Shown here: positions 1-64,000 of the stretch, one piece after another
Numbering within the stretch: position 1 is the first letter of the stretch
How the letters are laid out: each line of letters opens with the position of its first letter
Source of the DNA: Perkinsus chesapeaki
Taxonomy: Eukaryota; Perkinsozoa; Perkinsida; Perkinsidae
NCBI GenBank assembly: GCA_013115145.1
Contig: JAAPAO010000003.1
Location: 62,001 to 126,000, forward strand
Direction: 5' to 3'
Length of the DNA: 64,000 nucleotides
Made by a program: the position numbers and the translations under genes
Notes under the pieces: generated by a model
Told to the model about the DNA's origin: nothing
What the model saw: only the letters and a program-made list of their open reading frames with translations
Databases searched by the model: none

Positions 1-867
1 AACTTGCCCAAACAATAAGATATATTACCATCCATAAAGAGAATAGTCCTGAACCTCTATTACTCGAGATAAGTCTTATGACCTATTAATTACAGTCGAG
101 TGCCCTTCTGCAATAGCTACAATGCTTGCCAAGGCTTCACGCTTACGCAAGACATTTTATTATTCATCGACTTCTCAGAAAATAAGATACATTAGCATCC
201 ATAAACTACATGAATCTATTACTAGCTATTATGACCATATCAAATCCTATCGGGACCCTGGGACCGTCTAAGGACCTTTAGTCCCTCGAGGTATGCGAAT
301 ACCAACTCAACTAGTATATACGAAAATGCACAAGAAGTGAGATGCTATAAATAGAAACATAAGGACAAGGTCAAGGGAGGCACCAAACCACAATGGCTAG
401 GAGGATGAGTAACTGACATCACGACAAGGCTCCGCCGGCATATGGAGGGACACCGTACCAGCACCACAACGACAACGTGTTTGAATATCCGCCAACACTT
501 ATTCTTTTTCTTCTTAGGATGGCCCTGCTGGGTGTCGTCAGGATCAACCTGAGTAGAGGGCAATGGCCCAAAGCAACTGGTATCTCAGTACACTTTCCGG
601 TGTATGAGGCTCTGGAGCCTCTATGTCCTCCACAGTGGGGCCTGGGTCTGGCTCTTGCTCTTTGCTCTGAAAAGGGTGCAAATATTCCCCCAGTGACATT
701 GGAAGTTATCTTTACATGGAATGCTCCCATACTGGACCGAAGAGGGAGCGCTGAGGTACTTTAATTTGATGAAGACAAGCTCAAACATGAACTGCAAGAT
801 TCCACTCCACTGTGCATCCCTGCAACACAACTCAACAAGCTACTGAAAGCTACAGAGACTAGTCGGC
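1..867. other. Left edge, no gene recognised
   Basis: I see no convincing coding exon here; the open frames are short and resemble nothing I know. Two imperfect copies of a 24-bp segment lie at 15-38 and 182-205 (two mismatches). A TATA-like CTATAAATAG lies near 345. A stretch near 90-110 resembles sequence near 21,225 in the Bel/Pao leader (ATTAATTAC, one variable base, then GTCGAGTG), so this could be a relict of the same element family. That last link rests on under 20 bases and is weak. Confidence 0.4.
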
Positions 868-1791
868 TCACGAAGGGAGAACAAAGAACACTATTATCCA
901 CACAATGAGTATCTGTCATAGGAGTAATGGAGGCTCGGCGATGCCGTCCGGGCTTACCAACAGGAGGATCGATATACACGCTACTTTACGCCAAAAGTTC
1001 TTCTTCTTGCTGTGATGGGTCTCCTGTAGCTCCTCCACAACCTGCCAAAAATTAGTCAATTAGTTTCCCAAAATTTTCCGAGATTTTCACAAATTTCACG
1101 ATTTTCCAATGCAGTGAAGAGATTCCGATGCTCAACTCTGGATGCCTGATACCAGGCTGCCTCAGCAGCCACCAAGGAGTCATTAAGGGACACCAAATCT
1201 TGATATTCAGAGGAGCAGCGGGGTACGTGGCAGTGAGGTGAGCAAGGCGGACCTACACCGCCAAGAGTTCTAGTCCCGAAAACACAGCTACACTACTGCT
1301 GATATTTCTTGTCTCATTAGGAAAATATATTCTAGTGAACATCCTATCATTGGGGGCATCTGGTAATTTTTGAGGAACACCTTTCAGTAATGCTGGGTGA
1401 ACCCTAGCAGCCAGCACGATCTCCCTCGACTACCTTCCCAGTGGAATCCTTAGCTTGCTCCATTTGCTCGTCCACCGCATCTATCGTATCCTGTTGCTTC
1501 ACCACTTCACCATGCAATTGATGATACATATCCTAGCTCAAACCATGCACCTCGCTCTCAGCCTCCTGCGCTACTACCTGTACCACGCCCATATTCTTAT
1601 CGACCTTTTTAAGATCCTTCAGCTTCTGACGCTGCAATGCTTCATCCAGTGAGACATCTTGGTCCTGATCACCCACGGCTTAACCAACCTCCCCGACTGC
1701 ATTCCCACCTGCAGTAGAGGCTCCCGAGCGGATGAATAGGAGCTCGACGGTGTGAATGGATTCAACGACTCCGGGTACGGTTGCCGAGGCT
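868..1791 (-). CDS. Tail-anchored Q-SNARE (syntaxin-like), 5' exons unresolved
   Basis: SNAREs drive membrane fusion by forming a four-helix bundle. The gene appears only after removing introns: exons about 1791-1709, 1664-1578, 1532-1434, 1041-958 and 912-868. Introns are 44, 45, 392 and 45 nt, each with GT-AG ends, and the reading frame is kept across all of them. The joined protein ends with a heptad-repeat SNARE motif whose central layer is Q (EVVKQQDTIDAVDEQ). A basic linker with KKK follows, then a hydrophobic anchor of about 22 residues (ACISILLL, then ILIVWIIVFFVL) and a two-residue lumenal tail, the classic tail-anchor layout. The N-terminal part is not settled; an open stretch near 2070-2200 (minus) is a candidate first exon. 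Whether it is Qa or Qc is undecided. It runs the same way as the dehydrogenase just upstream. Confidence 0.72.
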
Positions 1792-1945
1792 CTGAAACCA
1801 CACAGGTTTACGCCGCTATCCCAACGCAGCGGCAGTGGATCGAGGCAAGAAATACAACGTGAGAATACGCCTCTCCCGAAGCATGGAGGAACACCAAATG
1901 TTGCCAGAAAGAATGCAATCGATACTTCTTTTTGCTCTAAAACTA

Positions 1946-2051
1946 ACTACTCGTTCCAGATACCCAGCCTGTTGGACCAAGCTTCTGCCCCGGCCCATGG
2001 GTCTTATCACTGCTACTGATGACTCGAATAAGGTAGCCGATCGCATTGGGC
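1946..2051. repeat. Dispersed 106-bp repeat, copy 1
   Basis: This segment matches 27,241-27,346 over 106 bp without gaps and with only a handful of mismatches. It lies upstream of the recognised SNARE exons, probably in an intron of that gene, antisense to it. The second copy sits in or beside an intron of the importin gene in the sense direction. Opposite orientation in two unrelated genes fits a short dispersed repeat such as a SINE or MITE remnant. No terminal repeats are evident. Confidence 0.7.
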
Positions 2052-2318
2052 CCACATTATATCTCTGCATCAGCAGGGGCGTTTTCTGAGGGACTGAACT
2101 TCTGTGAGGCTAGCGTTAATTTTCGAAAATATAAGGAGAACGAGTTCAGCGTATCAAGTCCCGTGTAGTACTCTTCGGTAGGCCCGTGGATCCAGGCATG
2201 CAGCTCTAAGGGGACAACACAATCCTGCATACGTCACTTAGCACTGTACAACTCAACCAGGGGAGTCGAAAACGTCAAGACAGCATAAAAGAGCAGAAAC
2301 AGAGGAGAAGCACTCAAA

Positions 2319-5182
2319 CTACAGCTTGCTGCCATCGAATCTTGGGGAGTACCAGCCGAAGGGCTTCTTAGCCACGTACTTCACCACCTGCTTTGGTTCA
2401 AGGTAACTGACAATGAAAGATTTACCATAACATTGCTCTCATTATGTATTTCCTATAACTAACTGTTCTACCTTCACGCAAGAATGTCAAGTACATTGAA
2501 AAGGGCAAACTGCCAGTAGCTATTGGCTTTCCTATACGCGGTCATTTTTCAGTATATGAACTACTGTACGCTAAGGCCGAAACGGCTTGCTTCCCTCCGA
2601 CTTTTCTCACCTCCAGAATCCAGCATCACCATTGTCCCGCCCCATGCCCGAGCGTTTGACGCCACCCCAAGGCAGCTGGGTGAAACATGGCTGACTGCAG
2701 TTGATCCACACTATCCCACAACGGAAGGCCCTCATCACTCTTTCACACCGAGCTGGATCCCCACTCATAACAGCTGCGGCCAAACCGAACCTACCAACCA
2801 GTACGGCCTTAATACAACGGCAGCTCTTGTGAAGTCCATAGGGGTTATTCTGAACGCATATAAATGGCAAGAGACGGGACATAGTACAGAGTTTGGTAGA
2901 CACTGCTGCATATAGCACATTCAACGTTCATATGATCTAATACAGTCCATCGTTGAGTGTTCCTCTCGGTCTCCGTATCACCTAGTGTTATTGGCTTCTT
3001 GTACTGCTTCCTCTTCGCCATCAAAACCTCTAACAGACAGGACGGGCCCAAAGATCTCTTCAGTCCATATCTGAGCCCCCTATTGAGCATTAAACGGCAA
3101 GGAGTACTACCTCCGAGTCGGTAGGGACATCTACGAAGACAGTGGGCTCGACATAGTAGCCTGGAGAGCGAGAGTTCCCGCCGCACAGCAGCGTGAAACC
3201 GCTCGCTTTAGCGCGGTTCACCATACCTGCCAGAGACCTTTCCCAGCCTGATTAAACGTCGCTCACCTGTAACCTTGTCAAACTGTTTCTTAGATATCAT
3301 AGGACCAAGCCTACCACTTGTCTTCTCCAAACCGCCTTCTAACAGTTCCGTTGGTGAACACAGAGGCACCTTCTCCACCTCAGTCTTGAGGCGTGCCAGG
3401 AACTTGTTCTTAATACTGTTGTGAATCTGAAATATGAGTATATAAATGAGGATATCTAAACACTCAATAGCGCTAACCGAAATCTTTACAACACTCGGAA
3501 CTTTGCTGAATTCACCGGCACGTTCCACGACCCGCCCCATCGATCTCGCCGCTAACTCTCGGGAGCTCATTAGCTTACCAGAAGCCTGCTGGTGGCGCTG
3601 CAGATCTGACCATTAGTCCAAAAGCAGCCAAACATAACCCATTCGATCGCCTGCTCGATCTCGGAGTCTTCAAAAATGACAAAGGGAGATTTCCCGCCTA
3701 GTTCGAGACCAACATTGTGTACGTATGGAGTGCAGGAACCTGACCGAAAGCAGGCCATCATTATCATACGAATACATCCCTTATATAGAGCCATGTTGAA
3801 CAAGTTGAAAGCAACTCGAGCACTTCTCTCCTGCAGGAAGTCGACACTACCTACCCATCACTAGCTTCCCCGTAGCCTCTGAACCAGTGAAGGTGACTTT
3901 ATCAACATCAGGATGAGACGTCATAAAACTGCCAGTGGAGCCATCACCGCTGATTACGTTAAGTACCTGTGAAGGGAAGGTAAACTGACAAATCAAAGAG
4001 AACACTGACAGAACAGTATAGGCATTAAATTCTCCCGGCAGCCGTTGCACATAGAATGGATAGTCTAAACCATTTTTGGCGTTGGACTATAAACTCGCAC
4101 CCGCGCAGAGAAAACCGTTAAAGATACCAACTACCAACAATGACATTTCCCATCGAAAATCCTGGGATTTCGGCAACACAAGCGTATCTTATTCTCGTTA
4201 GATCGCATAGTTACCTCACTAGTCTTATAAAAGCGCCAAGTCAAAAACCGTAAAGTAAAATACAACTATGCAGTAAACTCACCCCATCTGGCAAGCCAGC
4301 TTCCTTGGAGATAAGCGCGAGCTCCATTGCAGTGATAGGCGTCAGTTCACTAGGCTTCAATACAACAGAACAGCCAGCCGCCAAGGCGGGAGCCACCTAA
4401 ACCAACGGATCTCCAATGACGTGTCGATAAGGCAACTACCTTCCAAGTGGCCATGAGGAGAGGGTAGTTCCAGGGAACAATGGCCGCCACGACACCACAG
4501 CTCTCGTAGTAGAGAAGGCCTTCGAACTCCTCCATTCCTAGGTCCACCTTTGTCCCTTGCTTTTTGTCTAATTCGATTGCCTTATCTAAAGGAGGCATAC
4601 CTAGGCCGACCAGGGGGATGGCCTACCGGCAAAGTACTCGAAAGAGCCAGCGACGTCATCAATGTCCCATTCGGTTTCCTCAATAGGCTTCCCAGTGTTA
4701 ACAGTTTCGACTCTGGCAAGAATGTCTCGCCTAAGTTGTAGAAGTCCACAATACCACACATACTTAAATCTACCTGGCCTTCACTCCCTCAGCGATGCGC
4801 TTCATAATGGCCGCCCTGGCCGTGCCAGATATCCTCGACCAGACGCCGCTGTCGAAAGACAGTCGGGCTGTCTTCACGGCGAGATCGACATCATCCTAAA
4901 CAAAACAAGACTATTATAGAACCCAGAACGGACTCCACTAGAGCCCCGACGAAACTCTATCCTAGAGTCACTTTAAGAGAGAGTTTCGCCAGGTTCCGAG
5001 ACCATGCTCACCTTTCCCGCGCAGAGTGCTTTGGCGATAACGCCTTCTGTGGCTGGGTTAATAATATCCAGCTCCTTAACTGGTTCGGTCGCACAAGGCC
5101 CTCGGAAAGTACCATTGATAAAGTGGGAATGAGGAGATGCGCGCAAGGCAGAGCCAAAAGAGGTGGGTGAGATGCCAGTCAT
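2319..5182 (-). CDS. Betaine/aminoaldehyde dehydrogenase (ALDH10-like) with peroxisomal SKL tail
   Basis: This enzyme oxidises betaine aldehyde or omega-aminoaldehydes with NAD+, giving glycine betaine or aminobutyrate-type products. About 11 exons join in frame, the first being 5182-5012, 4895-4774 and 4730-4627. In order one reads INGTF and [18 protein letters not shown], the glycine motif FTGSEATGK, the general-base motif LELGGKSP, the cysteine motif [21 protein letters not shown], and [15 protein letters not shown] with KRSGMGR. The [14 protein letters not shown] and NCSQPCF blocks are characteristic of the plant ALDH10/BADH group. The last exon reads [11 protein letters not shown] and stop; SKL is a canonical type 1 peroxisomal signal, also found in several plant BADHs. 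The start at 5182 is the nearest ATG to the conserved region; in-frame codons continue further upstream. All catalytic residues are present, so the gene looks intact. Confidence 0.9.
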
Positions 5183-5614
5183 TAGAAATAAGGAAAACAG
5201 CGGAACGAATGGGGACGACTCTTCCAAAGCTAACATCAGAGGAAATGAACAACAAAAAGAGCTGATTTTCACTGCTGCGACGCCGAGGAATGCGTGCATG
5301 ACGCAAAAGTACCGCGCGCCAATTAATCTGGCGCCCTCGTAACATGGGCCACGTTCGTTGTTAGGTGGGGTGGATAGCAATTTGAACTTCACGTGAATAA
5401 TTGTTGTTTGTGGGCGAGCTGGTTCGTAGTGGTCGTCATAGAATCCCCCGTTGGTATTGTAATTCTCGTTTTCCGATAGTCTCAACGATTCTGCCTTTTA
5501 CTGTACTTCGTGCACTGACAATTTTCCAGTACTAATGGCTCATTAGTAATGGGAGCTTCGCTAGACCCGAACTTGGGAGGCGTCCAGTTTGTGATCTCAG
5601 TATATTGTTATAGC

Positions 5615-6981
5615 ATGGCTGCCCATGGATTCTCGCACACCGAAAAGCGCACTATAAACAAGCTCGTTCTCGACAACGATGATGCCAAAGTTCCCCCACC
5701 GCAATGTGAGCACGGCCCGGCAGTGAGGTAACAAGTACTACTCTCCCCGTTTTCAAGATCGATTTCGCATCTTATAGGGTCTAGTGCTCCTAGACTAGGA
5801 GTCATAGTAAGAGGATTCTACGGTTTGCAAGGTCTCCAAGCAATTCATTCTAGAGCGGCGCCGCTGGCTCAGTGGTGGCCAATGACATTGACTCCATGTA
5901 CACTATCTAAAGTGTTACGGTTGATACATTTCAATAGTCTTACGGAGGAAATCTCCATCGTTTCACCAATTCTCGTTGTACCTTCCGTGGACTGTGTGAC
6001 TTTCTGGACTATTATCTCAGGTTCCGACGAATAACGAAGGCAGCTGATGGCTCTGTACAGGATTCTCGAGATTTCTACGCATGCAGCGCGATCAGGGACC
6101 GAAAGATATGTCCATTGTTCTGTTGGGTGGATGAGTACGAGCGACACGCCGAAAACTCGGCGAAACGTTTGAGAACTAGCGGCCCGGAGAGAGAATATGA
6201 CAAGACTAATAACAAAGCAAATGCCCAGTACTTCTTTTCTGGTGAAGCAGTAGGTGTGATTAAGAGATACGTAGCCAAGCACGGTTACCATCGCGTGCTC
6301 TGCCTTGGAACTCCCGTAGTGTATCGCACACTCAGCGATAGTAAAGATAACGTGGATACGTTCTTGTTGGACATGGATCCCGTGGTTGTCCAGAAGGCCG
6401 AGTCTTCCGGAGCACGGTTTAATATGGTCAATGGATATTTCTTCGACGATGCAGGGAAGGACCGGAATGAGGGTTGGTTAAGAAGTGGCGGTGTGGATAT
6501 CGTTGTTGTGGATCCCCCATTCCAGCCTGAGCTCGTTCCTGCAATATGGCGCTCCTTGCGGTCCCTCTTGGGTTCAGATGCGTTCAGCAAAGTCGACGTT
6601 CTCTTCGCTTTTCCCTACTTCTCCCGGGATGCTTTGCAAGAATCACCATGTGCCCCGAAGCTGTTCATGAACGAGTACAGGGTCGACTATGCTAACCATA
6701 AAACGTACAAGGCTGACAGAAGCCCGGTCCGGTTCTTCACTCGTCTTCACGAGCTCACAAACCTGCCCAGCTCGTCGTATAAAGTCTGCAAGAAGTGCGG
6801 TGGCAAATGGGTCCATAATTCCAACGTTCACTGCGATCTCTGTGGAGGGTGTATGACAATACACGGAGCCAAGGCGTGGGAGCACTGCTCGAGGTGCGGC
6901 AAATGTACTAAACCTGGGCTCAAACACTGCGACAACTGTACCATATGCCTCCCAGTTGGTCATCAGTGTCGCTCGTGTTAG
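5615..6981 (+). CDS. ZCCHC4-like rRNA adenine-N6 methyltransferase
   Basis: ZCCHC4 places one m6A on the large-subunit rRNA in animals. The long exon (about 6061-6981) opens with a GRF-type zinc finger half, RDFYACSAIRDRKICPLFCW. It continues through the methyltransferase fold (HRVLCLGTP, FLLDMDPVV) to the catalytic motif VDPPF, then a Cys/His-rich tail with repeated CxxC pairs (CKKCGG, CDLCGGC, CSRCGKC, CDNCTIC). The first half of the GRF finger (PPPQCEHGPAV) sits in an exon near 5615-5728, so at least one intron separates them; a short linking exon between has not been placed. The TTG at 6115 is not a start, because homology runs upstream of it. The gene is divergent from the dehydrogenase, sharing about 430 bp of upstream DNA. 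N6-adenine activity is inferred from DPPF and family architecture. Confidence 0.85.
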
Positions 6982-8228
6982 CCAGTTGAGGGCGTAAAGT
7001 TGTTAGTTGACGTTTCTCACTTTCTCTCGGCAATTAGTTAGTAATGGAATGATTCAAGAGTTCCCAACTAAGACGTTATGTCTCAACTGACGTTAGGTTG
7101 GGCGGCTTTCATCAATTTACTGGCACAAACTTTTCTCAACGAGAGAAATACGAAACCAGCCTGAGGAAGTCACCCTTCCAAATTGGACTTCCCATGGAAC
7201 ATAGGGAAATTATATTCCAATTGGAAGTTCCAATGGGAGGCTCCCGTGTCTCGCACATTAGCCGGGCATTGCCCGGCGCCGCCGGGCCGGCGGGCAGCGA
7301 TAGAGAATATGATGTTACTCGAAGTCCGATTCTCGCACATATCCGTAATGTCGTTACAGCTCCGAATTTGTTTCGGGCATCCAATTCGTGGAGTCCAAGT
7401 TTCGCCACTTTACAACTTTCAAACTTCCGCAAGAAATTTACAGAGCAAAAAGCCTCACTCGTAAGGGAGCGAATTGTGAATTCGCGTACCGAATTGTAAA
7501 TTGGCTAACGAAGGCACTTTAACTGCCTTTCAGTGCCACTTAAAGTCACTCAAAGTGGCCACTGAGGCCACGATAAGTTATCGTGTCCAAATGGACTTTG
7601 AATGTATGTGCTATATACTAGGGCTGTACTGCAGCATGTAGTCATTGACTACTAGTCAACAACCAGTCGTTCCTAGGCAAAATTGGACCGCAACAAGAAC
7701 CTACGAAGGACCAATCACATCCTGCCACCCACAAGGAAGTTACCGGTAGTAACACCGTTCGGGAATCTCGCCAGTTCTCGACTAGTCCCTTGCTTGCGAG
7801 GCGACGAGGCGGTCTCGTCGAGGCCTGTGGCGGATCAGACGTTCCCAATGCTGCGCATGCAGCATTGGGACTACCTCACCGATGTATCACTATTGTGGTT
7901 TGTCAGACCAACTTGGTCTACCACTAGTTGATCTTGGCCGAAGCTAATAACAAAACGCCAGTTGTGGGAAGTTACTTGTAGCGAGACATTTGAGCAGTTC
8001 GCTTGGACCTCAATTAATGTATCGCCCTGACATGACAGTGTCATGAATCATCCGTCCTGATTTGACATTCTTCTCCATTTGGACTATCAGAATTCCTTTC
8101 AGACCAAAACGCCTGTGGATGTATCTGGTAAGACTTCCACCATCAGCACGAAGACGCAAAGGCGACTTTTGGATCTTAACCTCGAAGGTTGCGTGGAAAT
8201 GTAAGCTGGGTTCGACTTACTCGATGAT
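6982..8228. repeat. Hairpin-rich spacer without a gene
   Basis: No gene is recognisable here. The region is dense in perfect inverted repeats. They are 7261-7277 (8-bp arms, 1-nt spacer) followed at 7279-7293 by 6-bp arms; 7555-7571 (6-bp arms, 5-nt loop) overlapping 7569-7585 (8-bp arms, 1-nt spacer); 7638-7652 (7-bp arms, 1 nt) overlapping 7646-7658 (6-bp arms, 1 nt); 7802-7820 (7-bp arms, 5 nt); 7843-7870 (12-bp arms, 4 nt); and 7905-7919 (7-bp arms, 1 nt). They come in adjacent or overlapping pairs. This may be the remains of non-autonomous elements or foldback repair scars. Confidence 0.75.
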
Positions 8229-8388
8229 TTATCAGTCTACAGATTACGCAACAGGGATCAATATAATTGAAAGAGTATTGCAATTAGGTATGATCTAGCA
8301 ATAATATAGTGTCCGAATAATAATAATTGGCTACTACAAAATATCATTAGCTAAGCTTAAGTAGACAGAGTTATCACACAATGGATCA
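8229..8388. repeat. Direct repeat (LTR-like), copy 1
   Basis: About 160 bp match 10,255-10,424 closely, from TTATCAGTCTACAG to CAATGGATCA. The two copies bracket a minus-strand ORF and retroviral-type integrase fragments, as LTRs would. Copy 2 carries an extra stretch of about 16 bases that creates a hairpin; this copy lacks it. Ends are not perfect TG...CA, and target-site duplications were not found. Confidence 0.65.
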
Positions 8389-9120
8389 GTTTCCCCTCCA
8401 TCTTGACAAATAGCAATGATATGGTAGTAAACTATCATAGTAGACCTTAGGAGACAATGCCCCACTGTTGTAAAACTGCTCTGCCAGCTCTATCAATAAG
8501 TTTATTTTTAAGGAGTTTGAATGGCCCAGCTTGAATTGCGTCCAGATTATAGGTTATCCTAGTCCCAACCGGATACCATTTGTGAGTAGCTGCTTTACGT
8601 TCATAGAGATCGAAGTTGACATCATCCTTATCACAATATGATATGGGTGAACCACACCCGATTTCACCATCATTAACAATGATAATTTATCATTCTTAAG
8701 AAAGAACAACAATGTCTCAGGACTTGCAATGGCTTGATCAATAGCTTCCTTATCAATTCCAATTACTCTAGTAGGGCCAAATATAGACGGATTAACCACA
8801 TGAAGATGTTGGCGAGCCACCTTGAATTCATTATTATTGGCATCACATAAGGTAACCTCATTATTATGAACCGATATAATTTGAAAAGGGCCTTCTCCCA
8901 TATAATAGACCAGACTCCCAATATCCAGCTGTGGTTTATGAACATATAATTTAGCCAGACGGCGTTTATCATAATTCATAGTAGATGTATCAGTATAATC
9001 CAAACGACGAGTAGGAATAATTACTGATAAAGCACCATTTATTTCATCAAGTAACTTTGTCACATCCATATTAGTGACTTTACTTATATCAATAGTAGCT
9101 GGGTCTTGTTGATCTTGGAG

Positions 9121-9208
9121 TTGACTTATATGTGATAGTAATGGTACCAATTTGTTACCATTACTATCACATATAAGTCAAGAGAGGTTTGTTACTAACA
9201 AACCTCTC
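9121..9208. repeat. Double hairpin: 26-bp arms then 13-bp arms
   Basis: Arms 9121-9146 and 9156-9181 are perfect complements of 26 bp around a 9-nt loop. Directly abutting is a second perfect inverted repeat, 9182-9194 and 9196-9208 (13-bp arms, one spacer base C). Together they occupy 88 bp between two parts of the integrase and introduce an in-frame stop. No flanking direct repeat is evident. Confidence 0.93.
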
Positions 9209-9624
9209 GCTTGAACTTCTCCAAAAACTAAAGTGGATGGAGTCATCGAGACCTCAGCGTTATCACCAAAGGCACCTAGATTACTAGCATTAACACATTA
9301 CTGTGCCAAAGCAAGGTAAAGCGTAAGCGTTAGCAAACGGACCTTTCCTTCACAAACATTATTACCAGTAGGAGCATAAGTTAAGGAAAACAGTTTCCTT
9401 ACTCCAGCTAATCTACAGACTCGAATTACAAAATCTGAAGAAGAATACTGAGCATGATCGCTACGAACATAGGTTGGTAAGCCAAAATATGCCATCCAAG
9501 AACATACAAAAGCCACGGCTGAAGTACGGCAGCCTTACTACGGCTAGTACAATCCATAACCCTAGTATATACTGTATATGAATTAAACTCATCAGTAATT
9601 ACTAGGATATAAGTTATATCATAT

Positions 9625-9657
9625 AATGTACTGGTTATATCACATAACCAGTACATT
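9625..9657. repeat. Hairpin with 14-bp arms inside integrase
   Basis: Arms AATGTACTGGTTAT (9625-9638) and its perfect complement (9644-9657) flank a 5-nt loop. It lies between the piece carrying the first catalytic Asp and the following beta-strand of the integrase, where homologues have no such extra sequence. Confidence 0.9.
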
Positions 9658-9838
9658 TGAAAACAGATGGAATATCTGCCAAATCAATAGCAATAGCAAT
9701 AGAACTCTCCAGGTACAATATCATAATCGAGACAGAAGGCAATGTCTTCGTCTTCTGGAGTCTCTGGGTGTGCCTCAGCGAAGGCTCTTATGGATGCCAC
9801 AGTGTATCCAGTGCCCTCCGACTTCTCCAAGTCCCTTT

Positions 9839-10231
9839 TCATGCAAGCCCGCGCATTGTAGACCGCTTTTTCACCTTCGATTTTGTCGCCGTTTCTCCCT
9901 CAGGGAGGAGTTCTCGCAGTCTCAAGCTGCTTGTCGCCGCTCGGGACTTCATTTTAGCCTCCATTTGATCCCTTATTACTGTCTCCGCCTCCTCGGATAA
10001 GATGGATCTCGAGGACACTACGATGCCCCGATGGTCGTGCTTATGACATGGTGGTTGAGGCAGACAAACGGACCACTCCCCCCTACTGCGCCGGATTTGG
10101 GCCGTATAAAGGCATCCGGGATCGGGGGCAGCAGGAAGCATTCTCCGTCGATGATGTCCTACAATTAAACTGGTCTTCTCACCGTTATAGGTAGCAACTA
10201 CATCATTCCTTGGGGTCGATGTTCCAGGCAT
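9839..10231 (-). CDS. 130-codon ORF at the 5' side of the decayed LTR element
   Basis: An ATG-initiated frame starts 24 bp inside the right-hand LTR-like repeat and reads towards the integrase remnants, the place of a gag-like ORF. The protein is basic and rich in R, S, E and K, ending with KSKVKKRSTMRGLA. I recognise no domain and see no zinc knuckle. It could be the truncated first ORF of the element or chance open sequence. Codons downstream of it are broken before the integrase begins. Confidence 0.3.
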   Translation of the reverse strand: MPGTSTPRNDVVATYNGEKTSLIVGHHRRRMLPAAPDPGCLYTAQIRRSRGEWSVCLPQPPCHKHDHRGIVVSSRSILSEEAETVIRDQMEAKMKSRAATSSLRLRELLPEGETATKSKVKKRSTMRGLA

Positions 10232-10254
10232 ACTTAATACTGACTTATCAGTCT

Positions 10255-10424
10255 ACAGATTACGCAACAGGGATCAATATAATTGAAAGAGTATTTCAAT
10301 TAAGTATCATCTAGCTGCTATTGCTAGATTCTAGCAATAATATATCGTCCGAATAATAATAGTTGGCTACTACAAAATTTCATTAGCTAAGCCTAAGTAG
10401 ACAGAGTTATCACACAATGGATCA
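10255..10424. repeat. Direct repeat (LTR-like), copy 2, with private hairpin
   Basis: This is the counterpart of 8229-8388. Relative to copy 1 it has about 16 extra bases next to CTAGCAATA, containing its inverted copy TATTGCTAG. The result is a hairpin at 10,319-10,339 (9-bp arms, 3-nt loop). The single-copy arm exists in copy 1 at 8295-8303, so the inserted bases look templated by the neighbouring sequence. Confidence 0.7.
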
Positions 10425-10951
10425 CTCGACGAGAGTATGTAAGTGCACTTGTTGTCCCGTTTCGTTCCAAAACTGTTGTATGTCGGCAATGCCGACTCGG
10501 CATCTGTTGGTTGTCCAAACGATGTGGATAGGAGTCGCTGACAGAAGGAGTACTTCCCGAAATGGATTTGAACTAAACAGTGGCAGACGATGGGATATCT
10601 GCTCATCATTCTCACCTCGAAGCGGCGCCTGGTAGCGTCCACCGATGTGCAAGATGGAACTCGGATTTCTCGGAGAAATAGGATGAAGTTCTTCATTGAA
10701 GGTGAGTTGAGTCTCCGTCTTTCACGTATTGCCACGCATGTATGGCCACACCAGGAAGCGTTGGTCCCATCACGCGTTGTTGCATCGTAGTGCGTCGCAC
10801 AACTGCCTATATGATACCACTTCTCGCACGTATCGCATTTCACCATTTCATCGCCATCGCCAACTTCCCCACATGTCGCACATTCGTCCGGTATAGGCTG
10901 CCTATACCAATGCCTATACGAATGTGCGACAATATGCGTGGTAGACGACAT
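10370..10951 (-). CDS. PHD-finger ORF, C-terminus runs into the LTR-like repeat
   Basis: A PHD finger binds histone tails or acts as a zinc-binding scaffold. Near residues 24-71 the ORF shows the C4HC3 pattern: CATCGEVGDGDEMVKCDTC, then WYHIGSC and a final Cys pair around SWCGHTC. It starts with a true ATG at 10,951. Beyond the finger the sequence is not recognisable, and its last codons lie within the repeat at 10,255-10,424, so the natural C-terminus is probably lost or the ORF belongs to an element. A nested inverted repeat (14-bp outer arms 10,874-10,887 and 10,918-10,931; inner 9-bp arms with 1-nt spacer at 10,890-10,908) falls within its N-terminal codons. PHD fingers occur in some retroelement ORFs, which fits the setting. 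Confidence 0.5.
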   Translation of the reverse strand: MSSTTHIVAHSYRHWYRQPIPDECATCGEVGDGDEMVKCDTCEKWYHIGSCATHYDATTRDGTNASWCGHTCVAIRERRRLNSPSMKNFILFLREIRVPSCTSVDATRRRFEVRMMSRYPIVCHCLVQIHFGKYSFCQRLLSTSFGQPTDAESALPTYNSFGTKRDNKCTYILSSSDPLCDNSVYLGLANEIL

Positions 10952-11086
10952 GTATTGCCGGATATTTCCTTTCAGGCTCAGGGTGGTTCAATACATTGCG
11001 CGTCAAATTCTTATCAACTACTTTGGAAACCTATCTAACATGGGGATATCACACTAACTAACATGTATAAGACCTTCGCGAATCTC

Positions 11087-12032
11087 TCAATAATGAGTCT
11101 TCGCACCATCGTTCAAGAGCACTACAGTCAATCGCTCTTCCATAGACCCTGTACAATTCTTGATGATATCTGCAGGCATAGCAGTCCACGCCGCCCACAG
11201 CCTTTGCCTGAGTTGATCTTTGCAGCGAATAACCGGCTTGTCAGACCCATAGATCTGCTTCACCAGGTAGGCCCATATATTCTCAATAGGATTAAGGTCA
11301 GGGCTCAGAGATGGCCACTCAACAGTAGCCACCCCCTTGCCCTGAAACCAGCTTGCTGTACTACGGCTCGCATGGCAGGGAGCATTGTCCTGTTGAAATA
11401 TCAAGTCGTCGGTCTCATTCCTCTGTAAATACGGCAGCAGCTCACTCTCCAAAACATCCTGGTAGACAGTGCTATTCATTCTCACATTAACCTCAGCAAG
11501 AGAGACAGTGTGGTCGGAGCGTATGGCACCCCACACCATAATACTGCCGCCTTGGGAGGATCGCCCACTACGGAGCTGTTCCAGCTCACCAGGAAGTCGC
11601 CAGGCATAGAACACACCGTCGGCGCCATCGAGACAGAAGCGCTTCTCGTCGCTGAATATCCACTTGTCAAATTTGGTATTATGCTCAAGGCGGTGTTTCG
11701 CGAAGCCAATCCTGGAGGTCTTGTGCGCTTCAGTAAGTGGTGGAGTCGCCTTCAGAGCTGCGAATGATGCACCTTCGGCTTTGAGAAACCTTCTCACAGT
11801 TGCAGTTGAGACACCGAGCTGTAAATTAGCGACCATCTCTAATGTTACCCTGTACATAATGAATAACTCGCCGCTTAGCACGGTTGTCAAGCTTTGGACG
11901 TGGCCCTGGCTTCTTTTTCGGGGTCTCTTGTCTTTTAGATCCTACTATTTTGCATACTGCGGACTTGGTGATAGAATATGCTTGTGCTATAGCCTTCTGC
12001 GTGAAGCTTCGAGTCGAAGCTTCACGCTTCAC
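11087..12032 (-). pseudogene. Tc1/mariner-family transposase, frameshifted and 5'-truncated
   Basis: Cut-and-paste transposase. The first frame (12,032-11,826) holds a helix-turn-helix DNA-binding part, KAIAQAYSITKSAVCKIVGS, with the basic PGPRP hook. The second frame (11,890-11,087) holds the DDE domain: WIFSDEKRF (first Asp), DNAPCHAS (second Asp) and SPDLNPIENIW (Glu), a complete DD34E-like triad. The two overlap near 11,830-11,890 in different frames and match the family only if read across a single-base shift near 11,845. The usual first residues are missing: the ORF begins at a 14-bp-arm hairpin (11,999-12,027) that abuts the next element. No terminal inverted repeats were found. It is probably inactive. 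Confidence 0.87.
11999..12027. repeat. Hairpin with 14-bp arms at the Tc1 / Bel-Pao junction
   Basis: GCGTGAAGCTTCGA and its perfect complement flank a single G at 12,013. A partial extra copy, TTCACGC, follows at once. It sits exactly where transposase homology stops and the neighbouring 284-codon ORF stops. Confidence 0.9.
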
Positions 12033-12786
12033 GCTTCCTAATAGGAACTCCTAGAACATAAGACGTAGTATTAGCATCCCACGAGCCAAGGACGTTTAGA
12101 AACCCCTCGACCAACGACCAGCGTAACAACGCACCCAAGGTCATAATGGTGACGTCACTTGATAGACCGTAGTCATTTAGAACCACCGGAGTAAGGACGT
12201 TACCAACCTCCTCAGGGAAATACGTAATTCCACTCAAAACGAATCGTCGTAGACAAGGATCTAGTAGGTGCCAAGTCCGACCGTCTACGAGTAGGGGAGT
12301 CGTTAGCTTGAGGTGGCATACAGCTACTTCGAAATCATTCAAAATAGTCGTATCTATACGAGGAACCACATTCCACGTTAGAAGTCCGACAGTAGAAATA
12401 GATGGAGTCTCTACTCTAGTCGAATCCGACCTCACAACGTTAGACGTAGCTGAGAACGTAGACAAGGCAATAGTATAGTCGACAACCGGTAGGGTGACCT
12501 CACATGTAGTAGTCAACGTAGCCAAATCTGCCGTGGGGGACCATAGTTTTAAACGATAGTTGCTGATGTCTGTGCTCTCAGTACGTTGAAGTGGGTTGAA
12601 GTCGTCCTTAAGAGTAGTAGCTCCCAGTTGTAGAAGACGACGTTTGATTGCCTCATAGTGGTTGGAGCTTCTCTCACGTAGTTCTTCAAGTTGGCGAAGA
12701 CGTTGGGTGATGTTAACTGTGAGAGTGTCGTCGGTCGAGACTTCTACGTCATCAAGGAAGGCTTTGAAGTCGTCTTGAGAACTCAT
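12022..12786 (-). CDS. Third ORF of the Bel/Pao element (envelope position), function unknown
   Basis: The frame is open from 12,876, but that first codon is TTG; the first ATG is at 12,786 (MSSQDDFKAFLDD). Codons before it encode a hydrophobic stretch (ILGLCLVLSLVALFCC) that could be a signal or anchor if an upstream exon or non-ATG start is used. The protein then has a short coiled-coil-like part (QRLRQLEELRERSSNHYEAI) and many Val/Thr residues. I recognise no family. It lies 172 bp downstream of pol on the same strand, the place of env-like ORFs. Its 3' end is cut off by the Tc1 fragment at the 11,999-12,027 hairpin, so the natural C-terminus is probably missing. Confidence 0.5.
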   Translation of the reverse strand: MSSQDDFKAFLDDVEVSTDDTLTVNITQRLRQLEELRERSSNHYEAIKRRLLQLGATTLKDDFNPLQRTESTDISNYRLKLWSPTADLATLTTTCEVTLPVVDYTIALSTFSATSNVVRSDSTRVETPSISTVGLLTWNVVPRIDTTILNDFEVAVCHLKLTTPLLVDGRTWHLLDPCLRRFVLSGITYFPEEVGNVLTPVVLNDYGLSSDVTIMTLGALLRWSLVEGFLNVLGSWDANTTSYVLGVPIRKREA

Positions 12787-13047
12787 AAATGGTGGAATGG
12801 GAGACAGACAGCAAAATAGTGCTACAAGAGACAAAACGAGACATAATCCTAGTATATAAGGTACTATTCTAACCAATGACTACATGCCGAGGAACTACGT
12901 TCCATACGGCTAAGGCGTCGTTAGAGAAATACAAGAGTGAACAAGTGCGCAAGAACATAGCGCAGCTAAAATATTCAAAATAGATTAGACCAAGTAAAGC
13001 CGTGTAGTAGAAGCTCGAAGCTCCGAGCTTTTGCCAGCTTATTGAAG

Positions 13048-16000
13048 TTATTGGGACAGTAGTTGCTCCACTTTAGTTAGTAGGTCTGTAAGCTCCTTGC
13101 CCCGTCCCCTTGTGAGGGAGTTAGCCGTAGGTCGCACGTAGATGAGATCGTCAACGGAACTTGATATCAACCCACAGCCGTGGTAGTCGCTAGTCTTAAC
13201 CAGAACTCCTTCTTGACACACCGTCATTGGTTGTAGTTTAGCCTTCTCCATGTCGTTGTCTTCCTTTACGTAATCTAAAATACGAGCTAAACCATGATAG
13301 ACATCATTAACAGTAATAACTAGGGTACCGACTGGAGGGGGAGAGGTTACAAATTTACCAAAGACGTGTCTCTTGCTACTACCAAGGACTTGGCGTAGCT
13401 TATCCACGTTATAGTGTGACAGCTCATGGTTGACGGCGAGCACATCTTCTTCTTCCGAACGTTGATCCATAGCGTCATCAGGTACATCTAAGCCATCAAC
13501 ATCTTCGACTGGTAACTCGTCGTCCTCGTTGTCCAGAGTGTGAGCAACATCGTCGTTAGCAAAAGTAGATGATAAGTCTCTTCCTTGTACTTCATCATGC
13601 GTGTCGTTGACAACACCGTTTCCATCGCTTCCAGAGTTATTACCACTGAAGATGTCCGCATCTTTGGCGTCAGTGTGTGTGTTCTCAATCGACCTCGGCT
13701 TCTTCCGTCGTAGTAGTCGGAATTCTTGCTCGCTCTCAACGTCGTCGTCTCTCGTATCAGTAGGAGGCCAGTTAGTCTTGTTGTAGGCGGTTAGCGCTTT
13801 GGCCTCACGTAGTAGCTTTCCATCATTGTCAATGTCCACGTCCATGGACCGGACCGAACCATCAACATCAGAATAGACACGTGTGCCCTTTTCTAAATAG
13901 TTGTATATGATGTTCTGTAGTGCTGGAGTGTGGTGAACGTTGCGTAGAGCGAACGTTTCAGCTTGGCCGTAGCACAGAGGTACCTCGAGCTCGTTCAGGT
14001 CGTCTTTCTTCTTAACTCCTCCAACACCTGGTAACACTATAGAGGGCACCGCATCTACAATACCAGAGCCACGTATCTTAACGATAGTAGAGGGTCCTTT
14101 CCACGTAGAGTCCAAATGTTTGCCAACCTTAACGTCACCGGTCTTAGTTGTAAACACAATGTCGTATAACTTAGGCTCATAGGTAGACTCACGTTGAAGG
14201 GCATACCTCTCTAGAAGTCGTTCTTGTTTCAGCCTCCAATAGTCCATATAATCGTTGAGGGTAACCTTAACTTCCTTGCGGAGAGCCTCGACGTTGGGGA
14301 TGGTCTCACGTAAAGCTTCAACTGCATCAGTGTCGGTAAACTTGAGCTTTAGGGAGTCCCAGTCTATGAAGTCGTTCATACCTTCTTGATCGCCTGGTAG
14401 GCGGCCCTTGTAGACGTAGTGTAGCTCTGAAGGACTGACGTTAGCCCATCCTCTAGGGGTGGTATTGTAAGCCCTCACAGAGAGAAGGAAGTCGTTAATG
14501 TAGCTGTCGTTGAGATTGGATCTTTCAGTAGAGTGCCTGGATTCTCTAATCGCCTTCACGACATCCACCATATCCTTGTGGGAACGCTCCCAAAAGCTAA
14601 GATGTTGACCGTAGCCAGGGAGGGTATAGTGTTTAGTACCGTGGCGCCTAAGGACCTTCTTGACGTGCTTGGTGATAAGAGTAACCTTGTCGTTATCGCT
14701 CACTACCACAGACGGCGAACCGTGCTCACAGAATACCCCATGAACTGCATCAGCAACTGTCTTGGTCTTAATGTTTCTTAGTGGTCGAGCAGCAGTAAAG
14801 CCACTAACATAGTCTTGTACCAACAACACATAGTAATCTTTGTTAGGATCTAGTCGATCACCTGAGTCGTTAGATGTTCGACTGGGGCGGTCGTAAGGAC
14901 CTGCCACGTCTATACCAACTATCTGCCAGAGCCCAGTAGTCAATAAATCTTGGACCTTGTTGACAATGTAGTCGTATTTCCGTGTAGCCCTCGCTTTTGT
15001 ACAAGATGTACATGAACGTAGTGTCGACCTCACAACTCGGGTTATCCTCTTAGCATAGAACCGTCGTTGAATTAAGTTGGCTACACGTCTTGCTCCTAAG
15101 TGGATGTACTTGTAATGGTATACGACAGCCAAGAGTCGTTGCACAGCACGTGAGTAGTTACCAGTGCCAAGATAGATGACGCCGTTCTTATCCTCATCGA
15201 CCTTACGGAACTTTTCAGCACTGGGTTGTCGTCGTAGTATATCGTCCGCATCTAAGTAGCATATCTGACTCCACCGTCGTAGTTTGTTTGCCTTAACGCC
15301 AAAGTGGCTGTAAGGAGTCTTCTTCTTCAACGCCTTCTTGAGGTCGTTCAGATCTTCGTCAGTTTCTTGTGACCGTCGGATGCACTGGAGTAGACAGCGT
15401 TCATATGATCCATCTTGGAGAAGACGTTCATCTACCTCTTCAGGAGGCCGAGCGTATTGCGCCAAGGCAAATAGCTCAGACTTTTCTTCTGAGGTAAAGG
15501 AATTGTAGTTGGGGAGATCGATGCCGTCTACGTTGATAGTCATGATACTAGCACTGAGCGTCGGTACCGCATCATCTTGGTGACAGCCCTTGATGTCGTT
15601 CGTGGCGTTAGCCACGGGAGAAGTAGTTACAGAAGAGAAGTCCTTAGTAAACCCAGCCACGGAGTCGGGGGTCTCGTAGATCATTGATGGGGTACCAACT
15701 TCATCCTCACTGCCGGCCGTCGGTGTAGAGCAATCGTCCACGTCCTGAGTGTAGTCGTAGGCAACATTACTCACAGTCATAGCTTTGACTACGAGTGTGC
15801 CATCAATGCCGTTGTCGCTGCTTACCTTCGCCCTCGATATAGAATCAGCATAATTCAGTTCAGTGGGTACATGTTTGACCGTAACATCAAGTTGGCGACA
15901 CATCTCTCGTATCTCCTTAAGACGTCGTCTTTCAACGATAGGAAGTTTAGCATCCCTTCCAGGTCGGCGTAGTCGATATACGGTGATCTCGCTGTCACTT

Positions 16001-19000
16001 AGTACAACGCCTCGTCGCTCGGGTAACTGTGGAGAAAGGCGGTCTAGAGGTGCTTGATGTGGTCGTAAACATGTTCTAATGGGCAGGTAGGCAGACATTG
16101 ACTTCAGCCACGTCAGTGCATGATGTAGTGCAACAAGTTCTTTACGTGGAATACTCCATTTTGACTGTGTCAAAGGAAATATTCCTCCGCGAGCAGTAAC
16201 CCTTGTAGTGGTCGTAGTCGAAAAGCATCTGACGTCCACGCCCCAAGCCTCCGCGGAGGCGTCAGCACTGATCACCAAGGGCAGGTTCTCTAAGTCAATG
16301 AACCGGTGGTAGCCAACAGTGGTAGTTGTAGCAGTGCACAACGTAGTCCAGTCCTTTACGCGACGATAGAGGTCCTCCTTTATAACGTCATCCCAGGACT
16401 TATGGTTAGCACAAATGTCTCTCCAAATGAGGCGTCCTTGAAGGTCGAGTTCCACGTACAATCCAAGTGGATCATATAGTGATGCCAGTGCAGCGCAAGC
16501 TTGAAGTTTAGTGGAGTTATCATCAGGCACGTACCCGGAGTAGACGGCGTAGAACTTATCTTCATCTAGACGCAAAACGTATCCAAGGGTAGATTTCTTC
16601 TTGCACTCGTCGTTCTCGGTCAGGAGCCAGCTACAAAAGCTTTTGACGGGATCGGAATGAAACCCGTGCCCATTGAAGACGTAGGTACCAAAGTTGTAGG
16701 CCGCCGCAGCTTCTTGCTTAGTCTTACCACCGAAGTAAAGATCATCAACGTACTTGAGTAGTAGGACTTTAAGAGGTATAACCGGCCCGTTGTTGATATA
16801 GTCGAAGCCAGCCGCAGAGGGTCTGATTAGGACCTTCTCGAGCTGCTCTTCGCATAGTTGCTGATCAGTAGACGCCATAGTCTCAGTTGTCATAGCTGGT
16901 AGTCTTCTTGTCTTCTCGAGTGTTACCAAGTCGTCGATCTCGTTCGCAACGTCGTGGGTACATGCTTCTAACATGCACGGAGCATTATTGCTCCCAAACG
17001 CTATACTAGACCACAGTACGGTGTAGTTACCAATGCACGTGTAACAGGAATAAGCGACGTCGTAAAGCGATCCTTTCATTTGGCAGAATGCCTTCGAGAC
17101 ATCAGCGGACATGAAGTACTTAAGACCACGTAGGAGTAGTAGGACGCCCTGCAGGTCGTTTTGGGTCTTCCCTCCGCGTCGTGTGAACTTGTTGAGAGCT
17201 CTGAAGTCTAGCACGATCCTGCATGGCGTTGTGGGATGTTGGTCACGGAAGACAGTGTGGCTTGGAGTATAGTGCTTGGGCTTCACCACAGGCGTACCGT
17301 CGTAAGCCGTACCAGTTGTCAGCTCATCCCAGGCCTTCTGACACTCATCAAACGTTGGTGGGCCGTTGTCGTTATTCTTAACGATCTTACAGAACCCTCT
17401 TTTCACGTAAGCATTGAGTGCTTCCTCAAATGATTGTCGTTGTTGGGCTGAAAGTCGTCGTATAGAGGCTGCACCACGACTCGCCGCATTTTTGAAATTG
17501 AATGGCGGCCTCGAGTCGTCCCCCCATGGGATTCTAACGTATGCCCTGCCGAGTGGCGTTGTCTCATCATGACACCACGTTCTCGATAGCGCATCCCAGG
17601 GAGGAAGATTATCGTCGTTGTTGTCGAGAGTCTCGTCTTCTTTATCGTTGTTACAGGTCACATCAATAGTTGTAGGAAATTCTTTGTGGTGGGGGTCATT
17701 AACCATAGGAGAAGTAGATGTGGCCATGTAGTAGACGTATAGGTCGTTCAAAGGCTCGTTCTCCAAGTGGTTACACTTGCCTTCACCGCCATTAAAGTCG
17801 TTGGGAGTAGACTCTTCAATATTAGGATGTAGTATGATATCAGGTAGGACTGCTTGGAGTAGTTGATCGTCACTTAAACGTTCGGGCGCTGATTGTGGTT
17901 GGCCTCGTAGAAATATGTTCTTGATGTGGTTGATCTTGTACGTGAAGTGGATATCTTGTTGTCGTAGATCGTCGTTCGAGTCATCGGTGTCCTTCAATGG
18001 CATTACCATACAGTTGTCATCAAACCGTACGGCTTTGCTAGATGGTAGGTGACTGTCATTAGTGTAGACGTGCATGCCATGTGGGCCAATCCGAATAGTA
18101 GTTCGGAGCTTAGCCAGTGTAGGGCACCCCAGGAGGACCGGAACATTGAGGTCATCAGATGTTACAATGAAGTGGTCGTCTACAACAATGCTTCGAGTAG
18201 AGATCCTCAACTTCACAGTGCCGTCCACTTGTAAGGCCGTGCCATCTGCAACCATGATGTTGTGTACAATGTAGTCGTCAACAGCAGCGTGTGGTGATAG
18301 GTAGCGTAATGCAGATCTCGTTATTAGAGACACTTCAGCACCCGTGTCGAACAGAGCAGGTATTTCTTGTCCCTCTATAGTTATAGTTCCAACCAGCATC
18401 GACGTAGTAGGTGATGTCTTACCGTTAGACGATGTGGGAGATGTTGTTGCTTTAAGTAAGACACGTTTATCAAGGCGTTCACCGCTACACGTACTAGAGA
18501 TCATGTGCACCTTAGAACTCGGCCTTGGGGTAGACGGACGTTTAGCCGTTGAACCGTTAGCCTTGCTTAGCCGAGTCGTACAAGCGTATGCCAGATGCCC
18601 TGGATTTTGACACCTGTGGCAAAACAACTTGTCAGTATTGACCTTGCAGTCGTCGGTAACATGATTGGGGTTCCCACAGGAACGACACCGTTTGTCTAGT
18701 TTAGTAGGCTCATCAGCTAGACAATCCTTAGCAGCATGTCCACGTTGAAGGCATCTGTAACATTTGAAGCCAGTAAGGTCACGTCCCATACAGACGTAGT
18801 GCTTGTCGTTACCACTCCCGTCTGTTGAGTAGCCATTGCCGTTGCCAATAGAGTTCACCGAATCGGACCGTTTCATAGGAGAGTCACGTCGCCAAGGTCT
18901 TGTCCCTGGGGAGAAGCCCTCACGGCGTCGACTCTGTCGCTGCTCAGAGTAATCTTTTGTGGAGTTGTCGTTGCCGGTGGCCATATAGCTCTTCTGAGCA

Positions 19001-20277
19001 GTCATACGTCGTTGTTGTCGGAGTACGGCTTCTTTGAATTCAGCATAGTCAACCTTCTTGTCGTCCAAGTAGTCGTTCACCCTAACACGTAGTTCTTGTG
19101 CAGCAAGTCCTTGATATAACTTCCACTTGAGCTTGTATTCTAGGACCGGCGAGCCCATATGATAGAGTTCCGTGCTGAGATCTTCTAACCGTTCAATGAA
19201 GTCGTAGACAGTACCACCGCCTTGTATACAGTTGTTGAACTTGTGCTCGGTGTAGTGTAGGTGCTCGTCTGTATCGAACGCAGATTGGAATCTTTTAGTA
19301 ATGCGTCGTACTTGACGTTCATAGGATCGGTAGCACCTTGACGGAGCAGTAGTACCACTCGTCATCTCGTTCCAAACACGTCCATTAGTATACCTTTTCA
19401 ACCAGAGGTAGCGGACAACGTCCGGATGGCCTTCAGTCTCATGGCGCATCTCTGTTACCCAAGTCGTGCCCGATCTAGCATCCTTGGCACCGGTGAAATT
19501 CTTCTCCGGTTTCATTGAGCGAATGACGTTCTGCATAGTGTCGAAGTCCTTAACGCTTATAGGGTCTTGGCAACGTCGTCGACCACATCCTTCGCACCAG
19601 TTAACAGTTAAAGTCTCCCTCTGAGGCGGAGTGAAATACGTACCAGACGTGAGACCATAACTGCGGGAACCACGACGTGAAAGGCGTCGGTTGCGATGGT
19701 GAGAATACCTTGAGGAGCTCCTCGAGCTTGAGGTAGAGCGTTGGACTGGGCGGTGACGTCGTCGATTTTGTATCCTCACTGAGCAATCATCCGAATCTAT
19801 GGCAGGACGTTGTTGGTGTCCACTTCCACGAGCTCGTCCAGAACGGTCAGACCTTGAAGTCATTGAGCTAGTATCAGAACCGCGACGTCTATCATCACCT
19901 TTTGGCTTTGTCTTCCGCGAAACGTTATCAGCAACAATTCGCGGAGGTAAACCAGCACCCACGGGGGGAACATAGTAGGCGGAACGATCCACACGTACAT
20001 TAGGTAGGTAAACCGTCTCAGTGTGTGGGACGGTACCCTCGTTCCATGGTGGTATAGTAGTCTGCGAACGCGGGGGCAAATTAGGCGGGCCACCTCTGGG
20101 ACGTTGAACCTGGAATTGGTCCTTCCTAGCAGGTGGTCCTCCGGCAACAGATATATCATTGGTATTTCCTTGGATATTCCACCATTCCTCATTGTAGTCA
20201 TTGTCGTCGATACCACCGTTAACGGGAATATTGACGTTGTTAGTGGGGTTGTTAGAATTACCAAGGAAGACAGACAT
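13048..20277 (-). CDS. Bel/Pao LTR-retrotransposon Gag-Pol polyprotein, 2409 codons, uninterrupted
   Basis: One frame carries, in order: a basic Ser/Arg-rich N-terminus; three CCHC zinc knuckles near residues 505-555 (CYRCLQRGHAAKDC, CRSCGNPNHVTDDC, CHRCQNPGHLAYAC); an aspartic protease near 640 (ALFDTGAEVSLI); reverse transcriptase with MSADVSKAF near 1055 and YVDDLYFG near 1172; and the Pao-type connector SLYDPLGL, then SWDDVIKEDLYRRVKDW. RNase H follows near 1335 (VISADASAEAWG), then integrase with an HHCC-like part near 1725-1755 (CTSCTKA), first Asp in GIDVAGPYD, second in VSDNDK, Glu in FWERSH, and a GPY-like segment WKGPSTIV. The tail after about 2100 is acidic and of unknown role. DPLGL and WDD are diagnostic of Bel/Pao. 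No stop or frameshift in 7.2 kb argues for recent insertion. Start is ATG at 20,277. Confidence 0.94.
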   Translation of the reverse strand: MSVFLGNSNNPTNNVNIPVNGGIDDNDYNEEWWNIQGNTNDISVAGGPPARKDQFQVQRPRGGPPNLPPRSQTTIPPWNEGTVPHTETVYLPNVRVDRSAYYVPPVGAGLPPRIVADNVSRKTKPKGDDRRRGSDTSSMTSRSDRSGRARGSGHQQRPAIDSDDCSVRIQNRRRHRPVQRSTSSSRSSSRYSHHRNRRLSRRGSRSYGLTSGTYFTPPQRETLTVNWCEGCGRRRCQDPISVKDFDTMQNVIRSMKPEKNFTGAKDARSGTTWVTEMRHETEGHPDVVRYLWLKRYTNGRVWNEMTSGTTAPSRCYRSYERQVRRITKRFQSAFDTDEHLHYTEHKFNNCIQGGGTVYDFIERLEDLSTELYHMGSPVLEYKLKWKLYQGLAAQELRVRVNDYLDDKKVDYAEFKEAVLRQQRRMTAQKSYMATGNDNSTKDYSEQRQSRRREGFSPGTRPWRRDSPMKRSDSVNSIGNGNGYSTDGSGNDKHYVCMGRDLTGFKCYRCLQRGHAAKDCLADEPTKLDKRCRSCGNPNHVTDDCKVNTDKLFCHRCQNPGHLAYACTTRLSKANGSTAKRPSTPRPSSKVHMISSTCSGERLDKRVLLKATTSPTSSNGKTSPTTSMLVGTITIEGQEIPALFDTGAEVSLITRSALRYLSPHAAVDDYIVHNIMVADGTALQVDGTVKLRISTRSIVVDDHFIVTSDDLNVPVLLGCPTLAKLRTTIRIGPHGMHVYTNDSHLPSSKAVRFDDNCMVMPLKDTDDSNDDLRQQDIHFTYKINHIKNIFLRGQPQSAPERLSDDQLLQAVLPDIILHPNIEESTPNDFNGGEGKCNHLENEPLNDLYVYYMATSTSPMVNDPHHKEFPTTIDVTCNNDKEDETLDNNDDNLPPWDALSRTWCHDETTPLGRAYVRIPWGDDSRPPFNFKNAASRGAASIRRLSAQQRQSFEEALNAYVKRGFCKIVKNNDNGPPTFDECQKAWDELTTGTAYDGTPVVKPKHYTPSHTVFRDQHPTTPCRIVLDFRALNKFTRRGGKTQNDLQGVLLLLRGLKYFMSADVSKAFCQMKGSLYDVAYSCYTCIGNYTVLWSSIAFGSNNAPCMLEACTHDVANEIDDLVTLEKTRRLPAMTTETMASTDQQLCEEQLEKVLIRPSAAGFDYINNGPVIPLKVLLLKYVDDLYFGGKTKQEAAAAYNFGTYVFNGHGFHSDPVKSFCSWLLTENDECKKKSTLGYVLRLDEDKFYAVYSGYVPDDNSTKLQACAALASLYDPLGLYVELDLQGRLIWRDICANHKSWDDVIKEDLYRRVKDWTTLCTATTTTVGYHRFIDLENLPLVISADASAEAWGVDVRCFSTTTTTRVTARGGIFPLTQSKWSIPRKELVALHHALTWLKSMSAYLPIRTCLRPHQAPLDRLSPQLPERRGVVLSDSEITVYRLRRPGRDAKLPIVERRRLKEIREMCRQLDVTVKHVPTELNYADSISRAKVSSDNGIDGTLVVKAMTVSNVAYDYTQDVDDCSTPTAGSEDEVGTPSMIYETPDSVAGFTKDFSSVTTSPVANATNDIKGCHQDDAVPTLSASIMTINVDGIDLPNYNSFTSEEKSELFALAQYARPPEEVDERLLQDGSYERCLLQCIRRSQETDEDLNDLKKALKKKTPYSHFGVKANKLRRWSQICYLDADDILRRQPSAEKFRKVDEDKNGVIYLGTGNYSRAVQRLLAVVYHYKYIHLGARRVANLIQRRFYAKRITRVVRSTLRSCTSCTKARATRKYDYIVNKVQDLLTTGLWQIVGIDVAGPYDRPSRTSNDSGDRLDPNKDYYVLLVQDYVSGFTAARPLRNIKTKTVADAVHGVFCEHGSPSVVVSDNDKVTLITKHVKKVLRRHGTKHYTLPGYGQHLSFWERSHKDMVDVVKAIRESRHSTERSNLNDSYINDFLLSVRAYNTTPRGWANVSPSELHYVYKGRLPGDQEGMNDFIDWDSLKLKFTDTDAVEALRETIPNVEALRKEVKVTLNDYMDYWRLKQERLLERYALQRESTYEPKLYDIVFTTKTGDVKVGKHLDSTWKGPSTIVKIRGSGIVDAVPSIVLPGVGGVKKKDDLNELEVPLCYGQAETFALRNVHHTPALQNIIYNYLEKGTRVYSDVDGSVRSMDVDIDNDGKLLREAKALTAYNKTNWPPTDTRDDDVESEQEFRLLRRKKPRSIENTHTDAKDADIFSGNNSGSDGNGVVNDTHDEVQGRDLSSTFANDDVAHTLDNEDDELPVEDVDGLDVPDDAMDQRSEEEDVLAVNHELSHYNVDKLRQVLGSSKRHVFGKFVTSPPPVGTLVITVNDVYHGLARILDYVKEDNDMEKAKLQPMTVCQEGVLVKTSDYHGCGLISSSVDDLIYVRPTANSLTRGRGKELTDLLTKVEQLLSQ

Positions 20278-22340
20278 AACAAGAAAGTTAGAGTCGTAGA
20301 AGTAGTCAAATAGTTGGCGTAGTTGGTGAAGTACTCTACGCTAGTAGCTTTGCGTCACAATTGGTGACACAAATGATTAAATTTAAGGCTAGCAAATAGA
20401 AGAATCCTCGTAGTGAATGTTTCCCACAAACTGCCCGTCAGTAGGGGTCATAGAGTCTCGTCTCATCAGCCAGCATGTTTGCGAAGTACGCAATGTGAGT
20501 GTCGACCTTGACCATTTGTGACGCAGTAGTTTTATGAGAAGGGACAGTCTTTAGTACATTGTCACATACAGCGGCTACCGTATTGACGTACCACCCCGAC
20601 TGTTAGGGGATCGAGACAACGCACAAAGGTAGGAGAGTGACGCACGTGAAGCTTGTCGCTTACACGCCCATACTTCCCCATAGCTTCTTCAACAAGAAGC
20701 TATCCGCCAGAAACAAGGACATTAGGTACCTCTGTCGTTGTCCTCGAAAACAAATCGTCAGCCAGCAACCACCACATTACTGTGATGGTAGCCTCTTGCT
20801 CGATAGGTGTGACGCGAAACAAGTCGTCATAGTAGCCATCCATGACCTGTCGATCATCCACGTCACCGATGTACAACATACGGTTTTCCGTCTGTGAGGT
20901 GTCGGCAATTTAGCTCATTGACGCACCCCGGAGTACACCGCTTGGAGGATACCCTCGCACAGCGTCGCGGCAACTGCCGGACTAGCAGACCGTGAGTATC
21001 CTTAGTACGTGTGCAACTGCCTGACTTACACACGTAAGAGGGAGATAGGGGTGACCGTAGTGCTACTCGAAGATGTAGTCGTTGTGATATCGGTCACCTC
21101 TGAGCCATAACACGAAGTCGGTAGTACCAACTCGGTACCAAGTCGTTCTGGAAAGGGACCGACCATTATGTTATGGTAACTGGGACGTTGGAGCTGTCGT
21201 TCATCAACATGAAGTCTACGTAATAATCATTAATTACGGTCGAGTGGCAACTGCCTGACTACCACCCGAACGCTCCGTCGTCGTACTTCATTAGAGAATG
21301 GATCCTGCCGTAAGAACCCACGTGACATCATTATCACGACCAATAACAACTGCCTAACAGTTGCAATAGTTATCTCTCTAATGCTTCTACGTGAATGACC
21401 TTCTCATTGAACTCGCTTCGACTTCCTCGGGCTGGTGCACTCGCCCGGAAGTAGTTGTACCAGAAAGAGAAAGTCTACGTAGCTGGTCTCGTGTAGGTTA
21501 TCTTCTTACCAAACAAGGACTTCAGAAGATACTTTCCATCGGAGTAGTTGTAGATAGTAAGGTATACCACACTCATATGATGCTACGTAGTGATGACGTA
21601 AACCAGTGAATTATGTCTACTGGAAAGGCCGTCGTATACGTCAGCCTCTTTGCCAAGACTAGGACTCAGTACGTCACAGCAATAGCATCATAGTGTCGTA
21701 CCACTTATCAGAGACAAACCAAGGGGTTCGGTGTAGATGTGGGAGGAGTCGTCTAAGATTCATACCAGAGTCAATGGCATGCGGCCATAGGGTGAGGGGG
21801 CACCAGCTATGAAGGTTTATTCAATAGCTGATGCTGCCTCGCTAGTTGTCATAGTGAATGTAGTCCAGACCGCTGCCAGTAATGTCCTTACTGGCATTTG
21901 ACTCGTAGATGGCACCAGCGTACTCGTCATGTCGTTCCGCGGAAACGTCGCCAACGGTTACTATGTTGAATGCTAATCAGAAGAGGGCCAGTCTTGAGAG
22001 AAGCTCGTGGTGGTAACCTTCGGCTTGGACGAGCGGCGTGATGCATGGTGGGACCTATAGACAACGCAATCCCGGTAGAATGCGCGATACAGTGATGTAT
22101 AATTGTAGGAAAAGCGCAAGATACTTTCACTATATCGTGGTTGGCACATTGCCTCGTCCTAATCTTAACCATAGTGATCTTATCCTAAAATATAGAACCC
22201 AACAGATAGATCATTCTAATAATATCTCTATATAGTAGTACTAATAGCTATCCATTCAGCTACACACGGATGTAAGACCAAATTGCACTATCGAACGTAA
22301 ACACGTACGAATGAAGTACTGTTCACAGTTAGCTAAGCTA
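20278..22340 (-). other. Non-coding 5' leader and probable LTR of the Bel/Pao element
   Basis: About 2 kb upstream of gag contains no gene. It shows recurrent short hairpins and a repeated loop motif (separate entry). Other clean hairpins are 20,594-20,609 (CCCC/GGGG), 20,680-20,703 (10-bp arms, 4-nt loop) and 21,874-21,896 (9-bp arms, 5-nt loop). A 5' LTR, primer-binding site and packaging region should lie here, but I could not place LTR ends: the matching 3' LTR is absent or displaced beyond the Tc1 fragment. Confidence 0.5.
20971..21373 (-). repeat. Four hairpins sharing the loop TAGTCAGGCAGTTG
   Basis: On the plus strand the loop reads CAACTGCCTGACTA or a close variant at 20,971, 21,014, 21,248 and 21,347. 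The flanking stems differ yet pair. At 21,006-21,036 the stem is TACGTGTG with CACACGTA (8 bp). At 21,241-21,268 it is CGAGTGG with CCACCCG (6 of 7 pairs). At 21,343-21,373 ATAAC pairs with GTTAT. Copy 20,971 has a looser CGG/CCG closure. A degenerate fifth copy may lie at 20,423-20,446. Different stems around a constant loop suggest a selected RNA structure in the element's leader. Confidence 0.65.
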
Positions 22341-23310
22341 CACTAGTCGCGAGATACGACCAGTAGTAGTGATCCAACGTAACAAGCGATAAGTAGCACA
22401 GTAAAAAAAGTCCTAAAAGATCCAACATGAGGTGCCAGCCGTTTCGTAACGACGGATCCGAAACAGTTAGTAGTCTCAGCTCGAAAAGATACGTTCTGAT
22501 CTTGCGTTCTTGACTTCACTAGTGGTTTTCCACGTTCCACGGTCGGGGACCGTGCATTGTGGGCAATTTCGTGCAAACTGCAGAAAACTGCGTTGAGGAA
22601 CTGTAAGATTTGCTGAGAGAGCAAGAATACGAAAACCGTTTCAACCGTAGATAATCTCTTGTTAGGGTAAATCTTGTTGTCTATCGGACTTCCTCGGGTT
22701 ACTAGAGTTTCTTATGGTTTGCCTCTCTTTAAATAAGTTGCTCTTCAGTTCTACTTTTCAGTGTTTTCCGCTTACCTCTTGTCTGTGTTGTTTCCCCTCG
22801 AAACAGGGCTCCTCCCGTATACCGTATACATTACTCTCTTTTCATCCCAGCATGTGGTGTTGTTTTCTCGGAGCCTGCTGTTATCGGGCCTTATTAGAGA
22901 TCAACAGTTCTAATCCTCTAGGTAAGAACTAGAGGTGTCTGGCAACCCTCCGGGACAAGCAAATATTAGTCATGTCTTTATGTGAAGAATAATGTCATCC
23001 TGAAGAGGTGAGGGCAATCGAATGTCATTGATTGGCAATCATGTTGTTTATCCTCCTCAGCTTGTAAATATACAACCATGAGGTCACTGCAGCGTGAAGA
23101 TGGACACCTTTGAATTTACCTTAAGCCTTCTAGTTGTGACCTTCAATGTGGACCGGAGTGAAAAGGTATGATATAGTGGCGCGTTGAGTATATGTGTCTT
23201 TGTGACAGGAGCTCATTCAGGATTGAGATGATGGAATAGCTTGAAGACTGTTTTTCAATGATTCGCTGAGTTTCAAATTAGATATAAAGGATGGCCATTG
23301 AATTCGTGCG
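22341..23310. other. Intergenic, no gene recognised
   Basis: Open frames are short and match nothing familiar. I see no RNA gene or clear repeat within it. Confidence 0.5.
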
Positions 23311-24040
23311 TGCCAAGGTGATTTATCCTCACAACTGCCTCGCTAGGTATCTTATCCTGTCAGGTTTTTCGCTGGTGGCTTCGATCACAATTAGCCGAAT
23401 GTCATTCCCTATGAAAATGATGATTAAACAGCTCACCCTCCAGATACATGATTATTAAGGGGCTGGTATGTGATTCTCTAATATTTACCACGGTGTGATA
23501 AACATAAACCGTTTACCTCTCATTGGCTTAGCTGAGGTTCGAGTGAGTCATTTCTGTATTATATTTCCGCCATGGTTGCTAGCAGGCCCTGGTTGAGCTA
23601 TATGTTGAATTAGCACCCCTAAAGCCACCAAGCCTCTTACCAGATCCATTCCAGTGATTATTATCGGAATTATTCGGACAGTATCATGCAGTTTGTATAT
23701 GATATATCATTGTCCATGACTGTACAACATATAATGTTAAGTTTCTTTATACAATCCTTCATTTGTGTTCTAAGTAGTAAATACACCCGTAGCAACCGCG
23801 TAATAATCATTGTTTTGCACAACGGCTGTGCCATTGTATGTGCCAAGGTGATTTATCCTCACAACTGCCTCGCTAGGTATCTTATCCTGTCAGGTTTTTC
23901 GCTGGTGGCTTCGATCACAATTAGCCGAATGCCATTCCCTATGAAAATGATGATTAAACAACTTACCCTCCAGATACATGATTATTAAGGGTATGTGATG
24001 CTATTAGTATGTGATTCTCTAATATTTACCACGGTGTGAT
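23311..24040. repeat. Direct repeat of about 190 bp, two copies (23,311-23,499 and 23,841-24,040)
   Basis: Both copies run from TGCCAAGGTGATTTATCC to CACGGTGTGAT and are nearly identical, except that the second has about 11 extra bases near its 3' third. A second, weaker repeat of about 35 bp (AAGTAGTA-A/G-ATACAC) occurs near 23,770 and 24,056. Start to start the spacing is 530 bp. No coding potential is evident. This looks like a degenerate tandem array or a short element with terminal repeats. Confidence 0.75.
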
Positions 24041-24558
24041 TTTTGATTTGCGTTATAAGTAGTAGATACACTTGTAGCAAGGATACACAGTGCAAAACAC
24101 TTCGGAAAGCTTATGTCAAATCACGCCGATTCAGCTCACCATCCAGTGACCCTCGCATCAAGATAGATATTGCCACCTCTTTTTTCAAGAGTTGTAGGGG
24201 TAATGATAGTGGTACTTATGGTAGCATACTGTACGGCACTCACCCAGATAGTTATGGATAGCGACTTGTTATTATCTTAAGAGTACTATGTCAAACCCAC
24301 ATCAGCGCAGGGAGCTATCTGGTGGCCTTAGTACCCCTGAGCAGACCCTCGGAGGGCCAGTGTAATATCGGGACGGGGGATGAAGCTTATTTCTTGAGGG
24401 GAATAACGTATTTTACATCATAAAAACACGAGATTCAGAATAGGTTTGCACTTTCAAACTCAAAAGTGGAAAGTATTGAAACCACAGCAATGCGACACAT
24501 TCGTGAGAGTTGACAAGGGAAATTTCGGTGAAACTTCTATACTTTTCTGCTTTTCTCA

Positions 24559-26425
24559 TTTAAGTCAGCAGGCTTCCGAGGAAATCCTCCCCTCTCAGAA
24601 GAGGCGCCATCGACGTTAGTGGCTTGGATCAAGACCAACGCAAAGTCTTCCAGAAGGTCGTGACCAGCATCAGGTCGACCCTGGCAAATGAGAAGGAGCT
24701 CGAGGAGCGTTACTTCTTCATCACCGGAGATGCAGGATGCGGAAAGTCCTTTCTGCTCAAGTCGATAATCCACGAGATAGGCACCGAGCCAGCCAATCCA
24801 GTGATATTGGCGTGGACCGGAATGGCGGCGAAGCAAGTCGGTGGTTTGACGATCCAGTCGTATTTCCGGCTTGCTTTTGATAAGACAGGAATGGTCGGCG
24901 ATAACGCGTTTATGCGTTCGACAGTAGAGTTGACCAGGAGGATGGTGATGGGTATCAAAGGGAGTGACGAAGAGAAGCGCTTGAAGCGTGGCGCGGTCAT
25001 ATATGTGGATGAAGTGGGGGCAGTCCATCACAGTGTACTTGATGCTATATCGGAAACGATCAAGATTATTCGCCAAGGGATGCCTTCCAGCCACCTGCCA
25101 TTTGGCGGTCTCCCAGTAGTTCTCTCGGGAGACCCATGCCAAATAGGCAGGGTCTCCCTTTTTGAAGGCTCATCCCGCTATAGTCCTGAACAGTATCCAA
25201 CACGGCCTTTTTGGGAATCTGCTTGCTGGGGGGAGATGCGTCCAACAATAATGTACCTGACAAAGTTCAACCGAGGCTCAGATAGTGAATACCTGGGACT
25301 TCTCAAAGAGATAAGGAGAAGTACGAGCGAGGACGACGGAGTTCCCAAGTTCAGCAGCTCCTCTGTGAGTGTGCTATCAAAAATAAGAGACAGAGATGGA
25401 GGAGCAGTGATGCCGAGGTAGGGTTTAGATCAGAATATGACAATTTAAATACATCATAGCATGAATTTCATACTTATATGGCCATACCTTTTATTGCTGG
25501 TCGTGCCAGATCTAGGAAACCAACCCAATGTGGGGTGTTAAAATATATATGACTCTAAATTCAGGATTTTATCTATTTGCCAAGGCATATCATGATACGA
25601 TACTATTATATTATTGTATATTATAGAATACAGCTTTCGCGTATAATTAGTACAATATTTATGTTTAATATGTTGCATATTATTTACACATTTAACCGAG
25701 TAGTACATCATAAATGGCGCAGACTATTTTTAAATTGCCATTAATTTAATTTCACTAATCTGTCAATATTCATATGCATAGTAAAGATATTTATGATGTT
25801 GCACTATTCGGCATAGTCATGATTATCATAACATATAACAAATACATCTAAATTAGTGAATTATTACTGAGCCTAAGAAGCCTTCCTGAGCTAGACTTCG
25901 AACTAAGCATATCTAGAGATTTCCATTGCGCAACTTGCAACTGTCATACTACATTTGTGATCTATGAAACACGAGATTTATATAATATCTTGCAGCAATC
26001 TGCGTGTTGTGACAGCTCGAGGACTATTGTGGAACCGCGTAGGCGACCAAAGTCTTTTTTATAATTATAATTCTTACCTAAGTGTCTCCTGGGGTCTGCT
26101 CTGGAGTGAAAGTTTCACTGTGAAACCAATCAGGTTCAACCACACTGTTATCTGTCTGAGAAACAAAGATGCCGAAGAGCACAACCATAAGCACATCCAT
26201 AGTCTACCTGGTCCGCTTCATAAGCTCATGGCAATTGATACAGAGGCATCTCCTTTACCACCATGCTTCCAGAAGAAGGACGTTGATGGCATGGGATACC
26301 GAGCTGCAATATCTCTAACATCGGCACTTAGGAGTCCTAAGTTAGGACTGAATTTCGTGGCGAGTGACATGAACTCTTTGAAAATCGCGGAGCGAAGGAC
26401 GCCGTGCCCCAAAACTCCACCCTAA
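24559..26425 (+). CDS. Divergent PIF1-like helicase, apparently truncated
   Basis: The main exon (about 24,559-25,420) begins after a TTTAAG acceptor-like site. It has Walker A FFITGDAGCGKS, then WTGMAAKQVGGLTIQSYF, Walker B VIYVDEVGAVH and LPVVLSGDPCQI, the helicase motif order of the PIF1 family. After a roughly 700-nt AT-rich interval, probably an intron, homology resumes with NHTVICLRNKDAEEHN and LPGPLHKLMAID (to 26,425). The normal LPPV of motif III is absent, and motifs V and VI (the HK...G and ALSRA blocks) are not found before the frame ends, unlike the complete PIF1 at 40.7 kb. It may be a decaying or element-derived copy next to the mobile DNA. The 5' end is not defined. Confidence 0.6.
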
Positions 26426-26699
26426 CGTTTGTAGCTCAGTACTAGCAAATCACTTATAGTGTCGCATAGGTGAGTTTCCGACTGCGGTTCGCTAGACGCT
26501 ATGGCGGTTAGCCTGGTGGAAGCTAACACCGATGTAATCTATCGCGAGACAGGAATAGTCTTCAATTTTCTGGGTTGATCATTGCTCATTCGTGGCTGTC
26601 ATGTCAATGCCGCATTATGCCACTGTAGGCTAGCTTGGAGGAGCGTCGGGAAAGGGAGCTCTTCCTCAGCAAGACTTCACTGTTGTTCCACGGTGTTCA

Positions 26700-29600
26700 A
26701 TGGCTGACATCTCGCCGGATAACCTATTCAAAGCTCTCACGGGTTCCTTCTCTCCGGATGCCAACCAGCGTAGAGAAGCCGAGAACTTCATAACCGCCGC
26801 CCAGAGGCAGCAGGGGTTCATGCAGGCTCTCTGCCGTGTGTGGATCGAGGATCAGGTAGTAGTAGCTAGAGGTGTCAGAAGCCGGCTTAGCATAGCCTTC
26901 TTACTTGCTAGGTCGAATCCGTAATCCGCCAGTCAGCGGCTATCCAAGTCAAAAACGGCATTAAGAATTTCTGGTCTCGTCGGGTCCAGTATGATGGCAG
27001 TGTAATAACACTAGTGCGGTTGTTGACTGTTTGACTGGTTTCTACTCTAGGTGCAGCAGATCACCGAGCCAGGTCCCTCCGGCTACGAGTTGTGCGATGC
27101 CGATAAACAGTTCGTACTTGACAATATAGTCGACATTGCTGTTCATGCTAAGGGAGATGCCAAGCTCCGTAACTTAGCCATTGAATGCGTTCGTGAATGT
27201 ATTCGCAGAGAGTACGTTGCTCTTGTAGATCCTTCCCATCACTACTCGTTCCAGATACCCAGCCTGTTGGACCAAGCTTCTGCCCCAGGCCCTGGGTCTT
27301 ATCACTGCTACTGATGACTCGAATAAGGTAGCCGCTCGATTTGGGCTAGGATCATACAGCTTCATCAGGTTATGGTCGGTCTTTTGGTGGTAAGGAAGAT
27401 CTCTAGGGAGTTCGAAATGAAGGCCCGGGGCCGCCCCGGTCGTGAGAGCTTGGACGCAGTGGTGATACCAATCGTGCGGCCAATGTCAATTACTAGTTCA
27501 TTATTGGTAGATCGTACAGGCTCTCCCACCAATGCTTCAACTAGGAGAGAAACTCTACTCGGGTGCAGAGGCAATGGACACTCAGGCGGTAGTAGCTGGC
27601 GCGCCGCTGGCTGACGGCAGATAGCTGCTGTTGATCAGATCGACATGCTTCGCGTTATCGCAAAGACCTTCCATTCGTGCATCCAAACCTCCCTGCACGA
27701 GTCTCTCATCACTGACCATGCCTCATGTAAGGAAAAGGCAGGACGGAGGGATCGAACTTGCGCGGGTTTTTTACAGGCGGTAGATGGATGGAGTTGTTCC
27801 TGAAATGCTCGACCATGCTTACTGTTCCGGTAAACAAGCTTCCTGCCGACAACGATATGAGGCAACAGATGCCGTTGGCTAAGGTGAGATTTCGTAATTT
27901 GGCGGCGCGTGACTCTGCTGTTTCCTTGGTAGCTCCAGAAGTGGACCATGAGGAACATTCATCGCTTCATTGGTCGTTTCGGCAACCCTCGTTTGGTAAG
28001 GTGGCATTCCTGTTATATTTTCTTGACCTTCTCCAACAGGTCGCCGCCCACGAATCCGATGCGAACGTCGCCGCGGTGATGACGAACTTTGCCCAGTGGT
28101 GGCTGGACACTTTCGGTCCTGGGATGACCCAGCAGATGATAGAACTTCTCCAGAGACGGGCCACCCAAGGCATCTTCGTCAGCGATCAGGTAACAAGTCG
28201 GCGGTGAGTAGAGGTAATATGTGAGCAGGTGCTGTGCCAAGTATTTGGCTTCGTTGCGGAGGCCGTGCAGCACGCAATCACGTATAAGATAATCAAGCCA
28301 CATGTCCAGTAGGAGGGGAGCTAGTTTTGAGGGAAAGACGGTATGAGCATGCGTGCACAGGTTCCTTGTCCATGATGTTGTCCTTCCTGTCCTGGCCTTC
28401 TCCCAGGAGGACCAGCAGCTGTGGGAGTCCGATCCTGAAGAAGTGCGCCGCTCTTCTGGTTTTTAAGGGCCATTCTTATGTGTATTCAGTACATTCGTCG
28501 TCAAGCTGCCTGTGAGGCGATCTTCTCCGACCCAAGGAGCGCCGCTGGGGACCTACTCCGAGTAAGCCCTATCCGTAGCTATTAGGCGGTATCCTCTCCC
28601 CCTGCAGGCATTGGTCAGCTATCGCGGTCGCGACAGCCTCGCTGTCATTATGGTGTCTGTGTCGGCAGATCTCGACGCCTGTAGTAGAGTTGGGGACAAG
28701 AATGACATGCAGGCCTGCTGCAAGTAGGCTCGGAGCTTGGATGTGGTGATGATTGTTGGCCATCTCAGGAAGGACGGAGCACTCAACGCTCTGGAAAATA
28801 TAGCTGAACAACTAGCCATAGCCGCGGTGGACAAATCAGGTGAGGTATCTCCAGGCTGAATTGGGGAAAGGAGCGGTAGGTAAAAGCAAGAAGTCTAAGA
28901 AGGGAAAGAAGAAGCAGTCCTCGGCCTTGGAGAACCAGCTGCCTAATGTCGACTCCCTGCAGCAGATGCTGGTCAACGTGGTTCTGCCCGAATTCAAATC
29001 CCAGTGTGCCTTCCTTCGACTGAGGGCGTGCTCGACCTTTGCGGCCTTCGTCACTGAGAAAATCAGCTTCAGTAACGAGGTTTTTAACGCAGCCTTTGTG
29101 GCCACCAAGGCTTGCCTTAGCGACAGCGAGCTCCCGGTGGGCCATTGGTCTTTTGCCGTCTGCATGAAGCATCGCTCGCTTTGGTAGGTCCGCGTCCAGG
29201 CTGGGTCTTCCATCAAGGCCTTCTTCTCGGACTGCTCCGATCAAATGAGACCAGTGGTTGCCCAATCTGTACGGCCGGAGGGATGCATTCACGTCCGAGT
29301 AGCCCTGCTTAGGTCCCCGAAGTCATCGATAGGCTACTTCGGCTCACACAAGAAGTCGACAGCGAGTCATTGGCATCAACGTTGGACACTATGGCAACCG
29401 ATTTCTCGGATGCAGTCGGACCGTAATACAGGGAGCTCGGAGCGTGCTTCTTACGATGCCTTAAGATACGCTTCTCAAGCTGTTAACCATCTCGTGCCGG
29501 CTTTCTTGAGACAGATGAAGGCTGAGGAGAATGACGATGATGCTACTATGGTAGGTGGTGGTGCTGCTGCGGGGGGGTGGCTCATGATGTGGTTAGGCTG

Positions 29601-31722
29601 CCATGGGCACTATACAGACAATTCTCTCATTAATGGAGTCGGTCTTCAAGAACCCAGCTGCCCTGGCTCAGTGTGAGCAGTCTATTTGTAATACTGACGC
29701 ATCGCCACTGTTGGAGGCAATGGCTTGATCAGGCGCCCTACTGGATGCTTTATTCGTCCCTGATGGAATTGACTACCTGGAAGATGGCCTGGAGATTCTC
29801 ACTGGCGTTACCTTCACTGCGCCCCAACCCCTACCAGAGTCCCTCTGGAAGTAGCAGTCTCCCCCTCTCTCTTGGAGGTATCTTTGCCTTCTAGGTACTA
29901 CTGTCTCATGTATCAAGCATGCTGTGGTGGTAGCCTACCTGGCTTCGAGCTCACTGGACCTTTAGCGGAGGTAATGCAACCTTGGGGACTTCACTAATGC
30001 AACCTTCATTACACTACTTGGCCTGGTGGCTATTAATCTGGTATACTACTTATATTATGAGATGTGCTGTTATATACATTTATAGTTAATACTCCTTATT
30101 AATCATACCTCGTCGCTCTACCTTGTGAAATTGGGGCATGGTAGATGGAGCTTGGGTGAGTATTATCTCTCAGGGATGGGCAGCTGACTACATTGAGAAC
30201 ATGCTTGGGCCTCTGGACAACTACCTCTCTCGCGGCACACAGACATGGCTCACCGGCAGCAGCCCAACTGGTATGCGGTACACTGAGATGCTGTATAACA
30301 TAGTAATATATCGATGGAGGGGGGGAAAGGGGAGAGGTGGTGTTCAGGTAAAGAAGGGCTTCGAGATGCAGGATGACTTCGCTGCGGTACAGTCGGCTAA
30401 GATCGCCGCGCTTGTATTTGAGAACTGCAAGGCTGGTCAGGCTGATGAGTGGATCGAACCGTAAGCAGCATCAGCTATATCGGGGATATTGTAAACCCCT
30501 TTCACCATGGATGGTTGTACGACTAGTAGATCTGTTATTAGTGTAGTATATCGCTCGAACCCCATCATTGGTTCGTTTATTACAGTCTACTGCTATCCTT
30601 CGTATCTTTTTTTCCTCTCTGCCTCCCCGCGGACCAAACGGTATGGGAGGGGTACTGCTGCGGGGGATTCTCTATCATGTCATATTTGCCTTATTAATAT
30701 TTTTTTAATTCACCATCGAATCTTCATCATCTCAGATACGTCAGCTTCCTCGCCGGAGCTTTGAAGACTTGCGACAAGTCAAAGTCCAAGCAGGATCTTC
30801 TGAGGTGGATTCTCTACGCTTTTGTCATGATGCTGTGGTACTCCCCGACAGCCTTCATTGCGGTCCTGGACAAGCACAGTCTTACTCTGGACGTTCTGTC
30901 TGCCATAGTACAGGTGAGGTTGATGCTTCAACGGCGGAGCGAAGCGATACATGTTTGCCATTTTAGGGCGCCAGTTTGTTGCGCTCTCATGACGAGAAGA
31001 AGGCTCTCATCCTCGCTCTTGGCAATTTACTTCGATCGATGCTCCAGCTGCCTTCCCATGTTCAGGTAGGGTGCAGAGTGGCTGTGGTGGGTTGGGTGGG
31101 ATGAGGCGTTTGTTAGGGTACCTGCCAGAAGGTGGTTCAAACAGTCTACGAGCAATGTAAGGAGGTCCAGTCGATGAGATTGAAGGCTAAGGAGAAGGCT
31201 GCGCATAAGGGGGATGATGATGAGGACGATGATGGCAGCGATTGGGTCGATGAGGGTAGAGATTCGTGGCGTAAGGGCTTTGGGGAAAGGTGTTCTCAGA
31301 TGACGATGGGCTGATCCAGGATCTTGGTGACGATGAGGACGCCTCGGCCTCGAGACAGGTGAGCTGAGGGGAGCTGTATGAGGTTGAAAAGATATTTTTT
31401 AGGTTATGTTGATGCAGGAAGTGAGGGCACAACTCATGGCTGTATTGAGCGGTGAGGTGTCGGATGACGATGATGATAGCGATTATGATGACGATGAGGA
31501 GGACGAGAACAAAACTAGTGCTCTGGTAGGGTCTAGCAGGATTTGAGGAAGGAGCGGTATGGCTGTTGCTATTAGGACCCCTATGATGAGTTCATGTACA
31601 TGGGGGAGACTCTGTCCCAGTGCCCTGCTTTATTGCAGCAAATAGCGCCACAGGACCAAGAGAACTGGAAGAAGATCATCCAGGAACGAGCCAACCAGCT
31701 GGCGCAGAAGAAACAGAATTGA
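26700..31722 (+). CDS. Importin-7/8-like karyopherin beta
   Basis: Nuclear import receptor of the importin-beta family, which binds RanGTP through its N-terminal HEAT repeats and cargo further along. Many exons interleave with short introns. The N-terminus reads ISPDNLFKALTGSFSPDANQ with QRREAENF; then AAIQVKNGIKNFW, LRNLAIECVRECIRREY and GLLVVRKISREFE. The middle has FAQWWLDTFGP, CEAIFSDPRSAAGDLLRALV and LVPAFLRQMKAE. The C-terminus carries acidic runs (KGDDDEDDDGSDW; SDDDDDSDYDDDEEDENK) as in IPO7, and ends QERANQLAQKKQN. The start is the ATG at 26,700 (MADISPD). A copy of the 106-bp dispersed repeat lies at 27,241-27,346, just where some 25-30 conserved residues after IRREY would be expected, so that stretch is either spliced unusually or disrupted. 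Elsewhere the frame is recoverable. Confidence 0.85.
27241..27346. repeat. Dispersed 106-bp repeat, copy 2
   Basis: Gap-free match to 1946-2051 in the same plus-strand orientation, differing mainly around CCCCAGGCCCTG versus CCCCGGCCCATG and at the right end. It interrupts the importin coding region between IRREY and GLLVVRK and is best explained as intronic or inserted. Confidence 0.7.
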
Positions 31723-32005
31723 AGAGCAGCGGATGAAGTTGCGAGCTCCCCGAATTGGCGTCGCTCCGCCCGCATTGTTTTATAACTGCACTCATCATTG
31801 AATAGTTTCTCCACCGTTGACAAATACCACCATAACACGTACCGCTCCTTTCCTAAATCTTGAGGAGACATCGGGGCGATGATCGGCTCGGGGAGCCCGC
31901 AAAGTAATGTACAGAATTACGTAGCAATTGTTTGAGGGTGGCGTTGAGTTTCGTGGCGCGTGACGATTTGGGCTTCTCGTAGCTGAAACCTATTTTCCTA
32001 TAAGA

Positions 32006-32947
32006 ATGTCGTCCACGCCGCCAAAGGTAGATGCCACAGCAGTCCCGAATGTGGTGCAGTATGACCAATTTGCGAGGGAGTGGCAACAGATCATGGGCCA
32101 GGACAACTTTGATGGATTCCGCGTTGAGGCGGGCAAAACCGTCACCAAGAACATGCAGGCCAATCACTCCCTCTTCCTGGGCACGTCCCTCAGCCCTAAT
32201 CAGTACCTCTATCAGTTCGGTCCTACCTATGCAAGCGATGACGGACGCACGGTGATGGTTGGCAGGCTGGGAATGGACGGTGGAGTGAACGCTCGACTGA
32301 TGAAGAAGCTATTCAAGGGAACCGATTTGAAGATTAACGCGAACTCGAATCTCCACGACCCTCAGAGGAACATGTACGAGTTTACCGTGGACCAGCAGGG
32401 CGAGGATTGGGCTGCCAGCGCCAAGCTGGCGTATCAGGGCACCTGGATTTCCAATGTCAGCTTCGCCCAGGAGGTCACTAATAACCTCTCCTTGGGTGGG
32501 GAGCTCACGCACGTCGCGGTCAACGGTGTTTCGATCGGCGGCCTCGGCGGGCGCTATGTCTGGGGACCGAACTACTTGAGTTTCGCCCTCAATCGACAGC
32601 CTGACTTCAAGCAGGGCCCGCAGGCTAACGTGCACTCGGCCAAGATGCAGTTCGTTCGCAAGGTCTCGGATAGGCTCGCGATCGGCAGCGAGCTCGAGTA
32701 CAGTCAACCTGAGCATGAGAGTCAGCTCCGTTTCGGATACGAGTACACTTTCCGCCACGCCAGAGTTCAGGGCTTGCTGGACACCTGCGGCAAGGTGTCC
32801 TGTTTCGTGCAGGACTTCATGGGCTTCGGCATCAGCGGTATGGTTGACTTTGTGAAGGGAGACTATCGATTCGGGTTCATGATGCACATGGTGCCTCAAC
32901 CCGAGGACGCTGGAGCTGCTGCTGGCGGCGGGCCGATGGCGGCGTAA
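32006..32947 (+). CDS. Tom40-like mitochondrial outer-membrane import pore
   Basis: Tom40 is the beta-barrel channel of the TOM complex. The gene is a single exon of 313 codons, close to family length, with ATG at 32,006. The start of the barrel reads FDGFRVEAGKTVTKNMQANH, followed by SLFLGT, YQFGPTYA and MVGRLGMDGGVNARLMKKL, the Tom40 signature region. Alternating hydrophobic strands run to a final strand near YRFGFMMHMV. The tail is short and rich in Ala and Gly. A Tom40 assignment rather than VDAC rests on the QYLYQFGPTYA and DGGVNAR blocks. It lies 283 bp downstream of the importin, on the same strand. It has no intron, unlike most of its neighbours. Confidence 0.88.
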   Translation: MSSTPPKVDATAVPNVVQYDQFAREWQQIMGQDNFDGFRVEAGKTVTKNMQANHSLFLGTSLSPNQYLYQFGPTYASDDGRTVMVGRLGMDGGVNARLMKKLFKGTDLKINANSNLHDPQRNMYEFTVDQQGEDWAASAKLAYQGTWISNVSFAQEVTNNLSLGGELTHVAVNGVSIGGLGGRYVWGPNYLSFALNRQPDFKQGPQANVHSAKMQFVRKVSDRLAIGSELEYSQPEHESQLRFGYEYTFRHARVQGLLDTCGKVSCFVQDFMGFGISGMVDFVKGDYRFGFMMHMVPQPEDAGAAAGGGPMAA

Positions 32948-33165
32948 GATAGCTATGAGGAAAGTTTATGAAGACTGTTGATGCTTAACTTGGAGGCAAT
33001 TTCGGCGGGTACTAGTATTGAATTGTCATCGTCTGTTGTTGCCGCTGCTGCTGGCTTGGAAGTTTCAGAGATAATACTAACACACTGGTCTCTATGGTAG
33101 AAAGCTTCCGCGTTGTTGTTGTGTTGGTGAGTGATCACTATAGTCAGTAGGGCGGTGGTAGGAGA

Positions 33166-36100
33166 ATGGCTAGCAATCAGCCTCCCACGCTTCATGCAGC
33201 CCAGCAAGGGGCTAGGTGCCGTCCAACGGATGTGTGTGACCTGCTACTGGAGAGGATAAGGCAGGTGATGTGGCTGGGTCGGACATAGGGAAGTGACAGG
33301 GTCATGTCTCGAGGGTCATGACGTTGGGCATAGACGTCGAGGACATCATGGACATAGAGCTGCTACTGCTGCCCTGTGTCTAGTGTGTGATTCCCTATCA
33401 GGGCGTCATATACTAAACGGGCAGAGGATGGGTCATGTCTCGAGGTTCAGGTCCTTCCGGCCTGTGACGCTGCCCGGCAGATTGAGCTGGCTCAGAAGGT
33501 AGTATGAGGAATGGTCGGGGTGGGATAGAGTGGTGGTGTAGTTGCGGCAGTTGGCGGCGGAAGCCAGCACTTTGAAGCAGCAATTGCTGTCACACGCATT
33601 GCAGCCTGTGGCGTCGCAGCAGAGGGTTCTGGTCTTGATGCAGCGAGCAAAGGAGTTGCTAGGGGAAAAGGTGGTGCGTGGGAGGGCGATTGAGCAGGTT
33701 TCGGCTGGGGACAAAATCTTGTGCAGAAGTTGTCATTATCTCTCCGCATTACGTCGTGCCCAGGTCCACCATGAGATACTTCAGAGAGCGGTATCGATGA
33801 TCAAGACGGGGCCGCAACAGGGCGCTATGCAACAGCAGCAGCAGACCAACAATGCTGTAATGCAGGCCTACCTAAGGAGCCAGGCGGCAGCGCAGAATAG
33901 AGGGAACGCTCAGGCGGCGGTGAGTCAGGTGAAAAGATTCTAAATAGGTTGATTGGTTGACTTTGGTGATTTAGAACTCTTCTGCAGTGGCCGCGGCGGC
34001 AGCTGCTATAATGCGACAAGGTAGGCACCGGTAGAGTGAATCGATTCTAGTATAGCTTCCCAAAATTAATGCTGCTTTACTAGGGCATGCGGTGTTGGCA
34101 GGTCACCAGAACGGTGGTGTACAAGGCGGCGTGAATTCTCAGATGGCAGGCCAGGGCAGAGGGGCTATCAACAACGCTCAGTTTATACAGCAGTTGAGGT
34201 CACTACAACAACAACAGCAACAGCAACAACAGCAAAGGGTAAGGGCCGGTGCCAGGCTAGGGCAGAGCTGCCGTGGCAGGTGGCCCAGAGTCACTTGGCA
34301 CCACAAGGCCAGCAGGCAGGGACAGGAGGGAGCACTGGAGTAAACAGCCAGTTGGCTAGTACCCTTCAGGATCAGATTAATAGGGTAATATCTTTGAGGG
34401 GGGGCATGAGTGGTTGACGATGACCTTTCACTAAGGCTTTGGCATTGTTATAATCTTTCACACTTCATGGCTCCTGATACATTGCCATCTACACCGTACC
34501 TGTTTATGATGCTACGTTTCGCTATGTGAATAGTCCCGTCCACCACTAGCTACCCCTATGGATACCGGTAAATGCTCACCGTGAGTGAGGGCGGCGTCAT
34601 CTAGGTAGCTGTAGGGAACAAAAGCCGTTCATTTTGTCTTACTCCCAAGTTGGGAGTCCCGACATTTCCAGGTGGCCAGTGGGGCTCTTTCAGAGCCCGG
34701 GAAAATTAAGGCAGTCACCGCAATAGGTCCGGAAAATGACAGTTCGATTTTCAGTGGGAAACTTTCGCGTGCTTTGGTGATGGCGCCACGGAATCTCCGA
34801 TGGCGCCGTATATACGTGCGTCACTGTGCTTGCTAATAGAGTAGAATGTCATAGAGCCGTAGAGGAACATATGGTCTCCCCAGTCCGAGGCATTGGATGC
34901 TTCTATTGTCACTAGGAAATTTATGGAGGAAGATCTGTCGTATTCGAAATACTTCTAGGGCCTCCGGGAGGCCAGATGACTCCCTGGGGTGGGGTCAGCG
35001 GGGTGATGCGTTGTTTTAATATAGAGTCGTAGGTGAGCTGTAAGGAGATCTCTATGCTGAGAGTGTGAAAGTCGACCGAAACCTACCCTTCTTCCTTTGA
35101 TGCACGGCTTAAGCTCAGATACTTTCACCGCGTCCAAGCCCGATGTCTTCCCCAGTCTCGGTCGCGGCCAACGATCCAGCTAAACGGGCTCGCATCGACC
35201 CGGCAGCATCGCCTGCAAGGTCCCATGCAGGCAGCACTAGCGGCAACCTGCTTCTGCCACCACCTGCCACCTCGCCGACCTCCGTCTCACCGCAAAGGCC
35301 ACCATCAACGCCTCGGAATCCAAGCGCCTCGCCGGTTGTGAGTGCTGCTGGTGATGCTGGGAAGGGGGGAGCGGATGCATTGGACGCTCTCGAGCAGCTT
35401 ATTATGGCCCAGCAACGAGCGGCTAGTACCCCACCGCCAATGTAAGGCGGCGACTAAAGGCTCCGCAGTGGTATTGGGTATCTTTCTCGGTCAGGGCGTC
35501 TCCGAGTGCCTCGCCATTGACGATGGGAAGTCCGGGTCCGGCAGCCAGTCCAGGTTGGGAAGCTGGCTCGCCATCTGCGGTAGGCACCTTTCCGAGCGTA
35601 TCTTAGCTTTAAGCGTGCTTCAGAGCCCTTCACCTTTGTCGTTGGCATCGACGCCGCAAATCGATATGGAGAGTGTACGGAGAGCCCATAAGGAGCAGAT
35701 GGTAGCGGCTGATCGCAGCAGTCGGATGGAGATGACGGATTTCAGTTGATGAGGATCGGACATCGCGTGCAGCGAAGAGGAGTAGCGCTGGCTAGTCAGG
35801 AAGTGCTGACCGCCTTGGGTGACGTGATGGAGCATTGGGCGGAGGTGGCGCAGCAAATGCTGCATAGAATTAGCAAACACAGGTAGGGAAGCTGGAGAGA
35901 GAGGAAGGATATTGTTGTTAGAGCCGAACTTTATCCGTCCCAGATTGCACGGCATTTGTCCCAGAGTCGGGACACATCCATTGAGGAGTGGTATAGGCGG
36001 AAGAAGGTAAGGTGGGGTTGATTGATAAGGGTGCTTCGTACTGTAGTGAACAAACAGGAAGAATAACTGCAGAACTGTGGGGAATGGACCTTTGCTGGTT

Positions 36101-37250
36101 TTTTGTCGTGGAGAATGGGTGGTGCCCTTTTGTTTTCCCACAGCTAGGCTGGGCTACCCTATCAACTCCTCCTTGAAAGCATGTCTTTTACTACAGCCAA
36201 CGGTGTTTATATGAAGGCGTTTTGCGGTACCAGTAAAGTCCGTCGAGGAAGCACATCTTTTCGGGGTATCTTGTATTGTACTGCCTGAGACTGGCTACTC
36301 GATCCGCCCACCTCACTCTTCGGTCAGTGAGCCATTTGTCCTCCGGAAATATGTTCCTACTGCGGAGATGCAGAAAAGCATGGCACGTCTCAGGAGCAAT
36401 CAGCCTACATGGGTGCACTATGCAAGGCGGTTATAGAGCATCGAGACCGGGCTGCCCAAGAGGCAGCCGAGGCTCGAGCGAACCGCACTGGGACCGGCCA
36501 AGGAGCGAAGTCTCGAGCTGCGGCATCCCGGGCAGCAGGGGGAAGTCTTCCGTCTCCTGAGGAGATGCGACAGCAGGAAATGGAGCAACAGCAGGCCATG
36601 CACGACCGGCTGGTGAGGACGTTTTATCTTACCAGACTACTTCAGTTGTAGGTCACCGGTGCTACACGGTCGTTGGTGAATGCTGAGAGGATGTTGTCCA
36701 CGGATGAGCAGCGGAAACAGATAGTTGCCGAGGCATTGGAGCAACATGTGCGGGGAAACGAGGGGAGTGGGAGAAACGGTTATGTTGAGTAGGTTACCAG
36801 TATACAGGATGTCCGGAAGGTTGGTCTGCGGGACCTTATGGCTCTTCTTAAGATGCCTCCGCCCAACGGACATAATACTTGGATTCATGGCATTCCAGTA
36901 AGCGACGGGGCCGCCCTCGTCTCTATGGGAAACAACACGCTCCACAATATTGCGATTGGTATAAATCTGTATTATTACTCCAAGTCCTTATCACCATATC
37001 ACTTACTATGGTGGAGCGTAGCTCATATAGCTACGATCCTCATCATTACCATCCATCCTCCGACCCGGCGTTCGTAGTCTTTAGTACCTCTATGATGCGT
37101 GTATGTGTGTCAGCGTGGGTGGGTATGTAGCGGTTTCAGGTACCAGAAGGAATGCGGCAGCGGCTGCTGGTGGAGATATCTCAAGGAGCGTATACGCGAG
37201 AGTATAATATAGCGAATGACCAAAGAGCCTCAGGAGGAGCCCGCGGATAG
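33166..37250 (+). CDS. Gln-rich nuclear protein, possible TFIID subunit TAF4
   Basis: A multi-exon gene starting MASNQPPTLHAAQQ (ATG 33,166) and ending after EISQGAYTREYNIANDQ (stop 37,250). The N-terminal half has coiled and Gln/Ala-rich segments, with a run of glutamines near 34,205-34,238. The middle is Pro/Ser-rich (PATSPTSVSPQRPPST). The C-terminal part has a helical block near 35,755-35,895 (RRGVALASQEVLTALGDVM, then QQMLHRISKH), a charged Ala/Arg/Glu helix (HRDRAAQEAAEARANR; EEMRQQEMEQQQAMHDRL) and VGLRDLMALL. That order resembles the TAF4 histone fold, the following basic helix and the VTVQDLLF-type motif near the TAF4 C-terminus. The match is pattern-level only. An unrelated glutamine-rich coactivator is the alternative. 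Confidence 0.45.
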
Positions 37251-37325
37251 CCGCTTTTCTTTCCCTAAGGTGTTTAGTAGTCTTTTGGGGCAAGAGTGTT
37301 CCTAGACAGTTGTACACCTATTAAG

Positions 37326-39171
37326 ATGGCCTCCCCTTCGACATCGAAGGATGTATACAGTGGGGTTTGCCAGTGCCAGCGGCTTGGCGCTATCTTCTGC
37401 GTTTTCGTGCTGCATTTTGTCATAGGCGGCTTGCTGCTCATATCGGTTCCTGACTTGCGAGATTTCGGTGAGTCGCTCCCCGGTTTAGCCCTACGAAAAG
37501 TCTCGTTTGGCAGGCTCGTATAAAGGCAAAGTGTCCGTCGCTCTTATGGTGCTTGCTCTCGTGCTTTACCTCCGAACAGCACTGTGTGATCCGGGCTATT
37601 TGAGACCCAATTACCAGCCGCTTCCCAACGAGTTCGCTGGTACAGACGGCGTGGACCTTGAAATGGGCGAAATGGACACTTCTGTGTAAGGAGATGGGGC
37701 TGCATGCTCCGTCGGGGTGGCAACCTGGAGTCTAGTCGATCGTCTTGGAGAATATATTTTGAACCGGTCCTCAGCTGGGGATTTCTAGGGAACTGAATAT
37801 GTCTTTCGGCGTAAAATACTTTTACGCAAATAAATATATGAAAAAATATATAAATATTATGAAAAATTTGGAGCTTATATTTTTATGATACGTTGCAGGA
37901 AATGCATTGAACTTCAATGATTGAAGTAAAAGTCCGCCTCTCGGATGTCACGTGGTTCTAGGATGCTAGGATGTGGGTGAAGCAGCCGAGCTCGCCAGTT
38001 TGACTTCACGAGATCGGATGGAATCTTTTTCGCTGTTCGGCGATTCCCCACTGTTGAGCTTGAATGCGGATGACGAACATTAATGATTCTATTCAGAATG
38101 GGCAAGCCGTCAGACGATACCGCCGAAAGTTCGCGGGCATCAGAAGCGCGCCAGCGGACGCCAGAGACGGATGGCGGCCACTCGGACGAGGATAGTGGAG
38201 AGCCTGTGCCCCGTCAGTTCGGGGTACCTTTACGGTTTTGCAAGAAGTACGTGGACAGGCAGCGATCAAGCCTTTAGGGAGCGTCGCCTTCGGCAGGTGT
38301 GAAGTCTGGCAACCTTTGCGTTGTAAGCACTGTGCTGATTGCAATCGTTGTGTCCGAACTCACGACCATCACTGTGTATGGCTTGGCACATGCGTCGGAG
38401 AGAACAACCGAGTTTGGTTTTACTGGTGAGGACAGCTGCCTATCTGCTCACTACCGCTATTACCTTCTCAGGTACCTCTGGGCACAGTGGGGTGAGCTGC
38501 TCTGGTACTTTGTGCACGGCATTAAAAGGGCGCTCCAGTTCCCCACTGAGCTCCAGAAACAAAGCTTCGCCCAGGTTTTCGGAGTAAGCTGACGCCGACA
38601 TTGAGATATGGCTTCATGTGATCTCCAGTATGGTATCCTCAGGTCCTGATTATTGCGGACTTCATGGCACTTCTGTTTCTCATCATGCTTACTTGCTTAG
38701 TGTGCTATCACACATACCTAGCTTGCCGAGGAGTCACTACATGGGAGAACATATCTTGGTGAGGTCGATAAAGATTCATTTGAGCTCGATTCAGTGCCTA
38801 GAACAGACCGTGGACAGAGTGAAGCTTGTCAGGTATCGAATATCATACCTCAAGCGTATCCGTCCGAGTGATGGAACGCCTTTTTCGCGTTCCTTGGCGA
38901 TTAACTTAGCAGCATACTGTTGCCCGCCCTCTGGTAAGAAAGAGACTCAAGATAACCTCTCTACCTTGTTGTTTAGGGTGTTGCTGGAATCCTTGTTTGC
39001 GTCGTGCTGAGAGGAAGGCTTCAGACCTTGTTGTCTATGCCCCTGGTGGAGAGGCGTTGTGGAAGGTTGGACCGCCGACGTACCCCTGCATATGCTCGGA
39101 CCGTGTCTGTGGTTGCTGTATTGAATAGGCTCATTCTCCTATCTGAGGTACCTCGGGCTCGCATACGCTAA
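37326..39171 (+). CDS. DHHC-type protein S-palmitoyltransferase
   Basis: Attaches palmitate to cysteines of target proteins at membranes. The first exon from ATG 37,326 encodes two hydrophobic segments ([32 protein letters not shown]) and the DPGYL motif ([10 protein letters not shown]). After an intron at about 37.7-38.1 kb comes a charged linker, then the zinc-binding DHHC domain: [18 protein letters not shown], then [19 protein letters not shown], with the catalytic Cys in place. Two further hydrophobic segments follow ([29 protein letters not shown]). The motif [18 protein letters not shown] resembles the stretch after the last helices in the ZDHHC12/PFA group. The stop at 39,171 depends on the last splice choices. 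Confidence 0.88.
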
Positions 39172-39668
39172 TCAAGGCCTTTTTAGTCCCGCATGTGCAG
39201 CCTCGGCTACCCCAGTGACTTCGTTACACCTCCAACTTGACGTCGTCAAGCTACAGATGCTTCCTGTATTTTTGTTATCCTGCTGCTGTTGGCTACTATA
39301 TAATTGCACCAGTATTGTGAGCGTAAAATTGATTTCCTGCAACTGCCCATTGTGGAGCTGTTTAGTGGAGATATCATCCTATTGTTGAGTTCATGAATTA
39401 CTATGGTACCGGTGAAGCTAACTTTGGGGCAACCCAAACCACGCTCGACGCGCGGCTACCGTAGTTGAGCTATATCGCGATTCGGTGACTTTCTGGTGAT
39501 TAAAGCACCCTAGATAGAATACGGCTTTGGCGTGGCCCTTGGACCATCGGCGGCTTCCCCGGTTTTGGAATCATCGATTGAATTCAATAATATCTATCCT
39601 GTCGGGTATGGTGCCGTGGCTCGGGCTCCGGTTGCTTGTTGAAGGCTTACTTTCCATATTTCATCGGA

Positions 39669-40642
39669 ATGGAGGAGCTCTCAGCTGTAGTTGAGCAGAT
39701 AGAAGATCTTACCAAGCACGCAGCTCAGCCATGCAAGAGTGTTGAGGTACCCTCACCTTGTGTCCCCTATTGTGAGGCTTATCCTGCGCAGGCTGCCCAT
39801 ATGAAGGCAATGCAGCGCATCAAGCATGTTAAAGAGGAAGTATCGCGTTTGGAGAGAGTCGTCTACCTGGAAAAATGCCGAGTAGACTTGGCGAGGTGTT
39901 CTGTGCCACTCTGACGCATCTCATCTTGATGGCTCCTTCGGTGCCTTGATTCTTGTTGTTACTAGCCAGAGATGTTTAGTACCTTTGGGTATGCTAGTTT
40001 TGGTCGTATCCTTCACCTGCATGGTCAGGAATGTGATGAGCTGGCGGAAGCTCTGAAGTGTCGGAATAAGGAGCTGGAGGAGGTATTCGCCCAAGCCAAG
40101 GAGAACCAGATCAACCTGTGGAACACAAGCGCCAATGCACCGGACAAGTGCGTTTCCCATTGCCTTTCGGAGTCGAGCTTACTCTTCAGAAGCCAGGACA
40201 GCGAGAAGGTCCCTTCCCCCAAAGCTAGCAGCGTCCCTTGTTTGCTGAGTGGAGAGGCGTTGTTGTCCAAAAGCCGAGCCTACGAGGCCCTGCTGGGCCT
40301 TTCTCTCGAAGTCGGTATCCTGACCACACTAGATCACATTCGTTGCTTTCAGTTCACTGGCCCTTCTGAGGCACGAGTGCGGTTGGATAATGTGGAGGGC
40401 TGCGAGGAGGCTCTTGTGTTTGTGTTGGCTTGGGACAGAGGGTCCCAGAAGTACAGCATCAAAAGCTGCGCACCTAGGGTAGAAGACTGCAGCATTGCGT
40501 CTTGCGATATCGTGGCTCTCAGGTTACTCTTTTGGACAAACTGGTGGCGAAGTTGAACTGTCGTATGTCCCCTTGCACATCACTAGGAGGCTTTCTGGTC
40601 GCAGTTAGGGAGAAGTATAAAAGCATGTACGGAAAGAAGTGA
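39669..40642 (+). CDS. Spc25-like kinetochore protein (NDC80 complex), tentative
   Basis: Spc25 pairs with Spc24 in the NDC80 complex that ties kinetochores to microtubules. The start MEELSAVVEQIEDLTKH leads into a predicted coiled coil (MQRIKHVKEEVSRLERVV; DELAEALKCRNKELEEV). The C-terminal globular part reads AYEALLGLSLEV, then IRCFQF, ALVFVLAWD, KYSIKSCAP and LVAKLNC, ending VREKYKSMYGKK. This is the order seen in the Spc25 RWD-like domain (LGL..., F.F, sFvL, y.v..C.P, L...LN, F...vRk.F). The last exon is joined by a 44-nt intron after KSCAPR that keeps the frame. Two more short introns lie in the coiled-coil part. Sequence identity is low, so another coiled-coil/RWD protein remains possible. 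Confidence 0.5.
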
Positions 40643-40749
40643 AAGGCAATTTGAATACCATGCCCAATTCAATATAAACTTTTCCTATCCTTAGCATGTT
40701 CTGCCTTTCGGTATGGTCCAGCTTTGTAGGACAGTAAATTAATATCTGA

Positions 40750-43302
40750 ATGCATCCTAGTCATATGAATGAAGTCATAGATCTCGATCCGGCCACACCC
40801 TCCGCTGCCGCCAAGCCTCGCTTCTCTCTCCCGCATGCCTCACCACCAGTTCCTGCGGGCTCCATTGAAAGTAGGTTTACCCTTCGAGACCGCCCAAGGC
40901 ATCTTGCTCAATCTGACAGGTTTCTTCTATGATGATCAAGGTGTACCTTCCGATACTATGCCACAGTGTATTATTGATGAGCCTCCAACCAAGAGAAGAA
41001 CGGTGCCAGCCTGGATGCGAGGGGAGCGCGAGGCCAATCCGCCGGCGTGGAAGAAACAAAGGGTGGGTTCCCGACGGCCAGTAGCTGTCTGAGATGCTCT
41101 ATGGTGCAGGGTCAAGGAGTATTCGAAGATGAAGGGGAACTGTCCGATCAGCAACGATATGTATTTGACTTGATTGTGAAACAGAAAAAGAGTATATTCT
41201 TCACGGGTGAGGCGAATGGGCGATTTTCCGGCTATTACGCAGTCTGGCTTGGACAGGAAGCGCCGGTACTGGTAAGACCAGGACGTTGAGAGAGGTCATC
41301 AAAGCTCTGCCGCAGAAGTCCACTTTTATAACGGGTGAACTCAGGCGAAATGCGAACGTTTTGTAACGTCTATTGTCCAGCTCTTACCGGTATAGCGTCA
41401 ACTTTACTGGACAGGAGGGCCACCACACTACATAGCTTCGCTGGGATAGGTCTAGCGTACTACGACATCGACAAAAAACTCTGTTACCTGTTGTTCTGTA
41501 TTAGGCGGGGGACCAAGCAGGATTTAGTGCGGTTCGTGAGGAAGAACAACAAGGCCGTTCAGAACTGGCAGGATTGCCAAGTCCTTATCATCGATGAGGT
41601 GTCGATGATGAGCGCTGATCTCTTCAACAAGCTCGACTACGTGGCGAAGGAAATGCGCGGCAATCGGGCTAGGCCATTTGGAGGCATACAACTCGTTCTG
41701 GTCGGCGACTTTTACCAAGTGAGCCGCTTGGCTGTTAAGTGTTTTATGTCACCTGCTCGCCAGTTGCCTCCAGTAGCCAAAAGCCGACAAAGTGAAGTAA
41801 ACGCAGACGAGGGTTTGAAATGTTACGAGTCGCCCGAGTGGGACAGAGCTATTGAGGTCAACGTCCGGCTCACGCAGGTGTAGGGCATCGGCGAGGACGC
41901 AGTAAGGTGACTCTGAGTATTTGAATAGTTATCGAACGAAGGACAAAGCTTTGAAGGATATGCTAGATGAGATCAGAGATAACAACCTGTCCCAGCGATC
42001 GATGAACTTACTTAGAAGGCTACAGAGGGACATTGTTACTCCGAATGGGGTGAGTGGTTCCGTTACGATCGGCTTGTCTCTTCATGCCCGTGCGTAGGTG
42101 CGACCAACAATTCTATATCCTACCAATGAGCAAGTTGACCGAAAGAACGCGGAGGAGATGAGTAGACTTCAAGGGGATAGCCAGACGTAGGCTTATCACA
42201 CTCGCCTGAGTATCTCCTGGTTTGGCCCTCATGCGTGTGCTTTCTCAGGTATGACGCAGAGGACTCGGGCCATCCCGATGACTTGCAGTATATCGATCGC
42301 TACACGCTATTTCCTCGAAGGCTCACCCTTAAGATTGGCGCTCAAGTGAGGAACTCAGACGTCACTGGGTCGTGGCATTAAAAGGCAGGTTATGTTGCTG
42401 AAGAACCAAAGTGGCGAGTTGGGGACTCGTCTGGTGAATGGGTCCCAGGGCAAAGTCGTGGGCTTCGTCCCGGCCTCTGGAGGCGTGTCTCCTAAAGGTG
42501 AGTCGTAGTCTGTATCATTCCGGATTACCTGTGGTACTGGCTGCTATTCAAGTTCGTTAGTAGCCTCGGATTGGTTGCTCCTCAGACGATCCGACCGGCG
42601 GCGGTTGGTCCGAGACAGCAGGGCCAATGTTGCCCAGGGTAGGCGATGCTGTTGCGTTGGGAGCAGTGGCGTTTTTGTGCGGTTTTCAGGTGCAGTTCTC
42701 TCACATGGGGGGAACTGTAGAGCAAACTGTAGACTATGAGAGCTTCGAGTTGGAGACTAAGAATAGGAAAATGAAGCGGAAACAGATACCACTAAAGCTG
42801 TCCTGGGCGATGACTATTCACAAGGTGATGCCCTCTCATTCCAGCAACAACCCGCAATGGGCATCATTCGCCCATCGGCGGTTTCCGAAGAAGATCCGAT
42901 GCTACGTTGTGTTAGGCCCAAGGTATGTCGATTGATTGTGTACAAGTCGACATTAGCCGAGTATTCGCAGAAGGTCAAGCGTAAGTAGAGATCCCCGAGA
43001 TTCCCACGGCGGCGTCCTACAAGTTGCACCCCAGTTACGTGGCTCTGAGCCGTGCTCGTTCGATAGAAGGCTTGCAAGTGCTGAGCTTTGACCCCCGCCG
43101 CTTCGGTTGCTCTCCTGAAGTCGTCGAATTCTACAAGAAGCACGTGAAAGATGCTCCTTTGGTGTATAACAGCTGCAACGCCACAACATCGATTGCCGAA
43201 ACCGTCACTAGTGGCGGCGGTGGTACTGCTGCTGCTGCGAATTCTTTGGTACCGAGCAAGTGGAATAATAAGAAGAGGGATCTCAAGAAGCGAGGAATTT
43301 GA
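40750..43302 (+). CDS. PIF1 5'-3' DNA helicase, complete
   Basis: PIF1 unwinds G-quadruplexes and limits telomerase in nuclear and mitochondrial DNA. About a dozen short introns must be removed, each with GT-AG ends. The joined exons carry every PIF1 motif: SDQQRYVFDLIV, Walker A GSAGTGKT, ITALTGIAS, TLHSFAGIG, Walker B VLIIDEVSMM, motif III LVLVGDFYQLPPV, LTQVYRTKD, the GAQVMLLKN block, LSWAMTIHKAQGMSIDC and YVALSRARS. The N-terminus is low-complexity with a basic cluster (TKRRTVPAWMRG); the C-terminus ends NKKRDLKKRGI. The first ATG at 40,750 lies 108 bp after the Spc25-like stop. It contrasts with the divergent, incomplete PIF1-like gene at 24.6 kb. Exon edges within 100 nt of motif V are approximate. 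Confidence 0.92.
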
Positions 43303-43650
43303 TTACAGTTTACACACATGCATTTCTCCGGTGGCAGTGATTTGTGTTGACAGTCGCCCTGTCTCCCTACACAACTGAGAGTAGTCAACTTCCACAACAC
43401 CGAGTCACGTTATGGACGTGGCCAGCCATTCTGGGTGGAGCTGTGCTTGTGCGTGCAAGGTTGAAGACACGAAGGCTACGTAAGTCTAAGAGCCTGACTC
43501 TCTCTCTGCTATATTATATAACGCTTCTGACGAGACACGGTCAATGTTGGGCGAGCGCATCAGACTTGTTGATGCCCAATTCCGTTCTCGGAGACTGCCG
43601 TAAAACCGACTCACCCCTCAGACCTAATCACCGTCCCTGACTTGGTTGTT

Positions 43651-46600
43651 ATGGGCAAACGCCACTGCACCCGCCGCGCTGCTTCAACAACCGATGCAGT
43701 GCTGCTTGCTGCTGCCTTGATCATTGGAAGGAGCAAAGGAGCTCCGTGCCATGTCTTGTGGCTTCCAGATGATAGCCTGCCTTATTCTGTTACGATATTT
43801 GAGGGGATGAAGAAGTCGTTTCATGAAAAGCTGGTGAGTTCAATTGCCATTCAGGGTTTGACCGAGCTGCTGCAGTGAGTCGCAGGCTTCGCGAAATATT
43901 GTGAAGGTGGTCGGGGACGTTCATATATTTTCAGTTCCCACGTGGACCGACCAAGATGGAGCGCGAAAGGAGCGAGGAATTCGTGAAGGCATGCCCTGCA
44001 TACGATTTCGCCATGTTGCCTCCGCCCCCAGACCAGACAGAATGGTAAACTCAGAGCAGCCTTCGGAAGCGCACAAGGAATCATCATCAGGTTCGAGTTG
44101 GGCAAACCCGAATCCTTGTACAAGGATCCGACTGACAAGAAGCTTGCTCAGTCGATCAAATACGTCATTTATCACATTTGTCAACTTAATACACTCATCC
44201 CACTGGAGAGGATCTTCCTAGCGGGTATCTACAGAGGGGGAGCTGTAGCTATGCAGACTGCGTAAGACAGGTGCATTGCCTTCCATGTGTCATTTTCTTC
44301 ATTCTCTCAGATGGTATTATCCTGGCAAACTCGGTGGGATACTATCTTTCGCTGGATGGATCCCCCTCCGTGGTGGGGCGGGTCATGCTTGGGTAGGGGT
44401 AGGGGGAAGGGATCTCACGCGAACCCCATTCTATGCCCTTCCTGATATATATCTCGAGAGAGTAGACTACTCAGTACCGGATGAAGAATGGCGAGTCACT
44501 ACTCTCGTAAGAGTTCTCAGCCCTAGCCGCGATCATTTAGTGTCTTAGGCATTGGCAGGGTGCCGACAACTGGCATACGTTTCCCAGTGGCACCGGTGTA
44601 GCATACTCGATGTTCCCAACTTTAAACGAATGATGAGCTTGCAACGAAGCAAGAGCAACACGAGCATATCGATTGCGTTCGGCCAGTTAGCCTCTGAGCT
44701 CGTACAACCTCTGTGTGCCGTAATTTGGTTCGATCCCCCGGAGCGGCCGTGGCACAGGGCGAAGCTGAAGAGATCTGTAAGTGTTCCTCAAACTTGACCA
44801 AAGGGAAAAATCGTGGCTGCGATTGCGAATATATCGCGTTCGTTGAACGTTCCCTCCTACGGTCTTGAAAAGCACCCAACTTGGATGGCAATCGTTTGCC
44901 ACCTCCAATGGAGGAATCGGCCCTCTGGTGATTAATACTCACTCGATTTATACTCGAAATAAACACCACCGCAAACTCAAGATGAAACTTGAGGGTCCCA
45001 CGGTGGAGGGAATTACTCCTCCCAACTGATATAATGGGACTCCCACCATACCAGTTGTAGCATACGCTTTGTCAGGTAGAAGCTCTTTCGCAGAAGGGAG
45101 AGTTGTCTCTTATTTGCGGCGAGAATATATTATTAGAGCATGATTTCATAAATCCAAAGGACGGAAAGGCCTTCGCTGACGGGTAAGGCAATTGCAAAGC
45201 TATGGGAGACCTGAAGGCAACCTTGGACATCATAGAGTATCGTTCATATATAGGCTGTGATTCAGATCCGACAAGGCTGAGCTTCATTATCGTTTTCTTG
45301 CGACCTACAGACGTCTGCAAGAACTGAACATACCGCCCCACCGTATTGTACTTGTTGGCAAGGGCGTCGGTGCCACATTAGTGGGGCACATGGCGTAAGA
45401 ACAACAGCTGAGGAAAAGTTCACGCACTCACTTCTATTACAGATTGGAGAATAGAGCATCTATCAAACAGCTGGCTGGTGTTATCCAGGTCAACCCCTCC
45501 GATGTAACTGGGGACCTTGCCTGGTAGTAGCCATTTCAGTTCTCAGGTTCCATCTGCTACAGAACCCGACCGCACCGCTTCCGCTATACCAATGAGGCAA
45601 ATCAAGCAAAGGACGGATTCTGGGTACGACGTTGATGTCACAGCAACGTCGTGACGATGTCGTCGTCGCTCGTTGGCATCCGTCTCCACCGGTTCAGGGT
45701 TGAAGAGGAGGTGCTCGAGCATATGGCTAATCTTCTTTCGAGAGCCCCTCGACGATGTACTGTAGTCCTCTTGGTAAACGATATTCCAGAGCTGATCTCT
45801 TTCGGGTCTTGGAGCCAAGCGGTAAGCCTTAGTTGCTTTCGGACAATATACCTATAAACATTAGCTGGTGTACGCGCTATGACTTAGGTTGAAGCGGGCG
45901 CGAAGAGCCACAGGCTCAATGATAAGTGCAATGATGAAGTTAAGTTCGTTACTATTGTAGAGTCTCTCCTTTGGTAAGTGCTAGCTTGTGCCACAAGCTA
46001 GCGGGCACCCCAGTGCAAGTGCACTTGTGTGTCTCTCTGGCCTTCCTACATTCTTCTCCAGGGTGGACCTGTCCTCTCGCAAATCTGATGTCCTTTCCCA
46101 TGTGTTCCGACTTGCTGATGAGAACCGTCTAATAGTTTTGCTTCCCTACTCCCTGGGAAAGATATACGGGTGAGACCAGCAGTCCCTCTACGCTCGACAG
46201 GCAGCATGTCCATCAGATCTCATCTGTCGGGGAATAATATAGTGAATATAGGCTTTCCTGATATAATAACAACGAAAGCCGATAAAGGGCGTCAAGAAGC
46301 TCAGGTACCTTCTGCGCGTTGGAGTTCTTCTCGCCGACGATTCGAGATTCTCCAGTTCTGCTTCGTTGATGCGTTTATTTCAGGATACATTAACCCATTG
46401 CATTATTCCGTTCGCTCTGAGTTGGGCGTGGAATACCGCGTCTAAAGTAACAAGACCTATATCGAAATGCAGCAGCAGCGGCTGGGAGCTGCTATAAGGT
46501 GTGGTTAGTCGTTTTTACGAGAGTACCACTGAGAATATTAACTGAAGTGTCTTCCTCCTATGCCCATGCCCCCTACATGTTGCAAATGTTGCTTTAGTGA

Positions 46601-48991
46601 TGTTAACCACAGGTGCCAGTTCGTTGTGTTTGGTAAAATCTGTGACACTCGTTATGGTATGTAGGGCGGACCTATACCGTCTCAATCGTTGCTCTCTCTC
46701 ACGTTTAGCTTTCAATGTTTGGGTCTACAAAAGGGTGCATAGCGATCTCGAGCATGACGCTCGGCTTCAGCCGGTTTGGAGCGTCTGCTTGCAAGGTCTT
46801 CTGGTTGTATGAAGCCAGCGATCGCGATGCGGCCAAGGAACACTTCGGTGCTTCCAAGGAGGCATTTGATGTATGCTATAGCAGCATACAATAGGCAATT
46901 AGATTTGTTACTTCCAGGAGGTTGTGAGAACAGCAAGTGCTGCCGGTGAGCTCGAACGGAATTGCGGCAGGGCGAAGTTCTCCATGCTGTTCCCTCCCGA
47001 AGGCCAAGCTGACTGGTACGCCTCGGGTCTTCTATGATATACAGAAAGTTGCGATAGGTTCGACTCCTCCGCATCTTCGGTGCTTGTGGACCCACTATTT
47101 AGCACCTCGCTCAACTTCTTGAGCGGTATTGTCAACACGGTTGCCGCGCACAGCCCTACCGAGTCAGTGTTCCTGGTCGGCTATGGGTCCTCCGCTGCCA
47201 TGGCGGCCCACTTCGCGTGAGCATTAGGCTTTCGACGGCCCCTTCTGTATCACCACCTGTGCGCTTTCAGAAGTCTGTATCCTCTGAGACTTGGTGGCAT
47301 TATGGCGGATAATCCACAACCACCTATTGAGAAATCCAGTATGTCAGCTAAGGTGACAAACAGCAGGTTGGGGTCCCCTGTGCGGATTTACTCACGGACT
47401 GGAAAGCGGCAAGCAAGAAGGGTGAGTGATGTTGCAGCTTGTCCAAGTCTATGATAGCTATACTGACATAAACTATCAGGCCGGGGAAGCTATGGTTGAT
47501 ATTCAGGAAGGTGTTGATCTCTTAACCGACCTGCTGCTCCTCATGATCCGTCCTCTCTGCGCTGTTATTTGGGTGCTGCCAGACACGCATGAAGCAAGCG
47601 AAGTTCCGCTGGGAACTTCCACTGTGAGATTATCAGAGGCTGCGGGCCATATAACTGGCCTTCGGGAAGGCCAGCAGGACGACCTTATCGATACCAGCAA
47701 GTTCAGCCAGCACTGTGGCCAAGGTGTCGCCTATAGGAATGTCCAATTCCCGGCGTTGGCCTTGGAACAGATGGAGTACTTCAAAGGGCTTCTGTCTCCT
47801 CATCCACCTGCTAATGGCCGTCTCAGAAACGGAAAAGTCCCTGAGAGCACCTGTGAGCTGTGGTACGAGCTGATCATCCATTTATCCGAACATCGAGTAC
47901 TTCCACAGCATATCGTCCTTGGTGGCAGCCATGGAGCGGCAAACGCCATAGAGCAGTGCATGTGGGCCGAGGAGCTCATCCGGATGATACAGCTCTGTCA
48001 ACGTAGATACACCACTATCCATCAGCTCGGAAGTTTGGGAGGTATAATCAAATTGGCGGACGAGAATGCCGAGGTGAAGAGTGGAAAGTTGGGGGCGGCG
48101 GCGGCGGAGGATATCCTATCGTTTGTTAGTACGCCACCACAGCAAGGCTTCATCGTCGCCAAGAACTGCCCACGGAAACCATAGAGGTCACTATCTGGTC
48201 TCGGACTGAAGTGTCGCCACCATCACCAGCGCGAGCCATATTCGTTCATATGGATTGCTGTGCCTTCAGATGCATCTCAAAAGTCAGGAATTGCGCGAGA
48301 AACTAGCAGCAACTTTTGTGAAGTTCCTTACTGCCCCTCCGAGGCAATGCTCAGCTATCTTGCTCGTAAAAGACGCCTTCGAGGCCCACATGTTGGACTC
48401 TTGGGGGGATCAGGTGAGGCCGCGAGTGTTGATCGGACTATGTTTCAATGCCATCAGGCCAAGGAAATAGCAAAGAGAAAGAGCCTGGTGTTAAATCCGA
48501 TGTGCAACGGACGAGTGGAGTTTGTGACGATCATCTTGCCTTTAGTGGAGTAAGAGTATCACTTTTTCGTATATGGCCACTGGAACTCTTAAAGTTGTCG
48601 AGTGGCCATATACTTATTCTCACATCCAACCCGCCCTGCCCCAGGACAATTGGCGTACTTCGCCGGTTAATCGAAGTCCACTCTCCACCAGACTCAACAT
48701 TCATATTCATTCGTAGCTCGGAAGAAGATACTTCTGTCAAGCAACGGTGAGCGCTCTCCACTCTTTCAGCGCTGGCCTCATCCGCGCCTCAGGTTTGCGC
48801 TACGTTCTCAAGGGTATCACGTCATACCGCTCGCTGCAATGCCACCCGACGGCGACTTAGCTCCAGCTGTGAGAATGAACTTGCTCTCTTTTGCCATTCT
48901 TTTTCCTCAGATACGCGCTCATTTGGAACTGGTAGCCAACTCTGCCGCGGCTGCCCTCTGGACTCGGCTGGTCCGTGCGCTAGGCAAATGA
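43651..48991 (+). CDS. Tandem degenerate acyl-protein-thioesterase-like modules (pseudo-hydrolase)
   Basis: Exons spread over 5.3 kb show about four alpha/beta-hydrolase modules resembling APT1/lysophospholipase. First strands are CHVLWLPDD (43.73 kb), CAVIWFDPP (44.72), CQFVVFGK (46.61) and CAVIWVLPD (47.56). Nucleophile elbows are RIFLAGIYRGGAV (44.2), RIVLVGKGVGATL (45.35), SVFLVGYGSSAAM (47.17) and HIVLGGSHGAANA (47.92). In APT enzymes this reads GFSQGG; here the nucleophile position is Tyr, Gly, Gly and Ser, so at least three modules cannot use the normal serine. Each elbow is followed by LGGIL, LAGVI, LGGIM or LGGII. Modules two and four also share a C-terminal half (CTVVLLVND...SWSQ; CSAILLVKD...SWGDQ; then FVTI). 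Start ATG 43,651; stop 48,991 after ALWTRLVRALGK. It could be two or three adjacent genes; I see no clear boundary. Confidence 0.6.
45980..46027. repeat. Hairpin with 11-bp arms plus adjacent 12-bp palindrome
   Basis: GCTAGCTTGTG and its complement flank a single C (45,980-46,002). Thirteen bases later is the perfect palindrome CAAGTGCACTTG (46,016-46,027). It lies between coding blocks of the thioesterase-like gene, probably in an intron. Confidence 0.88.
48569..48613. repeat. Inverted repeat with 13-bp arms, 19-nt loop
   Basis: GTATATGGCCACT (48,569-48,581) pairs perfectly with 48,601-48,613. It lies in a probable intron of the thioesterase-like gene, just after the FVTI block. Confidence 0.88.
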
Positions 48992-49557
48992 AACCATGAT
49001 GTTGTTATTTGTCGATACCAGCCTTGATGTTCAAAAGTACTTGCTTGTCAGTCCATCTTCAATTCAACTACGGTTTTGGTCGTGTGGACCGCGCTCGGCT
49101 TTCTCACGCTTTCTATCCCTGAAACTTCATAATGCGAGAAAACGCCTCTACCGTAGGCTCTACGGTTTCTACGCGCACCCCAACTTCGGCTTGAATGAAC
49201 ACAGCGGAACTATTCGAAAAAATCCTTCTGTAAAATATCAGGATGAAAAAGTCCAACAAGTCCTAGCTTGATCCTAGCTTTGGCGTTGACAGAGCTAACT
49301 CTCCGAAATTCCCCATTTTTACGAAAAAAGTTCTCCGAATTTTATACCACTTACTACTACTGAGGCGTATTACGATTATATTTTGAAACGTTGCGCTATC
49401 GTGGTAGTTTAGCAGAACACCGTATTGGTTATCTTTCGGCGATGTAGCCCTCAAGCAGAGGGCTTCAGCGCTCTTCTTGCTGAGTGGTTAGCAGAGAGAG
49501 AGGAAGAATGCAATTTCGCCTTTATTTCCGTCGATTTTCTTTTCGAAGTATTGTTCA

Positions 49558-51573
49558 ATGCAGCCCAGTCTCCCTCTCCAGCAGCAGCTCCTCCCTAGAA
49601 CCGAGTCCCACAAGCACGCCCATCCTCGGTGGCCATGGGTCTTGGTCACGTGCTTAGCTTTCTTGTGCTCCTTTGGGAGCGTGTGGATATATTTCTCGCA
49701 CCGCGGAGGTGAGATACTACTCTTTTTCTCCTGTGCACTGTGTAACAGACGGACTCCATTTTCCATTAGCTCTCTAATTCCGCGTGCGCAGGTAGAAGCA
49801 CTGTGGAAGGCGAATTCAAGATGGGCGGTTCCGTCAATCTCCTGTCTGAGGAATTCTGGACCCGTCTGGAGTATGGTGGCAACCATCTTCTTATCAAGGA
49901 GCCCAATATCTGCGACCCCACTGTCAAGCAGTACAGCGGCTACTTCACAGTCAATGCAACAAACGACAGAAAGTAAGAGCGTGCCTCTCTTCCTGGGTGC
50001 TGACGCTCAATAGGTATTTCTTCTGGTTTTTCGAGGCGAGGAATTCGCCGTCAACATCACCCACAACACTCTGGTTGAGCGGTGGTCCAGGAGCAAGTTC
50101 TATTCTGGGCTTGTTAATGGAGAATGGTCCATGCGGCGTTCTCGATGATGGTGTGACCACCCAGTTCAATGATGATGGATGGAACCATGCCTCTAACATG
50201 GTCTGGCTCGATCAGCCTGCTGGCACAGGCTACTCTATGGGCAAGCATGAACACAGTCTGGCTGAAGTGAGGGATGACCTCTACAGCTTCATACAGGCAT
50301 TTTTCCACCACTTTCCCCAATACAATAGAGACTTCCATATTACCGGAGAGTCATTCGCTGGGCACTACATACCAGCGATTGCGGACAAGATAGTGAAGGA
50401 AAATGAGAACATTCGTCAGAGTAAGTCCCATCACCAAATGAGGTGCAGTCGTCCGTGAGACTGCCACTAAGCGAACGTGCTCAGGAAACGAATCAACACT
50501 GCATACGTTTGTTGATTTGCGCGGTATGGCCATCGGGAACGGGGACACGGACACGCCACATTCAGCGCAATATATGGCCCAGATGGTGAGTTGTGCGACA
50601 TTTATCTGTAAAAGAGCTTCGCAGGATGCTGGTTGGTTCTTAGGCGTTTGCCGCTGGGGTTGTGAATCGCACTGTTTTTGATAAGATGATCGCATCCGTA
50701 CCATCTACAACCGAACTCATGCTGCGTTGTGCTGAAATCCTCGACAAAGTAGTGCTGAACTCGAGCACTCTAATGGCGGTATTCGTTCCGTCAGCTGAAG
50801 GAACCAGTTGACTTATCCGCTATACCGCAGGCTTGCTGGGACGCTAATATGGCGTACATGGTCAATATAATGCTACCTGTGCAGTCAACTGGGAGAAACA
50901 TGTACCAATTGGCATCATATTTCCTGCGATATGTGGCTCGATTCAGATACGATCTCCGACTGAATGGTACCTACAACCTGAGCCGCTACACTTCGTTTTT
51001 GAACACCCCAGAAATCATGAAGGCTCTCGGGGCTTTGAAGAATTGGACCACGATAAATGTGGGAGTAAGAAATATCACATATTTTCAACTGTACACTTGG
51101 GAAGTATTTCTCATTTTCTTCCATCTTTATTTTCACAACATCACATCCGCCCGATCGCTTCAATCAGGTAACTCTCGACTTGTACTTCGATGATGCTTAT
51201 CGTATTTATAACCCCGAGGTTGAGCGTGTTCTGGATTCTGGAATCAAAGTGCTTATATATGCGGGAGATCAAGATTACATTTGTAACTGGCTCGTTGGTG
51301 ATGCCTGGACGAAAAGACTACAGTGGCGTGGAGCCAATGATTTCGCTCGTGAAGATCTTCAGCCGTATACCATACGTAAGATCTTATCCCTTCGGCAAGC
51401 ATGGAGTGCAAATCTGTTCAGATAATGATGCAATCGGTGAGATCCGTCGTAAAAACAATTTGGCGTTCATTCGCGTATACAACGCTGGGCATATGGTACC
51501 TCATGATCAACCGAGGGCAAGCCTACTTATGATTGAGAATTTCTTGTCTGGTGATATGTTTGCCTCGTCTTAA
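49558..51573 (+). CDS. S10 serine carboxypeptidase, membrane-anchored or secreted
   Basis: Removes C-terminal amino acids in acidic compartments. Start ATG 49,558; residues about 24-47 (WPWVLVTCLAFLCSFGSVW) form a signal anchor. After short introns the catalytic domain follows: YSGYFTVN, KYFFWFFEARNSP, TLWLSGGPGASS, NMVWLDQPAGTGYS, the serine motif ITGESFAGHYIPAIA, FVDLRGMAIGNGD, the aspartate motif LIYAGDQDYICNWLVG, and the histidine motif RVYNAGHMVPHDQP near the end. The Ser-Asp-His triad is complete. The family hallmark WLNGGPGCSS reads WLSGGPGASS here; the Asn and Cys changes are unusual because the Asn helps bind the substrate carboxylate. Most similar in layout to lysosomal protective protein/vitellogenic carboxypeptidase. 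The stop follows MIENFLSGDMFASS. Confidence 0.88.
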
Positions 51574-51691
51574 GTCGTTTGGATCTATCAGTGTGGTGTT
51601 GTCACCTACCCTAACATTAATGCACTATAACTCCTTGACCCCCATGGCTACAGCTACACCTGTTGTCACATCATCATCACAATCATTAACA

Positions 51692-52591
51692 TCACATCGC
51701 ATACGTGACAGTAACAGTAATACCTTCAAAGTCAGTGCCATTAATGCGATCTCCGAATCTTTTCCCGATTTCCTTGAGAACGTTCGCATAGTCTTGTCCA
51801 TCGACTGCAGCCCGTTTAACTCGACCGTCTTCTATAGCCTCCAAAAAACGCGTCTGTTTCTCTGCGTGAAGCTGACAAACTCCGTCTAGAAGAGCATGCG
51901 CCAATGCTTCGTCGCTCTGTTGTTCACCCTTCGGGAGTTTGTCTTCTTCACATATCCAGTTCCACAAGCCGTCCATAGCATCGATGCACTCATGAGGATC
52001 ACCCGGGTTGGCATCACCCTTGTAGAGCTTTTTTCCAGGTTGCTTGCCAGTAAGAGGATCGAGGAGGAAGACCCCGTTGTCCTTGTCAGACTTATATGAT
52101 AAGATCTGATATTTCGTCCTCACTCTTCGACGTTTTAGAAGCCCGGTCAATCTATAATGGCTAAAAAGGTAATCAATGGATGATCGATGGTTCTGGATAC
52201 CAAAAGGAGAAGGCTTACTAGTTGTAGAAGTAGTCATCACATTCTATGCCTTCAGTGGAGATATACCCACCGTCGAGCTTGAAATCGAAGACTCTTCCTC
52301 GTTGAACCACCCTACTGCTCTTCGGTTCGCCTTCCTTCCACGCCTCGTAAGGGATCTCAAACTTACAGACATTCCTCTCACGCTTGTTGGGTATGCTCTG
52401 AGAAACTCGTAATCAGATTGTAGGTATACAACGATCACCAAAAGCTGAGTTGCACTCACCGCAAAGTATGGCGCGGGCCTGGCACACGAACCAGCCACTC
52501 CCTGGGCAACTCTTCTGAGCGTTCTGTGAACTGCTGCACGTACGTGAACTGATAACACCAAGACGACGGCGGCAATTGGACGATTCAACAT
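51692..52591 (-). CDS. Secreted protein of unknown family
   Basis: Three exons join in one frame. The first, from ATG 52,591, encodes a signal peptide (MLNRPIAAVVLVLSVHVRA) and a short linker. The second contains KRERNVCKFEIPYEAWKEG and ends GIECDDYFY. The third, after a short intron with a TTTTTAG acceptor, runs YHYRLTGLLKRRRVRTKYQI to a stop at 51,692, with LLDPLTGKQPGKKLYKGDAN, CIDAMDGLWNWICEEDKLP and FGDRINGTDFEGITVTVTY. There are few cysteines, and conserved-looking Trp/Asp positions. No family is recognised; a lineage-specific secreted protein is likely. It converges with the carboxypeptidase (118 bp apart) and lies 153 bp downstream of PCNA on the same strand. The exact ends of exon 1 are uncertain. 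Confidence 0.6.
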
Positions 52592-52744
52592 GTTTTAATA
52601 TGTTCGTGCCAGGAGAACGGTCCGGTATGATCAGCATTGCCAGAGGTGAGATTGACAAACGCAACCAGCCACTGTGTGAATTCAGCAAGCGAAACGCATC
52701 GCGGGCTGTCGTTAAAAACGGTCGTGCATTAGTCATAATGATAT

Positions 52745-53834
52745 CTACTCATCATCAAGCTTTGGAGCCAAGAAGTAACGGACGAATCCTTTCTCGGGCG
52801 AGTCAGCTACACAGTAGTCAATCTAAATCAATAAGAACATATCACTTAACGGTACGCGAAACACTCACCATAAGGGGCGTGTCAGCAGAGAGACGAAGCG
52901 TGACTTCATCACTGAGAGCGCATGCCTTATTAGTGAACATGAGCAGGTAACGGAGTGAGAAGCACAGATTCTCGACAGCTTCCTTGCAATGAGTGATCTG
53001 TAATACAGCAAGCCAAAATGATATACGAACTGGCGCAGAACCAAGGTACCTCGACGTCGTGCTCCAGCTTAATTGATGATGATTTCACGTGGCCATCACC
53101 TGCAGTGGAAATGAACGTTGCAGCATACTGTAAGTGTCACATTTCATGGAGAATTTGACAGAGTTCTTATCGCAATCGATTCTCAGGTTCTCGCCACCGC
53201 AGTCTTTCAAGTCGCGGCAAATCTTAGCGAACTGAGCGCACTTCATCTTGATTTCACAGGCGTATCTGTAAATCACAACATGTCATCCAAGACAAGAAAA
53301 GCACTTACTCGCAATCAGGGACACCCAGCTGCTCGCTCTCGATATCCATTAAATTCATATCGCACTCAACCGCTCTTCCCTCGCCGGCAGAAGTGATGGT
53401 TAGAGTATCGCAATCCTGACAGAAGCATGATGGAGGCAACATATAGACGATATGTTACCTCCTCCTTCTTCAAGGATAGGGAGTCGTCATCGCGGCAAAG
53501 CTTGAGCAGCTTGGTCATGGCTTCGAAGTTGATGCCAACGCAGCATCTGCACAGGTCACTAAGCTGCCAAAAGAGGGTCTTAAATAAGTTACTCTCTATC
53601 GCATCTAAATTCGTCAAATGCGCTCTCCTTGAGCTCCATCTGCACCAAGGCCACGTGAGTAGTATCCATGGTCTGAACTCTGATGCCTAAAAGACGGAAG
53701 TTCTGTGAAGAGGCTCTGCGTGCGATGAAAGTACCCTCATCGCTCAGGTCAAAGTTGCCCTCTTTAACAATGTCGAGCACGGCAGCCACGACCTTCTTGA
53801 AGAGAACAGTCTGCTCAAGCTTGCATTCGAACAT
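52745..53834 (-). CDS. PCNA: Proliferating cell nuclear antigen (sliding clamp)
   Basis: PCNA forms a trimeric ring that tethers DNA polymerase and many repair factors. ATG at 53,834: MFECKLEQTVLFKKVVAAVL, then FDLSDEG, VQTMDTTHVALVQMEL and FDEFRCD, all typical of the N-terminal domain. Later exons give GINFEAMTKLLKLCRDDDSL, ESEQLGVPDCEYACEIKM, FAKICRDLKDCG, VKFS, and the end DYCVADSPEKGFVRYFLAPK then LDDE. The interdomain loop (EQLGVP) and the C-terminal APK motif are present. Introns are short; the first is 48 nt within the codons after DLSDEG, carries no stop and is a multiple of three, so retention would add 16 residues. A C-terminal DDE replaces the usual acidic tail. The gene looks intact. 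Confidence 0.95.
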
Positions 53835-54116
53835 GATTTAGGTGGGACACGGATACAACAATCGTATCTTACTTCGCGCGATGACCCTTAACAGTTTTTC
53901 CGCCGAAATTGCGTACGCCGATGCAATCGATACTGATGAGTTCTATCGGGGGTTTGAACCCACGCCTCTTGGATCCAAAGATTGACGCTTATCCATCCGG
54001 CTATTTGGGAAGAATCCGACGCGATGTAGAAAGCAGGGTAGCTATTTTGGGCGATTTGATCGATTTGGACTAGCGAGATTCCATGTGGGTCATTAAAGCA
54101 GGCATCTTCCATCAAT
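53835..54116. promoter_or_regulatory. Shared upstream region of PCNA and eIF2-beta
   Basis: 282 bp separate two divergent ATGs, so both promoters must lie here. I see no obvious TATA box. A tRNA-like run on the minus strand near 53,940-54,010 was examined and rejected. Confidence 0.5.
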
Positions 54117-54848
54117 ATGGCTGACGTTGAACAGCAATTAGAAGCTGAGCACTTCGACTTCGGTAAGAAGAAGAAGTCCAGTAAAGAGAAAAAGGCGAAG
54201 AAAGAGAAGAAGTCTAAGAGTTCTCATGAGGGAGAGGTAATTTTCCACGTACTTGGCTCGTGTTGTCCTACTATATTATTGCGAGGCGTTTCTACATTAT
54301 ATCTAGCTCTCTGGCTATCTATTTATTCTTGTTAGGATGCTACCTTCGAAAGAGGAGTTGTCTATCCCTACGAGCAGCTCTTGGCTCGAGTTCACGAGAT
54401 GATCAACGAGAAGAATCCTGCCCTTGGTGGTAACAAGCGGGCAATGAGATTGCCTCCTCCGAAGATCGAACGTGTTGGCTCCAAGCGTGTCTCCTTTGTC
54501 AACTTCGGCGAGATCTGTGCAAGAATGAACAGGTCGAAGGAGCATGTGTTGCAGTTCTTCCTCTCCGAGCTTGGTACTACTGGCTCTCTTGCTGCCGACG
54601 GTCAGCTCGTCCTCAAAGGACGGTATATGGCGAAACACATTGAATCATTGCTACGGAAGTATATGAACGCCTATGTTATCTGCCCGATGTGTAAATCTCT
54701 GAACACTGAGTTCGTGCGTGATCCAGCCACACGTTTATATGGCATGAAATGTAACAATTGTGGTGCATCAAGAACGGTGCACGCTATCAAGTCCGGTTTC
54801 CATGCAACGACTCGCGCTGACCGAAAGGCCGCGAAGCTTGCTAAGTAG
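54117..54848 (+). CDS. Translation initiation factor eIF2 subunit beta
   Basis: Part of the eIF2 heterotrimer that brings initiator tRNA to the ribosome. ATG 54,117: a short N-terminus with a Lys-rich block (KKKKSSKEKKAKKEKKSKS), the contact region for eIF5/eIF2B-epsilon in this family. One 99-nt intron (54,237-54,335) is followed by the conserved domain: YPYEQLLARVHEMI, LPPPKIERVGSKRVSFVNF, EHVLQFFLSELGTTGSL and RYMAKHIESLLRKYMNAYV. A C4 zinc ribbon (CPMC...CNNC) and the end TRADRKAAKLAK complete it. At about 210 residues it is shorter than animal eIF2-beta, which has three Lys blocks; only one is clear here. Archaeal-size forms lack these blocks, so this is a compact eukaryotic form. Confidence 0.93.
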
Positions 54849-54899
54849 TAGTTGACCACTGCTACTGTATCTTGTCCACTTTAGTATCTCTGTTTGGTA

Positions 54900-55118
54900 G
54901 ACGGCACGGGAAGCACGGCTATGGGGAATCTCTTGAGCATTGCGTCTCCTTACCCCAGGGAAAGTCCTCGTGCAAGTAGTAGAAAGTACTGCCAGTAGAC
55001 TGGTTACCTCTGGTCATGCCACTCTCGTGTGACTGGGGCTGTTGCAGCAGCAAAGTTATGCCGTGGGTTGTGCTTTAGCACAGCTAACAGAATGAGGCTT
55101 ACTCTCCCGATGTCGTTC
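54900..55118 (+). ncRNA. RNase MRP RNA (possibly RNase P RNA)
   Basis: The RNA core of the endonuclease that processes pre-rRNA (MRP) or pre-tRNA (P). Visible elements in the family order: helix P1 pairs 54,902-54,911 with 55,105-55,115 (ten pairs, one G-U, one bulged A). P3 stem is TGGGG 54,922-54,926 with CCCCA 54,953-54,957. CR-I reads GGGAAAGTCCTC. CR-V reads AACAGAATGAGGCTTAC. The P4 pseudoknot pairs AAG plus CCTC (54,962-54,969, with the universally bulged U at 54,965) to GAGGCTT (55,094-55,100). A P8 hairpin has stem AGTA/TACT (54,978-54,990) and loop GAAAG. GARAR in that loop is the feature recalled for MRP rather than P RNA, so MRP is favoured. About 219 nt is within the known range. 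Pol III promoter and terminator signals are not obvious. Confidence 0.8.
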
Positions 55119-55820
55119 ATCTACCAGCAGTTATACTTCAGTGTGACAAGGAAACCACTGTAGTATTTGCATACATTTTCCTCGATGGTTGATGTTTTGC
55201 GTTAACTAGTTTAATGTAACGTGAAGTCGGCGATTTCGTATGTTTATTGGTTTACTCGAATTGATAGCCAATCTCCAGTGTAACGTTCCCAGTGTAGAAG
55301 TATTATCTCGCATCACATGTGGTCATTGCTCTCTACAACATTTCTAGACCTATTTCGATAAAGCCGAGACCAAACTGCTAAAACGCTAGAGCGATTAAAT
55401 ATATCCCAAGACCAATTTAGTAGGGATAGACGCAAGTACCTTGTGAGCCAGGAAACCAAATTTTAGGGCCGAACTTTAGCCCACGTGAAGTGAACGATAT
55501 TTACTATGTAGTATTCATAGCATGGTAACATGTGTCCTATGATCATGCGCCTTGGCTGAGGCGCGCTAGGACAGGAATCGTGGAGCATGATTTTAGGCGA
55601 TCAATACGATTAAGCGGCATATCAACCACATTGATTTGGGGTTTCACTAAAATGGACCCTAACTCTAACTTTCCGGAAGTGGTGTAAATAATCCGGAAGG
55701 TTTTGCAAGTGTCCTGTTGCATGGGCGTCAGATTTGTAGATGTCACGCATATAGGGTCACTCTTAGGGTCACTCGCATCAACCAAAGACTGGCTATTTTG
55801 TGAACACCAATATGACACAC
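55119..55820. other. Intergenic, no gene recognised
   Basis: About 700 bp between the MRP/P RNA and the acetyltransferase. Only short unconvincing frames are present, and no repeat or further RNA is recognised. The minus-strand frame at 55,543-55,818 has no recognisable motif. Confidence 0.5.
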
Positions 55821-57885
55821 TTAATGGTGTTGTCTTCCTTCACGAGCTGTCGATCTCATTTCTACGTCCTTCATTTGCGAAAGTTCTGCCTCTATTCGGG
55901 GCAACCCGTATTTTTTGTGAAGAGGACCGTAAACCTTGCAATAATCGTAGGCCTCTCTCAGAGAACCTGTTGATGATACCATCGTCGTATAGATGAGCGT
56001 AACTGGTCGAGTGACGAGGAACGGGTCGTACCAAAGCAGCATTAAGGTCGCAACACCTAACACTGTCAAACCACGTCGACGGTCACAGGCTGCCAGACCC
56101 GGCTCCATGGCCATTACCTGTGCGGTTACATAGTTCATAATGCCGGTAACATCCCATGGCAGCCCAGCAAGGGCTACTGATGCTGTGATTGTAGCACCGC
56201 ACGAGAGGACCACACCGGATGCCGAGAAGTCTCCAGTTAGGAGCCGAGCAAGAACGATCGACAGACACAACACTAGCATGGCAACCTGGCCCTTATCGGC
56301 GTTCATGAGAGCACAGATTACGGCCAGACACCCCGCAACGGCGAACACAGCGATTGTTACTCCAATGTGCCTGAGGCACACCATGCCATTCTGCTCGGGA
56401 AGGAGGGTTGCTCGCAGCTCTACTGTGATGCGAAAGAGGCGATTCGCCATGTAGAGGTAAATAGACGTGGTGATTAGAAGGTTACAAAGCGGGTGGTCAG
56501 GCAGCAATACTAAAGTCTTCTTGGCGTTCTCGGTGAGCCAGATGTGGTGCTGTAACAAATACGTCTCTAATGTTATTTTGCCCATTCGAACAAGGGGCTC
56601 CAGATAGTGGGTGCGCAACCTGAGACAAGGTGTCTACTTTCATGCTTCGAGCATATTGCCCTTACCATGGCGTCAAGTTCCTCGCAAAAATAAATGTCAG
56701 AAGTGGCACAGCGAAGAAGTAGGGATGGGCGCGATTATAGTCCCCTTTCCGCAAGGAATGGACCTCTGTAAACCAACTGTAGCTTAGAAACCCGAGCACC
56801 GACAGAACACAGAGCTTAATGAACCACTCGTGGTGCTGAGGGAGCTTCTCAACAATTTCCATCCATTTGATAATGGTGGGGTAGGTGTAAGCAAAAACCA
56901 TACCAAGATAGGCAGACCAATGGTCGAGGCCGCTCCTGTAGTGCCACTCGTAGAGCACCCCTGCCTGCGCACCTTGAATGGGCGAGTGGGGCAGAACCCA
57001 GCCGAAGACGGCGTCGAACCAACGATGGTCAACATCCCAGATGAGATAGATTATCACACCTAGAGCTACAAGCTTGGCCCTCATCAGAGATTTGTCATAG
57101 TTGGAAGATCGGAACGTCCGCATAGTAAAGTATGCTAGCAGGAAGTAGAAGGTATGCAATGGTACAATATAATATAAAATGTAAGTTGTGTTCATCGTTA
57201 GACAGAGGAGTATCACCGACATGTTCAGTCGCCAAAGCATAGCTATGAGCCTCCCAATGCTATAGTCGTTTTGGGTGTAGAAGTAACTGAAGTTGCCGAA
57301 GCCAGTCATCCACACATAAGCGCTCACAAAGACCCGGATCATGTTGTAGATGTCGCTGGCGTGGAAGTAGTGATACGCCAGGAAGAGGAATTGCAGCCAG
57401 CCCTTGAGCTCTTCGGAGTTCTTTCGACCGAACACGATCAGCTTTGCTTCTTCTGGATTCCTCTCGATCTTTACCCAAGTGAGTGAGTGCAACATGAAGA
57501 CGATGAATATGAACCAGAAAGTATCCCTGGCGTACCGCCTCTCACCATGAGGGTAGAAAGGCGCCCACTCGCAGGCGAAGGCCCAGAGCAGGATAACACC
57601 CAACTGCGTGGCCCGCAGGGTGAGCTGCTTCCAAGAATTTACGGATCCATCGAACGGCTTCGCCCTGATGTCAGTTATTGCATTCACCACTTCCCCTGTG
57701 GGCTTTGAACCAACATTCTGGTAACGAGAAGAGCCCGTGCAAGCAAGGACATTGGAGATGATCTCGTCACTGTGCAGGCTCAGGCAGAGAAGAGCACAGC
57801 TTCCGAACACAAGGACGCTCATGAGAGTCGTCACCGGGAGAATATTTGACAGAGTGGGCTCCACTGGGCCATCTCCTGGCAGCAT
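55821..57885 (-). CDS. Cas1p/RWA-like polysaccharide O-acetyltransferase
   Basis: A multi-pass membrane enzyme that O-acetylates glycans in the secretory pathway (CASD1 sialate in animals, Cas1p capsule in Cryptococcus, RWA cell wall in plants). Two exons: 57,885 to about 56,666 and 56,618 to 55,821, joined at LTPW|LRTHYLEPL by a 46-nt intron. At least ten hydrophobic segments are visible. Family blocks include YFTMRTFRSSNYDKSLMR, WDVDHRWFDAVFG, LYEWHYRSGLDHWSAYLGM and GKITLETYLLQHHIWLTENA. There is no SGNH/PC-esterase domain in front, as in plant RWA proteins and unlike CASD1. The TTG at 57,897 is not needed; the first ATG is 57,885. Substrate is unknown. Confidence 0.85.
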
Positions 57886-57979
57886 GATGTGTCGCAAGCT
57901 GCCATAGCAACTTGTGTGGCAGAAAATTCAACATAACTCAACGCTTGCCTTATCGGACAACATAGCAAGAACAACATGA

Positions 57980-58891
57980 TCAGGCCTCGGTGAGGTCGTC
58001 ATTGAAATAAAGGTGGACTACTGGTATGTGTTCATCAGGATCGATGTCGAGGCTCTTTAGTAACTGAGAGGCGGTATGACAAAGCTCAGAGGCACGGGCT
58101 GTTTACCTGAGCTTCATCTGCCACTCCGTTCTCTTCTAGCGTCTTGTCCATATCAAGCTCCTTTCCGAGCCGCTTCCAAGTGTAGCTGCCGGCATGGTAG
58201 TTGTACTCTATGTACCTTTTCCATGCCATCAAAATGAGCATCATCGATCGGAGACTAACCTGTCCGATATCTCGGATATGGTCTCTTCCACTGGGACTTC
58301 CAGAATGCACGTCTGGTTCGTTAACACGTTAACAACACCAACCTTGCGAGTCGCGCTGGCAAAACCGCCGATGTGGTACTGCGGGTCTCGCCACCACCTA
58401 AAGCGTGGTAAGCAAGCCTCGAGGCATTTGACTAGCTTTTACGGGAGGTCAACGGCGTCCTTTCGATGGTCTGAATCGGGAATGGGGCTCGGCAAGTGGA
58501 GGTAACGGCCATTTGGACAGAGTGGCGCCTGAGAACAGCAAGTGAGGGCATAATGATTTTCCGTCATAGCCCACCCTCATATTGGATAGCTCCGGGTCGA
58601 TGAACAACTTCGGCGTCGGCAATCCTTCTTCATCAAGCTCGAACCAATGTGTGATGTTGGTCCCCGCCGCCTTGAGGATGGGCAAGCTCAGGGCCGACCG
58701 TTCTTTTGATAGCAGACCCGTGAGATCAAGCACCTTAAAACAGATGCGTAATCTCAGTAGAAGGGATGTCTTACTCTGTCATATATCGCTACCCAACAAT
58801 CGTTGTTCTTACTGTGGACGGCGATGTCAGCAGGTGTGTAGTATCGCTTCCTGCCGTACGAGGTTGGTAGATCTCCTCGGTGGATTTTCAT
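57980..58891 (-). CDS. Cytochrome b5 domain-containing protein 1 (CYB5D1-like)
   Basis: CYB5D1 is a conserved cilia-associated heme-domain protein. From ATG 58,891: [20 protein letters not shown] (b5 domain start), [25 protein letters not shown] (heme-ligand HWF), YDGKSLCP with a later [10 protein letters not shown], the CYB5D1-specific ubiquitin-like part with [12 protein letters not shown] and [20 protein letters not shown] then ENGVADE, and the end [12 protein letters not shown]. Four or five exons. The match extends over the full length, which separates it from ordinary cytochrome b5. It suggests the organism has or had a flagellum, consistent with zoospore-forming alveolates. It lies 98 bp downstream of the transporter gene on the same strand. 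Confidence 0.88.
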
Positions 58892-58989
58892 GGCGAAAAA
58901 CGCGGCAAACAACAGCTGGCGATTTTGAGCGTCCCAGCAACGCGAAGCCTTCAACTATGAAACTATCTCGTCCTTCGCAACATGCATAC

Positions 58990-59919
58990 TCATGCAACTC
59001 GCGACTTTCCCGCGCCGTGGTGCGATCCAAATGCGAACATTGCCGCCCCAACAAGTGTAAGGGCAACACCGTAATACTGGACACCCATGAAGGCCTGGCC
59101 GAAGAGCATATTGGAGGCCAGCATAGCAATGGGCTTCACTGAGTGGGAGGTCACCTCTTTGTTGACGGTACCAAACTCTCTGGTCACATGCAGGCTGAGA
59201 AGGTTGAAGCTAACAGCTATCACGGCCGACACAGCCACGAACGTCGCTGTAGAGGGTAGCTCTCGCCAGGGGTGGGCACCTTCTACGAGACTTGAGCTGA
59301 CCAAGAGCATCGGGGCGGTGACAACTGCTGCGCGGTAAAGGAGAGTGTGAACATCGCTCTGCTTAGACCGTAATAATAAAAACTGTATATTGCCTCTGAC
59401 CGCTCTGGTCCACACTGCCAGAATCGATAACACCATGCCCAGCAGAGATGCCTTGGTAGCCATATGAGAATTGGTCAGGTGGTCAGAGGCGCAGACAATG
59501 CAACCAAATGCAAGGCATGCAACAGCCATGCCCATTCGAGGGGTGATGTCCAATGCTGTGATGCCGTCAGTGAGGCGCGCGGACAAAAATTGGGTTACCA
59601 GCGCCCATATTGGAGACGTTGACTGAATTATTGTGTGCCAGGATGGATGCAAGTAGAGCAAAGCGGCGTTACCTGCAGCTATCGATAACCCACCGAGTGC
59701 TGTCACCACTGTTATCGCGAGCATCGTCCCGCGGGGCACAGGCGCTCTGGGCAGACTCGCGCTGACTAGTAGAGTTGCAGCTTGGTGGGTGAATGTCAAA
59801 AATAGTGGGTACTTGAAATGATAATGGACATAGAGCCACTTGGTGCAGTTGGATTGTGCAATCATGCACAGGAGAAAGCAGACGAGCGATACTCTTCGGT
59901 CTGCCCACGAAAAGGACAT
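58990..59919 (-). CDS. TPT/nucleotide-sugar transporter family protein (DMT superfamily)
   Basis: Membrane exchanger of the triose-phosphate/nucleotide-sugar transporter fold. Single exon of 309 codons from ATG 59,919, normal length for the family, with about ten hydrophobic helices (VSLVCFLLCMIAQ; LAITVVTALGGLSIAAGNAA; MGMAVACLAFGCIVC). The family signature near the last helices is present: FNLLSLHVTREFGTVNKEVT, followed by SVKPIAMLASNMLFGQ, VQYYGVALTLVGAAMFAFG. The internal repeat of DMT proteins is evident from the two similar halves. Substrate cannot be told: the family includes Golgi sugar and apicoplast phosphate carriers. No plastid leader is visible. Intact. Confidence 0.85.
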   Translation of the reverse strand: MSFSWADRRVSLVCFLLCMIAQSNCTKWLYVHYHFKYPLFLTFTHQAATLLVSASLPRAPVPRGTMLAITVVTALGGLSIAAGNAALLYLHPSWHTIIQSTSPIWALVTQFLSARLTDGITALDITPRMGMAVACLAFGCIVCASDHLTNSHMATKASLLGMVLSILAVWTRAVRGNIQFLLLRSKQSDVHTLLYRAAVVTAPMLLVSSSLVEGAHPWRELPSTATFVAVSAVIAVSFNLLSLHVTREFGTVNKEVTSHSVKPIAMLASNMLFGQAFMGVQYYGVALTLVGAAMFAFGSHHGAGKSRVA

Positions 59920-60441
59920 GTGGTTCAGCGATCGGATAACTCTTTAAGCTGGGATTGCTAAATAACACACGTGAATTGACAAAACAACGCTTATAAGCGG
60001 TAAAATTGAAACGTATCCGAAACGCACGTCATGTCCAAATGTGAGGCTACTTCCCAGCCGCCTTAGCTGCCTCCAAGGTCGACTGTTGGCACATGTCGAA
60101 GAAAGATACTCCCCTAACAATAGGTAGGACAAGCTGATAAGGACGACTGGCTAAACCATACCCAGGAAGCATATCGATTCAATCGACTCTATCCAGAATT
60201 TCAAATTTTCGAAACTATCGGAACATCGAGATCTCGTGGAGAGCAAAGCACGAAGAACTTGCTGTTGTTCAGGATTTGCTGCCGGTGATGATATGCTTTT
60301 GGCGGAGAGAATATAACAATATGTGTATTCATCCAGTTTCATCCAGTGTAGTGTTGTCTCAATTAGCAAATCACTAGCAAATAGGAAGGAAATCATAGAG
60401 CTGGCTCAGATCACATCGACGACTTGCACATAGAGTTGCAC

Positions 60442-62020
60442 TTACTTTGCCAGCATCTGTTGAGCCCTCCGCAGCTCCTGTCTCAAACGGGTATGCTGAT
60501 TCGGCAAGACCTGCGAAGAAGTATACATGTCGTCAGATACGGAAGTATCCGGACCCCTTACATTAGCCACATCTTTGCCAACTTCAAATGGATTGTCGAC
60601 AAATAGGTAAACTCCAGCACTTGGCGATGTCGCTCTGGACTGTGACGTGGAAGCTGACGAGTTTGCCGCTGCTACATCCCGTATAGCTATGGTACCAAAT
60701 TTGTACATGTACCTAAGCCTAAGCCTAGCAGATTGTTGTTCAGAGGTGGCATACCCGTAGTAGCGGAAGAACTCGTGGAGGAGGTACCCAACACTCTCAG
60801 TGTTACGACCGCCGTGCTCCTTGCATAGGTAGTCCAACTCGTCACTAACCATCTTAGGGTCGGTGGCGAATCTGCCAGCATTGGTGATTGGCATTTTATA
60901 GATGCCTTACCGGCAGTCTACTCCTTGAACGTAAAGTGGCGGCATGTTGTGTTGCAAGGCCAGATCCTGAAGGCTCGGCAGAACCGGTGCTGGCCGTCGC
61001 TGGAGGAAATGTATCATCATTAATATAAGCGAGAATGATGACAAGGTGCCTCGGGAACGATCGTTGATGCCACGAGCTTTGCACCAGTATCTACCCGAAA
61101 CCTTCAGAGCTGATTGTTCGGTGATTCGCGGCTACTTCACAGCGATTCCGAGTGGCCGCAAGCGTGGATCGATCTCCATATAGGCCCCGATGAGCCTTGA
61201 GTTCACTACTGCTAAGGTATTATTGACAGAGATGTCGGTAGCAAGCATCGAGCCTGGGACCTTCGGAGACCAGTGGATAATAGGTATACGCGCCGAGAAT
61301 CTTGGTTCGACAAAATGGGTGGTGACACGCGCCAAAGCGGCTGAAAAACCAATAAGGACAATCTTCCAGGAGTGAGCTCACTGGCTAGCTTCCGGAGAAG
61401 GACGATTTGCTCAGCTCTAGTCTGGTGGCCGGGAACCTGGCCGGACGCTGGACATAGAGGATGGTAATAGATCTACTTGTATGCAGACATCCACATCAGA
61501 GTGAGGTGTCCAGAAACCGTTAATGGCCGAGCCAAAAGCGTGGACCCTAATTTCGCCGTCTACCAGTTTTGACACTGTAGTTTGGAGGGCAGTCAGGAAG
61601 CTGAAGGAGCGGTGGATATTCGGAAGGTTGCTGAGGCCGACCTGTCCCTGTCCTTGTGGTCCTGGTCTGTCGGTCTGACCTCGGCCTCCAAGGCGTCTAC
61701 CTCTGCCGTTAACTTGACCATTCTGGGATCGTCACTACCGGCAATCTACGGACGCCAGTCACCCCCTCCCCACCTCCCCTTCTCAATAGTACCTTGCCGA
61801 CAGTCCTCGCAGAGGCGAACATGGAGAGATGAGCGTCTCCTTTGTATGTGGTAGCCCTAACGCCTGTGGCCTGCCTCGGGGCGACCTCTGCAGCTGGGTC
61901 GGTGGGCAGTGTCCAAGCAAGAGGCTCCTCCGGTCCTCCTAGACGAGTAGAAGCTGTGGCCGTAGAGAGCATTCGAATGACCGCTCTCGATGCATGGTGA
62001 GCAGTGTAAGGAGATAGCAT
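60442..62020 (-). CDS. Terminal uridylyltransferase / non-canonical poly(A) polymerase
   Basis: Adds U or A tails to RNA 3' ends. ATG 62,020 opens MLSPYTAHHASRAVIRMLST, an Arg/Ser/Ala-rich, acid-free start typical of a mitochondrial presequence. After a low-complexity Gly/Gln-rich linker the nucleotidyltransferase core appears: VHAFGSAINGFWTPHSDVDV (GS motif and metal-binding Asp pair), then IPIIHW, CDIS-type TDISVNNTLAVVNSRLIGAY and DPRLRPLGIAVK. The PAP-associated domain is at the end: VGYLLHEFFRYYGYA, YLFVDNPFEVGKDVAN and a helical tail stopping at 60,442. Four or more exons. Specificity (U or A) is not decidable by eye. Mitochondrial location is inferred from the N-terminus. Confidence 0.85.
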
Positions 62021-62675
62021 ACCTTCAAGAAACTCAATTATCCGCAGTGCGCGATGGCGTTGGGAAGTCAGAAGAGAGCAAGAGTTACTCCCCCGATGTC
62101 GCGTGCGTGCACGATATCTTCACGAAGCTGCTGTTCTGCCTGGGTTTAACTTTCCATATGATGGCATCGTTCGTTTACTGAGCTTTTACCTTAATGGTAT
62201 CTAGATGTGTCATCGGGAACTTTACTCAGCTGAGTCAGCCTCTTCAGGTTCTTCGAAGTTCGAAGTCTGAACTTCCGAGTCTCTTTCGGTCATGGACATC
62301 ATTCAGCGCCTGAATTTCTGCCGATTGGTTCGCTTTAGTCGAGCGTCAGGATTGGCATTTACCTCATCAGAGTTTGGTGGGTGGTATAGAGTCTAGGCTT
62401 CACATTGCAGATACTATGAGTTGTAGGCAGAGTGTAGATTCGAGTCGAGAGTCTCCAACTCCCCCCACTGATGAACTCAGAAGTAAGTGATCATAGACAA
62501 CTTTTATTCATGGCAATTAACGATATAAGATCACGCCCGAACTGCTTCCTCTTCCACTAGACAATGTTAGCGAGAGCGTTTGCTGTGCCGTCGTGCCTGA
62601 GGAAGACAAGATATAGGAGATTCTGGGATCGCTTCGACAGTGATACGAGCAAGTGATATTTGTAATAAAGGTGAC
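62021..62675. other. Intergenic with short palindromes, no gene recognised
   Basis: ACTCAGCTGAGT (62,224-62,235) is a perfect palindrome. CTTCGAA and its complement with a 1-nt spacer lie at 62,251-62,265, overlapping a 7-bp inverted repeat to 62,275. No coding exon is recognised. Confidence 0.5.
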
Positions 62676-63240
62676 CTACACTTTATCGTTGGACGTTTCG
62701 CTTGTTCCAGCACTCAACTTTCCGACAGTGGCATCGAACGCCGGCTCCGTTCCCTGAAACGGTGACAATAATGGATCTAGGGGCACTAGTACTTACCTCG
62801 TGGTTTCTCCTCATTCGTAGTCCTAGGTAAAATTGCACCCAGCTGGATGCGACGAGGATAACCAGTAAAATAATTATAACAACAAGTAGAGGCCCGTGGT
62901 CCTCGGGGCTCGGAATTGTTGCTTGTGAGGTTTGGAGCCTGAGAGAGAATCAGGATTTCAGGAAACTAGTCGAAATTTGTTACCTGTCTTCGACTTCCAC
63001 TTGAGTTGTCGGCCCTACTGCCGTACCAAAGACGGGGTCGAGGGTAATCCCTTCAAAAAGACCCGGCCTCCAGGTAGTTCCAGTCTCGACCGGAGAAGCG
63101 GTGCTGGTACTGGTTTCAGACAAGTAGAGGTCGAAGTTGCCCTCTATTTGACTGAAATCAAACAGCTCGCGGTCCTCATGGGCCACAGACGGCAAGCAGA
63201 TCATCATAGTGACGATGTAGATGAAGGTTTGACGCATCAT
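62676..63240 (-). CDS. Small type I membrane protein of unknown function
   Basis: From ATG 63,240 a signal peptide (MMRQTFIYIVTMMICLPSVA) is followed by an acidic, Thr-rich lumenal part with no cysteine (FDLYLSETSTSTASPVETGT). The next exon, after a 48-nt-class intron, gives PSPEDHGPLLVVIIILL and VILVASSWVQFYLGLRMRR, a single transmembrane helix with a positive stop-transfer. A last exon encodes a short cytosolic tail ending SETSNDKV at 62,676. All three exons join in frame with GT-AG introns. No family is recognised. The topology is inferred from the hydrophobicity pattern. Confidence 0.6.
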
Positions 63241-63600
63241 TTCAGTCGACTGGAGTAATCAACTTCACCTAAGGAGTAAGTGGCACTAGTCAACTTCATT
63301 GGATTAACTCGATTAATGCGGTCGGAGACCGGTCGCGGTAGAGCCGTGCGGTCGCGGGCCTCTACCACGACCGCATGCCTAAATGCACGATTATTCTTTG
63401 CCGAAATGCCTGGTATCTCCTTGTTCAATCATTGGTGGTATATTCAGCGTAAGCGTACCAACATGGGAATCGGAAACCGTCTAATCGATGAGAAGCAGAA
63501 CGGGAGCTTAGCTGAAGGGACTATGGATACATGTCCCAAACCCTTACCGTGAGTATATTGAGGAGGCTCGTTATAGTAATGATTTATAAGTTACCAGTTT

Positions 63601-63647
63601 TCTTACCACTGGTAAGACGGTAAGGTCCTGGCAGGACCTTACCGTCT
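63601..63647. repeat. Double hairpin: 8-bp then 16-bp arms, each with 1-nt spacer
   Basis: TCTTACCA and its complement flank one C (63,601-63,617). Overlapping by three bases is a second perfect inverted repeat, 63,615-63,630 with 63,632-63,647, arms of 16 bp around a single G. The surrounding DNA (63,241-63,867) has no recognised gene. Confidence 0.92.
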
Positions 63648-63867
63648 GCCGTCATGTTTAACGATTCTATTTGTGGCTTTAGCTTGTTTGTCTAAATGGC
63701 CATCCTGACAAAGGTAGCGCGGCCTGCTGTATGTCGGCAAGGGCTTTTAGGCGTTCATGCTGGCTCTTGCCGGACATTTTTCAATTCCAAATGGGTTAGA
63801 AGGATTGAAAGGCTGACAGCACCAGCGCGGTGAGAAGTGCCATCTCTCTGATATATAATCCAGAATA

Positions 63868-63971
63868 ATGCAGGCGACCACCACCCCCAGTTATACCAGA
63901 GAAGGAAGTCCCTCCTCCAGTCGATCCATCAGTAGTGCCCGTCAACCCAGTCCTAGGCAGCAAGCGGCCAG
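63868..63971 (+). CDS. First exon of a gene continuing beyond the window
   Basis: ATG at 63,868 opens a Ser/Arg/Pro/Gln-rich stretch (MQATTTPSYTREGSPSSSRS) that stays open to a good donor (CCAG|GTGATT at 63,971/63,972). No domain is present, so identity is unknown. It is supported only by the start, the composition and the splice site. Confidence 0.35.
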
Positions 63972-64000
63972 GTGATTTATGCGATCGGCCTTATTTATTT

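What the first reader, a model, noticed from the sequence alone, without database searches (positions are those of the whole stretch)
7261..63647. Window-wide excess of near-perfect hairpins, many with a one-base spacer and often paired
Perfect inverted repeats with exactly one spacer base occur at 9182-9208 (13-bp arms), 11,999-12,027 (14), 45,980-46,002 (11), 63,615-63,647 (16), plus 8- or 9-bp arms at 7261, 7569, 10,890, 26,326, 34,641 and 63,601. For uniform bases I estimate under 0.02 such repeats with arms of 11 bp or more in 64 kb; four are present. Many sit side by side as double hairpins (7261/7279, 7555/7569, 7638/7646, 9121/9182, 63,601/63,615). They avoid most exons. They could be a family of tiny mobile hairpin elements, or scars of foldback-templated DNA synthesis; both are inference.
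Basis: partly seen in the sequence, partly recalled or inferred. Interest (0 to 1): 0.82.

Follow-up and report, generated by a model that had tools for sequence, protein, structure and literature searches.

The report
Hairpin scars of excised transposons
Most of the odd little hairpins in this stretch of a Perkinsus (mollusc-parasite) genome look like scars left when cut-and-paste transposons jumped out and the broken DNA ends were closed and reopened as hairpins; the scars are unusually many and unusually uniform.

Summary
Perfect inverted repeats with exactly one spacer base are in strong excess (arms of 7 bp or more: 34 in the window, 4.3 expected), and the excess recurs in 200 kb sampled elsewhere in the genome. 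They are neither a mobile family nor generic foldback scars. The dominant unit is a 22-nt structure, F8 = t1..t7 | reverse complement of t1..t8 | t2..t8: 37 exact in 286 kb, 0 in simulations; in a 264-kb subset 28 exact at 8 bp and 0 at 7 or 9. This is what excision of a transposon with an 8-bp target duplication would leave if both flanks were closed as hairpins one base off the junction, nicked, and annealed through the duplications. The 8-mers follow nTnnnnAn, the Hermes (hAT) target pattern; paralogues show empty sites; longer paired hairpins share one 8-mer at their tips. hAT relics exist, but one plausible intact element was seen. The kind is known (hAT excision footprints); the density, the dominant product and the scarcity of elements are unusual. 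45 of 155 hairpins fail the F8 test.

The parts
7272..7293 (.). Exact F8 unit, 8-mer CCCGGCGG; overlaps a further 8-bp-arm palindrome at 7261-7277
7638..7659 (.). Exact F8 unit, 8-mer GTAGTCAA
10482..10503 (.). Exact F8 unit, 8-mer GTCGGCAT
26105..26126 (.). Exact F8 unit, 8-mer AGTGAAAC
26327..26348 (.). Exact F8 unit, 8-mer CTTAGGAC
37905..37926 (.). Exact F8 unit, 8-mer CATTGAAG
5787..5808 (.). F8 unit with 1 of 14 pairings broken
7898..7919 (.). F8 unit with 1 of 14 pairings broken
8672..8693 (.). F8 unit with 1 of 14 pairings broken
9606..9627 (.). F8 unit with 1 of 14 pairings broken
34642..34663 (.). F8 unit with 1 of 14 pairings broken
62251..62272 (.). F8 unit with 2 of 14 pairings broken (chance gives 1.4 such or better units in 264 kb)
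9121..9181 (.). Long one-base-centre palindrome, 30-bp arms, 1 mismatch: left hairpin of a pair; tip 8-mer GTACCAAA from one arm, GTAACAAA from the other
   Evidence: tip 8-mers read by eye
9182..9208 (.). 13-bp-arm palindrome, right hairpin of the same pair; tip 8-mer GTAACAAA
   Evidence: by eye
10319..10339 (.). 10-bp-arm palindrome made by a 20-bp insertion into one member of an LTR-like pair; tips at 10316 and 10329 share ATCTAGCA, present once at the empty site
8230..8394 (+). Other member of the LTR-like pair: empty site, without the 20 bp
9625..9657 (.). 16-bp-arm one-base-centre palindrome, 1 mismatch; partner hairpin not identified
11999..12027 (.). 14-bp-arm palindrome, not assigned to an F8 unit
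45980..46002 (.). 11-bp-arm palindrome, not assigned to an F8 unit
63601..63647 (.). Adjacent palindromes (8- and 16-bp arms); their tips share only CCAG, not an 8-mer
   Evidence: by eye

Best explanation
The hairpins are mostly excision footprints of cut-and-paste DNA transposons that make 8-bp target-site duplications, most likely of the hAT superfamily. An element sits between two copies of t1..t8. On excision the transposase nicks one base inside each flank and closes each flank as a hairpin, so the left flank reads t1..t7, then t8', then t7'..t1', and the right flank is its mirror image. A nuclease nicks the hairpins eight or more bases from the tip. The unfolded 3' strands then end in t8'..t1' and t1..t8, which are perfectly complementary because the two duplications are identical; they anneal and are filled in, leaving t1..t7 | t8'..t1' | t2..t8. 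That is 22 nt, two overlapping 15-nt palindromes with one-base centres, a net gain of 14 bp over the empty site. When hairpins are opened further out and joined without that annealing, two longer palindromes with the same 8-mer at their tips result. Shown here: the structures, the 8-bp unit, the one-base centre, empty sites, the target motif, hAT relics in the genome. Inferred: which transposase, the nicking step, the annealing step.
For: (a) Exact F_k structures in 264 kb: k=8 28, k=7 0, k=9 0, k=5 3 and k=6 1 (both at chance), 0 for k=8 in 5 simulations; 37 exact in 286 kb, 0-1 when the third block is displaced by 1-6 nt, 0 in 10 Markov-5 simulations. (b) 8-mers have T2/A7 in 44 of 82 positions, p=6e-8, and 68 of 116 in the larger set; Hermes prefers nTnnnnAn (PMC10368747, passages). 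(c) Empty sites: L018 site 1313 is 14 bp longer than its paralogue, which has one GTCTCGGG; site 9740 is also 14 bp longer, though its paralogue's 8-mer has diverged; two paralogues carry separate F8 units 6 bp apart explicable from one ancestral sequence; the LTR-like copy with hairpin 10319 has 20 bp that three other copies lack. (d) Tips of neighbouring palindromes share an exact 8-mer in 41 pairs, 4 of them outside the F8 spacing, against 0 for 7-, 9- and 10-mers and 2 each for 5- and 6-mers; two more pairs match by eye. (e) 21 one-base-centred long palindromes against 2 even-centred at the same score. (f) Published Ac/Ds footprints hold P-nucleotide palindromes centred on the complement of the base next to the element (PMC5873905, passages); Kat1 makes flank hairpins (PMC4763223, passages). 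(g) hAT dimerisation domain at 4 places in the genome, one inside a candidate element with an exact 8-bp duplication.
Against: The responsible element was not identified: hAT matches are few and the two regions queried are single-copy, and strict searches found no element with terminal repeats and an 8-bp duplication in 264 kb plus seven 3-kb loci. The one candidate, L039 1154-4766, has short imperfect terminal repeats and its duplication TATGCTAC fits A7 but not T2. Classical short hAT footprints are scarce (one-plus-one class 9 against 3.4), unlike plant and yeast data. 45 of 155 palindromes are more than 3 mismatches from F8, where chance would supply about 19. Tips of 63601/63615 share 4 bases, not 8.
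Confidence: 0.86

Rival explanations
1. Same excision-footprint logic, but by another superfamily with 8-bp duplications, such as Merlin.
For: Merlin makes 8- or 9-bp duplications, and P. marinus keeps two preserved Merlin frames without recognisable terminal repeats or duplications (PMC8101967, passages).
Against: Flank hairpins with a one-base offset are described for hAT; I know of none for Merlin (recalled). The 8-mers fit the Hermes motif.
Confidence: 0.07
2. Replication template switching or foldback synthesis without a transposon: a polymerase copies t1..t7, switches strand to copy t8'..t1', and switches back at t2.
For: Would also make palindromes from one pre-existing arm, as at the LTR-like pair.
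Against: Does not predict a unit of exactly 8 bp, a T2/A7 motif, or a one-base centre kept for arms of 11-30 bp.
Confidence: 0.04
3. A family of tiny mobile hairpins.
For: Repeated architecture across the genome.
Against: 37 of 37 exact units have different sequences; five hairpin queries found only themselves; the inverse segment equals the flanking 8-mer each time, by the definition of the unit.
Confidence: 0.01
4. Assembly or library artefact.
For: Raw reads could not be checked; enzymatic fragmentation can make hairpin chimaeras (recalled).
Against: A fixed 8-bp unit with a target motif, mutated units as well as exact ones (28 exact, 13 with one mismatch in 264 kb), and depletion in long open frames.
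Confidence: 0.02

Closest known systems
Ac/Ds (hAT) excision footprints in yeasts and plants
   Same: Palindromic P-nucleotide insertions centred on the complement of the base next to the element; palindrome arms up to 20 nt in S. cerevisiae; frequent microhomology at the joint (PMC5873905, passages, which cites the yeast and plant studies)
   Different: Those footprints are heterogeneous and mostly short; here one fully annealed 22-nt product dominates the palindromic classes, and it is found as a natural genome-wide record
Hermes and TcBuster (hAT)
   Same: Hermes: 8-bp duplication with nTnnnnAn (PMC10368747, passages). TcBuster: excision insertions complementary to the flank (PMC3499496, passages)
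   Different: No intact relative was identified here as the source
Kat1, a domesticated hAT transposase of Kluyveromyces lactis
   Same: Hairpin-capped breaks on flanking DNA (PMC4763223, passages)
   Different: One locus in mating-type switching; here many dispersed sites
V(D)J recombination (RAG)
   Same: Hairpin ends opened off-centre leave P nucleotides (recalled)
   Different: RAG hairpins have no one-base offset and its transposon relatives make 5-bp duplications (both recalled)
Amoebophrya introner elements
   Same: Inverted repeats in a related alveolate lineage (PMC7789003, passages)
   Different: Those are introns with direct repeats of 3-5 nt and inverted repeats at the two ends; no 8-bp unit

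Membership tests
hAT excision footprint | 8-bp target-site duplication | tested here: met
   k=8 alone enriched among k=5-14 for exact units; 8-mers shared by palindrome tips, none for 7-, 9-, 10-mers
hAT excision footprint | Target motif nTnnnnAn | tested here: met
   44 of 82, 68 of 116; motif source PMC10368747
hAT excision footprint | Palindrome centred on the complement of the base bordering the element (one-base spacer) | tested here: met
   rule from PMC5873905
hAT excision footprint | Empty allele with a single 8-mer | tested here: met
   Paralogues; at the site the 8-mer has diverged. Few sites could be compared; true alleles were not available
hAT excision footprint | Filled allele with the responsible hAT element at the same site | not testable with these tools
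   No isolates or relatives held; no filled copy of a footprint site seen
hAT excision footprint | hAT transposase in the genome | tested here: met
   PF05699 at 4 places over the cut-off; confirmed in 3 of the 3 places from which pieces were scanned
hAT excision footprint | Active or intact element family with terminal repeats | tested here: inconclusive
   One candidate at L039; strict search 0; relaxed search 3 at the true register against 0-2 displaced
Merlin footprint | Merlin transposase present in this genome | not tested
Mobile hairpin family | Shared sequence between copies | tested here: not met
   37 of 37 exact units distinct

The most novel reading that the evidence does not exclude
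Perkinsus may run a high-throughput, near-uniform excision pathway: hAT-like elements, or segments treated as such by a domesticated transposase, are removed so efficiently that the genome keeps thousands of 22-nt scars (extrapolated) and almost no elements. The hairpin ends would be healed by one dedicated annealing route through the target duplication, loosely comparable with programmed DNA elimination in related alveolates (ciliates; recalled).
Probability: 0.12. Interest if true: 0.85.

Novelty: new variant of a known kind. Interest (0 to 1): 0.6.

Why it matters
Excision footprints are mostly known from engineered assays. Here a natural genome carries 22 exact units in 190,551 non-N bases outside the window, roughly 4,000 genome-wide if that sample is fair (extrapolation; many sampled stretches are contig starts). 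Each would mark a past insertion and excision with its target site, a gain of 14 bp and a small hairpin. That gives a countable record of transposon traffic after the elements have gone, a simple detector (F8) usable on any genome, and a clue to how this lineage repairs hairpin-capped breaks. It also warns that a genome-wide excess of small hairpins need not mean functional RNA structure.

Tried and rejected
Mobile hairpin family: rejected. RNA genes: Rfam found one RNase MRP at 54900-55116 and ARAGORN no tRNA; neither lies at a listed hairpin. Classical direct-repeat footprints: 6-nt runs at lag 8 are not in excess (41), while lag 14 is the highest of 36 lags (89); lags that are multiples of 3 are raised too. 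In the repair-class scan two other classes exceed expectation, zero-plus-zero (306 against 88.6) and zero-plus-three (8 against 0.9); they fall on lags 6 and 9, where period-3 and tandem repeats are common, so I did not count them as footprints, but this was not resolved. Elements with terminal repeats: strict search gave 0 for 8-bp duplications and 3, 1, 1, 0, 0 for 5, 6, 7, 9, 10 bp; the relaxed search gave 49 at the true register against 11-18 displaced, mostly one tandem-repeat array in L011. The L021 candidate (499 bp) proved single-copy. Amoebophrya introners do not match. Literature: searches listed no title on such footprints in Perkinsus, and 'Perkinsus' with 'hAT transposon' gave 0 papers; this covers only that open-access library, and apart from passages read I saw listings only.
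Full report
What was checked. One-base-spacer repeats are far above chance in the window; spacers 0 and 2 are at chance and a few others show small tails. The same holds in 20 stretches of 10 kb taken by contig number from the same genome, so this is a genome-wide property. The best protein match of a window gene (TOM40-like, 32006-32947) is Perkinsus marinus at 94% identity over its whole length, so the genome (35.4 Mb in 884 contigs) is a Perkinsus species; which one is not settled.

The unit. Many hairpins come as two overlapping 15-nt palindromes whose centres are 7 nt apart, i.e. X-X'-X. Written with an 8-mer t1..t8 the structure is t1..t7 | t8'..t1' | t2..t8. Searching for the same structure with units of 5 to 14 bp in 264 kb gave 28 exact cases at 8 bp, none at 7 or 9, chance numbers at 5 and 6 (3 and 1), and none at 8 in five simulations. 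With one mismatch allowed, 7 bp gives 4 against 0.6 and 9 bp gives 1 against 0.0, so a slight halo exists. With four more loci (286,299 bases, 276,850 without N) there are 37 exact and 58 with at most one mismatch; displacing the third block by 1 to 6 nt leaves 0-1 exact, and ten Markov-5 simulations leave none. All 37 8-mers differ.

Origin. A structure with two copies of an 8-mer around its own inverse points to a target-site duplication. The 8-mers are symmetric, with T at position 2 and A at position 7 (44 of 82; 68 of 116), the pattern reported for Hermes, a hAT transposon (PMC10368747, passages). Local paralogues give the before state. In L018 a duplicated segment carries F8 in one copy and a single 8-mer in the other, 14 bp shorter (site 1313). 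A second site (9740) is likewise 14 bp longer than its paralogue, though there the paralogue's 8-mer has diverged. At a third place each copy carries its own F8 unit (1245 and 9368), 6 bp apart, both explicable from one ancestral sequence. In the window, one member of an LTR-like pair has a 20-bp insertion that makes the 10319 hairpin; the other member and copies on two other contigs lack it, and a fourth, more diverged copy (L028) does not align well enough there to judge.

Two hairpins, one event. The model predicts that the two palindromes of one event carry the same 8-mer at their tips even when they are far apart. A scan of pairs of one-base-centre palindromes within 160 nt (at least one arm of 7 or more) found 41 exact 8-mer matches, 37 of them the F8 form and 4 at centre distances 13, 21, 35 and 45, against none for 7-, 9- or 10-mers and 2 each for 5- and 6-mers (no simulation was run there). 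Two more pairs, whose perfect arms are broken by mutation and so were missed by that scan, match by eye in the sequences: window 9121/9182 (7 of 8 from one arm, 8 of 8 from the other) and L006 8188/8265 (8 of 8). Long palindromes are overwhelmingly one-base-centred: 21 against 2 even-centred at the same score.

Mechanism. Shown: structures, unit length, centre, motif, empty sites. Inferred from hAT biochemistry: a nick one base inside the flank, a flank hairpin, a nick of the hairpin, annealing of the two 3' strands through t1..t8, filling in. Published Ac/Ds footprints have the same centre rule and frequent microhomology (PMC5873905, passages); TcBuster footprints carry insertions complementary to the flank (PMC3499496, passages); Kat1 makes flank hairpins (PMC4763223, passages). 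The spectrum of products differs: sorted by bases added at each end, the fully annealed class has 37 exact cases and the classical one-plus-one class 9 against 3.4 expected; two classes that fall on lags 6 and 9 also exceed expectation (306 against 88.6, 8 against 0.9) and are confounded by tandem and period-3 repeats. One DRMBL (SNM1/Artemis/Pso2-type) domain was found; its role here is a guess.

Where are the elements? PF05699 is found in four places; pieces from three of them were scanned and confirmed. Two hAT-bearing regions were queried genome-wide and matched only themselves. One plausible intact element, 3.6 kb, lies on L039 with an exact 8-bp duplication (the hAT match falls inside it). 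Footprints, by contrast, are dense: 22 exact in 190,551 non-N bases outside the window, about 4,000 genome-wide by simple extrapolation, with the caveat that many sampled stretches are contig starts and that density is very uneven (0 to 7 exact per 10-kb stretch). A few very active low-copy elements hopping many times would suffice; a domesticated or programmed excision is possible and not excluded.

What does not fit. 45 of 155 palindromes with arms of at least 7 are more than 3 mismatches from F8. Chance should supply about 19 (4.3 per 64 kb, scaled to 277 kb), and some are long forms. In the window 15 of 34 are of this kind; of these 9182 and 10319 are explained as long pairs and 7220 perhaps (tip match with 7182 at distance 45). 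7261, 7569, 8031, 10665, 10890, 11999, 27425, 34959, 45980, 56366 and 63601/63615 are unassigned; the last pair shares only CCAG at its tips. Three of the 21 long palindromes have arms of exactly 30 bp (window 9121, L006 8188, L008 4641), which is unexplained.

Selection. Hairpins are depleted in long open frames: 0 of 41 F8 units (at most one mismatch) and 1 of 123 palindromes lie in frames of at least 300 aa, which cover 18% of 254,551 bases, as expected for 14-bp insertions in coding sequence.

Verdict. Real, genome-wide and largely explained: excision scars of 8-bp-duplication, very probably hAT-type, transposons, with an unusually uniform repair product.

Noticed in passing
9121-9181; L006 8188-8248; L008 4641-4701: Three of 21 long one-base-centre palindromes have arms of exactly 30 bp; a preferred hairpin-opening distance or coincidence.
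   Followed up: partly
63601-63647: Two adjacent palindromes whose tips share CCAG only: a 4-bp duplication, a damaged event or another process.
   Followed up: partly
13048-20277: Uninterrupted 2,409-aa frame on the minus strand with Pao-type peptidase and integrase domains: a BEL/Pao-type retrotransposon, with no one-base-spacer repeat of arm 7 or more inside.
   Followed up: no
54900-55116: RNase MRP RNA gene, 79.4 bits.
   Followed up: no
L037-L040 (regions of the four hAT matches): These 22 kb hold 9 of the 37 exact F8 units, denser than the rest of the sample.
   Followed up: no
L011 about 8991-9486: Tandem array of roughly 18-bp units that dominated the relaxed terminal-repeat search.
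   Followed up: no
G000:C27:37644-37853: The one DRMBL (SNM1/Artemis/Pso2-type nuclease) domain match, a candidate hairpin opener.
   Followed up: no
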